From Acrocarpospora macrocephala (lineage in GTDB: Bacteria > Actinomycetota > Actinomycetes > Streptosporangiales > Streptosporangiaceae): a stretch of DNA of 64,000 nucleotides. Below are positions 1 to 64,000 of this stretch, one piece after another (positions within the stretch are counted from its first letter, which is position 1; each line of letters opens with the position of its first letter). The translations under genes were made by a program, and so were the position numbers. Location of the stretch: positions 1-64,000 of the forward strand of contig NZ_BLAE01000028.1 in the NCBI RefSeq assembly GCF_009687865.1, given 5' to 3'. The notes under the pieces are model-generated. The model saw nothing but the letters and a program-made list of their open reading frames with translations, had not been told where the DNA came from and ran no database searches.

Positions 1-87
1 GTCTATGCCGCAGTTGGGTGCGATGCCCGGGGTATCGCACCCAACCGCAGCCCCACCCCGGGCATCGCACCCAACTGCGGCATAGAC
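1..87. repeat. Perfect 32-bp inverted repeat with 23-bp loop
   Basis: Bases 1-32 are the exact reverse complement of bases 56-87. The 23-bp loop (33-55) carries a further partial copy of the same motif (TCGCACCCAACCGCAG), and a weaker echo follows at about 88-110. The repeat begins at the window edge, so it may be longer. As RNA it would form a very stable hairpin on either strand. It could be a bidirectional terminator, a REP-like element or the end of a mobile element. No neighbouring gene explains it. Confidence 0.85.
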
Positions 88-466
88 CGGGGTGTCACAC
101 CCGGCTCCGGCCGCGTACCCCGAACTCACCCCCGCGCCTGGAGGACGACACACGCCTGCAGGCAGACGCCACCGGACAACCTCATCCCACGAGCGCGGCC
201 AGATCAGCACCATGGGTGTGGAGAGGGTGACCCGCAGAAGATCACAAGGAGCCGCAGAAGACCAGACCCAGGGACAAGCAACCGACATCATCGGCGCACA
301 CAATGCCGGACATCTGCCGCTTCCGTTAGCACCCGAAGCGCCGCTCAACACGCGTGGTGGCTGGCTGGCCTCCCGGTTGGCCGTTCCTCGTGGGCATTCG
401 GGGGTCGGTTGGCTGGCTGTCCCGATTGGCGGTTCCTCTCGGTCGTCGGTTGGGCGGTTGTTGCGG
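88..466. other. Intergenic, no supported gene
   Basis: Open frames here lack family resemblance and overlap each other. Bases 354-460 contain loosely repeated GGTTGGC/GGCGGTTCCTC words. I see no RNA gene or clear promoter. Confidence 0.5.
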
Positions 467-682
467 TTATTCTGAATCTTCCAGGCGGAAGCCGACCTTC
501 ATGCCGACCTGGAAGTGGGCCACCTCGCCGTCCTGGATGTGGCCGCGGACCTCTGTCACCTCGAACCAGTCGACGTGGCGCAGGGTTTGGGCGGCCCGGC
601 GGATGCCGTTGCGGATGGCCTGGTCGACGCTCTCCCCTGACGTGCCGACGATCTCGGTGACCCGATATGTGCGATCCCCCAT
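467..682 (-). CDS. Dodecin family flavin-binding protein
   Basis: A 71-residue protein that matches dodecins in length and pattern: a Tyr-Arg-Val-Thr-Glu-Ile-Val-Gly-Thr-Ser opening strand, a helix with Ala-Ile-Arg-Asn-Gly-Ile, then WFEVTEVRGHI and a closing FQVGMKVGFRLE strand. Dodecins assemble into dodecameric shells that store flavins or CoA-like ligands. The tryptophan in WFEVTE corresponds to the one that stacks on flavin in characterised dodecins. The ATG at 682 is chosen because GGAGGAC lies 4 bases upstream; in-frame ATGs further upstream lack a Shine-Dalgarno sequence. It appears to be a single-gene unit, divergent from the DUF3099 gene. Confidence 0.93.
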   Translation of the reverse strand: MGDRTYRVTEIVGTSGESVDQAIRNGIRRAAQTLRHVDWFEVTEVRGHIQDGEVAHFQVGMKVGFRLEDSE

Positions 683-742
683 GATGTCCTCCGAACTCAT
701 CGTTGATCGCATGATCATATCGTGGCGGCGTAGGGTGGAAAC

Positions 743-1057
743 ATGAAGGTCAGACGCCGTAACCGCCCGGAAGTGCATCAGGTGACGGACGCGCAGCCGA
801 GCCTGTCGGCCGATATTCGCAAGCGCGAGATCTCCTACGTCATCAAGATGAGCATCCGTGTCGTCTGCCTCATCTTGGCCGTAACCGTGCCCGCGCCCTG
901 GCCGATCCGTGCACTGTTCATCGCGGGCGCTGTGCTTTTGCCGTACCTTGCCGTGATCGGGGCCAATGAGCGGGCCGCGGGGCTGCCCGCACCCTTGGAC
1001 GATGCTGAATCTAACCAAAACGAGATACCACGGCATCGACGCGAGATCGGGTCGTGA
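743..1057 (+). CDS. DUF3099 domain membrane protein
   Basis: A 104-residue protein. It has a VTDAQPSLSADIRKREISYV segment followed by two hydrophobic helices (about residues 36-54 and 58-74), the layout of the actinobacterial DUF3099 family. The C-terminal tail is polar. The family is conserved in actinobacteria but has no assigned biochemical role. It is followed directly by the 6C RNA promoter, so it is probably a separate transcription unit. Confidence 0.88.
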   Translation: MKVRRRNRPEVHQVTDAQPSLSADIRKREISYVIKMSIRVVCLILAVTVPAPWPIRALFIAGAVLLPYLAVIGANERAAGLPAPLDDAESNQNEIPRHRREIGS

Positions 1058-1064
1058 CTAAGTC

Positions 1065-1096
1065 TTGACGCATCCCAAGGGTGGTAGGTGTACAGT
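1065..1096 (+). promoter_or_regulatory. Probable promoter of the 6C RNA
   Basis: A TTGACG -35 box (1065-1070) is followed 18 bp later by TGTACA, overlapping TACAGT (1091-1096). This resembles a housekeeping sigma promoter and places the start just before the first 6C hairpin. Confidence 0.6.
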
Positions 1097-1217
1097 TTAG
1101 CCAAGCGCTCTGGTCCCCCGTCGGAGCGCTGGTGCCGGCGTTCCGGGCCCCCGTCGGAACGCCGATGAAGCGATGCCGGGTGGTTTGCCCCCGTAACCAC
1201 CCGGCATCGCCCTTTTC
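1097..1217 (+). ncRNA. 6C RNA
   Basis: Two consecutive hairpins carry C-rich loops: AGCGCTC...GGAGCGCT with TCCCCCGTC (about 1103-1130) and GGCGTTCC...GGAACGCC with CCCCCGTC (about 1137-1163). A third, strong hairpin GATGCCGGGTGGTT/AACCACCCGGCATC (about 1172-1208) ends in CCCTTTT and serves as terminator. Two hairpins each displaying a run of conserved cytosines define the actinobacterial 6C RNA class. Its function is not settled. It lies between the DUF3099 gene and the convergent DUF6457 gene. Confidence 0.9.
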
Positions 1218-1264
1218 TGGAGTCGTGCGTGGATCTGGTAAGAGCGGCGTCCCTTTTAACTTTT

Positions 1265-1436
1265 GATCGATCCTCGTGACCTCTGGCTTGGCACCCGTTT
1301 ACTCCTCCGGCCAGACTTCTGCTCCTCCTCCGGCAGGCTTCCGGGGTGCTCCTCGAGCGATACTTCGGTTACTCCTCTGGCAGGCTTCCGGACTGCTCCC
1401 CCTGCGAGACTTCGGTTACTCTTCCGGCCAGGCTTC
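1265..1436 (-). repeat. Degenerate tandem copies of the 3' end of the DUF6457 gene
   Basis: The last codons of the neighbouring gene (Glu-Ala-Trp-Pro-Glu-Glu-stop, 1416-1436) recur in altered form downstream, at about 1290-1315 and 1370-1395. Related CTTCCGG/GGTTACTCCTC words lie between them. I read this as repeated short duplications at the gene's end. No function is visible. Confidence 0.6.
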
Positions 1437-1649
1437 GGCGAGGGCGGAGATGCGGGCCAGCGCGTCCGGCGGGGCCGTGCCGGCGCCTTGGGCGAGGCCG
1501 AGCAGGTAGGCGGTCAGCGGCGCGGCCGGGCGGGCGACGCCGTGCGCGACGTCCTTGGTCATGTCGAGGATCGCGTCGCGGTCCAGCAGGGCGGGGTCGA
1601 CGCCCAGCTCCGCGCAGACCCGGGCCGTCCACTGCTCCAGCACGTTCAC
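1416..1649 (-). CDS. DUF6457 domain protein
   Basis: A 77-residue, mostly helical acidic protein: VNVLEQWTARVCAELGVD, a central MTKDVAHGVARPAAPLTAYL segment, and a short tail ending AEAWPEE. This matches the DUF6457 family, which in actinobacteria is often encoded beside, or fused to, the molybdenum-cofactor guanylyltransferase. The GTG start (1649) overlaps the mobA stop as GTGA, so it is translationally coupled and last in the moaA-mobA operon. An accessory role in cofactor nucleotidylation is inferred from context only. Confidence 0.85.
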   Translation of the reverse strand: MNVLEQWTARVCAELGVDPALLDRDAILDMTKDVAHGVARPAAPLTAYLLGLAQGAGTAPPDALARISALAEAWPEE

Positions 1650-2461
1650 GCCGTCTCCCGTCGGTTGGCCAACGCCAGATCGTCGGTGGTGTCGCAGTCG
1701 AACCACGGCACCCGGTCCCGCACGGCCACCCGTGCCGGTTCCAGGGGCCCGAGCACGCCGTGCAGCGAGCGCCCATCGTAACGAGCCAGCGCGTCGGTCA
1801 GCACATCGCGCCGCCACACCCCGGCCAGCCACTGCTCGCGCCCGGTGTCGTCGACGAGCACGGCTCCCGTGCCCGCCGCCAAGAGCAGCGTTTCGACGTC
1901 AGCGGAGGTGAAGAAAGGCAGATCTCCGGCCAGCAACGCGACCCAGGGCTGACCGGCGTAGACCAGGCCCGCGCGCACGGCCGGAACCGGACCGCCGCCG
2001 GGCGGATCCTCCCTGGTGAAAACGACCTCGCCAGGATGCGCTAACTCCCGCCGGTCTCCCACGATTATCAGGCGATGCGCGGTAGACACAGCCGCCGCGA
2101 CACGCTCGACCAGCGAACGCCCACCGACCAGCGCGCCTGGTTTATCCGCCCCACCGAACCTGCTGGCCCGGCCACCGGTGAGGACAATCGCGTCAAAAGG
2201 GGGGATCCCATCGCCTGCCGCCTCGGCGGCCATGCCATCCCTTGGCGCATCCGAACCCGCCGCGCCACCCTCTGGCCGACCTTCGGCCAGCGCGCCACTC
2301 CCAGGCCAGCCTTCGATCGCCATGCCACCCTCGTGCCGACCTTCGGCCAGCGCGCCGCCCCCTGGCCAGCCTTCGGCCGCGGCGCCACTCCCAAGTCGGC
2401 CCTCGGCCGCCGTGCCGTTCGCTGGCCAGCCTTCGGCCGCGGTGTCAGGGACCGGGGGCAT
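1646..2461 (-). CDS. mobA: MobA-like molybdenum cofactor guanylyltransferase with repeat-rich N-terminus
   Basis: The core (about residues 86-271) is a nucleotidyltransferase: IVLTGGRASRFGGADKP at the NTP-binding loop, LLAGDLPF as the metal-binding Asp motif, and a C-terminal WFDCDTTDDL. MobA attaches GMP to molybdopterin. Residues 1-70 are unusual: seven 10-residue units of the form GWPxxGxxxE / GRxxxGxxxE that are absent from the core family. A methionine at residue 77 (base 2233) could be the ancestral start. The gene begins 3 bases after the moaA stop, so the two are co-transcribed. A different specificity (CTP for MCD) cannot be excluded; the window also holds a molybdenum hydroxylase that would need MCD. 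Confidence 0.85.
   Translation of the reverse strand: MPPVPDTAAEGWPANGTAAEGRLGSGAAAEGWPGGGALAEGRHEGGMAIEGWPGSGALAEGRPEGGAAGSDAPRDGMAAEAAGDGIPPFDAIVLTGGRASRFGGADKPGALVGGRSLVERVAAAVSTAHRLIIVGDRRELAHPGEVVFTREDPPGGGPVPAVRAGLVYAGQPWVALLAGDLPFFTSADVETLLLAAGTGAVLVDDTGREQWLAGVWRRDVLTDALARYDGRSLHGVLGPLEPARVAVRDRVPWFDCDTTDDLALANRRETA
2252..2461 (-). repeat. 30-bp in-frame minisatellite in mobA
   Basis: Seven 30-bp units encode alternating GW- and GR-headed decapeptides, which gives a 60-bp higher-order period. The copies differ by point changes, so the array is not brand new, but the reading frame is kept throughout. Confidence 0.85.
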
Positions 2462-2464
2462 GGT

Positions 2465-3454
2465 TTAGCCGCCGATGGCGGACATTGGGCGGGCGGGCTG
2501 GAGGAAGGTGGGGTCGTCGATACCGTGGCCGGCCTTCTTGACGCGGACGGCGGCCAGCCATCGCTGGGCGAGCTCGTCGTCGGACGCGCCGGCGCGCATG
2601 GCGGAGCGTAGGTCGGATTCCTCGGTGGCGAAGAGGCAGTTGCGGACCTGGCCGTCGGCGGTCAGGCGGACTCGGTCGCAGGCTCCGCAGAACGGTCTCG
2701 TGACCGAGCCGATCACGCCGACCTTCGCGGGGCCGCCGCCGACCAGGAACAGTTCGGCGGGGGCGCTGCCGCGCTCGCGGGGGTCGGCGTCGGTGAGGTC
2801 GAACTCCGCGCGTAGCGCCGTGAGCATCTCGTCGGCGGTGATCATGTTGGCGCGGCTCCAGCCGTGCTGCGCGTCCAGGGGCATCTGCTCGATGAAGCGC
2901 AGCTCGTAGCCGTGCTCCAGGCAGAACCGGAGCAGCGGGACCGCCTCGTGATCGTTGATGCCGCGCATCAGCACGGCGTTGACCTTCACCGGGGTGAGGC
3001 CGGCCTGTTCGGCCGCCGCCAGGCCGTCCAGCACGTCCTTGAGCCGGTCCCGGTGCGCCAGCTTGATGAAGATGTCCCGGTCGAGCGTGTCCAGCGAGAC
3101 GTTGACCCGGTGCAGCCCGGCCTCGGCCAGCGGGCCGGCCAGCCGGGCGAGTCCGATGCCGTTGGTGGTCAGGGAGAGCTCGGCGCCCAGTGAGGAGGTC
3201 CGGGCCACGATGTCGACGATCTCGCGGCGCAGCAGCGGCTCGCCGCCGGTGTAGCGCACCTCGGTGATGCCGAACCGCTCCACGCCGATCCGGACCAGCC
3301 GGACGATCTCGTCGGCGGTCAGCAGCTCGGGCTTGGGCAGCCAGTCCAGGCCTTCCGGTGGCATGCAGTAGGTGCACCGCAGGTTGCACCGATCGGTCAG
3401 CGACACCCGCAGATCAGTCGCCACCCGCCCAAACGAGTCGACCAGCACGGGCAA
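2465..3454 (-). CDS. moaA: GTP 3',8-cyclase MoaA
   Basis: A 329-residue radical SAM enzyme that converts GTP to 3',8-cyclo-GTP in the first step of molybdopterin synthesis. The N-terminal cluster motif is CNLRCTYC (CxxxCxxC), followed by YTGGEPLLR and SLTTNG. The C-terminal second cluster appears as FCGACDRVRLTADGQVRNC. The chain ends in Gly-Gly, as needed for the MoaA catalytic tail. Length is normal for the family. It is the first gene of the minus-strand moaA-mobA-DUF6457 operon. The upstream 384 bases contain its promoter. Confidence 0.97.
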   Translation of the reverse strand: MPVLVDSFGRVATDLRVSLTDRCNLRCTYCMPPEGLDWLPKPELLTADEIVRLVRIGVERFGITEVRYTGGEPLLRREIVDIVARTSSLGAELSLTTNGIGLARLAGPLAEAGLHRVNVSLDTLDRDIFIKLAHRDRLKDVLDGLAAAEQAGLTPVKVNAVLMRGINDHEAVPLLRFCLEHGYELRFIEQMPLDAQHGWSRANMITADEMLTALRAEFDLTDADPRERGSAPAELFLVGGGPAKVGVIGSVTRPFCGACDRVRLTADGQVRNCLFATEESDLRSAMRAGASDDELAQRWLAAVRVKKAGHGIDDPTFLQPARPMSAIGG

Positions 3455-3838
3455 ACCTCCATCGCACGAGATCTCCCCAGCCTATGCCTCCGATCTCCGT
3501 CGCTCCAAAGCGGCCCTAGTGACGCCCCACAGGTTCAACGCGGACAAGACAGTGACGGGACTCCGGCCAGGCTCCTATGGAGTCACGACGCCACGTCCCG
3601 TGAGCGCACACGAACGCCTCCCTGCCAGGGCCGACAGGTCCCGTTGAGGACCCAAGATCAGTCAGTCAGATGATCGTTCAGATCCTGGCGGGAATCGTTC
3701 GCCGACATCATCACTCGGAACGGAGCCCCTCACGAGGCCTGGCCGTCCTCGCAGGGGCGCCCTCGTCCCGGGGCCTGCACATGACCCGGTGGATTTCCGC
3801 GATCGGTTAACGGGCGGCCGCATGGAGCCGCCTGTGCG
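3455..3838. other. Divergent intergenic region upstream of moaA
   Basis: This region separates moaA from the Pr6Pr gene and must hold both promoters. An imperfect hairpin (GACTCC...GGAGTC, about 3559-3592) and a GGGACCTGT/ACAGGTCCC pair near 3631-3645 would fold in a moaA leader. I could not match them to a known riboswitch. No gene is supported. Confidence 0.5.
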
Positions 3839-4468
3839 ATGGTGAATTTTATGATCTGGGCGGCGATGTTCCGTTTGGTGGTGGTCGCGGCCGCAGTGAT
3901 CGGGATGGTTTACACGTGGATCGCCCTGGACAGCCCGCTGAACCCGCTGGTTCTGTTCACCGTGCAGAGCAATCTGCTGCTCGCGGGGTATTACTTCTGG
4001 CGGGTGGTGAGCAGGCGACCGGCTTCGGCCGAGGTCAAGGGGGCGGTGACGCTCTACATCGTGATAACCGGGCTGGTGTGGCATTTTCTGCGCATGGGCG
4101 GAGCGAGCCCGTTCGAGCGGCTGTCGCTCTCCGGCCTCGGCTTGGGCAACTTCCTGCTCCACTACGTGACACCGGTCATGGCCGTGATCGACTGGCTGGT
4201 CTTCGACCGGATCGCTCCACGGCCGAGGTGGGTGGCCGCTCTTCTGTGGCTGGTCTATCCGGTGGCGTACATGGTCTTCGCCCTGGTCCGGGGCGTTCTG
4301 CTGCCTGCGGGGGCATGGAAGCGGTACCCGTATCCGTTTCTGGATGTGGACAGGTTCGGGTATGGCGGAGTGGCGCTCATGGCGTTGGCGCTGGCCGTCT
4401 GCTTCGCGTTACTCGGCTGTGGGCTGATCGCCCTGCATCGCCTCGTCAAGCGCGCCAGCCGTACCTAA
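3839..4468 (+). CDS. Pr6Pr family integral membrane protein
   Basis: A 209-residue protein with about six membrane helices and the pattern of the FAR-17a/AIG1-like Pr6Pr family: FTVQSNLL in the second helix, a conserved His in LVWHFLR, LLHYVTPVMAVIDWLVFD, and YPVAYMVFALVRG followed by YPYPFLDV. The eukaryotic relatives are serine/threonine-type lipid hydrolases. The bacterial members are uncharacterised. It is a monocistronic gene ahead of rtcB. Confidence 0.85.
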   Translation: MVNFMIWAAMFRLVVVAAAVIGMVYTWIALDSPLNPLVLFTVQSNLLLAGYYFWRVVSRRPASAEVKGAVTLYIVITGLVWHFLRMGGASPFERLSLSGLGLGNFLLHYVTPVMAVIDWLVFDRIAPRPRWVAALLWLVYPVAYMVFALVRGVLLPAGAWKRYPYPFLDVDRFGYGGVALMALALAVCFALLGCGLIALHRLVKRASRT

Positions 4469-4483
4469 AACCAGTGGGATCTC

Positions 4484-5680
4484 GTGCGGCGGCTGGGCAC
4501 ACTGGAGGCCGACGAAAGGATCATCATGCCGAACGAGGTCGCCCCGAACGTGCTTTCGTGGGCGAGTGACCTGGACCCGGGCGCGATCACGCAGGCCGCG
4601 CGCGCCGCCCGGATGAGCTTCGTGGCGGGGCACGTCGCGCTCATGCCGGACGCGCACGTCGGCATCGGCGCCACGGTCGGATCGGTCATCCCCACCGAGG
4701 GCGCGATCATCCCGTCCGCCGTCGGCGTGGACATCGGCTGCGGCATGATCGCGACCAGGACGTCGCTGACCGCCGAGGACCTGCCGCACTCGCTGGACGC
4801 GCTGATGCCGCTGGTGGAGAAGCGCATCCCGGCCGGGGTGGGCAAGGGCCACGAGGACAGCGCGATCGACCACGCGCTGGACGCGCTGGGCCGCCCGCAC
4901 ACCGAGCTGACGGCCAAGCAGGCGCACACGGTCTCGGTCCAGTTCGGCACGCTCGGCTCGGGCAACCACTTCGTCGAGGTCTGCCTCGACGAGCGGAACC
5001 GAGTCTGGACGGTGCTGCACTCCGGCTCGCGCGGGATCGGCAACCAGCTGGCCACCAAGCACATCGTGGACGCCAAGAACATGATGGAGCGCCAGACGAT
5101 CGCGCTGGAGGACCCGGCCATGGCCTACCTGGTCCAGGGTACGCCGGAGTTCACCGCCTACATCGAGGACATGCTGTGGGCGCAGGCGTACGCGATGGCG
5201 TCCCGCGCCCGGATGAACGTGGTGCTGAACAACGCCCTGTTCAGCATCGTCAAGAAGGGCGAAATGGTGGAAACCATCAATTGCCACCACAATTTCGCTC
5301 AGCGGGAGAAGCATTTCGGCACCGACCTGTGGATCACCCGGAAGGGCGCGATCAAGGCCGACCGGGGTGACGACGGCGTCATTCCGGGGTCGATGGGCAC
5401 CCAGTCGTACATCGTCCGCGGGCTGGGCAACCCGGAGTCGTACAACTCCTGCTCGCACGGCGCCGGGCGGCGGATGTCGCGCGGCCAGGCGCGGCGGGAG
5501 CTGACCGCGAGGTCGCTGAAGGAGGCCATGCACGGGCGGACCTGGAACGCCAGCCGGGCGGCGGCGCTGGTGGACGAGCACCCGAAGGCGTACAAGTCCA
5601 TCGACAGGGTCATGGCCGACCAGCGGGACCTGGTCGAGATCCGGCACACGCTGCACCAGGTCTTCAACTACAAGGGCTAG
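4484..5680 (+). CDS. rtcB: RtcB family RNA ligase
   Basis: A 398-residue protein covering the whole RtcB fold. Metal ligands are visible in MPDAHVGIGATVGSVI, VGVDIGCGM, GTLGSGNHFVEV, LHSGSRGIGNQL and CHHNFA. The nucleophilic His that accepts GMP is in NSCSHGAGRRMSR. RtcB joins 3'-phosphate or cyclic phosphate to 5'-OH RNA ends using GTP and Mn2+. The GTG at 4484 is the longest start; ATG at 4526 has an AAAGG sequence 6 bases upstream and is the alternative. The stop codon overlaps that of the convergent UbiA gene in the palindrome CTAG. No archease gene is nearby. Confidence 0.95.
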   Translation: MRRLGTLEADERIIMPNEVAPNVLSWASDLDPGAITQAARAARMSFVAGHVALMPDAHVGIGATVGSVIPTEGAIIPSAVGVDIGCGMIATRTSLTAEDLPHSLDALMPLVEKRIPAGVGKGHEDSAIDHALDALGRPHTELTAKQAHTVSVQFGTLGSGNHFVEVCLDERNRVWTVLHSGSRGIGNQLATKHIVDAKNMMERQTIALEDPAMAYLVQGTPEFTAYIEDMLWAQAYAMASRARMNVVLNNALFSIVKKGEMVETINCHHNFAQREKHFGTDLWITRKGAIKADRGDDGVIPGSMGTQSYIVRGLGNPESYNSCSHGAGRRMSRGQARRELTARSLKEAMHGRTWNASRAAALVDEHPKAYKSIDRVMADQRDLVEIRHTLHQVFNYKG

Positions 5681-6546
5681 ACCCCGGCGCCCCGGGCGAG
5701 AAGCAGGGCGACGCCGACCGCGGCCACGGCGATCGCGGTCAGGAACGGGGCGCGCGGGCGGCGCGCCCCGAACGTCCAGCTCGCCGCCGTCAGGATCGAG
5801 GCGGCGGCGAGAGCCGTCCAGCCGGGCAGTCCTGGAGTTCCAGGTGGCGCGAGGACGAGCAGTGCCGCGGCCAGGAGCAGCGGGACGGGGGCGAGGGCCC
5901 GGACCCGGCGGGCGCCGAGCCGCTGCGGCAGGCCGCGCACGCCGGTGGCCAGGTCGGCGTCGATGTCGGGCAGCACATTGGCCAGATGCGCGCCGAACCC
6001 GAGCAGCGCCGCGGCGCCCACCGCCCACCAGGCGGGCAAAGGGCTGCCGGGCAGGCCGGCCGCGACGAACACCGGAACCAGCCCGAACGCCACCGTGTAC
6101 GGCATCCAGGACAGCGCGGTGGCCTTCACCCCCAGGTTGTACGCCCATGCGACAGCCACCGCCGTCAGATGCGCGACCGCGGCGGGCAGCCCGGACAGCA
6201 GCGACAGCGGCACGCAGAGCACCAGCGCCACGGCCGCCGCGACCCCGACCGCGCGCACGCTGACCAGCCCGAGCGCGATCGGCTTGCCCCGCTGCCCGGT
6301 CGCGATGTCCCTGGCCGCGTCCACGGCGTCGTTGCACCAGCCGACGGATAACTGCCCGGCCAGTACGGCCAGCGCCACCCCCGCGCACGCCGCGATCGAC
6401 CGCCCGCTCCCCGCCACCAGCGCGGTGACCAGGGCGGTGACGGCGAGGGTCGGCCCGGGATGGCAGGCGGCCACCAGCCCGTGCGCGGGTGTCAGCCGGA
6501 GGAGGGCGGGGGGGTCGCTCACAGACCGGAAATGCCCCCGGGACAT
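5677..6546 (-). CDS. UbiA family prenyltransferase
   Basis: A 289-residue polytopic protein with about eight hydrophobic helices. The first Asp-rich motif reads NDAVDAARDIATGQRGKP, and the second is present as NVLPDIDAD. UbiA enzymes transfer isoprenoid chains to aromatic or lipid acceptors. The gene is divergent from the type III PKS operon, with about 115 bases between the starts. This suggests it prenylates or otherwise modifies the same phenolic product, but a role in another quinone pathway is possible. GTG at 6522 is an alternative start. Confidence 0.88.
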   Translation of the reverse strand: MSRGHFRSVSDPPALLRLTPAHGLVAACHPGPTLAVTALVTALVAGSGRSIAACAGVALAVLAGQLSVGWCNDAVDAARDIATGQRGKPIALGLVSVRAVGVAAAVALVLCVPLSLLSGLPAAVAHLTAVAVAWAYNLGVKATALSWMPYTVAFGLVPVFVAAGLPGSPLPAWWAVGAAALLGFGAHLANVLPDIDADLATGVRGLPQRLGARRVRALAPVPLLLAAALLVLAPPGTPGLPGWTALAAASILTAASWTFGARRPRAPFLTAIAVAAVGVALLLARGAGV

Positions 6547-6660
6547 AACCCTTACACCAGATTAGAAGCGTGATAAGTCGGGCATGTCCGGAAACGGGGG
6601 GTGGGCGAGTTGAAGTTGGGCATTAGTGATTCGACAGGTAACCGTGAGACGGGGAGCCTG

Positions 6661-7707
6661 ATGTCCCGTATTGCCGCTGTTTATGGTGCTGTGCCACCGA
6701 ATCGATATCCGCAGGCCGAAATCACAGACGCGGTCGCGCGGATGTGCCCGGGCGCCGATCGGCGAGTGCTGGATCGCCTGCATCGCAGCGCGAAAGTGCA
6801 GCACCGCCATCTCGCGATGCCGCTGGCCGACTATGAGAAATTGTCCGGTTTCGGGATGGCCAACGACGTCTTCATCGAGGCCGCCCTCGATCTGGGCGCG
6901 GAGGCCGTGCTCGGCGGGCTGGCGGAGGCGGGGCTGACCGCGCGGGACGTCGACATGATCATGTTCACCTCGGTGACCGGGATCGCCGCGCCCAGCATCG
7001 AGGCCCGCCTCGCCGGCCGGCTCGGGCTGCGCCCGGACGTGAAGCGGGTGCCGGTGTTCGGGCTCGGCTGCGTGGCCGGGGCGGCCGGGATCGCCCGGCT
7101 CCACGACTACCTGCGCGGCTGGCCGGAGCACGTGGCCGTGCTGCTGTCGGTCGAGCTGTGCTCGCTGACCCTGCAGCGCGGGGACACCAGCGCGGCCAAC
7201 CTGGTGGCGGGAGCGCTGTTCGGCGACGGCGCGGCGGCCGTGGTGGCCGTGGGCGGCGCCCGGGCGGAGCGGTCACACGCGACGGTGGTGGCCACCAGGA
7301 GCCACCTGTATCCGGGTTCCGAGCATGTCATGGGCTGGGACGTGACCGACACCGGGTTCCGGATCGTGCTCGACGCGGGGGTGCCGGACGTGGCGCGGAG
7401 GTATCTCGGCGACGACGTCCGCGGCTTCCTCGCCGATCACGGGCTGACCATCGAGGACGTCTCCGCGTGGGTCTGCCATCCCGGCGGCCCGAAGGTGCTC
7501 GAGGCGGTCGGCGAGACCCTGGACCTGAAGCCCGGCGCGCTGGACGTCACCTGGCGTTCCCTGGCCGGGGTGGGCAACCTGTCCTCCTCGTCGGTGCTGC
7601 ACGTGCTGCGGGACACGATCGCGCTGCGCCCGCCGCCGGGCACGCCCGGGCTGCTCATCGCGATGGGTCCTGGATTCTGTTCCGAACTCGTGTTGTTGAC
7701 CTGGTAG
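6661..7707 (+). CDS. Type III polyketide synthase
   Basis: A 348-residue chalcone/stilbene synthase-type enzyme. The catalytic triad is recognisable: Cys in GLGCVAGAAG, His in VCHPGGPKVL and Asn in GVGNLSSSS. The C-terminal loop is GPGFCSELVLLTW. ATG 6661 is preferred because GGGGAG sits just upstream; a longer reading from 6601 is possible. Position and partners match the phenolic-lipid clusters of streptomycetes, in which a fatty-acyl starter plus malonyl-CoA gives alkylresorcinols or alkylpyrones. First gene of a tight three-gene operon. Confidence 0.93.
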   Translation: MSRIAAVYGAVPPNRYPQAEITDAVARMCPGADRRVLDRLHRSAKVQHRHLAMPLADYEKLSGFGMANDVFIEAALDLGAEAVLGGLAEAGLTARDVDMIMFTSVTGIAAPSIEARLAGRLGLRPDVKRVPVFGLGCVAGAAGIARLHDYLRGWPEHVAVLLSVELCSLTLQRGDTSAANLVAGALFGDGAAAVVAVGGARAERSHATVVATRSHLYPGSEHVMGWDVTDTGFRIVLDAGVPDVARRYLGDDVRGFLADHGLTIEDVSAWVCHPGGPKVLEAVGETLDLKPGALDVTWRSLAGVGNLSSSSVLHVLRDTIALRPPPGTPGLLIAMGPGFCSELVLLTW

Positions 7708-7717
7708 GACTGGCGGC

Positions 7718-8227
7718 ATGGGATACACGCTGCTGGTCCTGCTGGTCGGGGTGGAACGGCTCGCCGAACTGGTCGTGGCGCGGCGCAACGAGCGGTGGAG
7801 CCGGGAGCGGGGCGCGGTCGTGTCCGGCCAGGGGCACTATCCGTGGATGGTCGCCCTGCACACCGGCCTGCTGGCGGGCTGCCTGATCGAGGTGGCCGTG
7901 GCCGACCGGCCGTTCCTGCCGTGGCTCGGCTGGCCGATGCTGGCCCTGGTCGTCGCCGCGCAAGGGTTGCGCTGGTGGTGCATCGCCACGCTGGGGCCGC
8001 AGTGGAACACGCGGGTGATCGTGGTCCCGGGGATGCCGCTGGTGACCGGCGGGCCGTACCGGTGGATGCGGCATCCGAACTATGTGGCGGTGGCCGTCGA
8101 GGGGGCGGCGCTGCCGCTGACGCACACCGCCTGGGTGACCGCGCTGGTCTTCACCGCGGCGAACGCGGTGCTGATGGTGGTCCGGATCCGGTGCGAGGAG
8201 GCGGCGCTACGCCTGGCCACGGCATGA
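7718..8227 (+). CDS. Isoprenylcysteine carboxyl methyltransferase-family protein
   Basis: A 169-residue membrane protein with the ICMT/PEMT-like C-terminal signature GGPYRWMRHPNYVAVAVEG and an Arg/Glu pair in RIRCEEAALR. About four to five hydrophobic helices are present. In the known type III PKS clusters the equivalent gene O-methylates the alkylresorcinol. It starts 10 bases after the PKS stop and overlaps the next gene as ATGA. The reaction is inferred from the cluster. Confidence 0.9.
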   Translation: MGYTLLVLLVGVERLAELVVARRNERWSRERGAVVSGQGHYPWMVALHTGLLAGCLIEVAVADRPFLPWLGWPMLALVVAAQGLRWWCIATLGPQWNTRVIVVPGMPLVTGGPYRWMRHPNYVAVAVEGAALPLTHTAWVTALVFTAANAVLMVVRIRCEEAALRLATA

Positions 8228-9240
8228 TCGACGTTCTGGTGGCGGGCGGCGGCCCCGCCGGTCTGGCCACCGCGATCCGGGCGCGCCTCGCCGGGCTCAC
8301 GACGGTGGTGGTGGAGCCGCGAGCCGGGCCGATCGACAAGGCGTGCGGGGAAGGCCTGATGCCGACCGGCGTGGAGGCCCTGGAGTCGCTCGGCGTCATC
8401 GTGGACGGCTGGCCGCTGCGCGGCATCCGCTACCTCGACGCCCGCCACGACGTCGCCGCCGGTTTCCCCGGCGGGCGCAAGGGCCTGGGCGTCCGTCGCA
8501 CCGCCTTACACGCCGCTCTAGCCGCCCGGGCCACGAGCCTGGGCATCGAGGTCGTCCCCGGCCGCATCGACGGCGTGCGGCAGTTCCCCGGCCACGTGGA
8601 GGCGGCCGGACGCCACGCCCGCTGGCTGGTCGCCGCCGACGGCTTACACTCCCCCATCAGAACCATGGCCGGCCTCTCCCGCCCCGTCTCCGGAACCCGC
8701 CGGTACGGCTTACGCCGCCACTACCGCGTCGAACCCTGGACCGACTACGTGGAGGTCCACTGGGCCACCGGCGGCGAAGCCTACGTCACCCCCGTCGCCC
8801 CCGGCCTGGTCGGCGTGGCCGTGCTCAGCTCCGTCCGCCGCCCCTACGACGACCATCTCGCCGACTTCCCCGCCCTCACCGCCCGCCTGACCGGGACCGC
8901 CGCGACCCGCATCCGCGGCGCGGGCCCGTTACGCCAGCGGGCCCGCGCCCGGGTGGCCGGGCGGGTGCTCCTGGTCGGCGACGCCGCGGGCTACGTGGAC
9001 GCCCTCACCGGCGAGGGCCTCTCGCTCGCCTTCCAGTCGGCCGACGCGCTGGTCCGCTGCCTGGCCGGCGAAAGGCCCGGGGACTACGAACGCCAGTGGC
9101 GGCGCCTCTCGTCCCGGCACCGCGCCCTGACCGGCGCCCTCCTGGCGGCCAGGAACACCCGGCCGACCGCGCAGCTCATCGTCCCCGCCGCGCACGCCCT
9201 GCCCGGCGTCTTCCGCGCCGCGGTCGCCCTGCTGGCCTGA
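8224..9240 (+). CDS. FAD-dependent monooxygenase (phenolic-lipid hydroxylase-like)
   Basis: A 338-residue flavoprotein. The Rossmann motif is VLVAGGGPAGLATAIRARLAG at the N-terminus, with a GD motif GRVLLVGDAAGYVDALTGEG near residue 265 that contacts FAD. The length and KACGEGLMP segment resemble geranylgeranyl-reductase-type and aromatic hydroxylase-type members. ATG 8224 overlaps the preceding stop. Together with the PKS and methyltransferase it should oxidise the resorcinol ring to a quinone or hydroxyquinone. That function comes from the cluster, not from the protein alone. Confidence 0.9.
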   Translation: MIDVLVAGGGPAGLATAIRARLAGLTTVVVEPRAGPIDKACGEGLMPTGVEALESLGVIVDGWPLRGIRYLDARHDVAAGFPGGRKGLGVRRTALHAALAARATSLGIEVVPGRIDGVRQFPGHVEAAGRHARWLVAADGLHSPIRTMAGLSRPVSGTRRYGLRRHYRVEPWTDYVEVHWATGGEAYVTPVAPGLVGVAVLSSVRRPYDDHLADFPALTARLTGTAATRIRGAGPLRQRARARVAGRVLLVGDAAGYVDALTGEGLSLAFQSADALVRCLAGERPGDYERQWRRLSSRHRALTGALLAARNTRPTAQLIVPAAHALPGVFRAAVALLA

Positions 9241-9244
9241 ACGG

Positions 9245-9284
9245 CAGGACGGCCCGGTCTCCCGCGGGAGACCGGGCCGTCCTG
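9245..9284. terminator. Perfect 40-bp palindrome, bidirectional terminator
   Basis: Bases 9245-9264 and 9265-9284 are exact reverse complements (20-bp arms, no loop bases beyond the centre). It lies between the converging ends of the PKS operon and the exported protein gene, so it can terminate both transcripts. Confidence 0.9.
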
Positions 9285-9295
9285 TGCCGAGGTGC

Positions 9296-10201
9296 CTACT
9301 TCTTGACGACCTTCACGTAGTCGTACGCCTCGGAGCTCGCGAGATCGCGGGTTCCTTCGAAGCGGACGCCCCAAGTGCCAGACTTGAACGCCTTGACCTT
9401 CGTGTAGAACGTGCCGTCGGGGTTCGTCTCGATCGTGTCGACATAGCGCCACTTGTGCGAGCCCTTGGGCAGGAAGTAGACGTCGATCTCCTCCCAGCCG
9501 AGCTTGTACCAGTCATGCCAGTACTTGCGGCTTTCGTAGCAGGAGGAGGAACTGCCATCGAGTTCGACCCTTGCCTTGTCGTACTCGTAGTACCGGTCGC
9601 CGTAGCACTGGGCGACCTGAAGGCGACCGGACAGGGACAGCTTGCGGCCCTGCTTGACCGGCTCAGGGCTCGCGTTGAAGCCCACGAACCGGGTCCCCTT
9701 AGGACTCTTCGGCGGAGTCCAGGTGTGGTGCTTGACGAAGAACGAGCTGTCGCCGAAAACCTTCCGGCCGTTGACGCCCTCGGCGACAACGCGCACGCTC
9801 CACGAGCCGACCGGGTCGTTCCAGCCGATGGTCTTGGAGAACGTCTCCGCGAACCAGATCGGCTTGTACTCCGGGGCCGGCGTCTTCTCGTCATCCTTCT
9901 TGTCCCACGGACCGTTGCCGCCGTCGTGGCCGCCGCCGTCCCAATGGTGCCCCTTGGGAACGAAGTAGACCTGTGCGGACTTGAGATCCACACCCTTGAC
10001 GGTGACCGATACGGTCTCCGAGTCGCGGCGGTGCTTGAGCACCACCTCGCTGGGGTTGACCACGATGCTCGTGATCTTCGGGTCGGGCCCGGGATGGTGC
10101 CCATCATTCGGGCCGGGATCCGCGTACGCGGGCCCCGCCACCGCGAGCGCCGAGGCGCCCACGGCGGCCGCCACTAAGGCGGTTGCCATTCGTCTGACCA
10201 T
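9296..10201 (-). CDS. Exported two-domain protein, unknown function
   Basis: A 301-residue protein with a Sec signal peptide (MVRRMATALVAAAVGASALA, cleavage near AYA-DP). The mature part has an Ig-like domain (about 40-160, with VGSWSVRVVAEGVNG) and a second beta domain (about 170-300, with LSLSGRL, GTFYTKVKAFKSGTWGVRFE). It is rich in His, Lys, Trp and Tyr, and a single Cys pair lies in QCYGD and SSCYES. The same two-domain layout recurs in the next gene, so the two are probably paralogues. The family was not recognised; a cell-surface role is likely. Confidence 0.8.
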   Translation of the reverse strand: MVRRMATALVAAAVGASALAVAGPAYADPGPNDGHHPGPDPKITSIVVNPSEVVLKHRRDSETVSVTVKGVDLKSAQVYFVPKGHHWDGGGHDGGNGPWDKKDDEKTPAPEYKPIWFAETFSKTIGWNDPVGSWSVRVVAEGVNGRKVFGDSSFFVKHHTWTPPKSPKGTRFVGFNASPEPVKQGRKLSLSGRLQVAQCYGDRYYEYDKARVELDGSSSSCYESRKYWHDWYKLGWEEIDVYFLPKGSHKWRYVDTIETNPDGTFYTKVKAFKSGTWGVRFEGTRDLASSEAYDYVKVVKK

Positions 10202-10345
10202 AGAGGGTGCTTCCTCTCCCCGTTAACACACACGCTCTGAGGTAGAGCGCGCCTACGTCATAGACGCGTCAAGACAGGGAAAAGTTGCGTTAAAGACAGT
10301 GAAAAACTGATCACGATCTGGCAACGGAACCTTCATCCCGTGCGT

Positions 10346-11284
10346 CTAATTACGCCGTGGGCGCCGCTCGGGGCTGATATCCGCCGCATAACGCGAGGTA
10401 GCGGGGAATTCCACCCGATAAACCCCCTCTCCGGCTGGTTTGACCCGCTGGTCGAACGATCCGTCCCGCCGGGTCCGCGCGGTCGCCACCGTCTGCCAGT
10501 CCCCGCCCGTCCCCCGGAACCGGATGAGCACCTCCTTCCGCTTACGGAACGGCCTGCGGCCCAGCAAGCCGTACGGATCCAGGCGCATCAGCGTCCCGGA
10601 GACCCGGACCTTCTTCCGCTCGCTCACCGCGACCCCCTGCAGCGCCGTCTCCCGCCGCAGGTGGAACGTCGTGTACGCCTTGACCTCGTTACCCGCCTGA
10701 TCAGTGGCCGTGGCGGCGATCGTCCACACGCCGCTGGGATACCACCGCGTCAGCCCCACCTGCGGATTGAACCGCCAGGTCTGCCACCCCTCCGCGGCCA
10801 GCCGGAACCGGTGGAACCCCACCGGCGGGCGGACCGCCGTCGCCGTCAGCTCCGCGACCGCGGGCTTCGCCACCGGAACGGCGGGCGCCACGGGCGGAAC
10901 GGCGGGCACCGCGGGCTCGGTCTCCGGAACGGCGGGCGCCACGGGCGGGACCGCGGGCTCGGCCGAGGTTTCCGCCGAGGTTTCCGCCGGGGTTTCCGCC
11001 GGGGTTTCCGCCGGGGTGAGCTCCGGGGTCACGCCCGTCAGATTCGTGGCGCCCGCCGGCGGGCGCCCGGGCTCGACCAGCACGGTCACGCCCCGCACGC
11101 CGTGCGCCCCCCGGGCCACCACATCGATGACCAGTTTCACCGCGCCGGTGGCCCGGACCACGGGCTCCGCCGGCCGCAAACTGATGGACCTGATCGCCAG
11201 CTCCGTCTCCGCGGCCCGGGCCGGAACCCCCGGCCAGGCCAGCGTCGTGACGGCGGTCAGCGTCGCGAGAATTCGTCTCGTCAT
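10346..11284 (-). CDS. Exported protein with PAET/PAVP-repeat insert, paralogue of its neighbour
   Basis: A 312-residue protein. The signal peptide (MTRRILATLTAVTTLAWPGV) is cleaved near ARA-AE. An Ig-like domain (ending YPSGVWTIAATATDQAG) and a C-terminal beta domain (RRDGSFDQRVK, GVYRVEFPATSRYAADIS) match the neighbour's architecture. Between them lies a low-complexity insert of AETP/AETS tetrads followed by PAVPPVAP blocks, encoded by 12-bp tandem repeats at about 10960-11022. ATG 11284 is chosen because it starts the signal peptide; the frame extends further upstream without export features. Function unknown. Confidence 0.8.
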   Translation of the reverse strand: MTRRILATLTAVTTLAWPGVPARAAETELAIRSISLRPAEPVVRATGAVKLVIDVVARGAHGVRGVTVLVEPGRPPAGATNLTGVTPELTPAETPAETPAETSAETSAEPAVPPVAPAVPETEPAVPAVPPVAPAVPVAKPAVAELTATAVRPPVGFHRFRLAAEGWQTWRFNPQVGLTRWYPSGVWTIAATATDQAGNEVKAYTTFHLRRETALQGVAVSERKKVRVSGTLMRLDPYGLLGRRPFRKRKEVLIRFRGTGGDWQTVATARTRRDGSFDQRVKPAGEGVYRVEFPATSRYAADISPERRPRRN

Positions 11285-11353
11285 GGCGCAGAACGCTAGG
11301 CAGCCCACGGCAAAACGAACGGACCCGACACACACCCCGAATGGCAAACGAAC

Positions 11354-11378
11354 AGGGCCGCCCGGAACGGACGGCCCT
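11354..11378. terminator. Hairpin terminator
   Basis: AGGGCCG/CGGCCCT arms with an inner CCG-GAA-CGG stem lie just after the acyl-CoA synthetase stop (minus strand). Confidence 0.6.
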
Positions 11379-11391
11379 GGCGGGAAGCGGA

Positions 11392-13227
11392 TCAGTCGCG
11401 GTACATGTCGTCGATGATCTCCGCGTACTTTGCGTGGATCACCCGGCGCTTGAGCTTCAGGCTGGGCGTGAGCTCCTCGGTCTCCGCCGTCCACTCCACC
11501 GGCAGCAGCCGCCACTTCTTCACCTGCTGCACCCGGGCCAGCTTCTCGTTGGCCGTCTCGATGGCCGCCTCCACGGCCTTGAGCACGTCGGGGTGCTCGG
11601 CCAGTTCGGCGAGGGACTCGTAGGCGATGCCGTTGGCCTGGGCCCAGCCGGGGGCGACCTCGCCGTCCAGGGTGAGGATGGCGACGGGGAACGGGCGGCG
11701 GTCGCCGTAGGCGAGGGCCTGGCCGATGAGGGGGTGTTCCTTGAGGTAGTTCTCGATGTTGGCCGGGGAGATGTTCTCGCCGCCGGCGGTGATGATGAGC
11801 TCCTTCTTGCGGTCCACGATCCGGACGAAGCCATCCTCGTCGATGGAGCCGACGTCGCCGGTGTGCAGCCAGCCGTCTTCGTCCAGGAGCTCGGCGGTGG
11901 CCTCGGGGCGGTCGAGGTAGCCGGTGGTGTTGAGCGGGCTGCGGGTGATGATCTCGCCGTCCTCGGCGATGCGGACCTCGACGCCGGGTTCGGCGCGGCC
12001 GACGGTGCCCAGGCGGTAGCTGGCGGGGCTGTTGGCGGTGAAGGCGCCGGTGGTCTCGGTCATGCCGTACACGTCGAGGACCTTGAGGCCGAGGCCGGCG
12101 AAGAAGCGCTGGACCTCCAGGGGCATCGGCGCGGCGGCGGTGGCCAGCCAGCGCGCGTTCTCGAAGCCGATCATCATCCGGATGATGCCCAGCAGCGCGG
12201 CGTCGGCCTGCTCATAGGCGGCCTGGACTTCGGGGCTGGGGGTGCCGCCGTGCTGGCCGGCCTCCACGTAGGCGAGCCCGGCGGCCATCGCGGCGCGCAC
12301 GTTCTCCTGCTGCTCCTCCGGCTGGGTGGCCAGCAGGGCCTGCAGCCGGGCCATCATCTTCTCCCAGACCCGGGGCACGCCGAAGAACATGACCGGCTTG
12401 ACCGCGCCCAGCGTGGCGCCCAGGTTGGCCAGGTCGGTGCAGAAGTGCACGTGCGAGACCTTGAACACCGGCAGGTAGAGGGACAGGACCCGCTCGGCGA
12501 TGTGCGCGTAGGTGAGGTAGGAGATCTGGGTGCCCTGGGTGGGCAGCGAGGTCATCCGGTCGGTGGCGCCCACCTCGAACAGCACGTTGCGGTGGGTCAG
12601 CGGCACGCCCTTGGGCATGCCGGTCGTGCCGGAGGTGTAGAGCACGGTCACCGTGTCGTCGGGGCCGACGGCCCGCCACCGCTCCTCGGCCGCGGCGGGG
12701 TCGGCCGCGAGCGAGGACGCGCCGAGGGCCAGGAAGTCCGCCCAGGACAGCTGGTCGCCGGTGGCCCCCTCCAGCATGATGATCTTGGTTAGGGCCGGCA
12801 GCTCGGCCAGGATGGGCTCCCACCGGGATAACTCGCGCGGCCCGCCGAGCACGACGACCTTCGCGCCGACGTTCTGGGCCACGAAGGAGACCTGGTCGGG
12901 CGCGAAGGTGCTGTAGACCGAGACCGGCACCGCGCCCGCGTGCACGGCGCCCAGGTCGGCCAGGACGTGCTCGCTGCGGTTGACCATCATCAGCGCGACC
13001 GCGTCGCCGGGCTGGAGGCCGAGGGCGGCGAAGCCCGCCGCGATCTCCAGGACCCGCTGCCGGGCTTCGGCGTAGGTCAGGGTGGACCAGCCGCCCTCCA
13101 CCGGGTCGGAGTAGGCGGGCGAGTCGGGATACCGCTCGGCCGTCTCCGCGAACTGCTGACAGATGGTCCGGCCGGCGATGTCCTGCTCGATCGCCGCACG
13201 TTCCTGAAGGACCTGAGGATCCGCCAT
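11392..13227 (-). CDS. Long-chain acyl-CoA synthetase (AMP-binding)
   Basis: A 611-residue ANL-superfamily enzyme that activates fatty acids to acyl-CoA via acyl-AMP. The P-loop is VLYTSGTTGMPKGVPLTH, the A5 motif is DVYGMTETTG, the A7/A8 region is GWLHTGDVGSIDEDGFVRIVDRKKELI, and an internal Lys follows in LTPSLKLKRR. Length and motif spacing fit the bacterial FadD15-like group. ATG 13227 has GGAGGG six bases upstream and removes an unlikely N-terminal extension. It is divergent from the TRIC channel gene. Confidence 0.95.
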   Translation of the reverse strand: MADPQVLQERAAIEQDIAGRTICQQFAETAERYPDSPAYSDPVEGGWSTLTYAEARQRVLEIAAGFAALGLQPGDAVALMMVNRSEHVLADLGAVHAGAVPVSVYSTFAPDQVSFVAQNVGAKVVVLGGPRELSRWEPILAELPALTKIIMLEGATGDQLSWADFLALGASSLAADPAAAEERWRAVGPDDTVTVLYTSGTTGMPKGVPLTHRNVLFEVGATDRMTSLPTQGTQISYLTYAHIAERVLSLYLPVFKVSHVHFCTDLANLGATLGAVKPVMFFGVPRVWEKMMARLQALLATQPEEQQENVRAAMAAGLAYVEAGQHGGTPSPEVQAAYEQADAALLGIIRMMIGFENARWLATAAAPMPLEVQRFFAGLGLKVLDVYGMTETTGAFTANSPASYRLGTVGRAEPGVEVRIAEDGEIITRSPLNTTGYLDRPEATAELLDEDGWLHTGDVGSIDEDGFVRIVDRKKELIITAGGENISPANIENYLKEHPLIGQALAYGDRRPFPVAILTLDGEVAPGWAQANGIAYESLAELAEHPDVLKAVEAAIETANEKLARVQQVKKWRLLPVEWTAETEELTPSLKLKRRVIHAKYAEIIDDMYRD

Positions 13228-13346
13228 TCCACCCTCCGTATGGTTCGTACAGGTGGCCTGCATCGCATCATGTGTAAGCAATCCCTGACAACCCCCCATT
13301 TCGACGAGAATTTTCGGCATAGAGCCGGTGATGGGATGATTATTCG

Positions 13347-13961
13347 GTGACTTCCGTACTCGATCTCGCCGGGATCTTCGTCTTCGCCACCTCCGGGGCG
13401 CTGCAGGGCGTGCGGAAGCGGCTGGACGTGGTCGGCATGGCGGTTCTCGCGTTCTTCACGGCGGTAGGCGGCGGCGTGCTGCGGGACCTGTTCATCGGCA
13501 TCCAGCCCGCCGCCTTCCGGGACGTCGGCTACCTGCTCGTCCCGGTGGCCGCGACCGCCGTGGTGTTCTTCTGGCACCCCCAGGTGGCCCGGCTGATGCC
13601 GGCCATCCTGGTGTTCGACGCCGCCGGGCTCGGCCTGTTCTGCGCGGTCGGCACCGAGAAGGCGCTGCTGTTCGGCCTGTCCGCGCCGCACGCGGTGCTG
13701 CTCGGCGTCTGCACGGCGGTCGGCGGCGGCATCCTGCGCGACCTGCTCTCCGGCGAGACCCCCGCCCTGCTCTACGACCGCCAGCTCTACGCCGTCCCCG
13801 CCATGCTCGGCGCGACCCTGATGGCCGTGCTGTCCCGCCTGGGCGTGTACGACTTCGCCGCCACCCTCGCCGCCGCCCTGCTGGCCTTCACCCTCCGCCT
13901 GCTCGCGATGCGCTACTCCTGGCGGGCGCCCCTGGCGCGCGGGGTCACAACGCCGGAATGA
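13347..13961 (+). CDS. TRIC-family cation channel (UPF0126)
   Basis: A 204-residue membrane protein made of two homologous halves of three helices. Each half carries a glycine kink and signature: TAVGGGVLRDLFIG near residue 33 and TAVGGGILRDLLSG near residue 121. Prokaryotic TRIC proteins are trimeric monovalent-cation channels. GTG 13347 starts the first helix. Its 3' end overlaps the convergent MocR gene by 17 bases. Confidence 0.93.
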   Translation: MTSVLDLAGIFVFATSGALQGVRKRLDVVGMAVLAFFTAVGGGVLRDLFIGIQPAAFRDVGYLLVPVAATAVVFFWHPQVARLMPAILVFDAAGLGLFCAVGTEKALLFGLSAPHAVLLGVCTAVGGGILRDLLSGETPALLYDRQLYAVPAMLGATLMAVLSRLGVYDFAATLAAALLAFTLRLLAMRYSWRAPLARGVTTPE

Positions 13962-15363
13962 GCGAGGCCCGGGGGCTGCGACCGGCCGCCCCCCTGGACG
14001 CGGCGATCCGGCGCACCGCGTCCACGAGCACGTCCGGAGGCTGGGTGAACGGCAGCCGCAGGTGGCCTTCCAGGGTTCCGTCGACGCCGAACCAGGGGCC
14101 GGGCGCGAGCCGTACCCCCGCGGCGGCGGCCGCCTCGGAGAGCGGCGTCGCGATCGGCGCGCCGAGCCGGATCCAGAGCGAACCGCCGCCGCCGGGGACG
14201 CGGAAGCTCCAGTCCGGGAGTTCGCGGCGGAGCACGTCCACCAGGGCCGCGCGGGAGGCGGCGAGGGCGCGCCGCCGTTCGGCCCTGGTCTCCTCGATGC
14301 GGTCGAACAGGCGGGCCACGACGAGCTGCTCGAACAGGGCGCTGGCGATGTCCACGGCGGCGCGCAGCACGGCCAGGCGGCGGACCAGGGCGGCGCTCGC
14401 CCTGATCCAGCCGATGCGGAGCCCGCCCCACCACAGCTTGGAGGCCGATCCGACGCTGACGACCCGGCCGTCGGTGTCGAAGACCGCCGTGGGCGGCGGC
14501 TGTTCCAGGTCGTCGACGGCGAGTTCGGCCCAGGTCTCGTCCACGATCACGGTCATGTCGTGGCGCCGCGCGGCGGCCACTAGAGCGACCCGGTCGTCGG
14601 CGCTCATGAGATGGCCGGTCGGGTTCTGGAAATCGGGGATCAGGTAGGCCAGCTGGGCCCCGGACTGCCGGGCCGCGCTGATCAGCAGGTCGAGGTGGCG
14701 CCCGTCGGCCGGGATGCCCACCGGCACGATCCTGGCCCCGCGCAGCCGGGCCAGGTCGATCACGTGCGGGTAGGTCGGCGACTCCAGCAGCACCGGGTCC
14801 CCCGCCCCGGCGTAGAGCGTCATCAGCAGGTGGATGGCCTGCTGCGCGCCGGTGGTGACGATGATCTGCTCTGGCCGGGTGGCCAGCCCGCGCGCCGTGT
14901 ACCGCGCCGCGATGGCCGCCCGCAGCTCCGGCAGGCCGATCGGGTCGTACCCCATGCCCAGGGTGAACCGGTGATATCCGGCGCCCGCGTGCGCGAGCGC
15001 CTCGTCCAGGAAGCGGGACGCGGCCGGGGCGGCGGCGTGCAGCGGGAGCAGGCCGTCGTCGTCGGCGCTCACCCACGGATTGTCGGCGCAGGCGCTCGGG
15101 TCCGGCAGCGCCGTCCAGCTGCCCGCGCCCTGGCGGCTGTCCAGGTAGCCCTGCCCGCGCAGCCGGTCGTAGGCGGCGGTCACGGTGGTCCTGCTCACTC
15201 CGAGCTCCTCGGCCAGCTGCCGCTCCGCGGGCAGCCGCACCCGCACCGGCAGCCGCCCGTCCAGGATGCGATCCCGCACGGCCGAGGCCAGCGCCCGATA
15301 GTACGGCCGCGCGTCCTGCGGCACCCCGACCAGCCGGGCCAGCTGCCCCGCGCTCATATCCAC
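13945..15363 (-). CDS. MocR-family regulator (GntR HTH plus aminotransferase domain), YczR-like
   Basis: A 472-residue regulator. An N-terminal GntR winged helix (about residues 20-85: LPAERQLAEELGVSRTTVTAAYDRLRGQGYL) is followed by a fold-type I PLP domain with TTGAQQAIHLL, PDFQNPTGHLM and the PLP lysine in SVGSASKLWWGGLRIGWI. MocR proteins sense PLP or amino compounds and usually control a divergent neighbour. Here the divergent gene is yczE-like, the known YczR/YczE pairing in Firmicutes and actinobacteria. A shared palindrome lies in the intergenic region. Confidence 0.93.
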   Translation of the reverse strand: MDMSAGQLARLVGVPQDARPYYRALASAVRDRILDGRLPVRVRLPAERQLAEELGVSRTTVTAAYDRLRGQGYLDSRQGAGSWTALPDPSACADNPWVSADDDGLLPLHAAAPAASRFLDEALAHAGAGYHRFTLGMGYDPIGLPELRAAIAARYTARGLATRPEQIIVTTGAQQAIHLLMTLYAGAGDPVLLESPTYPHVIDLARLRGARIVPVGIPADGRHLDLLISAARQSGAQLAYLIPDFQNPTGHLMSADDRVALVAAARRHDMTVIVDETWAELAVDDLEQPPPTAVFDTDGRVVSVGSASKLWWGGLRIGWIRASAALVRRLAVLRAAVDIASALFEQLVVARLFDRIEETRAERRRALAASRAALVDVLRRELPDWSFRVPGGGGSLWIRLGAPIATPLSEAAAAAGVRLAPGPWFGVDGTLEGHLRLPFTQPPDVLVDAVRRIAASRGAAGRSPRASLIPAL

Positions 15364-15374
15364 CCGCCCAATAT

Positions 15375-15399
15375 AGGGCCATTTCCCGAAATTGGCCCT
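15375..15399. promoter_or_regulatory. Probable MocR/YczR operator
   Basis: Inverted repeat AGGGCCA (15375-15381) / TGGCCCT (15393-15399) around an AT-rich TTTCCCGAAAT centre, in the 73-bp gap between the divergent regulator and yczE-like gene. It is close to the regulator's start, so autoregulation is likely. Confidence 0.65.
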
Positions 15400-15436
15400 T
15401 TATCAGGACTTTCCGCGCCGGAAGGATGGGGGCACT

Positions 15437-16036
15437 ATGACTGAGCTCACCATTCCCGTCGCGTCCTTCCCGGCCCGCCTGCTCCGCCTCTACTCCGGCC
15501 TCGCCCTGTACGGCGCGGGCATCGGCCTGCAAGTCGAGTCCGCGCTCGGCAACGACCCCTGGGACGTCTTCCACCAGGGCCTGGCCGTACGCACCGGATG
15601 GTCGATCGGCACCTGGATCATCCTGGTCGGCGCGCTGGTCATGGTGTTCTGGATCCCGCTGCGCCAGAAACCCGGCCTGGGCACGATCAGCAACATCGTC
15701 CTGCTCGGCCTGTTCGCCGACGCCACCATCTGGCTCGCCCCCACGCCGGGGCAGCTGGCCGTCCGCTGGGCGTACCTGCTGGCGGCGGTCGTGCTGGTGG
15801 CCTTCGCGACCGCCCTCTACATCGGCGCGGGCATGGGCCCGGGCCCGCGCGACGGGCTGATGACCGGCCTGCACCGGGCGGGCCTGTCCATCCGGCTGGC
15901 CCGCACGATCATCGAGGTCGGCGTGCTGGCCGTCGGCTGGCTCCTCGGCGGAACCGTGGGAGTCGGCACCCTGGTCTTCGCCGCCGCGATCGGCCCGCTG
16001 ACTCAGCTGTTCATGCGGTTACAGCGTGTAGCGTGA
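15437..16036 (+). CDS. YczE/YyaS/YitT-family membrane protein
   Basis: A 199-residue protein with five to six hydrophobic helices and family signatures ALGNDPWDVFHQG and GAGMGPGPRDGLM. The latter resembles a repeat of the former, as expected for the internally duplicated YczE family. Transport substrate unknown. Other YczE genes are controlled by a divergent MocR regulator, as here. ATG 15437 follows a purine-rich GGATGGGGG; a longer frame from 15392 would run into the operator. It ends 4 bases before the GH15 gene. Confidence 0.9.
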   Translation: MTELTIPVASFPARLLRLYSGLALYGAGIGLQVESALGNDPWDVFHQGLAVRTGWSIGTWIILVGALVMVFWIPLRQKPGLGTISNIVLLGLFADATIWLAPTPGQLAVRWAYLLAAVVLVAFATALYIGAGMGPGPRDGLMTGLHRAGLSIRLARTIIEVGVLAVGWLLGGTVGVGTLVFAAAIGPLTQLFMRLQRVA

Positions 16037-16040
16037 CGGC

Positions 16041-17795
16041 ATGCGGATCGAGGATTACGCGCTCATCGGGGACATGCAGTCGGCGGCCCTGGTCGGGCGG
16101 GACGGTTCGATCGACTGGCTGTGCCTGCCCCGGTTCGACTCCCCCGCGTGCTTCGCCAAGCTGCTCGGCGAGGAGTCCCACGGTTCCTGGTGGCTGGGCC
16201 CCAGCTCGGGCGGGCCCGCCACGCGCCGCGCGTACCGGGGGGAGACGCTCATCCTGGAGAGCGTCTGGGACACCCCGGGCGGCACGGTCAAGGTGATCGA
16301 CTTCATGCCGCCCCGGCACACCAACCCGGATCTGGTCCGGGTCGTGGAGGGCGTGGCCGGCACGGTGGAGATGAGCACCGAGATCCGGATCAGGTTCGAC
16401 TACGGCAGGATCGTGCCGTGGGTGCGGCGCGCGGACCACCACGTGCAGGCCATCGGCGGCCCCGACTCGGTCTGGCTGCGCTCCTCGATCCCGCTGAAGG
16501 GCGGCGACTACAAGCACAAGGCCACCTTCCGGGTCTCCGCCGGAGAGCGCCAGACGTTCGTGTTCACCTGGCATCCCTCGCACCAGCCCCGCCCCGAGGA
16601 CATCGACCCGATCGACCAGCTCGCCGAGACCGAGGACTTCTGGACGGACTGGGTGGCCTCCGGCCGCCACGGCGGCCCCTGGCGGGACGCGGTGGTCCGC
16701 TCCATGGTCACCCTCAAGGCCCTCACCTACGCGCCCACCGGCGGCATCGTGGCCGCCCCCACCACCTCGCTGCCCGAGGACCTCGGCGGCGTCCGCAACT
16801 GGGACTACCGCTACTGCTGGCTGCGCGACGCCACCATGACCCTGGACGCGCTCATCCAGTCCGGCTACCTGGAGGAGGCCGGAGCCTGGCGGGAGTGGCT
16901 GCTCCGCGCGATCGCGGGCCGCCCGCAGGACCTCCAGATCATGTACGGCGTGGCCGGCGAGCGCCGCCTCCCCGAGATGACCCTGGACTGGCTGCCCGGC
17001 TACGAGGGCTCCCGCCCGGCCAGGATCGGCAACGGCGCGGTCGACCAGCTCCAGCTGGACGTGTACGGCGAGGTCATCAACTGCCTCTACCAGTCCCTCC
17101 GCCACGGCCTGCCCCAAAACGACCACGCCTGGCAGCTGACCCGCAAGATGCTGGACTTCATCGAGACCGGCTGGGACCAGCCCGACGAGGGCCTGTGGGA
17201 GGTCCGCGGCCCCCGGCGGCACTTCACCCACTCCAAGGTGATGGCCTGGGTGGCCGCCGACCGCGCGGTCCGCGTGGTCAAAGAGCTGGGCCGGGCGGGC
17301 CCCGCCGAGAGGTGGCAGGCGCTGGCCGATCACATCCACGCCGAGGTCCTCCGCAAGGGCTTCGACGCGGAGCGCAACACCTTCACCCAGTCCTACGGCT
17401 CCCGCGAGCTGGACGCGGCCCTGCTGCTGATCCCGATGGTCGGCTTCCTGCCGCCGGAGGACCCCCGCGTGCACGGCACCGTCGACGCCGTGGAGCGCGA
17501 GCTGAGCAGCGACGGCTTCATCCTGCGCTACCCGATCGCCGAGGCCAACAGCGTGGACGGCCTGCCCGGCGGCGAGGGCGCGTTCCTGGCCTGCAGCTTC
17601 TGGCTGGCCGAGGCCAAGGCCAGGATCGGCCGCAAGGAGGAGGCGGTGGAGCTGTTCGAACGCCTGCTGGGGCTGCGCAACGACGTCGGCCTGCTGGCCG
17701 AGGAGTTCGACCCGCGTTACGGCCGCATGGTGGGAAATTTCCCGCAGGCGTTCAGCCACGTGCCGCTGATCCACACCGCGCAGGCCCTCAGTTAG
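16041..17795 (+). CDS. Glycoside hydrolase family 15 protein (trehalase/glucoamylase-like)
   Basis: A 584-residue cytoplasmic protein. The N-terminal all-beta domain begins IEDYALIGDMQSAALVGRDG, typical of actinobacterial GH15 enzymes. The catalytic (alpha/alpha)6 barrel includes NWDYRYCWLRDATMTLDAL and GLWEVRG, the region of the general acid, and ends with an EEFDP segment carrying the probable base. Related mycobacterial proteins are acid-active trehalases; others are glucoamylases. Sequence alone does not settle which this is. The last 8 bases overlap the convergent neighbour. Confidence 0.93.
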   Translation: MRIEDYALIGDMQSAALVGRDGSIDWLCLPRFDSPACFAKLLGEESHGSWWLGPSSGGPATRRAYRGETLILESVWDTPGGTVKVIDFMPPRHTNPDLVRVVEGVAGTVEMSTEIRIRFDYGRIVPWVRRADHHVQAIGGPDSVWLRSSIPLKGGDYKHKATFRVSAGERQTFVFTWHPSHQPRPEDIDPIDQLAETEDFWTDWVASGRHGGPWRDAVVRSMVTLKALTYAPTGGIVAAPTTSLPEDLGGVRNWDYRYCWLRDATMTLDALIQSGYLEEAGAWREWLLRAIAGRPQDLQIMYGVAGERRLPEMTLDWLPGYEGSRPARIGNGAVDQLQLDVYGEVINCLYQSLRHGLPQNDHAWQLTRKMLDFIETGWDQPDEGLWEVRGPRRHFTHSKVMAWVAADRAVRVVKELGRAGPAERWQALADHIHAEVLRKGFDAERNTFTQSYGSRELDAALLLIPMVGFLPPEDPRVHGTVDAVERELSSDGFILRYPIAEANSVDGLPGGEGAFLACSFWLAEAKARIGRKEEAVELFERLLGLRNDVGLLAEEFDPRYGRMVGNFPQAFSHVPLIHTAQALS

Positions 17796-18720
17796 CCCCT
17801 CCGGCCAGACGGGCCAGCAGCCGGGCGAACTCGGCGGGCGGGGTGACCACCAGGCGCACCTGGCCGTCCTGGGCCACCAGGTCGGCCTGGATGCGGGTGA
17901 GCCGGTCGTGGTGCCACCAGTACACGTGCGGGCTGAGCCCGTCGGCGCGCCGCTCGTCGAACTCGCGCTGGGCGTAGACGCGCAGGCGTTCCAGGGCCCG
18001 TACGACGCCGATGCCCTCGACCGGGTGCACGGCGATCGCGCCCGAGTGCGGGAGCACGACCAGCACGCCGTCGGCGGGGGCGGGCATGCGGCGCAGGTGG
18101 GCGACGGCGGTGGGCGCGGTCAGCAGGCGCACGCTGACGCCGCCGAGGTCGAGGTGCTCGGCGGTGAGGCGCTCGTCGGCGAGGGCGTTGTCCAGCGCCA
18201 CGTCGAGGGCCTCGGCGGGCGGGATCGGCCAGCAGAACGCCTCTTCGGGACGGACCGGGCGGCCGCCGATGGTGAGCACCTCGATCAGGTCGGCGCTCAG
18301 GTGGCGGCCGATGATCCGGGACGGGTCGGGGATGGACGGGTCGTCGGCGGCGTGCACCCGGGTGCGCAGCAGCGGCTTGATCCGCGGCAGGTTGCAGGCG
18401 TCGAACGGCTCGCCGGAGACCGCGTGCGAGAGGTGCTCGGAGACCAGCATCGGCCAGTCCTCGCGGGACCGCCGGGCGGCCTCGCGGCGCAGGCCGACCA
18501 GGTTGACGGTGCGGACGGGGCCGGAGCCGTCCCCGGCGCGGTCGCCCATGAGCAGCGAGGTGCCGTCGTTCTCGAAGGTGCACGTGTAGCCCATCGTCTC
18601 CACGACGAGCCCGAGCAGCGAGTCGAGGTCCACGTCCTCGGCCGCTCTGGGCTCAGGCTGCACGGGCTGCACGGGCCGGATCCGACCGCGTAGCCGCCGC
18701 AACAGACCCAACGCACCCAT
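17788..18720 (-). CDS. Conserved hypothetical protein (DUF1444-like)
   Basis: A 310-residue soluble protein with no membrane segment or signal peptide. It has a basic N-terminus, then mixed alpha/beta sequence with LLGLVVETMGYTCTFENDG, a central MLVSEHLSHAVSG segment and a hydrophobic strand pair GVLVVLPHSGAIAVHPVEG. The overall pattern resembles DUF1444-type proteins, but I do not regard that as certain. No catalytic motif is obvious. It is convergent with the GH15 gene and upstream of the S66 peptidase gene on the opposite side. Confidence 0.75.
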   Translation of the reverse strand: MGALGLLRRLRGRIRPVQPVQPEPRAAEDVDLDSLLGLVVETMGYTCTFENDGTSLLMGDRAGDGSGPVRTVNLVGLRREAARRSREDWPMLVSEHLSHAVSGEPFDACNLPRIKPLLRTRVHAADDPSIPDPSRIIGRHLSADLIEVLTIGGRPVRPEEAFCWPIPPAEALDVALDNALADERLTAEHLDLGGVSVRLLTAPTAVAHLRRMPAPADGVLVVLPHSGAIAVHPVEGIGVVRALERLRVYAQREFDERRADGLSPHVYWWHHDRLTRIQADLVAQDGQVRLVVTPPAEFARLLARLAGGAN

Positions 18721-18767
18721 CCCTTCGCCGCGTTTCAGTTGAAAAGGGCATGCTGAGAAATCCAGCT

Positions 18768-19685
18768 TCAGGGTGCCTTGTCCGTGTCGCTAATGAGGCC
18801 AGTCAGAGAGCACGATTCGGTATCAATGACCCCATCTGCCCCTAGCCACACACTGAACTGTGGTGATCCATGCCCGATCGGCAGTCCCGCGACGATCGGC
18901 ACTCCCAGCGGAATCAGCCGTTCGGCCAGAATGGGTAGAACGTTCCCGCAGTCCACCCAGGACCCGAGCGCGAAGCCCTTGACCCCGTCGAACGCCCCGT
19001 TCTGCGCCAGCTGGGTGAGCATGCGATCAATCCTGTACGGATCCTCCCCCACATCCTCAAGCAGCACGATATGCCCTTCCGCCCGCATCTCGTACGGCGT
19101 TCCGCACATCGCCGCCAGCAGCGTCAGATTGCCGCCGATCATGGGCCCGACCGCCCGGCCCTCCGACATCACCCGGTCCCCGGTGACGGCTGTCGGCGTG
19201 TGCCCGTGGAACAGCGTCGTGTGCAGGTGCCCCAGCGAGTACGGCTCAGGCCCCTCCGGGTCGGCCAGCGTGGCGCAGGCGGGCATCGGGCCGAACACGG
19301 TGGCCAGGCCGAGCCGCCGGGCGAACGCCAGGTGCAGCGCGGTGATGTCGCTGGAGCCGACCAGGATCTTGGATCCGGCCGACTTCATGGCGTCCCAGTC
19401 GATCAGGTCCAGCAGGCGGCCGGCGCCGTACCCGCCGCGGGCGCAGATGACCGCGGCCACCTCGGGATCGCACCAGGCCTCCTGGAGGTCGGCGGCGCGG
19501 GCCACGTCGGGGCCGGCCAGGTAGCCGCGGCGGGTGAAGATCCGGGAACCGAGGACGACGTTCAGCCCCAGGTCGGTGAGGACACGGCGGCCCCGCCAGA
19601 GGCGCTCGGCGTCGAGCGGTCCGGACGGGGCGACCAGGGCTACGGTATCGCCGGGAGCAAGCCTCGGCGGGGTGCGTTCGTGCAC
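18768..19685 (-). CDS. S66 family LD-carboxypeptidase
   Basis: A 305-residue S66 serine peptidase that trims the D-Ala from tetrapeptide muropeptides during wall recycling. The nucleophile is in ILVGSSDITALHLA, the second domain carries GPMIGGNLTLLAAMCGTPYE, the catalytic Glu is in VLLEDVGEDPYRIDRML, and the His in VAGLPIGHG. There is no signal peptide, consistent with cytoplasmic recycling. Members of the family include microcin-C-immunity peptidases, which is the alternative. GTG start at 19685. It is divergent from the sulfotransferase gene by 31 bases. Confidence 0.93.
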   Translation of the reverse strand: MHERTPPRLAPGDTVALVAPSGPLDAERLWRGRRVLTDLGLNVVLGSRIFTRRGYLAGPDVARAADLQEAWCDPEVAAVICARGGYGAGRLLDLIDWDAMKSAGSKILVGSSDITALHLAFARRLGLATVFGPMPACATLADPEGPEPYSLGHLHTTLFHGHTPTAVTGDRVMSEGRAVGPMIGGNLTLLAAMCGTPYEMRAEGHIVLLEDVGEDPYRIDRMLTQLAQNGAFDGVKGFALGSWVDCGNVLPILAERLIPLGVPIVAGLPIGHGSPQFSVWLGADGVIDTESCSLTGLISDTDKAP

Positions 19686-19716
19686 CCCCCAAAGGGTGTC
19701 AGACTAGGGCTCACCT

Positions 19717-20610
19717 ATGCGACATCCGACCCACATTCTCGTGGTAAACGGCGTAAAGGTCCGACAGCCGGTCTTCGTGCTCGGCGCCCCGCACTCCGGC
19801 GCGGACCTGCTCGCGCGTGCCCTGAAACGTTCCCCGGGCTTCCATCTCACGATGGGCCGGGCGCCGGTGGCACGCGTGGTCTACGCGTTCGCCCGCAAGC
19901 CGTCCATCGCCAGGAGCGGCGGCGCGCCGCGGGTGCTCCGCGACGTGCTCGCCGAGGCCTGGCAGGTGATGCCGGGCGCGTGCGGGGAGTGCGCCGCGCC
20001 GTGCCGGGAGGCGGGCGGCATCATCGGCGCGGGCCCGTGCGCGCTGGAGCAGATCGGCGCGGGCACGCTGGAGAGGTTCGGCGACGCCAGCCCCGACCTG
20101 CTCTACAGCGCGCCGGTGCTGCTCCAGGCCTTCCCCGACGCGCGGTTCGTGCAGCTGATCAGGGACGGCCGGGACGTGGTCGCCGACATGCTGGCCGACC
20201 CGGCGGCGATGGCCTGGTTCAAGCCGCACATGCTGGCCGAGGACACCGAGTTCCCCAACCCGTTCCTGGGGGTGAACGCGGCCGCGCACCGGGACCGCTG
20301 GAAGGCGATGGCCACGGCGGGCAAGAGCGCCCTGCGCTGGCGCGCCGCCATCCGGCTCAGCGCCGTCCTGCGCAAGGAGCTCCCGCCCGAGCAGCTGCTC
20401 ACCGTCCGCTACGAGGACCTGCACCGCTCCCCCGCCGAGGCGATCGACACGGTCTCCGCCTTCCTGGACACCAAGATCTCCACCATCGCCCTGTACGGCA
20501 CCAGCGCCCCCAAGGTCGGCGCCTGGAGACGCCGCCTCACCCCGGACGACCTCAAGATCGTGGAGAAGGTGGCCAGGGAGGAGCTCAAGCGGCTGGGCTA
20601 CCAACGGTGA
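19717..20610 (+). CDS. Sulfotransferase family protein
   Basis: A 297-residue PAPS-dependent sulfotransferase-type protein. The 5'-phosphosulfate loop is VFVLGAPHSGADLLARAL, the 3'-phosphate-binding segment is FVQLIRDGRDVVADML, and a C-terminal RYEDLHRSPAEAI completes the P-loop-like fold. A Cys-rich insert (ACGECAAPC) near residue 90 is uncommon. The acceptor is unknown. It overlaps the convergent ABC exporter gene by 26 bases. Confidence 0.9.
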   Translation: MRHPTHILVVNGVKVRQPVFVLGAPHSGADLLARALKRSPGFHLTMGRAPVARVVYAFARKPSIARSGGAPRVLRDVLAEAWQVMPGACGECAAPCREAGGIIGAGPCALEQIGAGTLERFGDASPDLLYSAPVLLQAFPDARFVQLIRDGRDVVADMLADPAAMAWFKPHMLAEDTEFPNPFLGVNAAAHRDRWKAMATAGKSALRWRAAIRLSAVLRKELPPEQLLTVRYEDLHRSPAEAIDTVSAFLDTKISTIALYGTSAPKVGAWRRRLTPDDLKIVEKVAREELKRLGYQR

Positions 20611-22468
20611 ACTGGGTCCGGTAGAGCTCGGCGTAGAGCCCGCCCCGGGCCAGCAGCTCCTCGTGGTGGCCCCGCTCGGCGACCCGGCCGTCCTGCATGA
20701 CCAGGATCGTGTCGGCCTCCCTGATCGTGGAGAGCCGGTGCGCGATCACCAGTGAGGTCCTGCCCCGCAGGGCGGTCTTGAGGGCTTTCTGCACGGCCGC
20801 CTCGGACTCGGAGTCCAGGTGCGCGGTGGCCTCGTCTAGGACGACGACGGCGGGGGCCTTGAGCAGTAGCCGGGCCAGTGCGATGCGCTGCTTCTCGCCG
20901 CCGGACAGCCGGTAGCCTCGGTCGCCGACGACGGTCTCCAGCTCGTCGGGCAGGCTGTGGATCAGGTCGGCGATCTGAGAAGCCCTCAGTGCCTCCCAGA
21001 CCTCCTCGTCGGTGGCGTCAGGGCGCGCGTAGCGGAGGTTGTTGCCGATGGTGTCGTGGAACAGGTGGGCGTCCTGCATGACCACGCCGACGGTGTCGCG
21101 CAGGCTGTCCAGGGTGGCGTCCCGGACGTCGACGCCGTTGAGCCGGACCGCGCCCTCGTTCACGTCGTACAAGCGGGACACCAGGGAGGTCGTGGTGGTC
21201 TTGCCCGCGCCGGAATGGCCGACCAGCGCGACCAGCTCGCCCGGCCGCGCGGTGAAAGACACGCCGTTCAAGACCTGGGCGGGTTCGCCCGTCTCGGGCC
21301 TGGCCACCGTCTCCAGCGAGGCCAGCGACACCTCGGCCGCGGCCGGGTAGTGGAAGCGCACGTCGTCGAACTCGATCGTGACCGGGCCCGGCGGGATCGC
21401 GCGGGCGCCCGGCTTCTCGGCGACCATCGGCTTGAGGTCCAGGACCTCGAAGACCCGGTCGAAGCTGACCAGGGCCGTCATCACGTCCACGTGCACGTTG
21501 GAGAGGCTGGTCAGCGGGCCGTACAGGCGCATCAGCAGGGCGGACATGGCGACCAGGGTGCCGAGCTGGAAGGTGTCGCCGATGGCCAGGACGCCGCCGA
21601 AGCCGTACACCAGGGCGGTGGCGAGGGCGGCGATGAGGCCGAGCGCGATCCGGAAGACCGTGCCGGCCATGGCCACGGTGATGCCCAGGTCGCGGACCCG
21701 GGCGGCGCGCTGGCTGAAGTAGACCGCGTCCTCGTCGGGGCGGCCGTAGAGCTTGGCGACCATCGCGCCCGCCACGTTGAAGCGCTCGGTCATGACCGAG
21801 CCCATCTCGGCGTCCAGCTGCATCTGCTCGCGGGTCAGCTGGGACATCTTGCGGCCGACCAGCTTGGCGGGGATCACGAAGATGGGCAGCATGGCCAGCG
21901 CGACGAGGGTGATCTGCCAGGACAGGACCAGCATGGTGGCCATCACGATGACCAGGCCGATCACGTTGGACACGACCGAGGACAGGGTGCTGGTGATCGC
22001 CCGCTGGGCGCCGATCACGTCGGAGTTGAGGCGGGACACCAGCGCGCCGGTCTGGGCGCGCATGAAGAACGCCACCGGCATGCGCTGGACGTGGTCGAAC
22101 ACCTCGGTGCGCAGCTTGTAGATCAGGCCCTCGCCGATGCGGGCGGAGAACCAGCGCTCGCCCATGCTCAGCATCGCGTCCAGCACGGCCAGGCCGGCGA
22201 TGGCCAGGGCCAGCCAGACCACCAGGTCGATCCGCTTCTGCGGGATGCCGGTGTCGATGATCGCCTTCACCAGCAGCGGGTTGGCGATGACGATCATCGA
22301 ATCCGCCACGACGAAGGCCAGGAAGGCCGCGATCTGCCAGCGGAACGCGCCCGCGTACCGCGTGATGCGTCGGACCGTGCCCGGCTTGAGCCGTTCGTGC
22401 ATCACCGAGCTGTCGCGGCGCATGGACCGCATCACCGAGGGGCCGTAGCCCCCGCCCATCATCGCCAT
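20585..22468 (-). CDS. ABC exporter half-transporter (permease-ATPase fusion)
   Basis: A 627-residue type IV ABC protein. Six membrane helices span about 35-320, with the ABC membrane domain motif MRAQTGALVSRLNSDV. The ATPase domain has Walker A GHSGAGKTTTTSL, signature LSGGEKQRIALARLL, Walker B VVVLDEAT and H-loop VIAHRLST. It works as a homo- or heterodimer exporting lipids or drugs; substrate unknown. No partner half-transporter is adjacent. Confidence 0.95.
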   Translation of the reverse strand: MAMMGGGYGPSVMRSMRRDSSVMHERLKPGTVRRITRYAGAFRWQIAAFLAFVVADSMIVIANPLLVKAIIDTGIPQKRIDLVVWLALAIAGLAVLDAMLSMGERWFSARIGEGLIYKLRTEVFDHVQRMPVAFFMRAQTGALVSRLNSDVIGAQRAITSTLSSVVSNVIGLVIVMATMLVLSWQITLVALAMLPIFVIPAKLVGRKMSQLTREQMQLDAEMGSVMTERFNVAGAMVAKLYGRPDEDAVYFSQRAARVRDLGITVAMAGTVFRIALGLIAALATALVYGFGGVLAIGDTFQLGTLVAMSALLMRLYGPLTSLSNVHVDVMTALVSFDRVFEVLDLKPMVAEKPGARAIPPGPVTIEFDDVRFHYPAAAEVSLASLETVARPETGEPAQVLNGVSFTARPGELVALVGHSGAGKTTTTSLVSRLYDVNEGAVRLNGVDVRDATLDSLRDTVGVVMQDAHLFHDTIGNNLRYARPDATDEEVWEALRASQIADLIHSLPDELETVVGDRGYRLSGGEKQRIALARLLLKAPAVVVLDEATAHLDSESEAAVQKALKTALRGRTSLVIAHRLSTIREADTILVMQDGRVAERGHHEELLARGGLYAELYRTQFTVGSPAA

Positions 22469-22529
22469 AGCCGTCCAAGCGTTGTAATCACGTAATCATC
22501 AACCCGCCGGACGCCGCCCCGATTCCGGC

Positions 22530-23351
22530 TCAGCCAGAGGCGAACAAGGTTCTGATCCGCACGATCTGCTCCCTCCGCTCGGCGATCGCCTGCTCCTCCA
22601 GGCTGCGCCCGAGGGCGCCTTGCAACAGCCGCTTGGTCGCCGTCGCGGCCCCGCGGTCGGTCGCCAGCAACGCCCCCGCCAGATCCTGTACGGCCTGCGC
22701 CAGCTCACCCGCCGGAACCGCGAGCTCCGCCAGGCCCAGCCGCACCGCCTCCTCGGCGCCGACCACCCGCGCGGTCAGGCACAGCTCGATCGCCCGGGGC
22801 AGCCCCACCAGCTCGACCAGCGGCTTGGTGCCGGTCAGGTCGGGAACCAGCCCGAGCGCCGGCTCCTTCATACAGAATTTCACATCCTCGGCCACCACCC
22901 GCAGGTCGCAGGCGAGGGCCAGCTGGAACCCCGCGCCGATCGCGTGACCGTGCACGGCCGCGATGGAGACGATGTCCGGGCGGCGCAGCCACAGGAAGCC
23001 GCGCTGAGCGTCCGCTATCCGTCTCTCGAAAGTGGTTTCCCCGAGAGACGCGGCCGAGACGAACGAGCCCTGCCCGGGCACCCCCTCTGGCGTGAACATG
23101 CGCAGGTCGATGCCCGCTGAGAAGGACGGCCCCTCGCCTTTCACGACGACGATCCGCACCTGGTCCGGAATGTGCTCCCCGATCCGGGCCAGGGCCGACC
23201 AGGTGGCGAACGTCTGCGCGTTTCGCTTGTCCGGCCGGTCCAGCGTGATCGTCGCGATCGCGCCGTCCACCTCATAGCGCAGTCCGATCTCCGCGAGCTC
23301 GCTCGCCGAGACGGCCTCCGCACTCCCCCCAAGATTCGCGTCCACAGTCAC
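22530..23351 (-). CDS. Enoyl-CoA hydratase/isomerase family protein
   Basis: A 273-residue crotonase-fold protein. The oxyanion-hole segments are SFSAGIDLRMF and AVHGHAIGAGFQLALACDLRVV. The catalytic region reads KEPALGLVPDLTGTKPLVELVG: one position matches the hydratase Glu while the second usual Glu is replaced by Asp (PDLTG), which is common in isomerases and variants. Specific substrate unknown. GTG start. Monocistronic. Confidence 0.93.
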   Translation of the reverse strand: MTVDANLGGSAEAVSASELAEIGLRYEVDGAIATITLDRPDKRNAQTFATWSALARIGEHIPDQVRIVVVKGEGPSFSAGIDLRMFTPEGVPGQGSFVSAASLGETTFERRIADAQRGFLWLRRPDIVSIAAVHGHAIGAGFQLALACDLRVVAEDVKFCMKEPALGLVPDLTGTKPLVELVGLPRAIELCLTARVVGAEEAVRLGLAELAVPAGELAQAVQDLAGALLATDRGAATATKRLLQGALGRSLEEQAIAERREQIVRIRTLFASG

Positions 23352-23469
23352 CGGCGTCCCCTTCCCCTGCGGTCGCGTCCGAGCCTACCGAACATAGTTC
23401 GGCATCTCAGACGCGGCCGCTCGTGGACATACGGGACTGAGCGGCTGCGGTCGCTACTGTGAGGCGGAT

Positions 23470-23685
23470 CTAGCGCTTGGACTTTCCTCGGGTCGCCCCG
23501 CCGCGTCCCCTCAGAGTCACACCGGACTCGGAGAGGATGCGGTGGATGAACCCGTACGACCGGCCGGTGGAAGCGGCCAGTGCCCGGATGCTCTCACCCG
23601 CGGCATAGCGCTTCTTGAGATCGCTGGCCAGTTTTTCACGGTCGGCCCCGGTCACCCGGGTGCCCTTCTTCAGAGTCTCGGCCAC
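23470..23685 (-). CDS. Small helix-turn-helix protein
   Basis: A 71-residue protein conserved across actinobacteria. A basic N-terminus (TLKKGTRVTGADREKLASDL) precedes a helix-turn-helix (YAAGESIRALAASTGRSYGF, then IHRILSESGV) and a basic GRGGATRGKSKR tail that could wrap DNA. It resembles Hin-recombinase-type HTH domains. The GTG start is preceded by GGAGGTACTC. Exact function unknown. Confidence 0.88.
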   Translation of the reverse strand: MAETLKKGTRVTGADREKLASDLKKRYAAGESIRALAASTGRSYGFIHRILSESGVTLRGRGGATRGKSKR

Positions 23686-23799
23686 GAGTACCTCCTGTAG
23701 TGCCAGACTTCCGCAGCGTTACTCACGCCATGATCAGTCATTTCGGCGAGATCGGCTACCTACTCCCAGGGAAAAGATCCGTACCCGTCAAAATTACGA

Positions 23800-25398
<1,599 letters not shown>

Positions 25399-25610
25399 GA
25401 TGAGCGGAACACTCCGTGGCAGGCGTGGCTGAGGGGACCCGGTACGAGGAAGTCGATCGATACGCGGGGAGAAATCAATCGGGAGTGCCCATGCCAGCAA
25501 TTGTAAGACCACCCGGAAGCCCGGCCACCTCGTTTAACCGCCCGCGCCAGGGGTGGGCCCGGCGCGGGCGCTCGGTTTCCAAGGGTCAGTTCGGCGAGTC
25601 GGTTCGGAAG

Positions 25611-25675
25611 CTCAGGTCAGAGGTTCAGGTCGGAGGGTCAGGTCGGAGGGTCAGGTCGGAGGCTCACGTCGGGGG
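25611..25675. repeat. Five 13-bp tandem repeats downstream of rpiB
   Basis: Five consecutive copies of a 13-base unit of the form (G/C/T)TCAGGTCGGAGG end exactly at the rpiB stop codon (25676). The inner three are almost identical and the outer two diverge. A slipped-strand origin is likely. Confidence 0.85.
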
Positions 25676-26125
25676 TCAGGAGGCGCGTTCGGCGTCCAGG
25701 GCGTTCATCTTGGCGACCTTGCGGGCCGAGCCGCCCGCCTGGAATTCCGAGGCCAGCCAGTGGTCCACGAGCAGGACGGCCACCTCAGGGCCGACCACGC
25801 GGGCCCCGAGGCAGAGGACCTGCGCGTCGTTGGACTTGCGGGCGCGCTCGGCCGAGTACGGATCGCTGACCGAGGCCGCGCGGACTCCCGGGACCTTGTT
25901 GGCGGTGATGGCCATGCCGATGCCCGTGCCGCAGACCAGGACCGCGCGGTCGAACGCGCCCGCGGCCACCGCGCGGGCGACCACGACGGCGATGTCGGGG
26001 TAGTCGGCCTCCCGGGCGTCGGGCACGCCGAAGTCCACCACCTCGTGGCCGAGGGCGGACAGGTGGGCCTTGACGGTCTCCTTCAGCGGGAAGCCGAGGT
26101 GATCGGCACCCACGGCGATCTTCAC
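25676..26125 (-). CDS. rpiB: RpiB/LacAB-type sugar-phosphate isomerase
   Basis: A 149-residue isomerase. The phosphate-binding start is KIAVGADHLGFPLKE, the catalytic Cys is in VLVCGTGIGMAITANKVPG, and a conserved SNDAQVLCLGARVVG follows. Family members interconvert ribose-5-P/ribulose-5-P, allose-6-P, galactose-6-P or tetrulose phosphates. Being last in an operon with a DhaK-type kinase argues for a catabolic tetrulose- or pentulose-phosphate substrate rather than housekeeping RpiB. The GTG start is preceded by AGGAGG. A duplicated copy of its 5' end lies just upstream. Confidence 0.92.
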   Translation of the reverse strand: MKIAVGADHLGFPLKETVKAHLSALGHEVVDFGVPDAREADYPDIAVVVARAVAAGAFDRAVLVCGTGIGMAITANKVPGVRAASVSDPYSAERARKSNDAQVLCLGARVVGPEVAVLLVDHWLASEFQAGGSARKVAKMNALDAERAS

Positions 26126-26138
26126 GTGTCCTCCTTCA

Positions 26139-26213
26139 TGGGCCTTGACGGTCTCCTACAGCGGGAAGCCGAGGTGATCGGCGTCCAGGGCGATCTTCAC
26201 GTGTCCTCCTTCA
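26139..26213 (-). pseudogene. 75-bp duplicate of the rpiB 5' end with an in-frame amber codon
   Basis: Bases 26139-26213 repeat 26064-26138: the AGGAGG ribosome binding site, GTG start and first 20 or so codons of rpiB. The copy reads VKIALDADHLGFPL then TAG, where the intact gene has AAG, so it can only make a 14-residue peptide. Its start still overlaps the dhaKL stop (GTGA). This shows that rpiB was once directly coupled to dhaKL and now starts 75 bases further downstream. Confidence 0.9.
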
Positions 26214-28035
26214 GGAGCCGTTCCAGGATCCGTCCGGCGGCGCTGAGGGCGGCCGCCAGGGAGACCGCGCCCGGGTCGGGTGTGCCCAGGCTGCGGGCGC
26301 CGTGCACGGCGGCGCGGCCCTTGCGGCCCGCCAGGTCGGCGGTGTCAGCGGCGGCCTTGGCGGCCACGGTGGCGGCCTCCCGCCAGACCCTGGGCAGGAA
26401 GGTCTCGCGGGAGGCGCCGAAGGTGGCCACGAAGGGGGCCAGCGCGTCCACCATCGTCTTGTCGCCGACCCGCGCGCCGCCGAGACCGGTGATCGCGGCC
26501 AGCGCCGCGGCCAGGGCGGTGTGGACCTCGGCGACCGAGGGAGTCGTCGCGAGTTCCGCCCCGGCCGCGGCGAGTCCCGCGCCCCACAGCGCGCCGCTGG
26601 CCCCGCCGGCGGCCTCGCTGAAGGCGGCTCCGGCGGCGGTGAGCACGTCGGAGCCGTGGGGTCCCGCGGCCGTGGTGGCGGCCACGGCGGCGCGGAAGCC
26701 GCGGACCATCCCGGCGCCGTGGTCACCGTCCCCGGCGACCGCGTCCAGGCGGCCGAGTTCGGGTTCGATGGCCTCGATCACCTCGGCCATCTCGGCGATC
26801 ATGGCGGCGACCACGTCGGCGCAGCCCGTACGGGGAAGGTCGGCTCGCGCCTCCGCGACCGGCGCGGCCATCGCCACGACGGACGCGGCCACCGCCTGAA
26901 CGGACGCGGGCATCGCCTGCGCAGGCGCGGGCATCGACTGAACGGGCGCGACCAGGCTGGCGGCTACGGGCGCGGGGAGGTCGGCGGTGACGGCCTGACC
27001 GGTCCGGTAGCCGGGGGCGGGGAGGTCGGCGGTGACGGCCTGGCCGGTCCGGTAGCCGGGGGCGGCGGCCGGGGTGTCCAGGTAGGGCTCGATCTCGGGG
27101 TCCAGCCAGCACAGCGTGAGCGAGCAGCCCGCCATATCAAGAGATGTCACATACTCGCCCACTTCGGGGCGGACCACCTCGACGCCTTCCCGGGCGAGGA
27201 TGGCGTCGATATCGCGATAAAGGACGAAAAGCTCCTCGTATTTGGTGTTGCCGAGCCCGTTCAGCAAAACGAGGGCGCGGCGTCCGCCGTCGGGGCGTTC
27301 CCGGAGCAGCGGGGCCACCAGCAGTTCGGCCAGCCGCGTCGCGGGAACCCAGTCGGTGGTCTCGATGCCGGGTTCGCCGTGAATGCCGAGGCCCAGCTCC
27401 ATCTGCCCGGGTTTGACGGTGAACAGCGGCCCGGACCGGCCCGGGAACGTGCATCCGCCGAAGGCTACTCCGAAGGTGAAGGTGGCCGCGTTGACCCGAT
27501 GTGCCAGGGCTTCCAGGTCGTCCATGGCGAGGCCCGCGTGCGCGGCGGCGGAGGCGGCGCGGAACACGAAGAAGCCTCCGGCGATGCCGCGGCGCTGGTC
27601 CCGCCTCTCGCTCGGCGCGCTGGCCACGTCATCGGTGACCAGGACGATCCTGGCGTCCACGCCCTCCCGCCTGGCGCGTTCCACGGCCGCGCCGAAATGC
27701 ATGACATCGCCGGAATAGTTACCGAAGGACAGCAGCACCCCCGCGCTGCCGTCCAACGCCTTGATACACCGGTACACGTGCTCGGCCGACGGGCTGGTGA
27801 ACACGTCCCCGACGACCGCGCCGTCGCACAGGCCCGGCCCGACGAGCCCGGCGAACGCGGGATAGTGGCCGGATCCGCCGCCGATGAGCACTGACGCCCG
27901 TCCCCTGGCGGGGGCGGTGACCGACATGACGCCCGAAGCGGACGGGACTCGCCGCAGGTAGCGGCCGTAGGCGGCGGTGAGGCCATCGAGGAACTCATCC
28001 TTGAAGCCCGTTTCGGCGTTGTAGACGTGTGTCAT
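26197..28035 (-). CDS. Fused DhaK-DhaL ketose kinase (dihydroxyacetone/tetrulose kinase-like)
   Basis: A 612-residue ATP-dependent kinase. The DhaK domain (about 1-330) has LIGGGSGHYPAFAGLVG, GDVFTSPSAEHV, NYSGDVMHFGAA and the His that binds the ketone in GLGIHGEPGIE. The DhaL domain (about 410-612) binds ATP through AGDGDHGAGMVRG, with GALWGAGLAAAG and GDKTMVDAL. The joining linker contains two copies of a 15-residue unit (APGYRTGQAVTADLP) and Ala/Pro/Met-rich sequence. Such single-chain enzymes phosphorylate dihydroxyacetone or erythrulose. Its start overlaps the HAD stop as ATGA. Confidence 0.93.
   Translation of the reverse strand: MTHVYNAETGFKDEFLDGLTAAYGRYLRRVPSASGVMSVTAPARGRASVLIGGGSGHYPAFAGLVGPGLCDGAVVGDVFTSPSAEHVYRCIKALDGSAGVLLSFGNYSGDVMHFGAAVERARREGVDARIVLVTDDVASAPSERRDQRRGIAGGFFVFRAASAAAHAGLAMDDLEALAHRVNAATFTFGVAFGGCTFPGRSGPLFTVKPGQMELGLGIHGEPGIETTDWVPATRLAELLVAPLLRERPDGGRRALVLLNGLGNTKYEELFVLYRDIDAILAREGVEVVRPEVGEYVTSLDMAGCSLTLCWLDPEIEPYLDTPAAAPGYRTGQAVTADLPAPGYRTGQAVTADLPAPVAASLVAPVQSMPAPAQAMPASVQAVAASVVAMAAPVAEARADLPRTGCADVVAAMIAEMAEVIEAIEPELGRLDAVAGDGDHGAGMVRGFRAAVAATTAAGPHGSDVLTAAGAAFSEAAGGASGALWGAGLAAAGAELATTPSVAEVHTALAAALAAITGLGGARVGDKTMVDALAPFVATFGASRETFLPRVWREAATVAAKAAADTADLAGRKGRAAVHGARSLGTPDPGAVSLAAALSAAGRILERLLKEDT
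26984..27073 (-). repeat. 45-bp tandem duplication in the dhaKL linker
   Basis: Two nearly identical 45-base units encode the repeated APGYRTGQAVTADLP in the interdomain linker. They differ by one transition in the coding part, so the duplication is recent. Confidence 0.85.
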
Positions 28036-28694
28036 GGATCGACCTCCAGCAGTGCGGTGAGATGGTCCAGGACCTGGTCGAGGGAATGGCAGACGGCCAC
28101 GGCCATCGCGGCGGCATCCTCGGCCAGCGGGTACCGCGCGTGTTCGATGGCCAGCACCCGCAGCCCGGCCGCGGCCGCGGAACGGACCCCGTTGCTGGAG
28201 TCCTCGACCGCGAAACTCGCTTTCGGATCGATGCCGAGGCGGTGGGCCGCCTCCGCATACACGTCCGGAGCAGGTTTCCCGGCCCGGACCTCGGCGCTGG
28301 AGACGGTGACGCGGAAATGGCGGCCCAAGCCCATCGTGCCCATGACCGTGTCGATGATCGCGCGCGGCGCGGAGGAGGCCAGCGCCACCGGCGCCCGCCG
28401 GGCGACCTCGGCCACCATCTTCTCCGCCCCCGGCAACAGGCTCACCCGACCCGAGTCATACGCCCCCGCGACGAACGCCACCACCGCGTCAGAAGCAGCC
28501 CGCGGGTCGGCTCCCGCCCGTCCGCCCAGGTAGGCGCCCCACTCCTGGACGCTCATCCCCTGACAGCCGCGGGTGTCCTCCGGCGTCCACGGGTAGCCGT
28601 GGTCGGCCGCGAACCGCGTCCAGCCCTCCTCCCACAGGAACTCCGACATGACCAGCACACCGTCCAGATCGAAGATCACCCCACGCCTGCTCAC
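28032..28694 (-). CDS. HAD family hydrolase (beta-phosphoglucomutase-like)
   Basis: A 220-residue HAD subfamily IA protein. Motif I is VIFDLDGVLVMSE, motif II is ALASSAPRAII, motif III Lys is in AGKPAPDVYAEAAHRLG and motif IV is FAVEDSSNGVRSA. The helical cap is of the beta-PGM/phosphatase type. It probably dephosphorylates or isomerises a sugar phosphate in this operon. The GTG start lies within a repeated stretch shared with the next intergenic region. Translationally coupled to dhaKL. Confidence 0.92.
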   Translation of the reverse strand: MSRRGVIFDLDGVLVMSEFLWEEGWTRFAADHGYPWTPEDTRGCQGMSVQEWGAYLGGRAGADPRAASDAVVAFVAGAYDSGRVSLLPGAEKMVAEVARRAPVALASSAPRAIIDTVMGTMGLGRHFRVTVSSAEVRAGKPAPDVYAEAAHRLGIDPKASFAVEDSSNGVRSAAAAGLRVLAIEHARYPLAEDAAAMAVAVCHSLDQVLDHLTALLEVDP

Positions 28695-28720
28695 GACGCC
28701 TCCCAGGCGCGGGCGGGCCG

Positions 28721-28888
28721 GAACGCCTCAGACTTGCTCACAACGCCTCCCGGAGGTGGGCGTGGCGGAGGGTCTCCTGCCCGGCCATGGCGTCTCCCGG
28801 GCGGATCCGAACGCCTCAGACCTGCTCACAACGCCTCCAGGAGGCGGGCGCAGCGGAGGGTCTCCTGCCCGGCCATGGCGTCTCCCGG
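28721..28888. repeat. 88-bp tandem duplication at the HAD/FGGY junction
   Basis: The segment beginning GAACGCCTCAGAC at 28721 recurs at 28809 with about 90 percent identity over roughly 80 bases. A third, partial relative overlaps the HAD start (about 28686-28716). The second copy encodes the last 24 or so residues of the FGGY kinase, so the kinase C-terminus and the spacing to the HAD gene have been reshaped by the duplication. Confidence 0.85.
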
Positions 28889-30396
28889 TGGTAGACGGGG
28901 TGCAGCGCCTGGTACAGGCGGCGGTAGTTGGCGAAGCGGCCGGTGTAGGCGGTCATCCTGGCTCGATCCGGCTGGTAGGTGCGTTCGATGGCCACCCGTT
29001 CCTTCAGGGTGGCGAAATCAGGCCAGTGACCGAGCCCGACCAGGGCGCATGCGGCCGCGCCGAGCGCGCCGGCGTCCTGAGGGTTCGCCACGGCGTGCAG
29101 GGGGCGGCCGAGGACGTCGGCGAGGATCTGGATCCACTGGGTGCCGATGGTGCCGCCGCCGACCGCGCGGATCGAGCCGATGGGCTGGCCGAAGGCTTGC
29201 CCGTACTCCAGCGCCCAGCGCATCTGGAAGGCCACGCCCTCCATGACCGCGCGGAGCAGATGCGCCGGGCCGTGGTTGAGGCCCAGCCCGACGAAGGCGG
29301 CGCGCGCCCGGTCGTCGAAGACCGGCACCCGTTCGCCGCTCAGCCACGGCGCGAAGATCAGGTCGTCCATCTGGTCCGCGCATCCGGCCACCAAGCGGTC
29401 AATCCTGGCGTAGTCAATCCGGCCGTCGATCCGGCCGTCGATCCGGCCGTCCGTCTCGCCGTTGGCGTGGACGCCGAGGGTGCGGCCGATCCAGGCCAGT
29501 GCCGCGCCGCCGGTGGCGATCTCCAGCCAGAGAATCCAGAGGTTCGGGTCCATGTGGCCGATCACGCCCAGCCGCCCGGCCGGGTCACGTCCCGGCTGGG
29601 CCATGCTCACCCCGAAATAGATGGCGGTGCCCAAGCTGACGTGCACGTCGCCGGGGCCGACCGCGCCGGAGCCCGCCTGGCTGGCCGGGACGTCGCCCGC
29701 CCCGACCATGACCGGGGTGCCGGGGGGCAGGCCGAGTTCGGCGGCGAGGGAGTCCCGGATCGGCCCGGCGACGTCGGTCGCGGCCCTCACCTCGGGCAGC
29801 AGCTGGACGGGGATGCCGAGTTCCTGGCAGACCGCCCAGTTCCAGTCCCGCCGCTCCCGGTCGTACAGCCGGTACGCCGACGCCCCCGCGTGGTCGACCA
29901 CCGCGACGCCGGTCAGCCACATGACCACGGCCTCCTTGCAGTCCAGCAGCTTGACTGACCGCGCGAACACCTCCGGCTCCCGATCCCGCAACCAGAGGAT
30001 CTTGGGCAGGATGTCCTTGGCCGATACCACCGAACCGAGCCGCTCGAACTGCTCCCCCGGCGGCATCCGCTCCGCCAGCGCGACCGCCTCCCCCGCCGAC
30101 CGCTGGTCCAGCCAGCTGAGCATCGGCAGCAGGGGACGGCCCGCCGCGTCCACCGGGACCACGTTGAACATCTGCGCGGTCACGCTGACCCCGCCGATGC
30201 CAGGGTTCCCCGCGGCCAGCGCCCGGCCCACCTCCAGGGTGGCCGCCAGGATCTCCTCCAGGTCCTGGTCGACCCAGCCGCTCTCCTTGGCCCGCAGGCC
30301 GTACGACCGGAAGGCGCTGTCCAGCAGGCGGCCCTCGGCGTCGGTGACGACGCCCTTGACGCCGCTGGTGCCCACGTCGAACGCCAGGATCCTCAT
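28816..30396 (-). CDS. FGGY family carbohydrate kinase
   Basis: A 526-residue kinase. The first domain opens LAFDVGTSGVKGVVTDAEG and carries SWLDQRSAGEA. The second has VGAGDVPASQAGSGAVGPGD, VSLGTAIYFG and the FGGY-type loop GGGTIGTQWIQILADVLG. It resembles xylulokinase-like members and could act on a polyol, ketose or deoxyamino analogue. Two local oddities are a DGRI-DGRI-DGRI repeat around residue 315 and a C-terminal tail (about 24 residues) encoded by the 88-bp repeat. It overlaps the upstream aminotransferase stop as ATGA. Confidence 0.92.
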   Translation of the reverse strand: MRILAFDVGTSGVKGVVTDAEGRLLDSAFRSYGLRAKESGWVDQDLEEILAATLEVGRALAAGNPGIGGVSVTAQMFNVVPVDAAGRPLLPMLSWLDQRSAGEAVALAERMPPGEQFERLGSVVSAKDILPKILWLRDREPEVFARSVKLLDCKEAVVMWLTGVAVVDHAGASAYRLYDRERRDWNWAVCQELGIPVQLLPEVRAATDVAGPIRDSLAAELGLPPGTPVMVGAGDVPASQAGSGAVGPGDVHVSLGTAIYFGVSMAQPGRDPAGRLGVIGHMDPNLWILWLEIATGGAALAWIGRTLGVHANGETDGRIDGRIDGRIDYARIDRLVAGCADQMDDLIFAPWLSGERVPVFDDRARAAFVGLGLNHGPAHLLRAVMEGVAFQMRWALEYGQAFGQPIGSIRAVGGGTIGTQWIQILADVLGRPLHAVANPQDAGALGAAACALVGLGHWPDFATLKERVAIERTYQPDRARMTAYTGRFANYRRLYQALHPVYHRETPWPGRRPSAAPASWRRCEQV

Positions 30397-31487
30397 GAGC
30401 CGTTGCCGAGGATGTCGGGGAGGATGTCCAGGAAGCGGTCGTTCTGCTCCTCGGTGCCGACGGTGACCCGGATGTGGGAGCCGCGGAGCCGGTGCGCGCT
30501 CATCGCCCGGATGAGGATGTTCTGGGCGAGGACGGCGTCGACGACAGGCTGGACTTCCTGTCCGGTGCCGGAAATGTCGGCGAGCACGAAGTTCCCCTCA
30601 GACGGGTAGGCGACGACGCCGTCCATCTCCTGCAGGCCCTTGTAGAGCCGGTCGGCCTCGCCGCTGATGTGGCGTCGCCGCCGTTCCAGCTCCGCCGGCT
30701 CGCCGAACGCGGCCAGGCATCCCCAGATGGCCATCAGGCTGATGCTGAACGGGATCCGTACCCGGTCGACGACGTCCGCCAGCCAGGGGTCCGCGATCGC
30801 GTACCCGACCCGGAGCGCGGCGAGGCCGAAGCCCTTGGACATCGTCCGGGTCGTCACCAGGTTCGGATATTTCGTGACAAGGTGGGCGAAGGACTGGCCG
30901 TAGCCGCATTCCAGGTACGCCTGGTCGATGATGACCGGGATCTCGGTCTCCGCGAGGCGCTCCACCTGCTCGACGGACCAGCCCCTGCCGGTCGGGTTGT
31001 TCGGGCTGCACAGGAAAATGATCTTCGTGCGCGGGGTGATCGCCCGCAGCATCGCGTCCACGTCCAGCTCCCAGGACTCGGTCAGCGGGACGAACACCGG
31101 CGTGCTCCCGCACAGCCGGGACTGCGTCTCGAAGAACGCGTACGTGGGGGTCGGGATGATGGTCTCGTCGCCCGGGCCGGTCAGCACCCGGGTCAGCACG
31201 TCGAGGATCTCGGTGGAGCCGTTGCCCAGCACCACCGACTCGACCGGCACCCCGCAGTGGGCGGCCACGGCGGCCCGCAGGTCCTGCCCCGAGTACGGAT
31301 ACAGGTGCCCGACGGCCATCGCCTCGGAGACGGCGCGCAGCACGGCGGGCGACGGCGGGATCGGGCATTCGTTGGACATCATCCGCGCGAGCTCGCGCCG
31401 CCGCCAGGCGAAGTCGTGGTGGGTCGCGTTGTACGGCGCCGCCTCGGCGAAACCCGGCCGGACGAAGCTCTGGATGGAGCGGGTCAC
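30393..31487 (-). CDS. Class I/II aminotransferase (HisC-like)
   Basis: A 364-residue fold-type I PLP enzyme. SNECPIPPSP near the N-terminus, GNGSTEILDVL, FLCSPNNPTGRGW, IIDQAYLECG and the PLP lysine in TRTMSKGFGLAALRVGYAI give the histidinol-phosphate aminotransferase pattern. It is not near the his genes, and it sits between an APC permease and two sugar kinases, so a catabolic amino donor is likely. It would convert an imported amino compound to an aldehyde or ketone for the kinases. Confidence 0.92.
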   Translation of the reverse strand: MTRSIQSFVRPGFAEAAPYNATHHDFAWRRRELARMMSNECPIPPSPAVLRAVSEAMAVGHLYPYSGQDLRAAVAAHCGVPVESVVLGNGSTEILDVLTRVLTGPGDETIIPTPTYAFFETQSRLCGSTPVFVPLTESWELDVDAMLRAITPRTKIIFLCSPNNPTGRGWSVEQVERLAETEIPVIIDQAYLECGYGQSFAHLVTKYPNLVTTRTMSKGFGLAALRVGYAIADPWLADVVDRVRIPFSISLMAIWGCLAAFGEPAELERRRRHISGEADRLYKGLQEMDGVVAYPSEGNFVLADISGTGQEVQPVVDAVLAQNILIRAMSAHRLRGSHIRVTVGTEEQNDRFLDILPDILGNGS

Positions 31488-31541
31488 AGGTCTAACCTTT
31501 CGATGCGGGGCGGCGGCGGGCAGACCGCCGCCCCTGGTGGT

Positions 31542-33017
31542 TCAGTGCGGGGCGTCCGCGCGGGGAATGCCCGCTTGGCCTCGGGTGAGCCGGGCACGCA
31601 GGACGGTGACGTACCAGACGGCGGCGATGAGGAAGAAGATCCCGGCCATCAGCGCGGTCTGCCGGTTGGCCTCGGGGATCACCAGCTCGCCGACCACGAA
31701 CAGCGACCACAGGAACGCCACCCAGCGGACCGGGGTGGCCCAGATCCCCAGGCTGAACGAGGAGGCCTTCGACAGCCGTTTGGTCGCCGACGCGTAGAGG
31801 ACGGCGCCGATGGTGAGGGCGTAGACCGCGTAGTAGCCGACCGAGGCCATGCCCACGATCAGGCCCACCGTCTCCTTGGCCAGGTAGGTGCCGACCGTGA
31901 TGAGCGCGACGCTCATCAGGGCGATCACCGACAGCGCCCACGCCGGGGATCGGCGGCGGGACACCTGGGAGAGCCTGGCCGAGCCCGGCAGCATCCGGTC
32001 CCTGGACATGGAGAACATCAGCCGGGAGGCCGCCGCCATGTTGGCCAGGCCGCCCGCGTACAGGGCGATCATCGCCACGATCTCGAACACCGCGGACCCG
32101 GCGGTGCCGAGCGCGCCGCGCAGGATGTGCGTGATCGGGACTTCCGCGGAGGTCGTCTCGGCCAGGTTCCCGATGTTCATGGTGAGCGCCACGAGCATGA
32201 AGAAGCCGATCGTCAGCGACACGACCAGCGCCGTGACGACCGCCCGCGGCACCTGCTTCTTGGCCATCTTGGTCTCTTCGGCCAGGTCGGCCGCGCCCTC
32301 GAAGCCGGTCAGCACCCAGATCGCCAGCAGCGACGACATCAGCAGCGCGCCGGTGAACCCGGGCCCGTCCACGGAAGAGGTGGTCAGGAAGCCTAAGTCC
32401 TGTACGGGGTTGGTGACGAAACCCACCACGAGCAGGATGATCGTCAGGACGATGGACAGGCCGAGCTCGGCGACGAACGCGGCCGCGTTATTGATCTTGG
32501 CGGCGAGCTTCACGCCGATCAGGTTGATGATGAGCTGGGTGAGGGTGACCACGATGACGACGACCAGCGTCGAGGTGGGCGTGATCGTCAGCCCGAGACG
32601 CTCCTGCAGGATGGGCGCGAGGCCGAAGTTCAGGCCGGTGAAACCCGGGATGAAGGCCATCAGACCGGCCCAGCCGACGAACCAGCCGTAGTGGGAGTTG
32701 ATCAGGCGGCTGGTCCACTGGAAGGCGTAGCCGCTGATCGGCATGCGCCCGGCGAGTTCGGCCAGCACCAGCGCGACCAGGACCTGGCCGACGGCGACCA
32801 CCAGGAAGGTCCAGACGAAGACGGGCCCGATCATGCCCAGGGAGTAGGCGTAGGTGGTGAAGATTCCCGCGGTGATGCACATGCAGGAGATCGAGATGGA
32901 GAGCGAACTCATGAGGCCCATGGTTCGGTCCAGCTGCGGTTCGTAGCCGAAGGACCGGAGTTCCTCGTCGTCCGTCAAACCATCCTGGATCCCCCGATCG
33001 TCGCTTTTTGGAATCAC
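31542..33017 (-). CDS. APC superfamily amino-compound permease
   Basis: A 491-residue transporter with about 12 helices. The amino acid-polyamine-organocation pattern is visible in helix 1 (LMSSLSISISCMCITAG) and in helix 6 (IWVLTGFEGAADLAEETK). It imports an amino acid, amine or related solute. It starts with GTG after AAAGGG and is the first structural gene after the regulator. Its presence is the best evidence that the operon's substrate carries nitrogen. Confidence 0.92.
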   Translation of the reverse strand: MIPKSDDRGIQDGLTDDEELRSFGYEPQLDRTMGLMSSLSISISCMCITAGIFTTYAYSLGMIGPVFVWTFLVVAVGQVLVALVLAELAGRMPISGYAFQWTSRLINSHYGWFVGWAGLMAFIPGFTGLNFGLAPILQERLGLTITPTSTLVVVIVVTLTQLIINLIGVKLAAKINNAAAFVAELGLSIVLTIILLVVGFVTNPVQDLGFLTTSSVDGPGFTGALLMSSLLAIWVLTGFEGAADLAEETKMAKKQVPRAVVTALVVSLTIGFFMLVALTMNIGNLAETTSAEVPITHILRGALGTAGSAVFEIVAMIALYAGGLANMAAASRLMFSMSRDRMLPGSARLSQVSRRRSPAWALSVIALMSVALITVGTYLAKETVGLIVGMASVGYYAVYALTIGAVLYASATKRLSKASSFSLGIWATPVRWVAFLWSLFVVGELVIPEANRQTALMAGIFFLIAAVWYVTVLRARLTRGQAGIPRADAPH

Positions 33018-33063
33018 GAAATCACCCTTTCTCGGATGTGCAGGCCGGGTGAGGGGAGCCCGG

Positions 33064-33855
33064 CTAGGTGGTGCTGTCGTCCCCCTCGAACAGGTCCGCT
33101 CTGCCGTGCCGCAGTCGCCGTACGGTCAGGTGGAACACGCCCGGGACGTAGTGCTCGCGCGAGGCCAGCACGGGGTGCCCGTCCGCCGACTTCTCGATCT
33201 GGTCGAGACGCAGGACCGGGCTGTTGCGACGGCATCCCAGCGCGGCGGCCATCCGGGTGTTGGCCAGCGTGGCCGACACCTCCGCGACACCGCCGAGCAG
33301 ATGGATCTTGCAGTCGCGTTCCAGGAAGCGATAGATCGACCCGCCGTCGTACCCCGGGGATCCCGAACGCTCCAGGATCTCCAGCGGCATGACATCCAGG
33401 CCGTGGGCCGCGGGAACGCCGTCCACGCGGATGATCCGCTCAACCGAGAAGACCCGGTCGTCGGTCTTGAGGTCCAGCGCCGCGGCCATCCAGCTCGACG
33501 CGGCCTCCTCATGCGCGCTGACCACCTCCACGCCCAGCGTCGCGTTCGCGGCGAGAACCGCTTCGGTGACACCGATGTCGAGGTCGAGCGAGGTCTGCAC
33601 CCGAGGCTGCTTCTGGGCCACGAAGGTTCCGACTCCGTGCACCCTGCGCACCAGCCCGTCCGCCTCCAGGCCGCTGAGGATCTCCCGCAGCGTGGGACGA
33701 CTGATTCCGTACTGCTTCGCCAGCGCGGGCTCGGACGGAAGACGCTGACCTGGCTGCAGCCGACCGTCGGCTATCTGCGCCACAAGCAGACTCCGCACCT
33801 CCTCGGAGAGAGGCAGTCGCTGTCCAGGTGGGATGAAGGATGGGCCATTCGGCAT
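33064..33855 (-). CDS. GntR/HutC-family transcriptional regulator
   Basis: A 263-residue regulator. A winged helix (about 20-85: RLPSEPALAKQYGISRPTLR, then EILSGLEADGLVRRVHGVG) is followed by a UTRA ligand-binding domain (VFSVERIIRVDGVPAAHGLD, VLRLDQIEKSADGHPVLASR). ATG 33855 is preferred over a TTG at 33876. No Shine-Dalgarno sequence precedes it, so the mRNA may be leaderless. It heads the operon and very likely autoregulates through the palindrome just upstream. Confidence 0.9.
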   Translation of the reverse strand: MPNGPSFIPPGQRLPLSEEVRSLLVAQIADGRLQPGQRLPSEPALAKQYGISRPTLREILSGLEADGLVRRVHGVGTFVAQKQPRVQTSLDLDIGVTEAVLAANATLGVEVVSAHEEAASSWMAAALDLKTDDRVFSVERIIRVDGVPAAHGLDVMPLEILERSGSPGYDGGSIYRFLERDCKIHLLGGVAEVSATLANTRMAAALGCRRNSPVLRLDQIEKSADGHPVLASREHYVPGVFHLTVRRLRHGRADLFEGDDSTT

Positions 33856-33857
33856 GT

Positions 33858-33877
33858 GTTGTAAGATGTCAGACAAC
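33858..33877. promoter_or_regulatory. Probable operator of the GntR regulator
   Basis: Inverted repeat GTTGT...ACAAC (33858-33862 / 33873-33877) lies immediately upstream of the regulator's start. Its size and symmetry suit a HutC-type dimer. No second copy was seen ahead of the permease. Confidence 0.55.
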
Positions 33878-33916
33878 TAGGAGTGGGTCAAGAGCGGTCT
33901 TTGATAACGGTTCAGT

Positions 33917-34576
33917 TCAGGCCGGGGGTGCGTCGGTGATTCTTATTCGTACGGCGCGGAACAGAGACGGGGTCTCGGTCAGGACGGCGAGCTTGGGGTC
34001 GGGGACCGTGAGGAAGGGTTCGCGTTCCAGGGCGAACAACGCCGTGAGGCGGCGATCTTCGCGGAGCTCGTCGATGGCTCGTTTGTCGCCGCCGACGATG
34101 AGAGCGTCCAGGCTGTCGATGTGCGGGAGCAGTACCCGCGCGGCGACATCGGCAGCGGCTTGCAGCGCCTCCGTGGACTGCTTCTCCCGGCGCCGGGCGA
34201 ACCTGTGCTGCGACCAGCCGCCCGCCGCGCTGCGCCCGTGGACCAGGCGCGCGCCCACCTTCGAGGTCACCAGGCGGTCGCCGTCGAATACGCCTGCCGC
34301 GTAGCCGCCGAGGCGCACGAGGAGCACGCCGACGCGCTTGGAGCTGTTCGCGTGGGCGATCAGACCGGCGATGGCGTCACCGTCGTGAGCCAGAGGCGGG
34401 AACGGAACGTGACACTCGGCCACCGAACCATCCGGCGCGCTCAACGTGACAAGGCCGGGCGAAGCCTCCACGGAAGGTTCCCCATGACGGTCAGCGAAGC
34501 CACGGATCCACCGGCCGACACGTTCCGGCCCGACCGAGACCCATCTCCCCCCGCCCGCGGCGGGCCTTGCCGTCAT
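33917..34576 (-). CDS. acVLRF1 family peptidyl-tRNA hydrolase
   Basis: A 219-residue protein of the actinobacterial Vms1-like release-factor group. The defining loop is GGWSQHRFARRREKQ (residues about 118-132). Its Gln is the counterpart of the eRF1 GGQ and the Vms1 catalytic Gln, and it cleaves peptidyl-tRNA on split ribosomal subunits. A helical segment with VLLPHIDSLDALIVGGDKRAI follows. Length is typical. Monocistronic. Confidence 0.88.
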   Translation of the reverse strand: MTARPAAGGGRWVSVGPERVGRWIRGFADRHGEPSVEASPGLVTLSAPDGSVAECHVPFPPLAHDGDAIAGLIAHANSSKRVGVLLVRLGGYAAGVFDGDRLVTSKVGARLVHGRSAAGGWSQHRFARRREKQSTEALQAAADVAARVLLPHIDSLDALIVGGDKRAIDELREDRRLTALFALEREPFLTVPDPKLAVLTETPSLFRAVRIRITDAPPA

Positions 34577-34835
34577 AAGAAGCCAGCCTAGTCATTGCGC
34601 AACGCGAAGAGCCCGCGTGAGCGGGGGCAGGGGCGAATGGGGCAGGGGCGAAGCCCCGGAAACAAAAGGGAGGGTGGGTGGGAGATCCACTGCAACCAGC
34701 CAAATCCGGTCGCAGGGGCGAAGCCCTCGGGACAAGGGTGTACGGGCTGGTATTCACCGCAACAAACGGGGAAATGTCGGTGAACTTCATTTCACACGGC
34801 AGCTGCCGTACCTGCGAGGAGACCAGAATTCAAGG

Positions 34836-36092
34836 GTGTCGGTTCCCATTCCCCTCTCGGCGCCGGTCGCGACCTCTCCGCCGTCCGCGGAACACTCGCC
34901 CTCCGGGCCGTTCACCGTGTCGGGGTACATCCCCGCCTGGAACGCCGCCCCGGCCACCGGAATGCCGGGCCACGACGACCCCCAGGCCAGCACCAGCGGC
35001 CCCGCCGCCGTCTTCACCCCCGTCGTCGACCTCGACACCGGCGGCGTGATCGCGGTCCAGGTCACCACCGAAGGCCGTTACGGCGCGCACGCGACCGACC
35101 TCACGGCCACCGTGAACGCCGTACACGCCGCCTCCACCGAGGAAGCCCGGCTGCCGCTCGTCCTGTCCATCCCGGCCGCGGCCGTCATCGCGGGATCCGC
35201 CGGACTCGCCCCCCTGAACGAGGCCATGCGCGTCGGCGGCCGCCGCCCCCGCGAGGTCATTCTGGTCCTCGATGGCGACATCCACACCGAAGACCGCCCC
35301 CACCTGCTCGCGGGCATCGATGGCCTGCGCGCCGCCGGCTACCTGATCGCCTTCGGCGGCCTGGGAGTCAGCCAGCTCCCCCTCGACGTCCTGGCCGACA
35401 CCTCCCCCTACGTCATCATGATCGGCACCCAGCTGGTCGACCGCATCCCCCGCGACGCCCGCCGGGGCGCCCTCGCCGAATCCCTGGTCACGATGGCCCG
35501 CGGCATCGGCGCCCACGTCCTGGCTCCCGGCATCCGCGACGAATCCCAGCTGGGCGCCATCCGGAGCTGGGGCATCCGCCTCGCCCAGGGCCCCCTCCTG
35601 GCCCCCCACGACTGGAAGCCCTCCCACGGCCGCGTCCACGTCCCCGTCCCGATCCCCGAGGCCACCCCGATGGCGGCCCTCCTCGGCCCCCGCGTCCAGG
35701 AGTTCCTCCTCCCCGCGATGACCGTCTCCCAGAACGCGAGCGCCGAAGACGTCGTCAACGCCTTCGGCTCGGAATCGTCCATCACCAGCGTCATCCTGGT
35801 GGACGAGTACCAGCGCCCGCAGAGCATGATCGACCGCAGCCGATTCCTGCTCTTCATGGCAGGCGCGTACGGCCACGCCCTGCACGCCAAGAAACCCGCC
35901 CACCGCGTGGCCGACACCGCCCGCCTGGTCCCCAAGACCACGCCCGCCATCGCCGCCATGCAACTCGCGGGCCGCGAATCCGAACGCGTCTACGACGACC
36001 TGGTGGTGGTCGACGAGGTGGGCCGCTGCCTGGGCATCGTCCACGTCAGCGACCTCATCCGCCACGTCGCCAACCAGCCGGCGAAAGTCTGA
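34836..36092 (+). CDS. Degenerate EAL-domain protein with C-terminal CBS-like region
   Basis: A 418-residue protein. Residues about 55-290 follow the EAL phosphodiesterase fold (TPVVDLDTGGVIAVQVTTEG, VILVLDGD, IAFGGLGVS, GPLLAPHDW). The catalytic Glu-Ala-Leu triplet is replaced (VTT), and the usual Asp-Phe-Gly and metal ligands are altered. It probably binds rather than cleaves cyclic di-GMP, or does neither. The C-terminal part contains a CBS-like motif (YDDLVVVDEVGRCLGIVHVS). GTG 34836 has GAGGAG ten bases upstream. The 259-bp upstream region carries three copies of CAGGGGCGAAGCC/AATG. Confidence 0.8.
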   Translation: MSVPIPLSAPVATSPPSAEHSPSGPFTVSGYIPAWNAAPATGMPGHDDPQASTSGPAAVFTPVVDLDTGGVIAVQVTTEGRYGAHATDLTATVNAVHAASTEEARLPLVLSIPAAAVIAGSAGLAPLNEAMRVGGRRPREVILVLDGDIHTEDRPHLLAGIDGLRAAGYLIAFGGLGVSQLPLDVLADTSPYVIMIGTQLVDRIPRDARRGALAESLVTMARGIGAHVLAPGIRDESQLGAIRSWGIRLAQGPLLAPHDWKPSHGRVHVPVPIPEATPMAALLGPRVQEFLLPAMTVSQNASAEDVVNAFGSESSITSVILVDEYQRPQSMIDRSRFLLFMAGAYGHALHAKKPAHRVADTARLVPKTTPAIAAMQLAGRESERVYDDLVVVDEVGRCLGIVHVSDLIRHVANQPAKV

Positions 36093-36096
36093 CCGC

Positions 36097-36843
36097 TCAG
36101 AGGAGCCGTGAAATCCGCCCGGTCTCCAGCGAGTAGTACGCCCCCACCACCCGCAACCCACCACTGCGAATCCTCGGCGCGAGCAGCGGATCACGCGCGA
36201 GCTGCCGGGTCACGTTCATCGTGTGGTCCCGCACCATGCTCTCCACCAGCAGCGGATCGACGATCACCCGCCCCCGCCCGGTCATCCGCGCATACGCGGG
36301 CCGCAGCGCCGTCACGATGTGCTGCATGCCGCCCGGCAGCCGATCCCCCTTGCTGAGCGCCTGCGCCGCCGCCGTCACCGCCCCGCACCGCTGATGCCCC
36401 AGCACCACCACCAGCGACGCCCGAAGATCCTCAGGCCCGTACTCGATGGCCGCCGTGACCAGTGGATCCACCGTGTGCGCGGCCGTCCGCACGGCCAGCA
36501 CGTCCCCCACGCCCGCGTCGAACACCATCTCCGGCGGCACCCGCGAGTCGATGCACGACACCACCACCGCGTACGGCGCCTGCTCGCCCGCCACCTCCAG
36601 CCGCCGCGCCACATCCTGATTCGGGTGAATCGACCGCCCCGACGCCCACCGCTCGTTCCCGGCCATCAGCAGCCGCCAGGCCTCCTCCGGGGTGCGCGGC
36701 GCCCGCTCCGGCAGCAGCTCGGGCCGATCGCTCGACCCGACCGCCACTCCGCCGACGAACCCGGCGCCCGCCAGGAGCCCTCCCGCGAGCACCGCTCCGC
36801 CGTACAGGAATCGCCTACGCTTCACACGCGCGCCACTACTCAC
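36097..36843 (-). CDS. Exported beta-carbonic anhydrase
   Basis: A 248-residue protein. The N-terminus has a Tat-like arrangement (VKRRRFLYGGAVLAGGLLAG) followed by a hydrophobic helix, so it is membrane-anchored or exported. The mature part is a beta-class anhydrase: the Zn ligands are Cys in VVSCIDSRVPPE and His/Cys in VVLGHQRCGAV, with the Asp-Arg pair in CIDSR. It hydrates CO2. The gap to the convergent EAL-CBS gene is only 4 bases. GTG start. Confidence 0.93.
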   Translation of the reverse strand: MSSGARVKRRRFLYGGAVLAGGLLAGAGFVGGVAVGSSDRPELLPERAPRTPEEAWRLLMAGNERWASGRSIHPNQDVARRLEVAGEQAPYAVVVSCIDSRVPPEMVFDAGVGDVLAVRTAAHTVDPLVTAAIEYGPEDLRASLVVVLGHQRCGAVTAAAQALSKGDRLPGGMQHIVTALRPAYARMTGRGRVIVDPLLVESMVRDHTMNVTRQLARDPLLAPRIRSGGLRVVGAYYSLETGRISRLL

Positions 36844-36891
36844 AGTGACAATTGTCCGCGTGCGAACCCGCGTTGTCCGCCGCTTCGCGAA

Positions 36892-37737
36892 CTACAAGCG
36901 ACAGGCGTAGATATCGGTCACGAGGATGGCCTTGGCGCCCAGGTCCCAGAGCTGATCCATGATCGACTGGTGGCCCTTGCGCGGCACCATGGCCCGCACG
37001 GCCACCCAGCCCTCCCGGTGCAGCGGCGAAACGGTCGGCCCTTCCATCCCCGGCGTGATGTCGATCGCCTCATCGATCCGCTCCGCGCGGATGTCGTAAT
37101 CCATCATCACGTAGTCCCGCGCGACCAGAACGCCCTGCAACCGCCGCACGAACTGCTGGAATACGGGATTGTCCGCCGCCCCCACCTGCTTGATCACCAC
37201 CGCCTCGGACGTGGCGATCGGCTCCCCGAACACCTCAAGCCCGACATTCCTCAGCGTCGTCCCGGTCTCCACGACATCGGCGACGGCGTCGGCGACCCCC
37301 AGCCGCAGCGCCGTCTCCACCGCCCCGTCCAGCTTGATCACCCGCGCGTCCACGCCCTGGTCCGCGAGATACTTGCTGAGCAGTCCCGCGTACGACGTGG
37401 CGATCCGCTTCCCCATCAGATCCTCGACACCGGTGTACGCCCCCGGCGTCGACGCGAACCGGAACGTCGACCGCCCGAACCCGAGCGGCACGACCTCCTC
37501 CGCCGGGGCCCCCGAGTCGAACAGCATGTCCCGCCCGGTGATCCCCGCGTCGAGGGTGCCCTCCCCCACATACACGGCGATATCCCGCGGGCGCAGGAAG
37601 AACAGCTCAGTGGAGTTCTCGGGGTCGACGACCACCAGCTCCTTGCTGTCCTTCCGCGGCCGATATCCGGCCTCTTTGAGAATGGTCTGGGCGGCCTCGG
37701 TAAGAGCACCCTTGTTCGGTACGGCTAGACGCAACAT
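36892..37737 (-). CDS. hisG: ATP phosphoribosyltransferase HisG (long form)
   Basis: A 281-residue enzyme for the first step of histidine synthesis (ATP plus PRPP). The N-terminal domain starts LRLAVPNKGALTEAAQTIL, and the PRPP loop is DAVADVVETGTTLRN. The C-terminal ACT-like regulatory domain (PGMEGPTVSPLHREGWVAVR) marks the long, self-sufficient and histidine-inhibited form, which needs no HisZ. It follows hisE by 63 bases, the usual actinobacterial hisE-hisG pair. Confidence 0.97.
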   Translation of the reverse strand: MLRLAVPNKGALTEAAQTILKEAGYRPRKDSKELVVVDPENSTELFFLRPRDIAVYVGEGTLDAGITGRDMLFDSGAPAEEVVPLGFGRSTFRFASTPGAYTGVEDLMGKRIATSYAGLLSKYLADQGVDARVIKLDGAVETALRLGVADAVADVVETGTTLRNVGLEVFGEPIATSEAVVIKQVGAADNPVFQQFVRRLQGVLVARDYVMMDYDIRAERIDEAIDITPGMEGPTVSPLHREGWVAVRAMVPRKGHQSIMDQLWDLGAKAILVTDIYACRL

Positions 37738-37800
37738 GATTCGCCCCTCGGCATCGGATCTTCACCTGGTTTACCTGGGTTGCCGGACTCACGCGGAGTC

Positions 37801-38064
37801 CTACAGATGCTTGTACACCTGGTCCAACCCGATTCCCCGCGCCACCATCAGCACCTGCAGGTGATACAGCAACTGCGAGATCTCCTCAGCAGCCCGATCC
37901 GCCGACTCGTACTCCGCCGCCATCCACACCTCGGCGGCCTCTTCCACGATCTTCTTCCCGATGGCATGCACCCCAGCGTCCAGCGCCGCCACCGTCCCCG
38001 ACCCTTCCGGCCTGGTACGCGCCCGCTCGGACAACAAGGAGTACAGCTCATCGAAGGTCGTCAT
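37801..38064 (-). CDS. hisE: Phosphoribosyl-ATP pyrophosphatase HisE
   Basis: An 87-residue helical protein that catalyses the second histidine step. The metal-binding motif [20 protein letters not shown] and the [16 protein letters not shown] helix are typical of the all-alpha NTP pyrophosphohydrolase fold. Stand-alone rather than fused to HisI, as usual in actinobacteria. First gene of the hisE-hisG unit. Confidence 0.96.
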
Positions 38065-38187
38065 GATCCACTCTCACATTCACGGAATCTGCCAGGTCAA
38101 CCCTAGCTGCCACTTTCCCGATTCCGTGTGACCGTCCACGCTCCGAGACCCCCATGTCGGCGCACGACAGCACATCACTCCAGAAAA

Positions 38188-38209
38188 TTGGTCAGGCCAA
38201 ATCTTGACA
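38188..38209 (+). promoter_or_regulatory. Operator copy 1 of the FadR-type regulon, with -35 box
   Basis: TTGGTCAGGCCAA (38188-38200) is followed after 3 bases by TTGACA (38204-38209). The same operator with the same TTGAC spacing occurs at 42640, and a variant lies at 42553. Symmetry and size fit a GntR/FadR dimer. It lies about 80 bases ahead of the solute-binding protein gene. Confidence 0.8.
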
Positions 38210-38290
38210 GGGCTACACCCCGGTGGCACGCTCAACCGCACCACCAACCGCCAACTAGCGACTCCCCTCCCTGGTCACTGGAGATAGATC

Positions 38291-39325
38291 ATGCGTCGTT
38301 GGACAATCATAGCGGCAGGCGTCCTCTTCATCCTCCCCACCGCCTGCGCCACAGAAGAGACATCAACGGGAACTGGTAAGACCACTATCGGCATGGTGAC
38401 GCAAGCGTGGGACAACCCCGCGATCAAGGACATGGCCGATGCCGCCATCGCGCAGGCCGGTAAGCACGCCGATGTGGAATTGCTGGCCCAGGACAGCGCC
38501 AACATGCAGGACATGATCAGCAAGGTGCAGACCATGATCTCGCGTAAGGTCGACGCCCTCGGCATCGAGCCGTGGGACAAGCAGCAGATCATGCCGATGC
38601 TTCAGCAGGCCAAGCAGGCGAACATCCCGGTCTTCATCCTCCAGTCGGAGGTACCCGGCACCGACGGCAACGGCCTGGTCGTCTCCTCGCTCATCGGAAA
38701 CGAGACCGAGGGCGGGAAGGTCGCCGGCCGGTGGCTCGGCGAGCAGCTCGGCGGATCCGGCCGCGTTCTCGTGCTGGAGGGGGCCCCGGCGGATACGCCG
38801 GGGATCGAGCGGGCGAACGGTTTCGAGCAGGGCCTGGCCGAGACCGCGCCGGACGCCAAGGTGGTCGCCCGCCAGCCCGCCGACTGGGCACGGGACAAGG
38901 CCCTGCGGGTGACGACGGACCTGCTCACCGCCAACTCCGACATCGATGCCATCTTCGCCGACAACGACGAGATGGCGTTCGGAGCGCTGTCCGCCCTGCG
39001 TGCCCGCAAGCTGGCGGACAAGGTGACCCTCATCGGCTACAACGGCACGTGCATCGGCCTGCAGGCGACCTACCAGGGAACCTTCGCCGCCGACGGGGTC
39101 CTGTTCCTGGACCTGATCGGGGCCGAGTTCATCGACGCGTCCCTGGCCACCATCAAGGGCGAGAAGGTTCCCGCCAAGATCGAGCCGCCCATCACGCTGC
39201 TGACGACCGCGCACCTCAAGGAGATCGAGCAGGGCGCGACGAGCGTGACGGTGAACGGCAAGCCGTTCGAGGTGGACGACCTGCTCCGGGCGCGGGTCAC
39301 CAAGGCCATCTCGGGCACGTGCTGA
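38291..39325 (+). CDS. Rbs-type ABC transporter solute-binding lipoprotein
   Basis: A 344-residue periplasmic-binding-protein-like lipoprotein. The lipobox is LPTAC (Cys 19), and the mature fold is type I (RbsB-like): TIGMVTQAWDNPAIKDMAD, KVDALGIEPWDKQQIMPML, DAIFADNDEMAFGALSALR. It captures a sugar-like or nucleoside-like ligand. The ligand cannot be read from sequence; its regulon suggests an N-containing ring compound or a nucleoside derivative. GGAGA lies upstream of ATG 38291. The stop overlaps the ATPase start (TGATG). Confidence 0.93.
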   Translation: MRRWTIIAAGVLFILPTACATEETSTGTGKTTIGMVTQAWDNPAIKDMADAAIAQAGKHADVELLAQDSANMQDMISKVQTMISRKVDALGIEPWDKQQIMPMLQQAKQANIPVFILQSEVPGTDGNGLVVSSLIGNETEGGKVAGRWLGEQLGGSGRVLVLEGAPADTPGIERANGFEQGLAETAPDAKVVARQPADWARDKALRVTTDLLTANSDIDAIFADNDEMAFGALSALRARKLADKVTLIGYNGTCIGLQATYQGTFAADGVLFLDLIGAEFIDASLATIKGEKVPAKIEPPITLLTTAHLKEIEQGATSVTVNGKPFEVDDLLRARVTKAISGTC

Positions 39326-40866
39326 TGACAGCGGCGACACTCCTCAACGCCGTCGAGGTCAGCAAGACGTACTCCAGTGTCAGGGCGCTGGACAGGGTGA
39401 GCTTCACCCTCGAGCCGGGTGAGATCCACGCCCTGGTCGGGGAGAACGGAGCCGGCAAGTCGACCCTCATCAAGGTGCTGACCGGCGTGCATTCCCCCGA
39501 CCCCGACGGGGGGCGGCTGGAAGTCAACGGCGAGCAGACGGTCCTGCGCAATCCGCTGCACGCGGAGAAGCTCGGCATCTACGCCATCCACCAGCACCTG
39601 CCGCTGGTGGACGGGCTGAGCATCCTGGAGAACTTCCTGCTGGGCAAGTCCCGGGCGGCGCAGCGCACGACGCGGTGGGGGATGCTCGACCGGCGCGGCG
39701 CCAGGCCCATCGTGGCGGAGGCGCTGGCGCTGATGGGGCTGGACTTCGACGTGACGACGCCGATCTCCGCGCTGTCGGTGCCCGAAGCCCAGCTGGTGCA
39801 GATCGCCCGCGCGCTGGCCACCGACGCCAAGGTGCTGATTCTCGACGAACCCACGGCCTCGCTGACCGCGGCCGACCGTGACGCCCTGTTCGACCGCCTG
39901 CGGGACATGCGCGAGCGCGGCGTGGGGCTGGTCTACGTCAGCCACCGCCTGGACGAGATCACCACGCTGTGCGACCGGGCCACGGTGCTACGCAACGGCG
40001 CGGTCGTGGAACGGCTCGGCAAGGCGAACCTGGACGTGGGCTCCATGATCGCCGCGATGCTGGACCGGCCGGTCCAGGCGATGTACCCGCCGACGGCGGA
40101 GCCCTCCGGCGAGGCGCCGATGCTCACGCTCTCGGACGCTGTGGTCGGCACCGCGCCTCCGCTCTCGCTGAAGGTCCGGGCCGGTGAGGTCCTGGGCCTC
40201 ACCGGCCTGGTCGGCGCCGGGATGGTGGAGGCCGCGGAGACCCTGGCCGGCGTGCGTCCACTCGCCCGCGGCCGACTGACCGTCGAGGGCAGGCGGATCC
40301 GCGTCTCCTCCCCCGCGCAGGCGATGCGCGAAGGGATCAGCCTCGTCCCGGAGGACCGATCGCACGCCCTGGTGGCCGGGATGAGCATCGAGCGCAACCT
40401 CGCGCTGACGATCGCGGCCTGCCCGGCCGTGCGGGATTCGATCCGCGGCGCCGGCACGGTGCTGCGGCGCCAGCGGGTACGGCGGGCGGCGCTGAAGGCG
40501 ATCGGCGACTTCAACATCCAGCCAGGGGATCCGGCGGCGCCCGTGGGCGGGCTCAGCGGCGGCAACCAGCAGAAGGTGGTCATCGCGAAGGCGGTGGCGA
40601 CCCGTCCGAAGGTGCTCATCCTGATCGAGCCGACGGCGGGCGTGGACGTCGGCGCGCGGGCGGAGATCTATGCGATCCTGCGCGAACTGGGCCGCACGGG
40701 CGTGGCCGTGATCCTGGTCAGCTCGGACGGCCAGGAGATCTGCGGCATGAGCGACCGGGTGCTCGTCTTCCGTCGCGGTACGGTGGTCGCCGAACTGCCC
40801 CGCGGGACGGACGAAAAGGAGATCATGCTGCATGCGACAACCTCCTCCGTGCATCCCGCAGTCTGA
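39325..40866 (+). CDS. Rbs-type ABC transporter ATPase (two nucleotide-binding domains)
   Basis: A 513-residue dual ATPase. Domain 1 is complete: GENGAGKSTLIKVLTG, LSVPEAQLVQIARAL, VLILDEPTASLT. Domain 2 shows GLVGAGMVEAAETLAG in place of a classical P-loop (common in RbsA-type proteins) and LSGGNQQKVVIAKAVA. Its Walker B reads VLILIEPTAGVD, with Ile where the family has Asp. Hydrolysis is probably confined to the first site. It energises the permease encoded at 42733. Confidence 0.93.
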   Translation: MTAATLLNAVEVSKTYSSVRALDRVSFTLEPGEIHALVGENGAGKSTLIKVLTGVHSPDPDGGRLEVNGEQTVLRNPLHAEKLGIYAIHQHLPLVDGLSILENFLLGKSRAAQRTTRWGMLDRRGARPIVAEALALMGLDFDVTTPISALSVPEAQLVQIARALATDAKVLILDEPTASLTAADRDALFDRLRDMRERGVGLVYVSHRLDEITTLCDRATVLRNGAVVERLGKANLDVGSMIAAMLDRPVQAMYPPTAEPSGEAPMLTLSDAVVGTAPPLSLKVRAGEVLGLTGLVGAGMVEAAETLAGVRPLARGRLTVEGRRIRVSSPAQAMREGISLVPEDRSHALVAGMSIERNLALTIAACPAVRDSIRGAGTVLRRQRVRRAALKAIGDFNIQPGDPAAPVGGLSGGNQQKVVIAKAVATRPKVLILIEPTAGVDVGARAEIYAILRELGRTGVAVILVSSDGQEICGMSDRVLVFRRGTVVAELPRGTDEKEIMLHATTSSVHPAV

Positions 40867-41599
40867 TGCCGTGACGGCGCCCCCTCCTCGCCTCTCACAT
40901 CCGCACCGGGCCTCCGGTAGCGTGAAGACCGTGTCGGGCCCTCTCCACGACGTGAAAGAGCATGTCGTCAACCTGATTCTGAACGGCGAGCTCTCCCCTG
41001 GAGACGCGCTGCCTGCCGAGCGGGAGCTCGCGACCCGGCTGGGGGTCTCCCGGCCGCTGGTCCGCGAGGCGCTGCGGAGCCTGGAGGCCGTCAACATCGT
41101 CGAGTCCCGGCGCGGCGCGGGCACCTACGTCACGGATCTGAGCCCGGAGTTCCTCCTGGCTCCGCTGAGCTACGCGTTCCGGCTGGTTCGCGGTTCGGAG
41201 ATCGACCTGTTCGAGGTGCGGCGCTTTCTCGAACCGCAGGCCGCGGCGATGGCGGCGATGCACCTGCCGGAGGACGATCTCAGCGAGCTCGACCAGTTGC
41301 TCGACGAGCTGGACGCCTCCGACCAGCGCACCTTCCCCGAGCTCGACATCGCCTTCCATGAGTGGATCGTGCGCCGCACGAACAACCGCCTGCTGCTCAG
41401 CGTGATCCGCGGCATCCGCGATCTGGAGTATCAGGTGCTCGCGGTGACCGCGACCAGCGCCGAGTCCCGGCTGCTGTCCGGCGTCGAGCACAGGACGATC
41501 GCCTCGGCCATCCGGGCACGTGATCCGGAGCGGGCGAAGGCGGCCATGCTGCTGCACCTGGCCCGGGTGGAAGACCAGTTCCGCCCAGGTAAAGCCTGA
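40832..41599 (+). CDS. GntR/FadR-subfamily transcriptional regulator
   Basis: A 255-residue regulator. A GntR winged helix (about 35-105: LPAERELATRLGVSRPLVRE) is joined to a helical FCD domain (about 110-250), with Asp/His metal-ligand candidates in ELDIAFHEWIVRRTNN and EHRTIASAIRARDPE. FCD regulators bind small organic acids or related ligands. ATG 40832 is supported by AAGGAGA and overlaps the ATPase gene by 35 bases. It is the obvious owner of the three palindromic operators in this region and probably represses the catabolic genes until the substrate appears. Confidence 0.92.
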   Translation: MRQPPPCIPQSDAVTAPPPRLSHPHRASGSVKTVSGPLHDVKEHVVNLILNGELSPGDALPAERELATRLGVSRPLVREALRSLEAVNIVESRRGAGTYVTDLSPEFLLAPLSYAFRLVRGSEIDLFEVRRFLEPQAAAMAAMHLPEDDLSELDQLLDELDASDQRTFPELDIAFHEWIVRRTNNRLLLSVIRGIRDLEYQVLAVTATSAESRLLSGVEHRTIASAIRARDPERAKAAMLLHLARVEDQFRPGKA

Positions 41600-41615
41600 G
41601 AAACGCCACCCACGC

Positions 41616-41645
41616 CAGGCCGGTCGCGAACCCGCGACCGGCCTG
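41616..41645. terminator. Strong hairpin terminator
   Basis: Perfect 13-bp arms (41616-41628 / 41633-41645) with a 4-base loop lie between the convergent FadR regulator and FAD-subunit genes. Confidence 0.85.
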
Positions 41646-41667
41646 AAGCGTCCTGGTCAGACCGCCG

Positions 41668-41723
41668 GTCCCTGGCCATCAGTCCCTGGCCATCAGTCCC
41701 TGGCCATCAGTCCCTGGCCATGG
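41668..41723. repeat. Four 14-bp tandem repeats over the stop of the FAD-subunit gene
   Basis: The unit GTCCCTGGCCATCA is repeated at 41668, 41682 and 41696, with a variant at 41710. The copy at 41696 contains the stop codon (41707-41709) of the FAD-subunit gene, and the downstream copies duplicate its last codons. Slippage product. Confidence 0.9.
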
Positions 41724-42537
41724 CGGCGGCCCGCAGCACCATCGCGGCGAGCAGGCGGATCTTGGCCCGGTCCGCGACTCCCGCCTGCTCCGCGTCCCGT
41801 GAGACGGCTCGCCTGAGTGTCTCGGCGTCGGCCGCCGGGTCCGCGGCCAGAGCCGACTCGGTCTCCGCGGCCCGGAACGGCCGGTCCGCCGCGCCGAACG
41901 CGACAACGCGCGGGCGTCCGCCGGGCGGCAGCAGGCAGGCGGCCCCGGCCTCGGCGAAGTCACCGTGCCGCTGCGCGAACTCGCGGAAACCCCAGCGCGT
42001 GCCCGGCGGGGGGATCTCCAGGGAGAGCCGTACCAGGATCTCGTCCTCTTCCAGCGCGGTGGACATGTATCCCCAGAAGAAGTCCGCCGCGTCCACGGTG
42101 CGAGAACCGGTGGCCGAGCGGACCTCGAGGCGGGCGTCCGCCAGGAGCATGGCGGCGGGCATCTCCGCCGACGGGTCCGCGTGGACCACGCTTCCTCCGA
42201 CGGTGCCCCGGTTGCGGATCTGGTCGTGGCCCACCCAGGTCGCCGCGTGGGCGAGCAGGGGCCAGTCGCGCCGTACCAGGCTGGAGGAGGCGACGGTCGC
42301 GGTGGTCACCATGGCGCCCAGGGACAGGTGGGAGCCGGTCACCTCCATCGAGGTGAGTTCCGCCACCCCGCCCAGGTCGATCAGCACCGGCGGCCGGACC
42401 AACCGGAAGTTCATCATCGGGATCAGGCTCTGGCCTCCGGCGATCACCTTGCCGCCGTCCGCGGCGGCCTCGGCCAGCAGGGTCGCGGCTTCGTCGAGCC
42501 CGGTGGGGGCGTAGTACTCCATCATCGCGGGTTTCAC
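41707..42537 (-). CDS. Molybdenum hydroxylase FAD-binding subunit (CoxM/XDH FAD type)
   Basis: A 276-residue flavoprotein subunit. FAD-binding motifs are VIAGGQSLIPMMNFRLVRP and RNRGTVGGSVVHADPSAE, followed by a CO-dehydrogenase-flavoprotein C-terminal domain. It should pair with the [2Fe-2S] and Mo subunits encoded at 49909 and 50387, although it is separate and divergent. GTG 42537 is chosen because GGAGG lies 5 bases upstream. Transcription crosses operator copy 3, tying it to the same regulator. Confidence 0.92.
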   Translation of the reverse strand: MKPAMMEYYAPTGLDEAATLLAEAAADGGKVIAGGQSLIPMMNFRLVRPPVLIDLGGVAELTSMEVTGSHLSLGAMVTTATVASSSLVRRDWPLLAHAATWVGHDQIRNRGTVGGSVVHADPSAEMPAAMLLADARLEVRSATGSRTVDAADFFWGYMSTALEEDEILVRLSLEIPPPGTRWGFREFAQRHGDFAEAGAACLLPPGGRPRVVAFGAADRPFRAAETESALAADPAADAETLRRAVSRDAEQAGVADRAKIRLLAAMVLRAAAMARD

Positions 42538-42552
42538 GGCGACCTCCAACAT

Positions 42553-42608
42553 CTGGACTGACCAGTTTCTCGCTGGCTAAGGATAGATTCCCTGATGAAG
42601 ACCTGCAA
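42553..42608 (-). promoter_or_regulatory. Promoter of the FAD-subunit gene with operator copy 3
   Basis: On the minus strand TTGCAG (42603-42608) and TATCCT (42580-42585) are spaced by exactly 17 bases. The operator variant CTGGTCAGTCCAG (42553-42565) lies downstream of the start point, where a bound repressor would block elongation. Confidence 0.75.
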
Positions 42609-42639
42609 GATTCCGAACACTATCGCCATTCACTAAGGA

Positions 42640-42662
42640 TTGGTCAGGCCAATCGCTTGACT
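42640..42662 (+). promoter_or_regulatory. Operator copy 2 of the FadR-type regulon
   Basis: TTGGTCAGGCCAA (42640-42652) is identical to copy 1 and is followed after 4 bases by TTGACT (42657-42662). It controls the permease and, by position, the catabolic genes behind it. Confidence 0.8.
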
Positions 42663-42732
42663 GGTTTCGATGGTTTCTGCCAGGCTTCCTGGCATTCCCC
42701 TTGGTTCGACCCTCGGAAGGGCAGGAGGGCAC

Positions 42733-43761
42733 GTGAAAACCCAACAGGCGCCGGGCGCGCACACGCGGGCTCCGGCACCGCCGGCCGGGCGCGCCGGCCG
42801 GATTCTGCGCGGCGCGCGATCCTCGGTCGGCGGAACGGCGGCGGCCCTGATCATCATCTGGATCGGCCTCACGGCGGCCGCGCCGAGTTTCGCCACCGTG
42901 TCGAACCTGCTGAACATCTTCCTGGCCGCCTCGACCCTGGCGATCATCGCCGGCGGGCTGACCCTGGCGCTCATCGCCGGGGAGATCGACCTGTCCCTCG
43001 GGTCGGTGGAGGCACTGGCCGGATCCCTGGCCGCCGTCCTCATCGTGACCATCGGGCTGCCCTGGCCGCTCGCCCTGGTGCTCGGCGTGCTGGCCGGGGC
43101 CGCGGTCGGCGGGGTGAACGCGTTCTTCACCAGCAAGCTGGGCGTGCCCTCGTTCGTCACCTCCCTGGCCATGCTCAGCGTGGCGGGCGGCGCGGCCTAC
43201 CTGCTCACGCAGGGCACCTCGGTGTTCGGGCTGGGACCCCAGTTCGGCGCGATCGGGCAGGGCAGCCTGTCCGGCGTCCCCGCGCCGGTCCTGATCGCCG
43301 TGGTGATCCTGGCGGTGCTCGCCTTCGTCCTGCACCGCACCTCGTTCGGCCTGAACATCTACGCCGTCGGCGGCAACCCGGAGGCGGCCCGGCTGTCGGG
43401 GGTGAACGTCCGGCGTACCAAAGCGGTCGTGCTCGTGCTCAGCGGGAGCCTCGCCGGCGTCGCGGGCATCATCCTCGCCTCCCGGCTCGACGCCGGCTCG
43501 GGAACCGTCGGGGCGGCCGACCTCATGGCGGCGATCGCCGCGGTCGTGATCGGCGGCACGTCGCTCAACGGCGGGGTCGGCAGCATCGCCGGGACGGTCG
43601 TCGGAACCGTCCTGATCGCCAGCATCCAGAACGGGCTGGTGCTGCTGAACGTCACGGCCTTCTGGCAGCAGGTGGCGATCGGTTCGCTGATCCTCATCGC
43701 CGCGCTGCTCGACCGTCTTTCCAAGATCAGTACTAAGTCGGGTCGGGAGCAGGCGAGGTGA
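42733..43761 (+). CDS. Rbs-type ABC transporter permease
   Basis: A 342-residue permease with about 9-10 helices. RbsC-type signatures: LTLALIAGEIDLSLGSVEAL and the EAA-like loop GGNPEAARLSGVNVRRTK. It works with the binding protein and ATPase encoded at 38291 and 39325, although it is physically separated from them by the regulator and the FAD-subunit gene. GTG 42733 follows AGGAGGG. The group II intron begins just after its stop codon. Confidence 0.93.
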   Translation: MKTQQAPGAHTRAPAPPAGRAGRILRGARSSVGGTAAALIIIWIGLTAAAPSFATVSNLLNIFLAASTLAIIAGGLTLALIAGEIDLSLGSVEALAGSLAAVLIVTIGLPWPLALVLGVLAGAAVGGVNAFFTSKLGVPSFVTSLAMLSVAGGAAYLLTQGTSVFGLGPQFGAIGQGSLSGVPAPVLIAVVILAVLAFVLHRTSFGLNIYAVGGNPEAARLSGVNVRRTKAVVLVLSGSLAGVAGIILASRLDAGSGTVGAADLMAAIAAVVIGGTSLNGGVGSIAGTVVGTVLIASIQNGLVLLNVTAFWQQVAIGSLILIAALLDRLSKISTKSGREQAR

Positions 43762-43870
43762 TGATGTCTGACGGTAGGGCCCAGGGCCTTTGTTCCGCCG
43801 GTTTCCCGGTCGGCTGTGCCATCCCCGGTGACCGTGGCCAGGTCACTCCTTCTCCTGCTCCCGCCACTTC

Positions 43871-43903
43871 GAACTGGGCGTGCGGTTCTCCCGCACCCAG
43901 CTC
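43871..43903 (-). ncRNA. Group II intron domain V
   Basis: A 33-base hairpin begins GAGC (containing the catalytic AGC triad) with a GAGA-type tip and ends GTTC. It overlaps the maturase stop by two bases. Domain VI should follow at 43800-43868, where CCGG-GAAA-CCGG forms a small stem. Confidence 0.85.
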
Positions 43904-45287
43904 ACCGACGCCGTTCACCGGCAGCATGCGGTTTCTCCCGCCAGGGCTTGTTGGCTCTGGGCGGGACGACGATTCCAGACATGTTGATCAGGCCGCACCG
44001 ATCAGGCGACCGGTAGGCGACCACGTTCAGGCCGAATTGCCTGCCGCGTTTGTGCCGCTTGCCGATGAAGATCGCCAGCCGATCGGTCACGAAGTCCCTG
44101 ATCTTGTCGAAACGCAGGGTGGAGTGCCCGTACTTGAAGTACGCAAGCCAGCCGCGCAGGAAGTCGTTGAGGTCCTGCACCACCGCTTCGACGCTCAGCA
44201 GCAGCCGGGACCGGATGGTGAGCTCCCGAATCCGCTCTCGTGCCCGCCGCATCGCCTTGTCGCTGGGCCAGCGAGCCAGGAAGTAGACCCGTTTGGCGCC
44301 GCGCAGCCCCTTCGCCCGCACCATCTTGTGGTGGAAGCCGAGGAAATCAAAACCGTCCTCGCCTTCCCGCAGGCAGATGATGCGGGTCTTGGCCTCCTTC
44401 GGCTCCAGACCGAGGTCGGCCAGCAGCCGCCGCAGCCGCGCCAGCGCGTCTTCGGCCTGCTGCCGGGATTTGCACATCACCACGAGGTCATCGGCGAACC
44501 GGATGATCACACCATGCTCGCGTTCGTCCCATACCCGGTCAATCCGGTGCAGGTAGACGTTGCAGAGCAAGGGGCTGATCGGACCGCCTTGAGCGGCTCC
44601 GGTCACCTCACGCCGGACCTGCCCGTCGGCCATCACTCCAGCGCGCAGAATCTGCCGCAGGAGCTTCAGGACGCTCTGGTCCACGACGCGTTCCTCGATC
44701 GCTTGCATCAACCTCTCGTGCGGGATCGCCGAAAAGCAGTCGGCGATGTCCGTCTCGACCACCCACCGGCGGCCCTTCCACGCCTCATCGATGACGACTT
44801 GGAGAGCATCATGCGTGCTGCGTTTCGGGCGGAACCCGAAACTGCACGGCAGGAAATCCGCCTCGAAGACCGGTTCAAGCACGATCTTCAACGCGGCCTG
44901 CACGATCCGGTCCCGAACCGTCGAGATCGCCAGCAGCCGATACCCATCCTTCGACCCCGGCTTGGGGATCAGCACCCCACGCGCGGGCGAAGGACGGTAC
45001 CGGCCCTCTCGCAGTTCGGCGGCCGGCTCATCGAGCAGACGCCGCACGCCATACTCCTCGACCTGGTCCAGGGTGGTCTGGTCGATGCCGGGAACGCCGT
45101 TGTTGACGCGCACCGCGACCCAGCCACGCCACAGGACGTCCCCGCGGAGGACTTTGTCCATGAGCGTGTGAAACCGTCGTCCGGGATCGGCCTTGGCCGT
45201 CCGGTAAAGCGTGTGCTGCAGGGCACGCACCTTGTCCCGGGGAACTCCCGGAATGGCGGGACTAGCCGACGAGTCGGCACTCACCAA
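43902..45287 (-). CDS. ltrA: Group II intron reverse transcriptase/maturase
   Basis: A 461-residue intron-encoded protein. RT blocks are visible: RPSPARGVLIPKPGSKDGYR, LPCSFGFRPKRSTHDAL, VVETDIADCFSAIPH, GAAQGGPISPLLCNVYL and the catalytic IIRFADDLVVMC (FADD in place of YADD). The maturase X domain covers about 300-400 (LNDFLRGWLAYFKYGHS). The tail SPDRCGLINMSGIVVPPRAN lacks an HNH endonuclease, so mobility would depend on replication forks or single strands. Frame is intact. Confidence 0.95.
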   Translation of the reverse strand: MVSADSSASPAIPGVPRDKVRALQHTLYRTAKADPGRRFHTLMDKVLRGDVLWRGWVAVRVNNGVPGIDQTTLDQVEEYGVRRLLDEPAAELREGRYRPSPARGVLIPKPGSKDGYRLLAISTVRDRIVQAALKIVLEPVFEADFLPCSFGFRPKRSTHDALQVVIDEAWKGRRWVVETDIADCFSAIPHERLMQAIEERVVDQSVLKLLRQILRAGVMADGQVRREVTGAAQGGPISPLLCNVYLHRIDRVWDEREHGVIIRFADDLVVMCKSRQQAEDALARLRRLLADLGLEPKEAKTRIICLREGEDGFDFLGFHHKMVRAKGLRGAKRVYFLARWPSDKAMRRARERIRELTIRSRLLLSVEAVVQDLNDFLRGWLAYFKYGHSTLRFDKIRDFVTDRLAIFIGKRHKRGRQFGLNVVAYRSPDRCGLINMSGIVVPPRANKPWREKPHAAGERRR

Positions 45288-45883
45288 GCACCTCCAACCA
45301 CCTCACCACGCATCGACGAAGCAGGGGCCCTTCCCTCACCGCCGGTTATGTTGTCCGGTCGGCTCAAGCAGTACTACGGCCCCCTCCGACTCCCTTCCGG
45401 CCGGCTTCCACTTCCCGAGTTCATCGGTTATAGGTCACCACGCTCCGATGACAATTTCCGCAGGTCATCGGGCCGGGGAGGGTCTCTCCAGTTCCCGCCG
45501 CCACTATCTGCACGTTCCGAGCCCCTTACGCCGAGGGATCCATCACGGCTGCACCTTCAGGATCTTCACCGCTTCCATGGCCTTCGCCCTTCTCCTCCGG
45601 GCTCGGCATCCCCACGTCCCGCCCTCACAGGCAGGTGCCATAACGACGCGGCAGGCTTCACTTCACGTTACGGACCGCACAGTTGCACGCCCCCTCAAGA
45701 GACGCTCGACGCTGGGCTTCGACCCCGCCCGTTTCCAGACGACGCCGCCAGCCTGCTACCGGGCTCCCTGACGACTACCCGGACCGGACTTCCACCGGCA
45801 AGCGACGACGAGCTTACGCAACCGATCGTCAACCACTCATTCGATCAACCACCAATCACTACTGGACGCACAGGAGTCACCGC

Positions 45884-47299
45884 ATGAGCGCCCCCGAACA
45901 GTCCGAGATCCAGGCCCTGGACCTCATCATCCGCAACGGCATCGTGGTCAACGCGGAGTCGATGGGACAGCTGGACGTCGGGATCAAGGACGGCGTCATC
46001 GTCGCGGTCGGCCAGATCGACACCCCCGCCGCCGAGATCGTGGACGCCTCCGGATGCTTCGTGGCGCCCGGCGCGATCGACGTGCACACGCACTTCCATC
46101 ACTGGGTGAGCTACGTCGGGTCGCACAACGCCGACGACTACGACACCGGCACCCAGGCCGCGGCCTCCGGCGGCATCACCACCGTCATCAACTACGCCTT
46201 CCAGGAGGAGGGCGAATCGCTGCGTACCGCCGTCGACCGTGACCTGGAGCTGGCCGAAACCCAGGCGAACATCGACTACGGCCTGCACGTCGTCGTGACG
46301 AACCAGGCCGACACCGTGGTGAAGGAGTTCCCCGCCCTGGCGGCCGACGGATTCACCAGCGTCAAGGTCTTCGGCGCGGTGACCGGATTCCAGCTGCCCG
46401 ACGCGGGCATCCTGCGGGTGCTGGAGGAGGCGGCGGCCAGCGGCATCCTCGTCAACGTGCACGCCGAGGACGGCGCCCTCATCGAGCACCTCACCCAATC
46501 CTTCCGCGACCGCGGGCACACCGGCGTGGAATACCTGCCGCGGGCCCGGCCCGCTCAGGCCGAGGCGATCGCCACCCGGAAGATCGCCGAGTACGCGGCC
46601 TTCCTCAAGGCTCCGGTGTACTTCGTGCACCTGTCGACGGCCGCCGCGCTTGAGGCGGTCCGCGAGGTGCGCACCCGCTTCGACAAGATCTTCGTGGAGA
46701 CGCGGCCGGTCTATCTCTTCCTTGAGGAGAGCGTCTACGAGCTGCCCGAGTCCGAGGGCAACAAGTTCGTGTGCCTGCCGCCGATCCGCTCCACCGAGGA
46801 CAGCGAGGCGCTCTGGGAGGGTCTGCGGCTGGGCGACATCGACACCTACGCCACCGACCACGCTCCGTGGCGCAGCGAGCAGAAGCTCGCCGAGGCTCCG
46901 TTCTGGAAGATCCCCGCGGGCGTGTCCAACCTGCAGACCAGCGTGCCGATGCTGTTCTCCGAGGGGGTGCGCACCGGACGCCTGCACCCCTGCCGCTTCG
47001 TCGCCGTGACCTCCGCGAACCCGGCCAAGCTCTTCGGGATGTATCCGAAGAAGGGCGTCATCGCGGTGGGGTCTGACGCCGACATCGCCGTCATCGACCC
47101 GGGTGACGTGCGGGTGCTCACCGCCGACCAGATGCACTCCAAGGCCGACTACGACCCGTACGAGGGGTACGAGTGCCACGGCTGGCCGCGCTACGTCTAC
47201 TCGCGCGGCGAACTGGTCGCCGAGCGGGGCCGGGCCATCAGCCGCCCTGGCCGCGGGCAGCTCATCCGGCGGGGCGCGAGCTCCTTCGACACGGTCTGA
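45884..47299 (+). CDS. Dihydropyrimidinase/hydantoinase-family amidohydrolase
   Basis: A 471-residue cyclic amidohydrolase. Metal ligands: GAIDVHTHFHHW (HxH), the carbamylated Lys in GFTSVKVFGAV, His in NVHAEDGALIEH and YFVHLSTAAA, and Asp in YATDHAPW. The family opens cyclic ureides such as dihydropyrimidines, hydantoins and allantoin. Pairing with the next gene (N-carbamoyl hydrolase) favours a dihydropyrimidine/hydantoin role. AGGAG (45872-45876) is its ribosome binding site and abuts the intron. Confidence 0.92.
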   Translation: MSAPEQSEIQALDLIIRNGIVVNAESMGQLDVGIKDGVIVAVGQIDTPAAEIVDASGCFVAPGAIDVHTHFHHWVSYVGSHNADDYDTGTQAAASGGITTVINYAFQEEGESLRTAVDRDLELAETQANIDYGLHVVVTNQADTVVKEFPALAADGFTSVKVFGAVTGFQLPDAGILRVLEEAAASGILVNVHAEDGALIEHLTQSFRDRGHTGVEYLPRARPAQAEAIATRKIAEYAAFLKAPVYFVHLSTAAALEAVREVRTRFDKIFVETRPVYLFLEESVYELPESEGNKFVCLPPIRSTEDSEALWEGLRLGDIDTYATDHAPWRSEQKLAEAPFWKIPAGVSNLQTSVPMLFSEGVRTGRLHPCRFVAVTSANPAKLFGMYPKKGVIAVGSDADIAVIDPGDVRVLTADQMHSKADYDPYEGYECHGWPRYVYSRGELVAERGRAISRPGRGQLIRRGASSFDTV

Positions 47300-47311
47300 G
47301 CGGGTGGTGAC

Positions 47312-48175
47312 GTGGCCAGCGAACGCATGCTGACGGCGGCGCAGGTGCCCGCCGGAGGCGTCGACGCCGACGCGATCGACGCCATCCACCTGGCGGCGGG
47401 CCGGCACGACCTGATCGTGTTCCCTGAAATGGCGAACGTCCCCTACTTCCCGGTGGCCCCCGGCCTGCACGAATGGCTCGCCGACACCTTGGCCGGCCAG
47501 GACGAGGAGAGCCTGCTCTCCCCCTACCGCCGCCTCGCGCGGCGTACGGGCAGCTACGTCGTCGCCGGCCTGTGCCTGCCGGGTCCTGACCTCACCCGCA
47601 ACGCGGCGGTCGTCTTCGACCGGGCCGGGGAGCTGCTTCCCGGCCGAGGCCTGCTGTCCGGCGAGGTGACACTCAGCTATGACAAGACCCACCTGTGCAA
47701 CGTCCGCCACTACGGTTCGGTCTTCCTCGAGGATCACTATTTCCGGGCGGGCCCCGAACTGGTGGTCTGGGACCTCGACTTCGCCCGGATGGGCGTGCTC
47801 ATCTGCTACGACCGGCACTTCCCCGAGGCATGGTCGACGCTGCGCGCGAACGATGTCGGCATCGTCGCCGTGCCCACGGCCTCACCGGCGGGGACGGCGC
47901 CGACCTTCCTCGCCGAGATGCAGGCGATGACGCTGCAGCAGTCGGTGTACGCCGTCGTGGCGAACCGCGCAGGACCGGAATCACTGCCGGGGATCTGGAC
48001 TACCGAATACCTGGGGCAGTCGGCCGTGTTCGGCCCCGACGGGTCCGTTCTGAACGTGGCCGGCGACGGCCTCTTCGAGCAGGCCCGCGCCCCGTACGAC
48101 ACGGCGGCCCTCGACTCCGTCCGCGCGGCGATGGGGCTGGCCACGAGCCGGCGCCCCGCCTTGTACCAGATCTGA
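47312..48175 (+). CDS. Nitrilase-superfamily amidohydrolase, probably N-carbamoyl-amino acid hydrolase
   Basis: A 287-residue carbon-nitrogen hydrolase. The catalytic Glu-Lys-Cys triad is in LIVFPEMANV, TLSYDKTHLCN and GVLICYDRHFPEAW. Branches of this family include beta-ureidopropionase and D-carbamoylase, which hydrolyse the products of hydantoinases. Twelve bases separate it from the preceding gene, so they are co-transcribed. Other amide substrates are possible. Confidence 0.9.
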   Translation: MASERMLTAAQVPAGGVDADAIDAIHLAAGRHDLIVFPEMANVPYFPVAPGLHEWLADTLAGQDEESLLSPYRRLARRTGSYVVAGLCLPGPDLTRNAAVVFDRAGELLPGRGLLSGEVTLSYDKTHLCNVRHYGSVFLEDHYFRAGPELVVWDLDFARMGVLICYDRHFPEAWSTLRANDVGIVAVPTASPAGTAPTFLAEMQAMTLQQSVYAVVANRAGPESLPGIWTTEYLGQSAVFGPDGSVLNVAGDGLFEQARAPYDTAALDSVRAAMGLATSRRPALYQI

Positions 48176-48204
48176 TCCCGTCCATTGAATCTAGGAGAGC
48201 TCAC

Positions 48205-49887
48205 GTGAGACGAGTGGCCGATGCCGTCGCCGAGACCCTGCGGGCCCAGGAGATCGATGTCTTCTTCATGCTGACCGGCGGCGACCCCGCGCTGTGGACC
48301 GCCCTTCAGCGCCAGGGCATCAGGATGATCCCCTGCCGGAGCGAGCAGGGCGCGGCCTACATGGCCGACGGCTATGCCAGGATGACCGGCCGCCCCACCT
48401 TCGTCTACGGCCAGCACGGCCCGGGGTCGGCCAACATCTCCTCGGCGCTCGCGGACGCGTACTGGGCGATGAGCCCGGTCGTCTCCCTGACCAGCTCGGT
48501 GCCGGCGGCGACCCGCGACCGCCACGAGTACCAGCTGCTGGACCAGCTGGCGATGCACCGCCCGGTGACCCACTGGGCCGGGGAGGCGCTCCGCGGCTCC
48601 CACGTGCGATCGATGCTGCTGCGCGCCATGCACGAGGCCACCAGCGCGCCCGGCCCCGCGCACCTGGACATCCCGCGCGACGTGCTGGCCGAGCCGCTGG
48701 AGGACGGCGGCACGCCGGACGCCCCGGCGGCCACGCTGCGGGCCCCGCAGTACCGGACGGCTCCCGCGCCGGAGGCGGTCAAGGCGATCGTGGCGCGCCT
48801 GTCCGGCGCACGCCGAGTCGTGATCATGGCAGGGTCCGGTTCCCGGGTCTCGGGGGCCGACCCCGAGGTGCGGCTGCTGGCCGAGGCCCTGCGGGCGCCG
48901 GTCGTCACCTCCATCGGCGGCAAGGCGTCCATCAGCGAGGCGCACCCGCTCGCGGTGGGCGTGGTGGGCCGCTACGCGGCCGGGGTGGCCAACGACGTCG
49001 TGGACGAGGCCGACCTGGTGCTCGTGCTCGGCAGCCGGTTGGGCAGTGTGACCAGCGACTCCTTCACGATGTTCGCCTCCGCGGACCTCATCAGGGTCGA
49101 CACCCGCTCGGACGCGCTGGACCCGTCAGCGGCCCTCAACGTGCTGGCGGACGTGAAGCTCACCGCCCAGGCCCTGCTCTCCGAGCTCGGCGCCGACCCG
49201 GGGGCCGCGCGGGACACCGCGTGGGTGGCCTCGGTGAGCGAGCGGGTCGCCGGGTGGCGCGAGAACGCGCTCAAGGTGCCCTCCACGGGAGGCGAGTCCG
49301 GGCAGATGCACCCCCGCGAGGTGGTGTCCGCGCTGTCCGAGTCGCTCGCACCCAGCGACGTCGTGGTCGCCGACACCGGCTACATGGCGGCCTGGGCCGG
49401 AGTCCTCTACCAGGCGCGTGCGGCGGGAACCACCTTCCTGCGGGCCGCGGGCTCGCTCGGCTGGGCGATCCCCGGAGCGCTCGGCGCCCAGCTGGCGGCG
49501 CCGGAGCGCCGGGTCGTCTGCGTCACCGGTGACGGCGGGACCGGATACAACATCGCCGAGCTGGAGACCGCGGTACGGGTGGGCATCCCGGTCACGATCG
49601 TGGTGGTCAACAACGGCACCCTGGCCTTCGAGTACCACCTGCAGAAATACGTGGAGAAGAACGTCATCCCCGAGATCAACGACTTCTCCGACGTCGACTA
49701 CGGAGCCGTCGCGCGCTCGCTGGGCGCGGCAGGCGTGCTGGTACGTTCCAAAGGCGAGCTGGATGACGCGCTGGCGACCGCGGCGCGGAGCGAGGCTCCC
49801 ACGCTGATCGACGCCCGCGTCGACCGGGAGGCGATCGCCCCCGTCACCTCGTACGCGAATCAGGGCATCGACCCGTCCGCTCTCTGA
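48205..49887 (+). CDS. Thiamine diphosphate-dependent enzyme (acetolactate synthase-like)
   Basis: A 560-residue enzyme with three ThDP domains. The catalytic Glu is in CRSEQGAAYMADGYAR, and the cofactor motif runs from GDGGTGYNIAELETAV to VNNGTLAFEYH. The central domain (about 185-320) is Rossmann-like but lacks a clear FAD signature. The family covers acetolactate synthase, glyoxylate carboligase, benzoylformate decarboxylase and IolD-type hydrolases; which reaction occurs here cannot be assigned. It would handle a 2-oxo acid or semialdehyde. GTG 48205 has AGGAGAG upstream. Confidence 0.88.
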   Translation: MRRVADAVAETLRAQEIDVFFMLTGGDPALWTALQRQGIRMIPCRSEQGAAYMADGYARMTGRPTFVYGQHGPGSANISSALADAYWAMSPVVSLTSSVPAATRDRHEYQLLDQLAMHRPVTHWAGEALRGSHVRSMLLRAMHEATSAPGPAHLDIPRDVLAEPLEDGGTPDAPAATLRAPQYRTAPAPEAVKAIVARLSGARRVVIMAGSGSRVSGADPEVRLLAEALRAPVVTSIGGKASISEAHPLAVGVVGRYAAGVANDVVDEADLVLVLGSRLGSVTSDSFTMFASADLIRVDTRSDALDPSAALNVLADVKLTAQALLSELGADPGAARDTAWVASVSERVAGWRENALKVPSTGGESGQMHPREVVSALSESLAPSDVVVADTGYMAAWAGVLYQARAAGTTFLRAAGSLGWAIPGALGAQLAAPERRVVCVTGDGGTGYNIAELETAVRVGIPVTIVVVNNGTLAFEYHLQKYVEKNVIPEINDFSDVDYGAVARSLGAAGVLVRSKGELDDALATAARSEAPTLIDARVDREAIAPVTSYANQGIDPSAL

Positions 49888-49908
49888 TCTGTGCCAAGGA
49901 GGCCGCCG

Positions 49909-50397
49909 ATGCCTTACGTCCGGACCACCGTCAACGGCCAGCCGGTCGAGCGCGAGGTGGAAGCTCGCCTGCTGCTGTCCGATTTTCTCCGCCACGAGCT
50001 GGACCTGACCGGCACGCACGTCGGTTGCGAGCACGGTGTCTGCGGCGCCTGCACCGTGCTCGTCGACGACCGGCCGGTACGGGCCTGCCTGATGCTCGCC
50101 GTGCAGGCGAACGGCAAGCCGGTGCGGACCGTGGAGTCCCTGGCCGAGCCGGGGCAGCCGCTCTCCCGCGTGCAGGCGGCCTTCAAGCGCAACCACGCCC
50201 TGCAGTGCGGGTTCTGCACCCCGGGAATCCTCATGTCGCTCACCGCGGTGCTGGAGGAGGAGGGACCTGTTTCGAAGGAGCGGGCCGTCGACGCCCTTCG
50301 CGGGCACCTGTGCCGGTGCACGGGCTACCGCAACATCATGACCGCGATCGACGAGATCTGCGCGGAGCCGAAGGAGGTGGGAGGCGGTGCCGGGTAA
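49909..50397 (+). CDS. Molybdenum hydroxylase [2Fe-2S] subunit
   Basis: A 162-residue subunit with two iron-sulfur domains. The plant-ferredoxin-like cluster uses CEHGVCGACTVLVDDRPVRAC. The helical domain uses CGFCTPG and CRCTGY. It relays electrons between the Mo centre and the FAD subunit. ATG 49909 with AAGGAGG upstream is preferred over GTG 49891. It overlaps the Mo-subunit gene by 11 bases. Confidence 0.96.
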   Translation: MPYVRTTVNGQPVEREVEARLLLSDFLRHELDLTGTHVGCEHGVCGACTVLVDDRPVRACLMLAVQANGKPVRTVESLAEPGQPLSRVQAAFKRNHALQCGFCTPGILMSLTAVLEEEGPVSKERAVDALRGHLCRCTGYRNIMTAIDEICAEPKEVGGGAG

Positions 50398-52741
50398 CGT
50401 GGGGCGGCGGATGCCGCGGCTGGAGGACGACCGGCTGCTGCGCGGGAACGGGATGTATCTCGACGACATCCACCTGTCGGGCTCGCTGCACGCGCACGTC
50501 GTCCGCAGCATGCACGCGAACGCGCGGATCGCCGGCATCGACGTCGAAGGCGCCCGGCGGGCGCCGGGGGTGCGGCTGGTCCTGACCGGCCACGACCTCG
50601 GCGACCTCAACGGCCCGCTACCGCTGCTGGGCCCGCACCCCAGCCTGCTGGCGCCGCGCACCCAGCGGCCGCTCGCGGTCGACCGCGTCCGGTACGTGGG
50701 CGAGGCCATCGTCATGATCGTCGCCGAGGACCGCTACCTCGCCGAGGACGCGGCGGACCTGGTCCAGATCGACTACGAGCCGCTGCCGGAGGTCGTCGAG
50801 TTCGACGACGCCCGGCGCGGCGACCGGTTCGTGCACGACGACATCGCCGACAACGTGGCCGCCGTCGTGTCGCAGGTCAGGGGTGATCCCGAAGAGGTGA
50901 TCAGGTCCGCGCCGCACACCCTCGCGCTGAGCCTGGACATCGAGCGCAGCTGCGGCAGCCCGCTGGAGGGCCGCGGCGTGCTCGCCGACTGGGATCCGCG
51001 CCGGCAGAAGCTGACCGTGTTCGATTCGACCCAGTCACCGGTCGCGATCCGCCAGGGGCTCAGCCGGATCCTGGACGTGCCGCTGGACCGGCTGGAGGTC
51101 TCCGCGCCCGACGTCGGCGGCGGGTTCGGAACCAAGATCATGCTGTTCTACCCGGAGGAAGTGCTCGTTCCCTACGCCGCGCTGCGGTTGAGCCGGCCGG
51201 TGAAGTGGACCGAGGACCGCTGGGAGCATTTCATCAGCGCCAACCAGGAGCGGGGACAGCACCACGAGGCCGTCGTGGCGTTCGACGACAACGGGCGGAT
51301 CCTGGCGGTAAGCACCGATTTCGATCACGACACCGGCGCCTACGTTCCGTACGGGATCGCCGTACCAGCCGTTACGGGAACACACCTGCCCGGACAGTAC
51401 GACATCGAGCACTACCGCTACAGCGGCCGGGTGCTCTACACCAACAAGCCGCCGGTGAGCCCCTACCGGGGCGCCGGCCGGCCGCAGGGCGTCTTCGTCA
51501 TGGAGCGCCTGATCGGGGCGGTCGCCAAGCGGCTGGGCACGGAGCCGTGGCGGGTGCGCCGCGCCAACCTCATCCCGTCCAGCGCATTCCCGTACGACAC
51601 GGGGCTTGAGCTGCACGACCGCAGCCGGGCGATCTACGACAGCGGCAGCTACGTCGAGGGCTTCGACCGGATGCTCTCGCACGTCGACGTCGAGGCGTTC
51701 CGGGAGCGGCAGCGCGCGACGCGAGCCGAGGGCCGCCACCTCGGGCTGGGCATGGCCACCTATGTCGAGGGCACCGGTGTCGGCCCCTACGAGGGATGCG
51801 CCGCGACGCTGAACAGCAGCGGGCGGATCGTGCTGGAGGTGTCCGTCCCGTCCCAGGGACAGGGCCATGCCACCACCTTCGCCCAGATCGCCGCGGACGT
51901 CATCGGCTGCGCGGCCGAGCAGGTTCACGTGGTCACGGCGGCGGGAGGCCCCACCGCGGTCGGCCACGGCACGTTCGGCAGCCGGGCCGCGGTGATGAGC
52001 GGCAACGCGGTCGCCGCCGCCGCCCACGCGCTGCGGGCGAAGATCCTCGCGGCCGCGTCAGTGCTGCTCGAATGCTCCGCGGAAGACCTGGAGACCAGGG
52101 ACGGGAACGTCTTCGTGCGCGGTGCCGAGAACGCCCGGGTGAGCCTGGCCGACATCGCGAGCGGCGCCAACCCCATCCAGTACCCCGGCACGGACAGACC
52201 CACCCCCTGGGTCTCCCGGGAGCCCGGCTCCGACGCGCCGGTCTCGCTGTCGGCCACCGAGTACTTCCGCAGCGGTCAGTGGGTGTTCGGCAGCGGGGCC
52301 CACGGCGTGATGGTGGAGGTCGATCCGGGCACGGGACGGGTCACCATCGACCAGTACGTCGTCGTCCACGACTGCGGGCGGGTCATCAACCCGCTGGTCG
52401 TGGACGGCCAGGTGGTCGGCGGGCTGATCCAGGGCATCGGGGGCGCGCTGCTGGAGCGGCTGACCTTCGCCGACAACGGCCAGCCCACCACCACCAGCTT
52501 CCTCAACTTCCACCTGCCGACCGTCGACGACCTGCCCCCGCTGGTCCTCGATCACCTGGAGACCCCCTCCCCGTGGAACCCGCTCGGGATCAAGGGCACG
52601 GGAGAGGCGGGCATCATCCCGGTCGCGGCGGCGATCGCCGAGGCCATCGAGGACGCGCTGTCCCCGTTCGAGGTCCCCGTCACCTCGATGCCACTCTTCC
52701 CGGCGGACATCCGCACCGCTATCGATAGGACTGAGCCATGA
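50387..52741 (+). CDS. Molybdenum hydroxylase catalytic (molybdopterin) subunit, xanthine dehydrogenase family
   Basis: A 784-residue catalytic subunit. Mo-cofactor contacts: VGGGFGTKIMLFYPEE, YRGAGRPQG, a GQGHATTFAQIAAD loop, and the catalytic Glu in KGTGEAGIIPVAAAI. The active-site loop lacks the Ser-selanylcysteine motif (AYxCSFR) of true CO dehydrogenase, so it is a hydroxylase of an organic ring or aldehyde. The cofactor would be MCD-type. It starts with GTG within the preceding gene and is coupled to the next gene by ATGA. Confidence 0.95.
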   Translation: MPGNVGRRMPRLEDDRLLRGNGMYLDDIHLSGSLHAHVVRSMHANARIAGIDVEGARRAPGVRLVLTGHDLGDLNGPLPLLGPHPSLLAPRTQRPLAVDRVRYVGEAIVMIVAEDRYLAEDAADLVQIDYEPLPEVVEFDDARRGDRFVHDDIADNVAAVVSQVRGDPEEVIRSAPHTLALSLDIERSCGSPLEGRGVLADWDPRRQKLTVFDSTQSPVAIRQGLSRILDVPLDRLEVSAPDVGGGFGTKIMLFYPEEVLVPYAALRLSRPVKWTEDRWEHFISANQERGQHHEAVVAFDDNGRILAVSTDFDHDTGAYVPYGIAVPAVTGTHLPGQYDIEHYRYSGRVLYTNKPPVSPYRGAGRPQGVFVMERLIGAVAKRLGTEPWRVRRANLIPSSAFPYDTGLELHDRSRAIYDSGSYVEGFDRMLSHVDVEAFRERQRATRAEGRHLGLGMATYVEGTGVGPYEGCAATLNSSGRIVLEVSVPSQGQGHATTFAQIAADVIGCAAEQVHVVTAAGGPTAVGHGTFGSRAAVMSGNAVAAAAHALRAKILAAASVLLECSAEDLETRDGNVFVRGAENARVSLADIASGANPIQYPGTDRPTPWVSREPGSDAPVSLSATEYFRSGQWVFGSGAHGVMVEVDPGTGRVTIDQYVVVHDCGRVINPLVVDGQVVGGLIQGIGGALLERLTFADNGQPTTTSFLNFHLPTVDDLPPLVLDHLETPSPWNPLGIKGTGEAGIIPVAAAIAEAIEDALSPFEVPVTSMPLFPADIRTAIDRTEP

Positions 52742-53397
52742 ATCTCGAACATAGTTTCGACATCTTGGCGGAGCCGGATGTCGCCTTCGCCTACCTGATG
52801 GACGTGAACCGGGTGGCGACCTGCGTACCGGGCGTGAGCCTGCAGGAAGAGCTGGGCGAGAACACCTACCGGGGCACCCTGAAGGTCAAGGTCGGTCCCG
52901 TCACCGTGACGTACGGCGGCATCGCCCGCATCATCTCGGCGGATCCGGTCACCAGGGTCGCCGCGATCGAGGCGGAGGGCGAGGAGAGCGGCGCCGCCGG
53001 GTCGGTTCGCGCCAAGGCCACGATGTCGGTGGTGCCGGCGGCCACCGGATCGCGCGTCACCGTGAGCACGGACCTCGCGCTCACCGGTCGCGTCGCCACC
53101 ATGGGCAAGGGAGTGATCGAGCAGGTCGGCAACCGGATGGTGGCCCAGACCTCCCAGCGGATCGAGCAGGCCATCCTGGAGTCGGTCGCGAGTTCTCCGG
53201 CGGTGGACGTCACCGGCCCGCTCGCCACCGGCAGTGCGCCTCCCGCCCGGCCGGAAGCCGCCGGGGACGGATCGGCGCTGCGGGTGATGCCGTTGCTGGG
53301 ATCCCTCATCGCCGACTGGGTCCGCCGGACCTTCGGAAAGATCTTTGGTGCTCGCCGGAACCGCGCGAGCCGCACCACTCCCGGGGAGCGGAAATGA
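52738..53397 (+). CDS. CoxG-like SRPBCC protein
   Basis: A 219-residue protein. Residues 1-150 form the SRPBCC fold of the CoxG family (FDILAEPDVAFAYLMDVNRV, ATCVPGVSLQEE, GTLKVKVGPVTVTYGG). The C-terminal tail is variable, ending in a hydrophobic/basic segment (VMPLLGSLIADWVRRTFGK) that could touch the membrane. CoxG-type proteins accompany molybdenum hydroxylases and have been linked to membrane anchoring or menaquinone delivery. ATGA overlaps flank both ends, so it is tightly coupled. Confidence 0.92.
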   Translation: MNLEHSFDILAEPDVAFAYLMDVNRVATCVPGVSLQEELGENTYRGTLKVKVGPVTVTYGGIARIISADPVTRVAAIEAEGEESGAAGSVRAKATMSVVPAATGSRVTVSTDLALTGRVATMGKGVIEQVGNRMVAQTSQRIEQAILESVASSPAVDVTGPLATGSAPPARPEAAGDGSALRVMPLLGSLIADWVRRTFGKIFGARRNRASRTTPGERK

Positions 53398-54884
53398 CGC
53401 ACACGACGCACTGGATCGACGGCAGGCCGTGGGGCGGCGCCGGCGAACGGCGCGGCGAGGTTTTCGACCCCGCGACGGGTCAGGTGACGGGACGCGTCGA
53501 CCTCGCATCCCCCGCCGAGGTGGACGAAGCCGTCGCCGCGGCGGCCGGCGCCTTCCACGCGTGGCGCGAGGTGTCGCTGACCAGGCGCACGCAGGTGATG
53601 TTCGCCTTCCGGGAGTTGCTCAACGCCCGCAAGGAGGAGCTGGCCGCGATCATCACCGCCGAGCACGGCAAGGTCCTCGCCGACGCCCTGGGCGAGGTGA
53701 CCCGCGGGCTGGAAGTGGCGGAGTTCGCCTGTGGCATCCCTCACCTGCTCAAGGGCGGTTTCTCGGAGAACGTCTCGACGAGGGTGGATTCGTACTCGAT
53801 CCGCCAGCCGCTCGGCGTCGTGGCCGTGATCTCTCCGTTCAACTTTCCTGCCATGGTGCCGATGTGGTTCCTTCCTGTCGCCATCGCCGCCGGCAACACC
53901 GTCGTGCTCAAGCCCAGCGAGAAAACCCCCGGCGCGGCCGATTTCATGGCCGCGCTCTGGAGTGAGGCGGGGCTGCCCGACGGCGTGCTCAACGTCGTGC
54001 ACGGCGACAAAGCGGCGGTGGACCGGCTGCTCGACCACCCCGACGTCGAAGCCGTCTCGTTCGTGGGTTCGACGCCGATCGCGAAATACGTCTACGAGCG
54101 GGGCACCCGGGCCGGCAAGCGGGTCCAGGCGCTCGGTGGCGCGAAGAACCACATGGTGGTGCTCCCCGACGCCGACCTCGACCTGGCCGCCGACGCCGCG
54201 ATCAACGCCGGCTTCGGGTCGGCGGGAGAGCGGTGCATGGCGATCTCCGCGCTGGTGATCGTCGAGCCGGTGGCCGACGCGCTCATCGCCAAGATCGTCG
54301 AGCGGATGGCGCGGCTGCGGATCGGCGACGGCCGGCACGGCTGCGACATGGGGCCGCTGGTCACCCTGGCACACCGCGACCGGGTGGCCTCCTACCTCGA
54401 CGCGGGCGTGGAGGCAGGAGCGGAACTCGTGGTGGACGGCCGCAAGCAGGGCATCGACGGCGACGAGCGGGGTTTCTGGCTCGGCCCGACGCTGTTCGAC
54501 GGGGTCACCGCGGAGATGCCGCTCTACACCGACGAGATCTTCGGGCCGGTGCTCTCCGTGCTGCGGGTGCCGACGTACGAGGCGGCGCTCGACCTGGTGA
54601 ACGGCAACCCATACGGCAACGGCACCGCGATCTTCACCAGGGACGGCGGCGCGGCCCGGCGTTTCCAGCACGAAGTCGAGGTCGGCATGGTCGGGATAAA
54701 CGTGCCCATTCCCGTGCCGATGGCCTACTACTCGTTCGGCGGCTGGAAGCAGTCGTTGTTCGGTGACTCCCATGCGCACGGCACTGAGGGCGTGCACTTC
54801 TTCACCCGCGGCAAGGTCGTGACCTCCCGATGGCCCGACCCGAGCCACGGCGGAATCAACCTCGGCTTCCCCACCCAGGACTGA
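53394..54884 (+). CDS. mmsA: CoA-acylating methylmalonate-semialdehyde dehydrogenase
   Basis: A 496-residue aldehyde dehydrogenase of the MMSDH type, which makes propionyl-CoA or acetyl-CoA from methylmalonate or malonate semialdehyde. The catalytic Cys is in GSAGERCMAIS, the NAD region is VISPFNFPAMVPMWFLP, and the MMSDH hallmark NGNPYGNGTAIFTRDG is present. As last gene in the operon it would feed the product into central metabolism. That fits a beta-amino acid route (pyrimidine degradation) or an inositol-like route. No beta-alanine aminotransferase was seen nearby. Confidence 0.94.
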   Translation: MTHTTHWIDGRPWGGAGERRGEVFDPATGQVTGRVDLASPAEVDEAVAAAAGAFHAWREVSLTRRTQVMFAFRELLNARKEELAAIITAEHGKVLADALGEVTRGLEVAEFACGIPHLLKGGFSENVSTRVDSYSIRQPLGVVAVISPFNFPAMVPMWFLPVAIAAGNTVVLKPSEKTPGAADFMAALWSEAGLPDGVLNVVHGDKAAVDRLLDHPDVEAVSFVGSTPIAKYVYERGTRAGKRVQALGGAKNHMVVLPDADLDLAADAAINAGFGSAGERCMAISALVIVEPVADALIAKIVERMARLRIGDGRHGCDMGPLVTLAHRDRVASYLDAGVEAGAELVVDGRKQGIDGDERGFWLGPTLFDGVTAEMPLYTDEIFGPVLSVLRVPTYEAALDLVNGNPYGNGTAIFTRDGGAARRFQHEVEVGMVGINVPIPVPMAYYSFGGWKQSLFGDSHAHGTEGVHFFTRGKVVTSRWPDPSHGGINLGFPTQD

Positions 54885-54889
54885 TTCAG

Positions 54890-55063
54890 TCACTTGGTTT
54901 CGATGGGCAGGCCGTCCGCCACGGCGGCTAGGACCGCCGCCGCGGCGACCCACCGCTGCCGCTGCCGCCGCTCTCGCAGCGCGTCGGCGGCGAGGCTCGT
55001 CGCAGGTCCTTCGACCGGGTCCCAGATGTCGCTGACAACCTCGGTGGCGGTCTCGATCGTCAC
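54890..55063 (-). CDS. Small hypothetical protein
   Basis: A possible 57-residue protein starting at GTG 55063, coupled to the preceding frame by a GTGA overlap. Sequence VTIETATEVVSDIWDPVEGP followed by a basic helix (ALRERRQRQRW) and an Ala-rich helix. Codon choice is GC-rich at position three, as in real genes. No family recognised. It may be the tail of a broken gene. Confidence 0.35.
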   Translation of the reverse strand: MTIETATEVVSDIWDPVEGPATSLAADALRERRQRQRWVAAAAVLAAVADGLPIETK

Positions 55064-55171
55064 CCCCACTGGCTGACGAGAATGTTCCCGGTGACGAGGG
55101 CGAGCGCGAGCACGACGAGGTGCGTCCCGATGAGTCGGTCGGCGCTTATCAGTCCAGCGAAGACGGCGAAG
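55060..55171 (-). pseudogene. Remnant of a membrane protein C-terminus
   Basis: An open stretch reads FAGLISADRLIGTHLVVLAL then ALVTGNILVSQWG and stop. It looks like a final transmembrane helix, but no start exists: a terminator hairpin (55172-55195) directly precedes it. Likely the truncated end of a lost gene. Confidence 0.3.
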
Positions 55172-55195
55172 GCCCCGCCGGGTGACCGGCGGGGC
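55172..55195. terminator. Hairpin terminator of the secreted-protein gene
   Basis: GCCCCGCCGG / CCGGCGGGGC arms of 10 bp with a GTGA loop lie 25 bases after the stop of the gene at 55221 (minus strand). Confidence 0.8.
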
Positions 55196-55220
55196 TTCGG
55201 AGCCGACGTGCGAGAGAACC

Positions 55221-55679
55221 TCAGTTGAACGGGTTGTCGTAGAACCCGGAATTGGTGTGGTACGTGCTGTTCGGCGGGTTGAACTTCACTCCGTCCACCG
55301 TGAGCGTCACATTGCTGACGGTCCCGCCGGGCGTCACCTCGCCGCTGACGAGGTAGGCCGGGTTCGTGCACTGCGGAATCGTCACTTGGGTGCCGCCCCC
55401 GGACCACAACGTGGTCCGTAAGCCACCGTTGACGGACGCGTACAGACTGGGCCGGCTGTAGCTGGCCTGCCAGCACATCGCGATCGAGTAGCGGTACTTG
55501 GCGTTCCCGTTGTCGAACGCGATCGTCCCGTACGCCCCGGACAGCTTGAAGCCCTGCCCGTACACATCGATGCTCACCGCGATGTCGGACCCGTACGCGG
55601 CGTGCGCCGGCGCCACCGGCACCACGAGCGCGGCGACCACCGTCAGAGCAATCGTAAGGACTCGCGAAAAACGTGCCAC
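55221..55679 (-). CDS. Small secreted protein, unknown family
   Basis: A 152-residue protein with a Sec signal peptide (VARFSRVLTIALTVVAALVV, cleavage after AHA). The mature ~125 residues are beta-rich with many Ser, Thr, Tyr and Asn and one Cys pair (AMCWQASYS, PQCTNPAY), suggesting a disulfide-closed beta sandwich. GTG 55679 follows AAGGTGG; the frame extends further upstream without export signals. No enzyme motif visible. Confidence 0.75.
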   Translation of the reverse strand: MARFSRVLTIALTVVAALVVPVAPAHAAYGSDIAVSIDVYGQGFKLSGAYGTIAFDNGNAKYRYSIAMCWQASYSRPSLYASVNGGLRTTLWSGGGTQVTIPQCTNPAYLVSGEVTPGGTVSNVTLTVDGVKFNPPNSTYHTNSGFYDNPFN

Positions 55680-56019
55680 CAATTTCCACCTTCCCTCGAC
55701 GAATATCGCTTTGAGGCGATTATTTTGGCAGGACTTCTGACTGTCCACTTGCCAAATATTGACAAATATGTAACCCTCACATATTCAGAATGTTCGGACT
55801 TTGAATATTCTTTCTCGCCGCTGCTGAAATGCCTGGTCATTGGGGCACGTTCACGCAACCACGCCGCACCCGGCGGGCGTCCCTGTCCACGCCGTCGCGG
55901 CCACGCCGCCCCACCCGGGGTCAGCAGGGTCGGCCCAGGCACGGAAGAACAAGTACAATTTCTCGGCGTACGTGATCGACGGTCCGGAGAACCAGCATTT
56001 CCGACGAGCAGGGAGCAAA

Positions 56020-56988
56020 ATGACGACCCGATGGCCGGAAATCCTCGAATATTATCGCATGCTGCTGGACGAGGAGAAATGGCTCTCCTCGGCCATGTGC
56101 TGGACGGCCGTCGAAGGAGGCCAGTCACTCACGGAAATCGCCGTGCGGGTCTCGGGGCGCCCGGAGCTTGAGGGCCCACGGGACATTCACGAACTACCGC
56201 ATGGCGAAAAACTGACGGTAAGTGCCGGGCTGGTTCCGCCGGCAGTCGTCCTTTTCGAAGCGGGCGGTTTCCTGGGCAGTCACCCGCCGGTCCTGAAACG
56301 GCTTAGCACCGACTCGGACGTGTATTCGGTATTCTGGGACATCGACGGGAACAACTACCTCAGCCGCGCCTCCCAAGGACGCCTGCTGACCCGCCTCGAC
56401 GTCACCGAACCCGAAGAATGGCCGGACGGATGTGAGGAAGCCTGGCCCGAATTGCGGCGCCTCCATCAGGCCGACGAGGACGACTGGCAAGCCACCGCGC
56501 TCGCCGTCGTCGAACTCTCCACCGGCCGGAGACTGACCCGGGAATGGCTGCGAAAGCCGCACCATTTCTTTCAGGCGACCTGGCCTCTTACGTACGAGAA
56601 CGCGACTCCCCCGCCATCCCGCGCAACGGGTGGATTCGGCACACCGGCCGGCCTGATGGAGTCCGTCATCGCTGATTTCGAGTTCGGAGATTTCCTGGTG
56701 GTGCACGAGGCATTGGCCTCCCTACGGGCTGGGTCTTATGCGTCCGAGGAACTGATGATGCGGATCCGCCTCGAACTGGTACAGGTGATGACCGCCGACT
56801 TCTACGCGCACGACGAAGGAGAGATGGAAGACAACCCCAGGTGGCGAAGGATGCAGGCGGCTCTGGCCCTGTCGATGGCTGTCGAGGAGCCTGGAATCCG
56901 GCCACCGGGGTTCGGCGTCTTCAACCATGCGGAACTCGCGTACGGCGACCAGTGGGCCCAGGTCAAAGAGAGATTGGGCCTTCCATAA
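56020..56988 (+). CDS. DUF6461-like hypothetical protein
   Basis: A 322-residue soluble acidic protein. The N-terminal half resembles DUF6461: VVLFEAGGFLGSHPPVLKRL, YSVFWDIDGNNYLSRASQGR, LLTRLDVTEPEEWPDG. The C-terminal half is helical (RLELVQVMTADFYAHDEGEM). No catalytic motif. ATG 56020 has GGGAG four bases upstream. Base composition is slightly lower in GC than the neighbours. Function unknown. Confidence 0.7.
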   Translation: MTTRWPEILEYYRMLLDEEKWLSSAMCWTAVEGGQSLTEIAVRVSGRPELEGPRDIHELPHGEKLTVSAGLVPPAVVLFEAGGFLGSHPPVLKRLSTDSDVYSVFWDIDGNNYLSRASQGRLLTRLDVTEPEEWPDGCEEAWPELRRLHQADEDDWQATALAVVELSTGRRLTREWLRKPHHFFQATWPLTYENATPPPSRATGGFGTPAGLMESVIADFEFGDFLVVHEALASLRAGSYASEELMMRIRLELVQVMTADFYAHDEGEMEDNPRWRRMQAALALSMAVEEPGIRPPGFGVFNHAELAYGDQWAQVKERLGLP

Positions 56989-57068
56989 CATCCCTGGGAT
57001 CATCTTGGTGCGGGACAGCAAGAACCCCAAGGCCGCGTGCACCGGTTCACCGTCAGCAAATTGAACCG

Positions 57069-57103
57069 GCGCCGGTCCAGGCAGGGATCGTCTGGACCGG
57101 CGC
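57069..57103. terminator. Terminator of the GH10 gene
   Basis: 12-bp perfect arms (57069-57080 / 57092-57103) with an 11-base loop, 20 bases past the GH10 stop. Confidence 0.75.
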
Positions 57104-57123
57104 GGTGCTGGGCCAAGCCCGGG

Positions 57124-58714
<1,591 letters not shown>

Positions 58715-58765
58715 CTACTGAGGACCCAGTTTGAGAAATGTAACGAAATGTGTCAACAATCTCTA

Positions 58766-58890
58766 GAAACTTTCGAATCTCGATATGCAGTCTGAGTCTG
58801 TGAACTGCTCAGATGCAAAGATGATCTTTGAAACTTTCCTCACGGGCCGAGCAAGTAGAGCTTTTCGGGCCCTCGACCCGAAATTTTTCG
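58766..58890. promoter_or_regulatory. Xylanase-type GAAACTTTC elements upstream of GH10
   Basis: GAAACTTTC occurs at 58766-58774 and 58830-58838, with a related palindrome CGAAATTTTTCG at 58879-58890. Such GAAA-TTTC elements precede xylanase genes in streptomycetes and mediate substrate control. They fit the GH10 gene on the minus strand. Confidence 0.65.
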
Positions 58891-59045
58891 TAACCTCAAA
58901 GCTTCGGGCGGGCCGTACCCTACATGCCCGATAGCTAAGGGACGGTCGGCTGGACAAGGGCGCGGAGGCATCGCGTCTCCCGCCCGGCTGCGGAATGAGC
59001 CACGCAGTTCGCCGCCGGCGACGCCCGTGATCGCGGCTGGCCGGG

Positions 59046-59150
59046 CAGATCGCCAGTGGCAAACTTGCCGAGGGAATGCCGTTCCCCACCTCAAGACGCT
59101 GATGCGCAACTACCGCATTGCACGCTCGACCGCGGCGCATGGGATGCTGC
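59046..59150 (+). pseudogene. Frameshifted GntR winged-helix remnant
   Basis: QIASGKLAEGMPFPTSRR runs into a stop in one frame, while LMRNYRIARSTAAHGML continues in another. Together they match the DNA-binding part of a GntR regulator. No effector domain follows. Confidence 0.6.
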
Positions 59151-59306
59151 AGCCCCCTAGCGAGGGCATTGACCTGATCGCATCCTGTGTTCGCGGACTT
59201 CGCGGAGGGCAGTCAGTCACAGTCTGGCGTAGGCCAGGGGACATTATCCTTGGGCCGTTCGTTCACGTCCCACTCGCCTTTTCTCGCAGCCCAGGTGGAG
59301 CATGAG

Positions 59307-59993
59307 ATGTTCGAGCTGCTGTCGAAGCTTGCGGAGATCTTCTCGTCCTATGGCCAGCAATACTTCACGGGCAGACGGGGCGCCAAGGACGCCAAGGTCG
59401 CCCAGTGCTTACTCGACGTCATCCTGACCCTCCAGGAGCTGGTCGCACGTGGGGAGCGGATCCTGCTCCTGGCCGAGGAGCCGGATGAGGAGTTCGCCGA
59501 TCAGCTGCAGCGGCAGATCGACGGCCTCGAGGCGCTGCGAACGAAGCTGGAGGGCACCCGCGCCCTGCTGACGACGATCGACGTGGAGTTCTACCTCGAC
59601 CTCGTCGTCTTCATCGACGTCAAGTCGGGATTGCTGAAGAGGTGGGTCCAGCAGGCGAGGCGCAGCGCCTACTCCACGACTACGCTGTTCTTCCTGCCGC
59701 CGGAAGACCTGGACGCGGCTCTGGAGAGCGGACGCTCCCATGCCAACGCGCAGGGCATGGAACTCGACCGGTCCGACTATTTGCTCGTCCTGGCCGAGCG
59801 GCTGGCGCAGGTGCGAGCCACCGAGATACGTGATATTCGCAGGGTGTCCGGCACCGAGCTGGGCCCGGAGATCGGCGCGGCCCGCACCAGGCTCGATGGG
59901 GCGAGGAAGCTCTGCCGCGCTCTCCTAGAGAGCATGGAGCAGACCCTGGGCGCGGAGGCGCTCGCCCGGCTACGCCGCGATCTCGCTCACTGA
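59307..59993 (+). CDS. Hypothetical helical protein
   Basis: A 228-residue soluble protein, mostly helix. It opens MFELLSKLAEIFSSYGQQYF, then a Leu/Glu-rich stretch (LQELVARGERILLLAEEPDE, QIDGLEALRTKLEGTRALL) with coiled-coil character. No family recognised. ATG 59307 follows GGTGGAG; an upstream GTG (59187) is less likely. Its end overlaps the convergent gene at 59987. Accessory-type neighbourhood. Confidence 0.6.
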   Translation: MFELLSKLAEIFSSYGQQYFTGRRGAKDAKVAQCLLDVILTLQELVARGERILLLAEEPDEEFADQLQRQIDGLEALRTKLEGTRALLTTIDVEFYLDLVVFIDVKSGLLKRWVQQARRSAYSTTTLFFLPPEDLDAALESGRSHANAQGMELDRSDYLLVLAERLAQVRATEIRDIRRVSGTELGPEIGAARTRLDGARKLCRALLESMEQTLGAEALARLRRDLAH

Positions 59994-61069
59994 CGCCTAT
60001 CGGTTCTCCTTCTCAGACCTGGGTCCCTCGGATAGCCGAGAGCGGCCAGGGCGTAGCTGCCTATGCCGGTGGCGTGCACGCGGAGCTGGCCGAAGCCGAG
60101 GAGCTCGCCGACGCGTTCGGTGTTGAAAAGTAATCGCTGAAACAGCCCGGTGCCCTTGCCCGCGCCGGTGATGCGGATCTCGTCCAGAGTGAAGTCATCG
60201 TTGGGGAAGGAGAAACCCAGCTGCAGCAGCCCCACCGGGGTCTCGTCGGCGTAGACCCGCAGGCTCGCCTCACCGCCGCCGTCCGGATAGATCGCGACCG
60301 AGGCCTCGGCGCCGGGCAGCCCGTCGAGCAGGCATTCGGCGAAGACTTCCGGACTGACCCGGATCCACTGTCGCCAGGCTTCCACCAGCTCCTCGTCGAT
60401 CCGTCCGAAACTCACCCGCGGCACCGAGAAGTCGCTCTGCGTTAAGCTCGCCGAATCGAACCGAGCCGGGGCGGGCGAGGGGGCGCCAGTAAGCGGGATC
60501 GAGCGGGCATCCTCGAGGAGTTCGTCCCAGAGCGGGTCGGCCCGGAACGGCGGGAGCATGAGATCCTCGCCGAACTCCGTCCAGACGCTGTGCCAGTACG
60601 CCGCCGACGTCGCCGGCCGCATGCCGAGCTTCATCGCACCTGCGATCATGCATCGGAGCAGCAACATGGTTCCACCGATCGAGGCCAGATTAAGCTCTGC
60701 CGACTCCTGGCAGTGGACGGCGAGTGCTCTGCTGTCGCGCTCCATCTCCGAGTAGGCGACTAGATGCGGCATATTGCTCACGGTCACCGCGATCTGGGAG
60801 TCGAGCACCGAACTCTCCGCCGCCGGCTCGAAGACCGCATCGTCGGCGGTGACGATGAGCGGCCGGACCTCGTCGCCGTCGAGCAGCACGATTTCCAGGG
60901 CTCTCTCCCCACGGGGTCCGAAGATCGGCTTCAGCTGGAGGACAGCCTCCGGCGCCAGCCGTACCTCGTCCTGGATCGCCGGGATGCGGACCTGCAGCAG
61001 GCCTTGCGACCACGTGATCTCCAGGCCGGGCAGGTCCGCCAGTGCACGCTCGATCTCAATGCCCTCCAC
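59987..61069 (-). CDS. Hypothetical protein with GNAT-like C-terminus
   Basis: A 360-residue soluble protein. Residues about 1-110 are beta-rich (GLEITWSQGLLQVRIPAI, IVLLDGDEVRPLIVTADDAV). The C-terminal ~90 residues (DEIRITGAGKGTGLFQRLLF, then LRVHATGIGSYALAALGYPR) resemble the acetyl-CoA-binding part of a GNAT acetyltransferase, with GxGxGTG in place of the usual R/QxxGxG/A. I do not recognise the family. Convergent with 59307. Confidence 0.6.
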   Translation of the reverse strand: MEGIEIERALADLPGLEITWSQGLLQVRIPAIQDEVRLAPEAVLQLKPIFGPRGERALEIVLLDGDEVRPLIVTADDAVFEPAAESSVLDSQIAVTVSNMPHLVAYSEMERDSRALAVHCQESAELNLASIGGTMLLLRCMIAGAMKLGMRPATSAAYWHSVWTEFGEDLMLPPFRADPLWDELLEDARSIPLTGAPSPAPARFDSASLTQSDFSVPRVSFGRIDEELVEAWRQWIRVSPEVFAECLLDGLPGAEASVAIYPDGGGEASLRVYADETPVGLLQLGFSFPNDDFTLDEIRITGAGKGTGLFQRLLFNTERVGELLGFGQLRVHATGIGSYALAALGYPRDPGLRRRTDRRQ

Positions 61070-61173
61070 AACCGGATTGTGATCCCGGAATGCGGCATTG
61101 TCCTGTTGTCAGCAAATCCGTTAGCAAGATCGGCACGGTTAGCGTCCTTGAACTTCCTCGCCGCGCACGCGAG

Positions 61174-61797
61174 TCACGCGATCCGGTGTTCCGAGGCCTT
61201 CCGTTTGGATCCACCCCCGGCCGCGCACATGCCCGGCCGCGATAAGGGCTTCACGCTGCCCAGGCGGGGCAAGCGTGGGTTGTACATCTGGCACAAATTT
61301 TCGCCCGTGTCGGAGAACACGTAGCGCTCTGCGTAGATCACACCCTGATGCACCCACTCGTACCGATCAACCGCACGGCACACCAATGCGGCAATCCACT
61401 CGACAGCCCGAGCGGCGACTTCCTCAGCCGGGCCCGCCGCCTCCATCCCAAGGCTCGTGGGGGTATCAGGAAGCGTGAACAGCTGATTGTGCAGACGGTC
61501 TGCCTGGATCCGGCCGTCAAGGACGTGGATGCCTGCCGCCAGAATTTCCAGGTTCGCGTCCATCGGGGAGAGGCTGACGAGGACGATCGGTAGCAACCCG
61601 TCGGCGGTGGACTCCATCCACAGGTCAAGCCCTCGGCCGACTGGGTGCAATTCGAGCCTGGCGAGGACGAGTCGCTGACCTTCGCTTAGAAGACTGTCGT
61701 GTTCGTGCCAGTCGTCAAGGAACACCGAATGAGTGTAGATCCAGGTGGCAGCGGACCGCCAAGCCGGAGCCTCGGCCGACATCCGCGCCATAGTCAT
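61174..61797 (-). CDS. Hypothetical protein
   Basis: A 207-residue soluble protein with mixed alpha/beta sequence: [60 protein letters not shown]. The tail is basic and Gly-rich. No domain recognised. It lies 100 bases upstream of the gene at 59987 and in the same direction, so they may form a unit of unknown role. Confidence 0.55.
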
Positions 61798-61824
61798 CGA
61801 GGACGTGTGTCAGGCTGAGAGCCA

Positions 61825-62026
61825 TCACGCCAGGAGGGCGCGCCAGCGGTCGGCCGACTCCATCATGTCCAGGCTGACCCGCTCCAGGAACGCCCCTCCT
61901 CTGGCCAGCCGCTGCCCCACGGGCTGGTCGAGCCCGGACGTCTCCGCCGCCGCCATCGCGGCCTGCGCCGCCTCGAGCGTCTGCCGGGAACTGATCACGA
62001 TCGAGTGGTACCAGGCGTCGTCGTCG
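61825..62026 (-). pseudogene. C-terminal fragment of an unrecognised helical protein
   Basis: About 66 codons read [20 protein letters not shown] through [20 protein letters not shown] to a stop. There is no start: the frame joins directly to the P450 remnant running the other way. It may be the end of a PadR- or TetR-like regulator. Confidence 0.45.
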
Positions 62027-62448
62027 ACCACCGCGAACACGCTGGCGCTGGGCACCTTCGCGCTGCTGCGCAATCCGGCGCAACTGGCCGCGCTGCGCGC
62101 CGACCCCGCGCTCGCCGACCAGGCCGTGGAGGAGCTGCTGCGGTATCTGAGCGTCGCCAAGACCTTCATGAGGACGGCGCTGGAGGACGTCGAGCTGGGC
62201 GGCGAGACCATCGAGGCCGGTACGACGGTCATCCTGTCGTACAACACCGCCAACCGCGACCCCGGGCGCTTCGCCGATCCCCACGTGCTCGACCTCCGGA
62301 GGCAGGACGGCGGGCACCTGGCCTTCGGCCACGGCATCCATCAGTGCCTGGGTCAGCAGCTGGCCCGCGTCGAGATGCGAGTCGCGTTCCCCGCGCTGGT
62401 CAACCGCTTTTCCACGCTGCGCCTGGCCGTACCGGCTGAAGAGGTTGG
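62018..62448 (+). pseudogene. Cytochrome P450 fragment, truncated at both ends
   Basis: A central-to-C-terminal P450 piece: [20 protein letters not shown] from the I helix, ExxR in [10 protein letters not shown], and the haem loop [19 protein letters not shown]. Roughly 230 N-terminal residues are missing, and the natural C-terminus after [10 protein letters not shown] is replaced by unrelated sequence. It cannot make a working enzyme. Confidence 0.85.
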
Positions 62449-62507
62449 CCCTAGGCGTCCCCCTCCCCACGCCTGTATTAGCCGGCGGGTGCTGCGACAC
62501 TCGACGG

Positions 62508-63149
62508 GTGGACGACGAGCTGACTGCGGCGTTGGTACGCCTACGGGAGGCGTTCGCCCGCTATCCCCGGAGGCCTCTGCTTGATGGTTGCCCCCATTGC
62601 CGGGGTTCAGTGGCGGTGGATGAGGACGACTTGTTCTCGTTGACAATCAGTCTGGGTAACACCGTCGGGAACAGCGATGACGTGAAGAGTCTCTTGCCAT
62701 TGCTGCTCGAGCGGCTCGTCAGGGGAAGTGACCTCGACGAGAGCATCGTCCTGGGCAAACTGGTCCGCGAAGGCTGGCGGTCCTGGCCGACCGTGGAGCA
62801 AGAGGCTATCAGTGGCTACCTCACGGCGGTTTGGCGTTCTCTGTTGACGAAGTATCCGCCGCGAATCGGCTCGTTTCGAGACGCGGCCGATTTCCTCGGC
62901 GTGATCGACGAACTCGCCGAGAGCGTGGCGCCGTTCCTCAGCCTGTGGGAAGGCACCTCTGGCCCGGAGGCAGACCGTCACCTCGCCGACCTGGTGGTCG
63001 GCTGGGTCAGCGGATCCCATCTGCCCGACGCGGTCCTCACCTGGCTGCATTGCGACTCGACTAGGAACCGCCTGTATGGCGCGTTCGAGCTCCATCACGA
63101 CACGCCTTGGGCCGACGACTTCGCCCGAGCCTACGACTATCTCGCCTGA
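62508..63149 (+). CDS. Hypothetical protein
   Basis: A 213-residue soluble acidic protein, helical throughout, with one CPHC pair near residue 28. Segments include [40 protein letters not shown] and [20 protein letters not shown]. Similar stand-alone hypotheticals occur in streptomycetes; no function is known to me. GTG 62508 is preferred over upstream starts because those lie in the P450 remnant. Confidence 0.65.
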
Positions 63150-63155
63150 GCCTCG

Positions 63156-63290
63156 CCTATCCCGTTTGTCGGCATCCAGTTCGGCGTGGGCTATGGGCAT
63201 GGTGATGATGCCGGGACTGATCGAGTTGGTCCGGGCGCCCGGCTTCCCCATTCCGCCGACGCCAATGACGACGAGAACGTTCTGCGACAT
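63156..63290 (-). pseudogene. Short-chain dehydrogenase remnant with internal deletion
   Basis: The N-terminal NAD motif MSQNVLVVIGVGGMG is joined directly to a C-terminal SDR segment, ARTNSISPGIITMPIAHAEL. About 180 residues, including the Tyr-Lys active site, are missing. Confidence 0.8.
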
Positions 63291-63429
63291 GGTCGCGAGC
63301 TCCTTCCCGTGCCGGCACGCCGCCGTGTCTCCAGCCTGTCGCTCACCTCGCGGTGCGCATGGGTGGATACTCCATCAAGTATAACTTGTCATATTTGTGA
63401 GGCTGCGCGAACTCAGGAAGGGGCATTCC

Positions 63430-64000
63430 ATGCCAGATCAACGCCCGCGGAGGAGCCGCATGCCGAAGGTCGTCTGGTTGCTCGCCATCATCGGATTCAC
63501 GACCATGGTCGGCTCGGGCGTGGTGGCGCCTTCGTTGCCCGCCCTGGCCATCGAGTTCGGCATCACCGCCGGCGTCGCGAGCCTGGCGGTGAGCGTCTTC
63601 GCGGCCATGCGGCTCGTCGGGGGGCTCGCCACCACCGGCCTGCTCCGGGTGTGGACACTCCGGACGCTGCTCTCGGGTGGACTGCTCCTGCAGGGGCTGT
63701 CGGCGCTTGGCGCCGGTCTGGCGCCCGAGGTCATCAGTTTTCTCGTGGCGCGGGCCGTGGGGGGCATCGGCTCGGCCGCCTTCACGGCCGCGGCGACGGG
63801 CCTGCTCATCGCCACGGTGCCGGCGGATGTACGCGGCCGGGCGATGAGCACGTTCATGACCGGCATCTCCCTCGGCACCGTCTCGGGACCCGCCATGGGT
63901 GGCACGCTCGCGACGCTGAGCGCCCGGCTGCCCCTCGTGGGGTACGGCGTCGCCACCACCCTCGCCTCGGTACTCGCGTTCGTCCTGCTGCGCCCGCACC
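63430..64000 (+). CDS. MFS transporter (5' part, runs off the window)
   Basis: The first 190 codons of a major facilitator superfamily protein. ATG 63430 follows AGGAAGGGG. Six membrane helices are visible (VVWLLAIIGFTTMVGSGVVA, LPALAIEFGITAGVASLAVS, TLLSGGLLLQGLSALGAGLA, FLVARAVGGIGSAAFTAAAT). Loop 2-3 departs from the usual GxxxDRxGRR. It resembles drug- or metabolite-efflux DHA1 members. Upstream, the SDR remnant is divergent. Confidence 0.88.
   Translation, partial: MPDQRPRRSRMPKVVWLLAIIGFTTMVGSGVVAPSLPALAIEFGITAGVASLAVSVFAAMRLVGGLATTGLLRVWTLRTLLSGGLLLQGLSALGAGLAPEVISFLVARAVGGIGSAAFTAAATGLLIATVPADVRGRAMSTFMTGISLGTVSGPAMGGTLATLSARLPLVGYGVATTLASVLAFVLLRPH

Follow-up and report, generated by a model that had tools for sequence, protein, structure and literature searches.

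The reductive route of pyrimidine degradation employs dihydropyrimidine dehydrogenase, dihydropyrimidinase and beta-ureidopropionase, with a semialdehyde dehydrogenase at its end, and the barbiturate route ends in malonate and urea. The lumichrome pathway of Nocardioides simplex (LumH/I/M, LumK/L, LumJ) is reported to include a ThDP-dependent decarboxylation after opening of the pyrimidine ring (PMC12746152). This precedent qualifies one element of the original prediction for the locus analyzed here, namely that a ThDP step has no place in the pyrimidine routes. Its exclusion of two of those routes was borne out: the best match to dihydropyrimidine dehydrogenase (PreA) reached 117.2 bits against a cut-off of 335, arguing against the reductive route, and the best RutA match in the genome reached 100.3 bits against 498.3, arguing against the Rut route, in searches with one model each of a draft genome that is 98.64% complete. 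Neither the gene set nor the same gene order was found described in the literature searched, as had been anticipated; no matching gene cluster was found in the literature on imidazole/xanthine-hydrolase, orotate and pterin, and that on BbmA yielded nothing useful. Judged from its sequence, the locus would be an undescribed variant of N-heterocycle catabolism.

The window, a stretch of 64,000 nucleotides from the soil actinomycete Acrocarpospora macrocephala, had been predicted to encode an importer, a Mo hydroxylase, a hydantoinase, a CN hydrolase, a ThDP enzyme, a CoxG protein and a dehydrogenase, and profile matches confirmed each of these families at 38291-54884, with assignments made by homology. 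The cluster comprises twelve genes oriented from importer to enzymes, with the FAD-subunit gene divergent (coordinates below refer to the plus strand unless stated otherwise). The importer consists of an Rbs-like (CUT2) substrate-binding protein (38291..39325; profile matches and alignment), an AraG/RbsA-like ATPase with two ABC_tran stretches (39325..40866, the start being the nearest ATG upstream of the domain) and a permease (42670..43761; profile match). A GntR/FCD transcriptional regulator, the probable regulator of the set, lies at 40832..41599 (profile matches; its start may be later). The FAD subunit of the Mo hydroxylase (41707..42552, minus strand; FAD_binding_5) is divergent from the permease operon and is encoded, on the opposite strand in all five genomes carrying the set, apart from the 2Fe-2S subunit (49891..50397; profile match) and the hydroxylase-type Mo-cofactor large subunit (50387..52741; PYRGAGRP, KGTGEAG), which is followed by a CoxG-like protein (52738..53397; profile match).

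A comparative search, proposed in the original prediction as a check, returned the same order of 11-12 genes in four other genomes. Gene order and orientation are thus kept in at least five genomes of two actinomycete families, the window included, which argues for a grouping beyond chance and, with the conserved content, supports the predicted coherent catabolic set. A. pleiomorpha carries 12 genes of the set (89-99% amino acid identity) and Saccharopolyspora spinosa 11 (45-73%), and the two further carriers, G1107 and G914, are relatives of S. spinosa. The aligned frames of these 12 and 11 genes are free of stops, with dN/dS values of 0.11-0.39 against A. pleiomorpha and 0.23-0.49 against S. 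spinosa. The cluster looks like a rare gene set, although more copies may exist, since the best 80 of 591 stretches from the search of genome contigs were compared, several loci lie on short contigs, and the comparison covered the DNA stretch around each locus. A Bradyrhizobium ThDP neighborhood was dropped as a candidate for the same system; its amidohydrolase is just 25% identical, indicating a different setting.

A candidate operator, TTGGTCAGGCCAA, precedes the binding-protein gene, followed by 3 nt and a -35-like TTGAC (38188..38208), and recurs upstream of the permease/enzyme operon with 4 nt before TTGAC (42640..42661); a variant, CTGGTCAGTCCAG (42553..42565, minus strand), stands directly before the FAD-subunit gene and is the same in A. 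pleiomorpha, where the site before the binding-protein gene is also identical. In S. spinosa, G1107 and G914, TTGGTATGACAAG followed by TCTG and TTGAC is found before the binding-protein gene, C/TTGGTCAGTCCAA before the FAD gene, and TCGGTAAGGCCAA followed by TTGAC before the permease/enzyme operon. The operator pattern has two matches in the window and none in 100 shuffles, and no further site of the 3-nt-spacer form was found within one mismatch in the 12.1 Mb genome; the 13-mer alone, with two mismatches allowed, is not rare in the window (7 found versus 9.92 expected). Because the operator occurs at the importer and at the permease/enzyme operon, and in variant form at the FAD gene, the genes look like one GntR regulon, and the operator is predicted to be bound by the GntR protein of the set.

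In this strain the operon is split between the permease and hydantoinase genes by a minus-strand group II intron (about 43737-45871, antisense to the operon; RF02003, 102.4 bits versus a gathering score of 49) carrying a reverse transcriptase/maturase ORF (43902-45287, minus strand; RVT_1 and GIIM). A. pleiomorpha lacks the intron and has a precise empty site; the intron begins with GTGCG at its 5' end, and its ends are uncertain by 1 nt. The element is identified as a group II intron by its catalytic RNA, by the maturase domain of its reverse transcriptase and by the empty site. The final 7 residues and the stop of the permease gene come from intron sequence. The intron and the GntR/FCD regulator inside the set were absent from the original description.

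The binding protein, in the window as in S. spinosa, keeps N13, R141 and N190 of RbsB but replaces D89, R90, D215 and Q235, which we take to be among the ribose contacts; ribose import was rejected on these four changes, and the PRK10653 score is 157.6 bits against a cut-off of 337. The cyclic amidohydrolase (45884..47299) scores 452.2 bits with TIGR02033, above the curated cut-off of 393.25, and its alignments contain H68, H70, K161, H193, H249 and D325, presumably the metal ligands (HxH, Lys, His, His, Asp). Despite this score, a standard dihydropyrimidinase was ruled out by two changed residues: all five genomes read KVFGAV and IPAG instead of KVFMAY and IPNG, whose Tyr and Asn we assume to be substrate residues in dihydropyrimidinase and which are present in 5 of 5 solved enzymes aligned with the amidohydrolase. 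The predicted hydantoinase-like ring opener stands as regards fold and metal ligands, not as a standard dihydropyrimidinase. Replacement of Tyr by Val and of Asn by Ala would enlarge the pocket. The adjacent CN hydrolase (47312..48175), a probable N-carbamoyl hydrolase keeping E39, K125 and C165, reached no NCBIfam cut-off. A salvage operon for hydantoins or dihydropyrimidines, to which the Mo and ThDP enzymes would be unrelated, could account for the TIGR02033 score and has a parallel in a Klebsiella plasmid that groups a GntR regulator, an ABC importer, a CN hydrolase (32% identical to that of the window) and an amidohydrolase. We regard it as quite unlikely, given the substrate residues changed throughout while a paralogue in the same genome (L125) retains Tyr and Asn in TYRG and PNG, and given the conserved gene order and the operator common to the genes. 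The Klebsiella amidohydrolase gave no BLAST match to that of the window.

The Mo subunit carries hydroxylase signatures rather than those of CO dehydrogenase, and quinoline 2-oxidoreductase ranks best among its solved relatives. Aerobic CO dehydrogenase, whose active-site loop contains a Cys (AYRCSFR), was rejected on the loop SPYRGAGRP, and the NF040766 score of 904.7 bits is below the cut-off of 950. Of 30 Mo loci returned by one search, neighbors were compared for those of G051 and G215 and for the own-genome paralogue; wider kin (41-49% identity) adjoin PucR and NCS2 permease homologues in five of the nine other loci compared (L117, L155, L156, L188, L189; absent from L039, L116, L118 and L187). 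A nucleobase-like substrate is suggested by these neighbors of 41-49% identical proteins, which are missing in four of the nine loci. The same permeases, of which that of Embleya matches RutG best, below cut-off, and an AtzD-type amidohydrolase and carbamate kinase 7-10 kb from the Mo kin in Embleya would also fit an oxidative pyrimidine route of the barbiturate type, with the hydantoinase-like enzyme replacing barbiturase and the ThDP enzyme and dehydrogenase acting on a side product. Such a route is improbable: malonate and urea as end products leave the ThDP enzyme without use, and no AtzD/barbiturase-type match occurs among the matches listed for the cluster proteins (at most 25 per list; for the hydantoinase 25 of 65, all from NCBIfam), in keeping with the original dismissal of the barbiturase route.

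The ThDP-dependent enzyme (48205..49887; profile matches, with the GTG start at 48205 picked by alignment with S. spinosa) is acetolactate-synthase-like but misses the acetolactate synthase cut-off (TIGR00118, 290.2 bits versus 538.35). Its structural model (pLDDT 86.3) is matched about equally by 2-hydroxyacyl-CoA lyase, benzaldehyde lyase, acetolactate synthase and HKA synthase, and sequence and modeled fold do not separate a decarboxylase from a carboligase, lyase or hydrolase. Second-tier relatives (about 41-45% identity; 7 loci, neighbors partly scanned) occur mostly in acid-catabolism settings, near tartrate dehydrogenase, PrpD, aldolase, amidase or TRAP/TTT transporters, and the variant cluster L187 also carries tartrate dehydrogenase. 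These settings would suit a carbon-acid or sugar-acid operon in which the ureide-type enzymes act on amides and no N-heterocycle is degraded; with a Mo hydroxylase alongside a cyclic amidohydrolase and CN hydrolase, and with the four ribose contacts gone from the binding protein, we give this explanation little credence. The last gene encodes a CoA-acylating (methyl)malonate-semialdehyde dehydrogenase (53394..54884; TIGR01722, 698.7 bits versus a cut-off of 448.5), and its predicted membership holds in part: it lies directly 3' of CoxG in three of five genomes, whereas G914 retains a 348-bp fragment. The S. spinosa operon ends without it; a 71% homologue is located ~4 kb upstream, where an aminotransferase accompanies it and no operator was seen. 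That the gene is a late, accidental addition in Acrocarpospora was rejected, because the gene follows CoxG in G1107 and the 348-bp stretch of it does so in G914.

Observed here are the genes present, the conservation of their order, selection acting on their products, the shared operator and the residue changes; on this basis the locus may be read, with slightly less than even confidence, as a single GntR-controlled regulon for uptake and complete oxidation of one nucleobase-like N-heterocycle. In the scheme predicted for it, substrate class and step order included, the CUT2 importer would take up a non-ribose ligand; the FAD/2Fe-2S/Mo hydroxylase, assisted by CoxG, would oxidize a ring CH adjacent to nitrogen to C=O; the hydantoinase-fold enzyme would hydrolyze the cyclic ureide or imide formed; and the CN hydrolase would split off the carbamoyl group, releasing CO2 and NH3. 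Because the ring would never have been reduced, the product would be an enamine or imine that gives a 2-oxo acid by hydrolysis, with no need for an aminotransferase; neither a reductase nor an aminotransferase belongs to the conserved set. The ThDP enzyme would then decarboxylate the acid to a semialdehyde, from which the dehydrogenase would yield an acyl-CoA. More tentatively, the locus could represent a third, oxidative cyclic-ureide route, with hydroxylation and opening without reduction, collapse of the carbamoyl-free product to a 2-oxo acid or its persistence as a heteroaryl acid, single-chain ThDP decarboxylation of that acid to a CoA-convertible semialdehyde, and one GntR operator. An unlikely alternative would apply lumichrome-like logic to a fused ring of smaller size, such as a pterin or purine. 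In it, the amidohydrolase would open a fused pyrimidine-dione, the CN hydrolase would lead to an amino-heteroaryl carboxylate, and ThDP decarboxylation would precede Mo oxidation of the remaining ring. The larger pocket expected of the amidohydrolase would accommodate this, and the step types match LumH, LumI, LumK/L and LumJ, but the ThDP enzyme is a single ~560-aa chain versus the two small subunits of LumK/LumL (PMC12746152). P450, Rieske and catechol dioxygenase proteins were likewise not found among the cluster proteins, and a semialdehyde dehydrogenase is unexpected directly after such steps.

If the oxidative reading is right, the cluster would provide a further catabolic route for ureide rings, one that dispenses with ring reduction and transamination, together with a naturally occurring single-chain ThDP decarboxylase suited to it. 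Operator, regulator and binding protein make the regulon testable in the industrially grown S. spinosa, and the substrate could therefore be found quickly. The amidohydrolase also calls for caution, in that proteins above the cut-off of the dihydropyrimidinase model may be something else.

Among related clusters, L187 of the actinomycete G051 shares the Mo hydroxylase (60%), CoxG (39%), GntR, a CUT2 importer and cyclic amidohydrolases, but it has two of the latter at about 30%, a tartrate dehydrogenase and an acetate/propionate-type CoA ligase, with no ThDP or CN hydrolase match within 20 kb. The actinomycete PucR - NCS2 permease - FAD/FeS/Mo hydroxylase clusters, one of which lies within the same genome as the window (C50, L188), have a homologous three-subunit hydroxylase (41-49%), followed in L156 by an annotated CoxG as in the window; their hydroxylase falls in a separate clade (tree support 1.000), and transporter and regulator differ. 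The lumichrome cluster, compared by description rather than by Lum protein sequences, likewise unites hydrolytic pyrimidine-ring opening, urea hydrolysis, ThDP decarboxylation and xanthine-oxidase-like hydroxylation, but it alone has a two-subunit ThDP enzyme, a single-chain Mo enzyme, P450, Rieske and catechol dioxygenases (PMC12746152); the window ThDP enzyme, being single-chain, is not a two-subunit decarboxylase of that type. With the reductive route the set shares the amidohydrolase and CN hydrolase superfamilies and a terminal semialdehyde dehydrogenase, and it differs in having no reductase or aminotransferase, in its changed substrate residues and in its additional Mo hydroxylase and ThDP enzyme.

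Within 38291-54884 of the window, profile searches recovered every family that the original prediction of an N-heterocycle catabolic system had named: an Rbs-type importer, a Mo hydroxylase, a hydantoinase-like enzyme, a CN hydrolase, a ThDP enzyme, CoxG and a semialdehyde dehydrogenase. The set opens with a binding protein, an ATPase and a GntR/FCD regulator on the forward strand, followed by the FAD subunit (reverse), the permease (forward) and a group II intron (reverse), after which a hydantoinase-fold amidohydrolase, the CN hydrolase, the ThDP enzyme, the 2Fe-2S and Mo subunits, CoxG and the semialdehyde dehydrogenase are all encoded on the forward strand. The genome comprises 12.1 Mb in 166 contigs. 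Elsewhere in the window, 57127-58251 encodes a GH10 xylanase with a ricin-type lectin domain; since the match begins at profile position 71 of 311, the N-terminal part of its catalytic domain appears to be missing.

The same set was found in other actinomycetes: Acrocarpospora pleiomorpha, Saccharopolyspora spinosa and two relatives of the latter, G1107 and G914. When 84,980 species genomes were scanned, the best 80 of at least 591 loci were compared, over the DNA available at each locus, for the other genes of the set, which were also carried in two of them, those of A. pleiomorpha and S. spinosa. The set is complete in A. pleiomorpha, with 89-99% amino acid identity to the window and 96.7-98.1% DNA identity (four main aligned blocks within 34676-54916), and S. 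spinosa encodes 11 of the genes at 45-73% amino acid identity in the same order, with the FAD gene likewise on the opposite strand. The ThDP orthologue is present in 3 of 390 genomes of the S. spinosa family (S. spinosa, G1107 and G914, the last two with the same gene order) and in two of the five genomes of the genus (the window's own and A. pleiomorpha). At class level the enzyme was detected in 1 of 394 genomes, the window's own, and at phylum level in 2 of 396, its own and one second-tier match (495 bits); the amidohydrolase was found in its own genome only (1/296). By these ThDP and amidohydrolase counts, the set is rare outside the S. spinosa family. Aligned frames contain no stops, and dN/dS ranges from 0.11 to 0.39 against A. 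pleiomorpha (12 genes) and from 0.23 to 0.49 against S. spinosa (11 genes). Presence is patchy yet gene order is kept, a distribution suggesting that a single functional unit has spread horizontally.

An imperfect palindrome, TTGGTCAGGCCAA, occurs identically before the binding-protein gene (38188) and the permease (42640), in both cases followed 3 or 4 nt later by TTGAC. This pattern had two matches in the window and none in 100 shuffles; the complete pattern including TTGAC is thus rare, unlike the 13-mer alone, for which 7 instances with at most two mismatches were found against 9.92 expected. A whole-genome search with the 3-nt-spacer form returned no further site at fewer than two mismatches, and at up to three mismatches it returned 24 sites, versus 48 for the reversed control. 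A variant stands immediately before the FAD gene, as it does in A. pleiomorpha, and the FAD and permease sites lie at the same places in S. spinosa, G1107 and G914, with one or two mismatches. These three genomes share TTGGTATGACAAG followed by TCTG and TTGAC before the binding-protein gene; it differs from the window 13-mer at no fewer than four positions, the exact number varying with the strand considered, and has the same start and TTGAC neighbour. We infer that the GntR protein binds this putative operator.

The amidohydrolase scores above the TIGR02033 cut-off, but the substrate-binding Tyr and Asn of dihydropyrimidinases are replaced by Val and Ala in all five genomes, and both are retained in a paralogue of the same genome. 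This separate dihydropyrimidinase-like paralogue (L125/L138, G000:C64:106456-107766) has neighbours that, judged from translations, resemble a peptide-type ABC transporter. The CN hydrolase retains Glu, Lys and Cys and is nearest, weakly, to N-carbamoyl hydrolases (63.7 bits). The RbsB-like binding protein keeps N13, R141 and N190 and lacks D89, R90, D215 and Q235, all of which we take to be ribose contacts of RbsB. The Mo subunit is of the hydroxylase type, its closest solved structure being quinoline 2-oxidoreductase (461.9 bits). Glu52 and the GDGG...NN stretch of the ThDP enzyme are present in 12 of 12 aligned relatives, and neither sequence comparison nor the predicted fold distinguishes its reaction. 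If the ring is never reduced, decarbamoylation would yield an enamine and, from it, a 2-oxo acid; an aminotransferase would then be unneeded and a ThDP decarboxylase would fit naturally. A more specific and improbable version has an oxaloacetate-level acid, for instance from a carboxylated pyrimidine, decarboxylated to malonate semialdehyde.

The semialdehyde dehydrogenase directly follows CoxG in both Acrocarpospora genomes and in G1107 (68.5%), and in G914 a single 348-bp stretch after CoxG (L200+L201, about 20108-20455) matches it and looks like a decaying copy. S. spinosa lacks it after CoxG but encodes a 71% homologue some 4 kb upstream, alongside a class III aminotransferase and a divergent gene read as a PucR-type regulator; no operator site precedes this homologue. 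This presence pattern at the operon end indicates that the dehydrogenase was probably an original, replaceable member of the set.

The group II intron (43737-45871, about 2135 nt, reverse strand; RF02003, with RT and maturase domains) lies between permease and amidohydrolase, antisense to the operon, at a site that is empty in A. pleiomorpha. It substitutes the last permease codons and splits an ATGA stop/start overlap possessed by four other genomes. As an antisense group II intron should not splice out of the operon RNA, the downstream genes may be poorly expressed in this strain. A partial copy, in three pieces of 96.6-100% identity, is located on contig C16.

In a tree of 39 sequences, the Mo subunit forms a clade (support 1.000) with those of A. 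pleiomorpha, S. spinosa and the actinomycete G051, separate from a widespread type. Matches at 1e-190 occur in 60 of 296 class genomes, exceeding 1000 bits only in its own genome and G051. Among nine other loci compared, PucR and NCS2 homologues adjoin the Mo relative in five (L117, L155, L156, L188, L189) and are absent beside it in four (L039, L116, L118, L187). The former are actinomycete neighbourhoods of PucR, NCS2 permease and FAD/FeS/Mo hydroxylase, and one of them belongs to the window's own genome (C50). The Embleya neighbourhood (L117) has genes for an AtzD-type amidohydrolase and a carbamate kinase at a distance of about 7-10 kb. At L039 (Actinobacteria bacterium isolate 12), a second-tier ThDP homologue (43%) adjoins an FAD/FeS/Mo hydroxylase, with an FAD monooxygenase, a cyclase-family hydrolase and an SDR nearby, possibly another N-heterocycle pathway. 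The G051 cluster (L187, G051:C66:1-20000) shares with the window a Mo hydroxylase (60% identical), a CUT2 importer, GntR and CoxG and has two cyclic amidohydrolases; it also encodes a tartrate dehydrogenase and an acetate/propionate-type CoA ligase, with no ThDP or CN hydrolase match in its 20 kb. Its gene content suggests that clusters of this kind form a broader family.

No description of the gene set was found in the open-access literature searched. The enzyme families are all known; no such combination is known. PMC4016543 deals with the E. coli hyuA/xdh/ygeW region and with purine modules, a set different from that of the window. The published lumichrome pathway (PMC12746152) combines ring opening with urea hydrolysis, decarboxylation by a ThDP enzyme and a step resembling that of xanthine oxidase, which shows that these reactions do co-occur.
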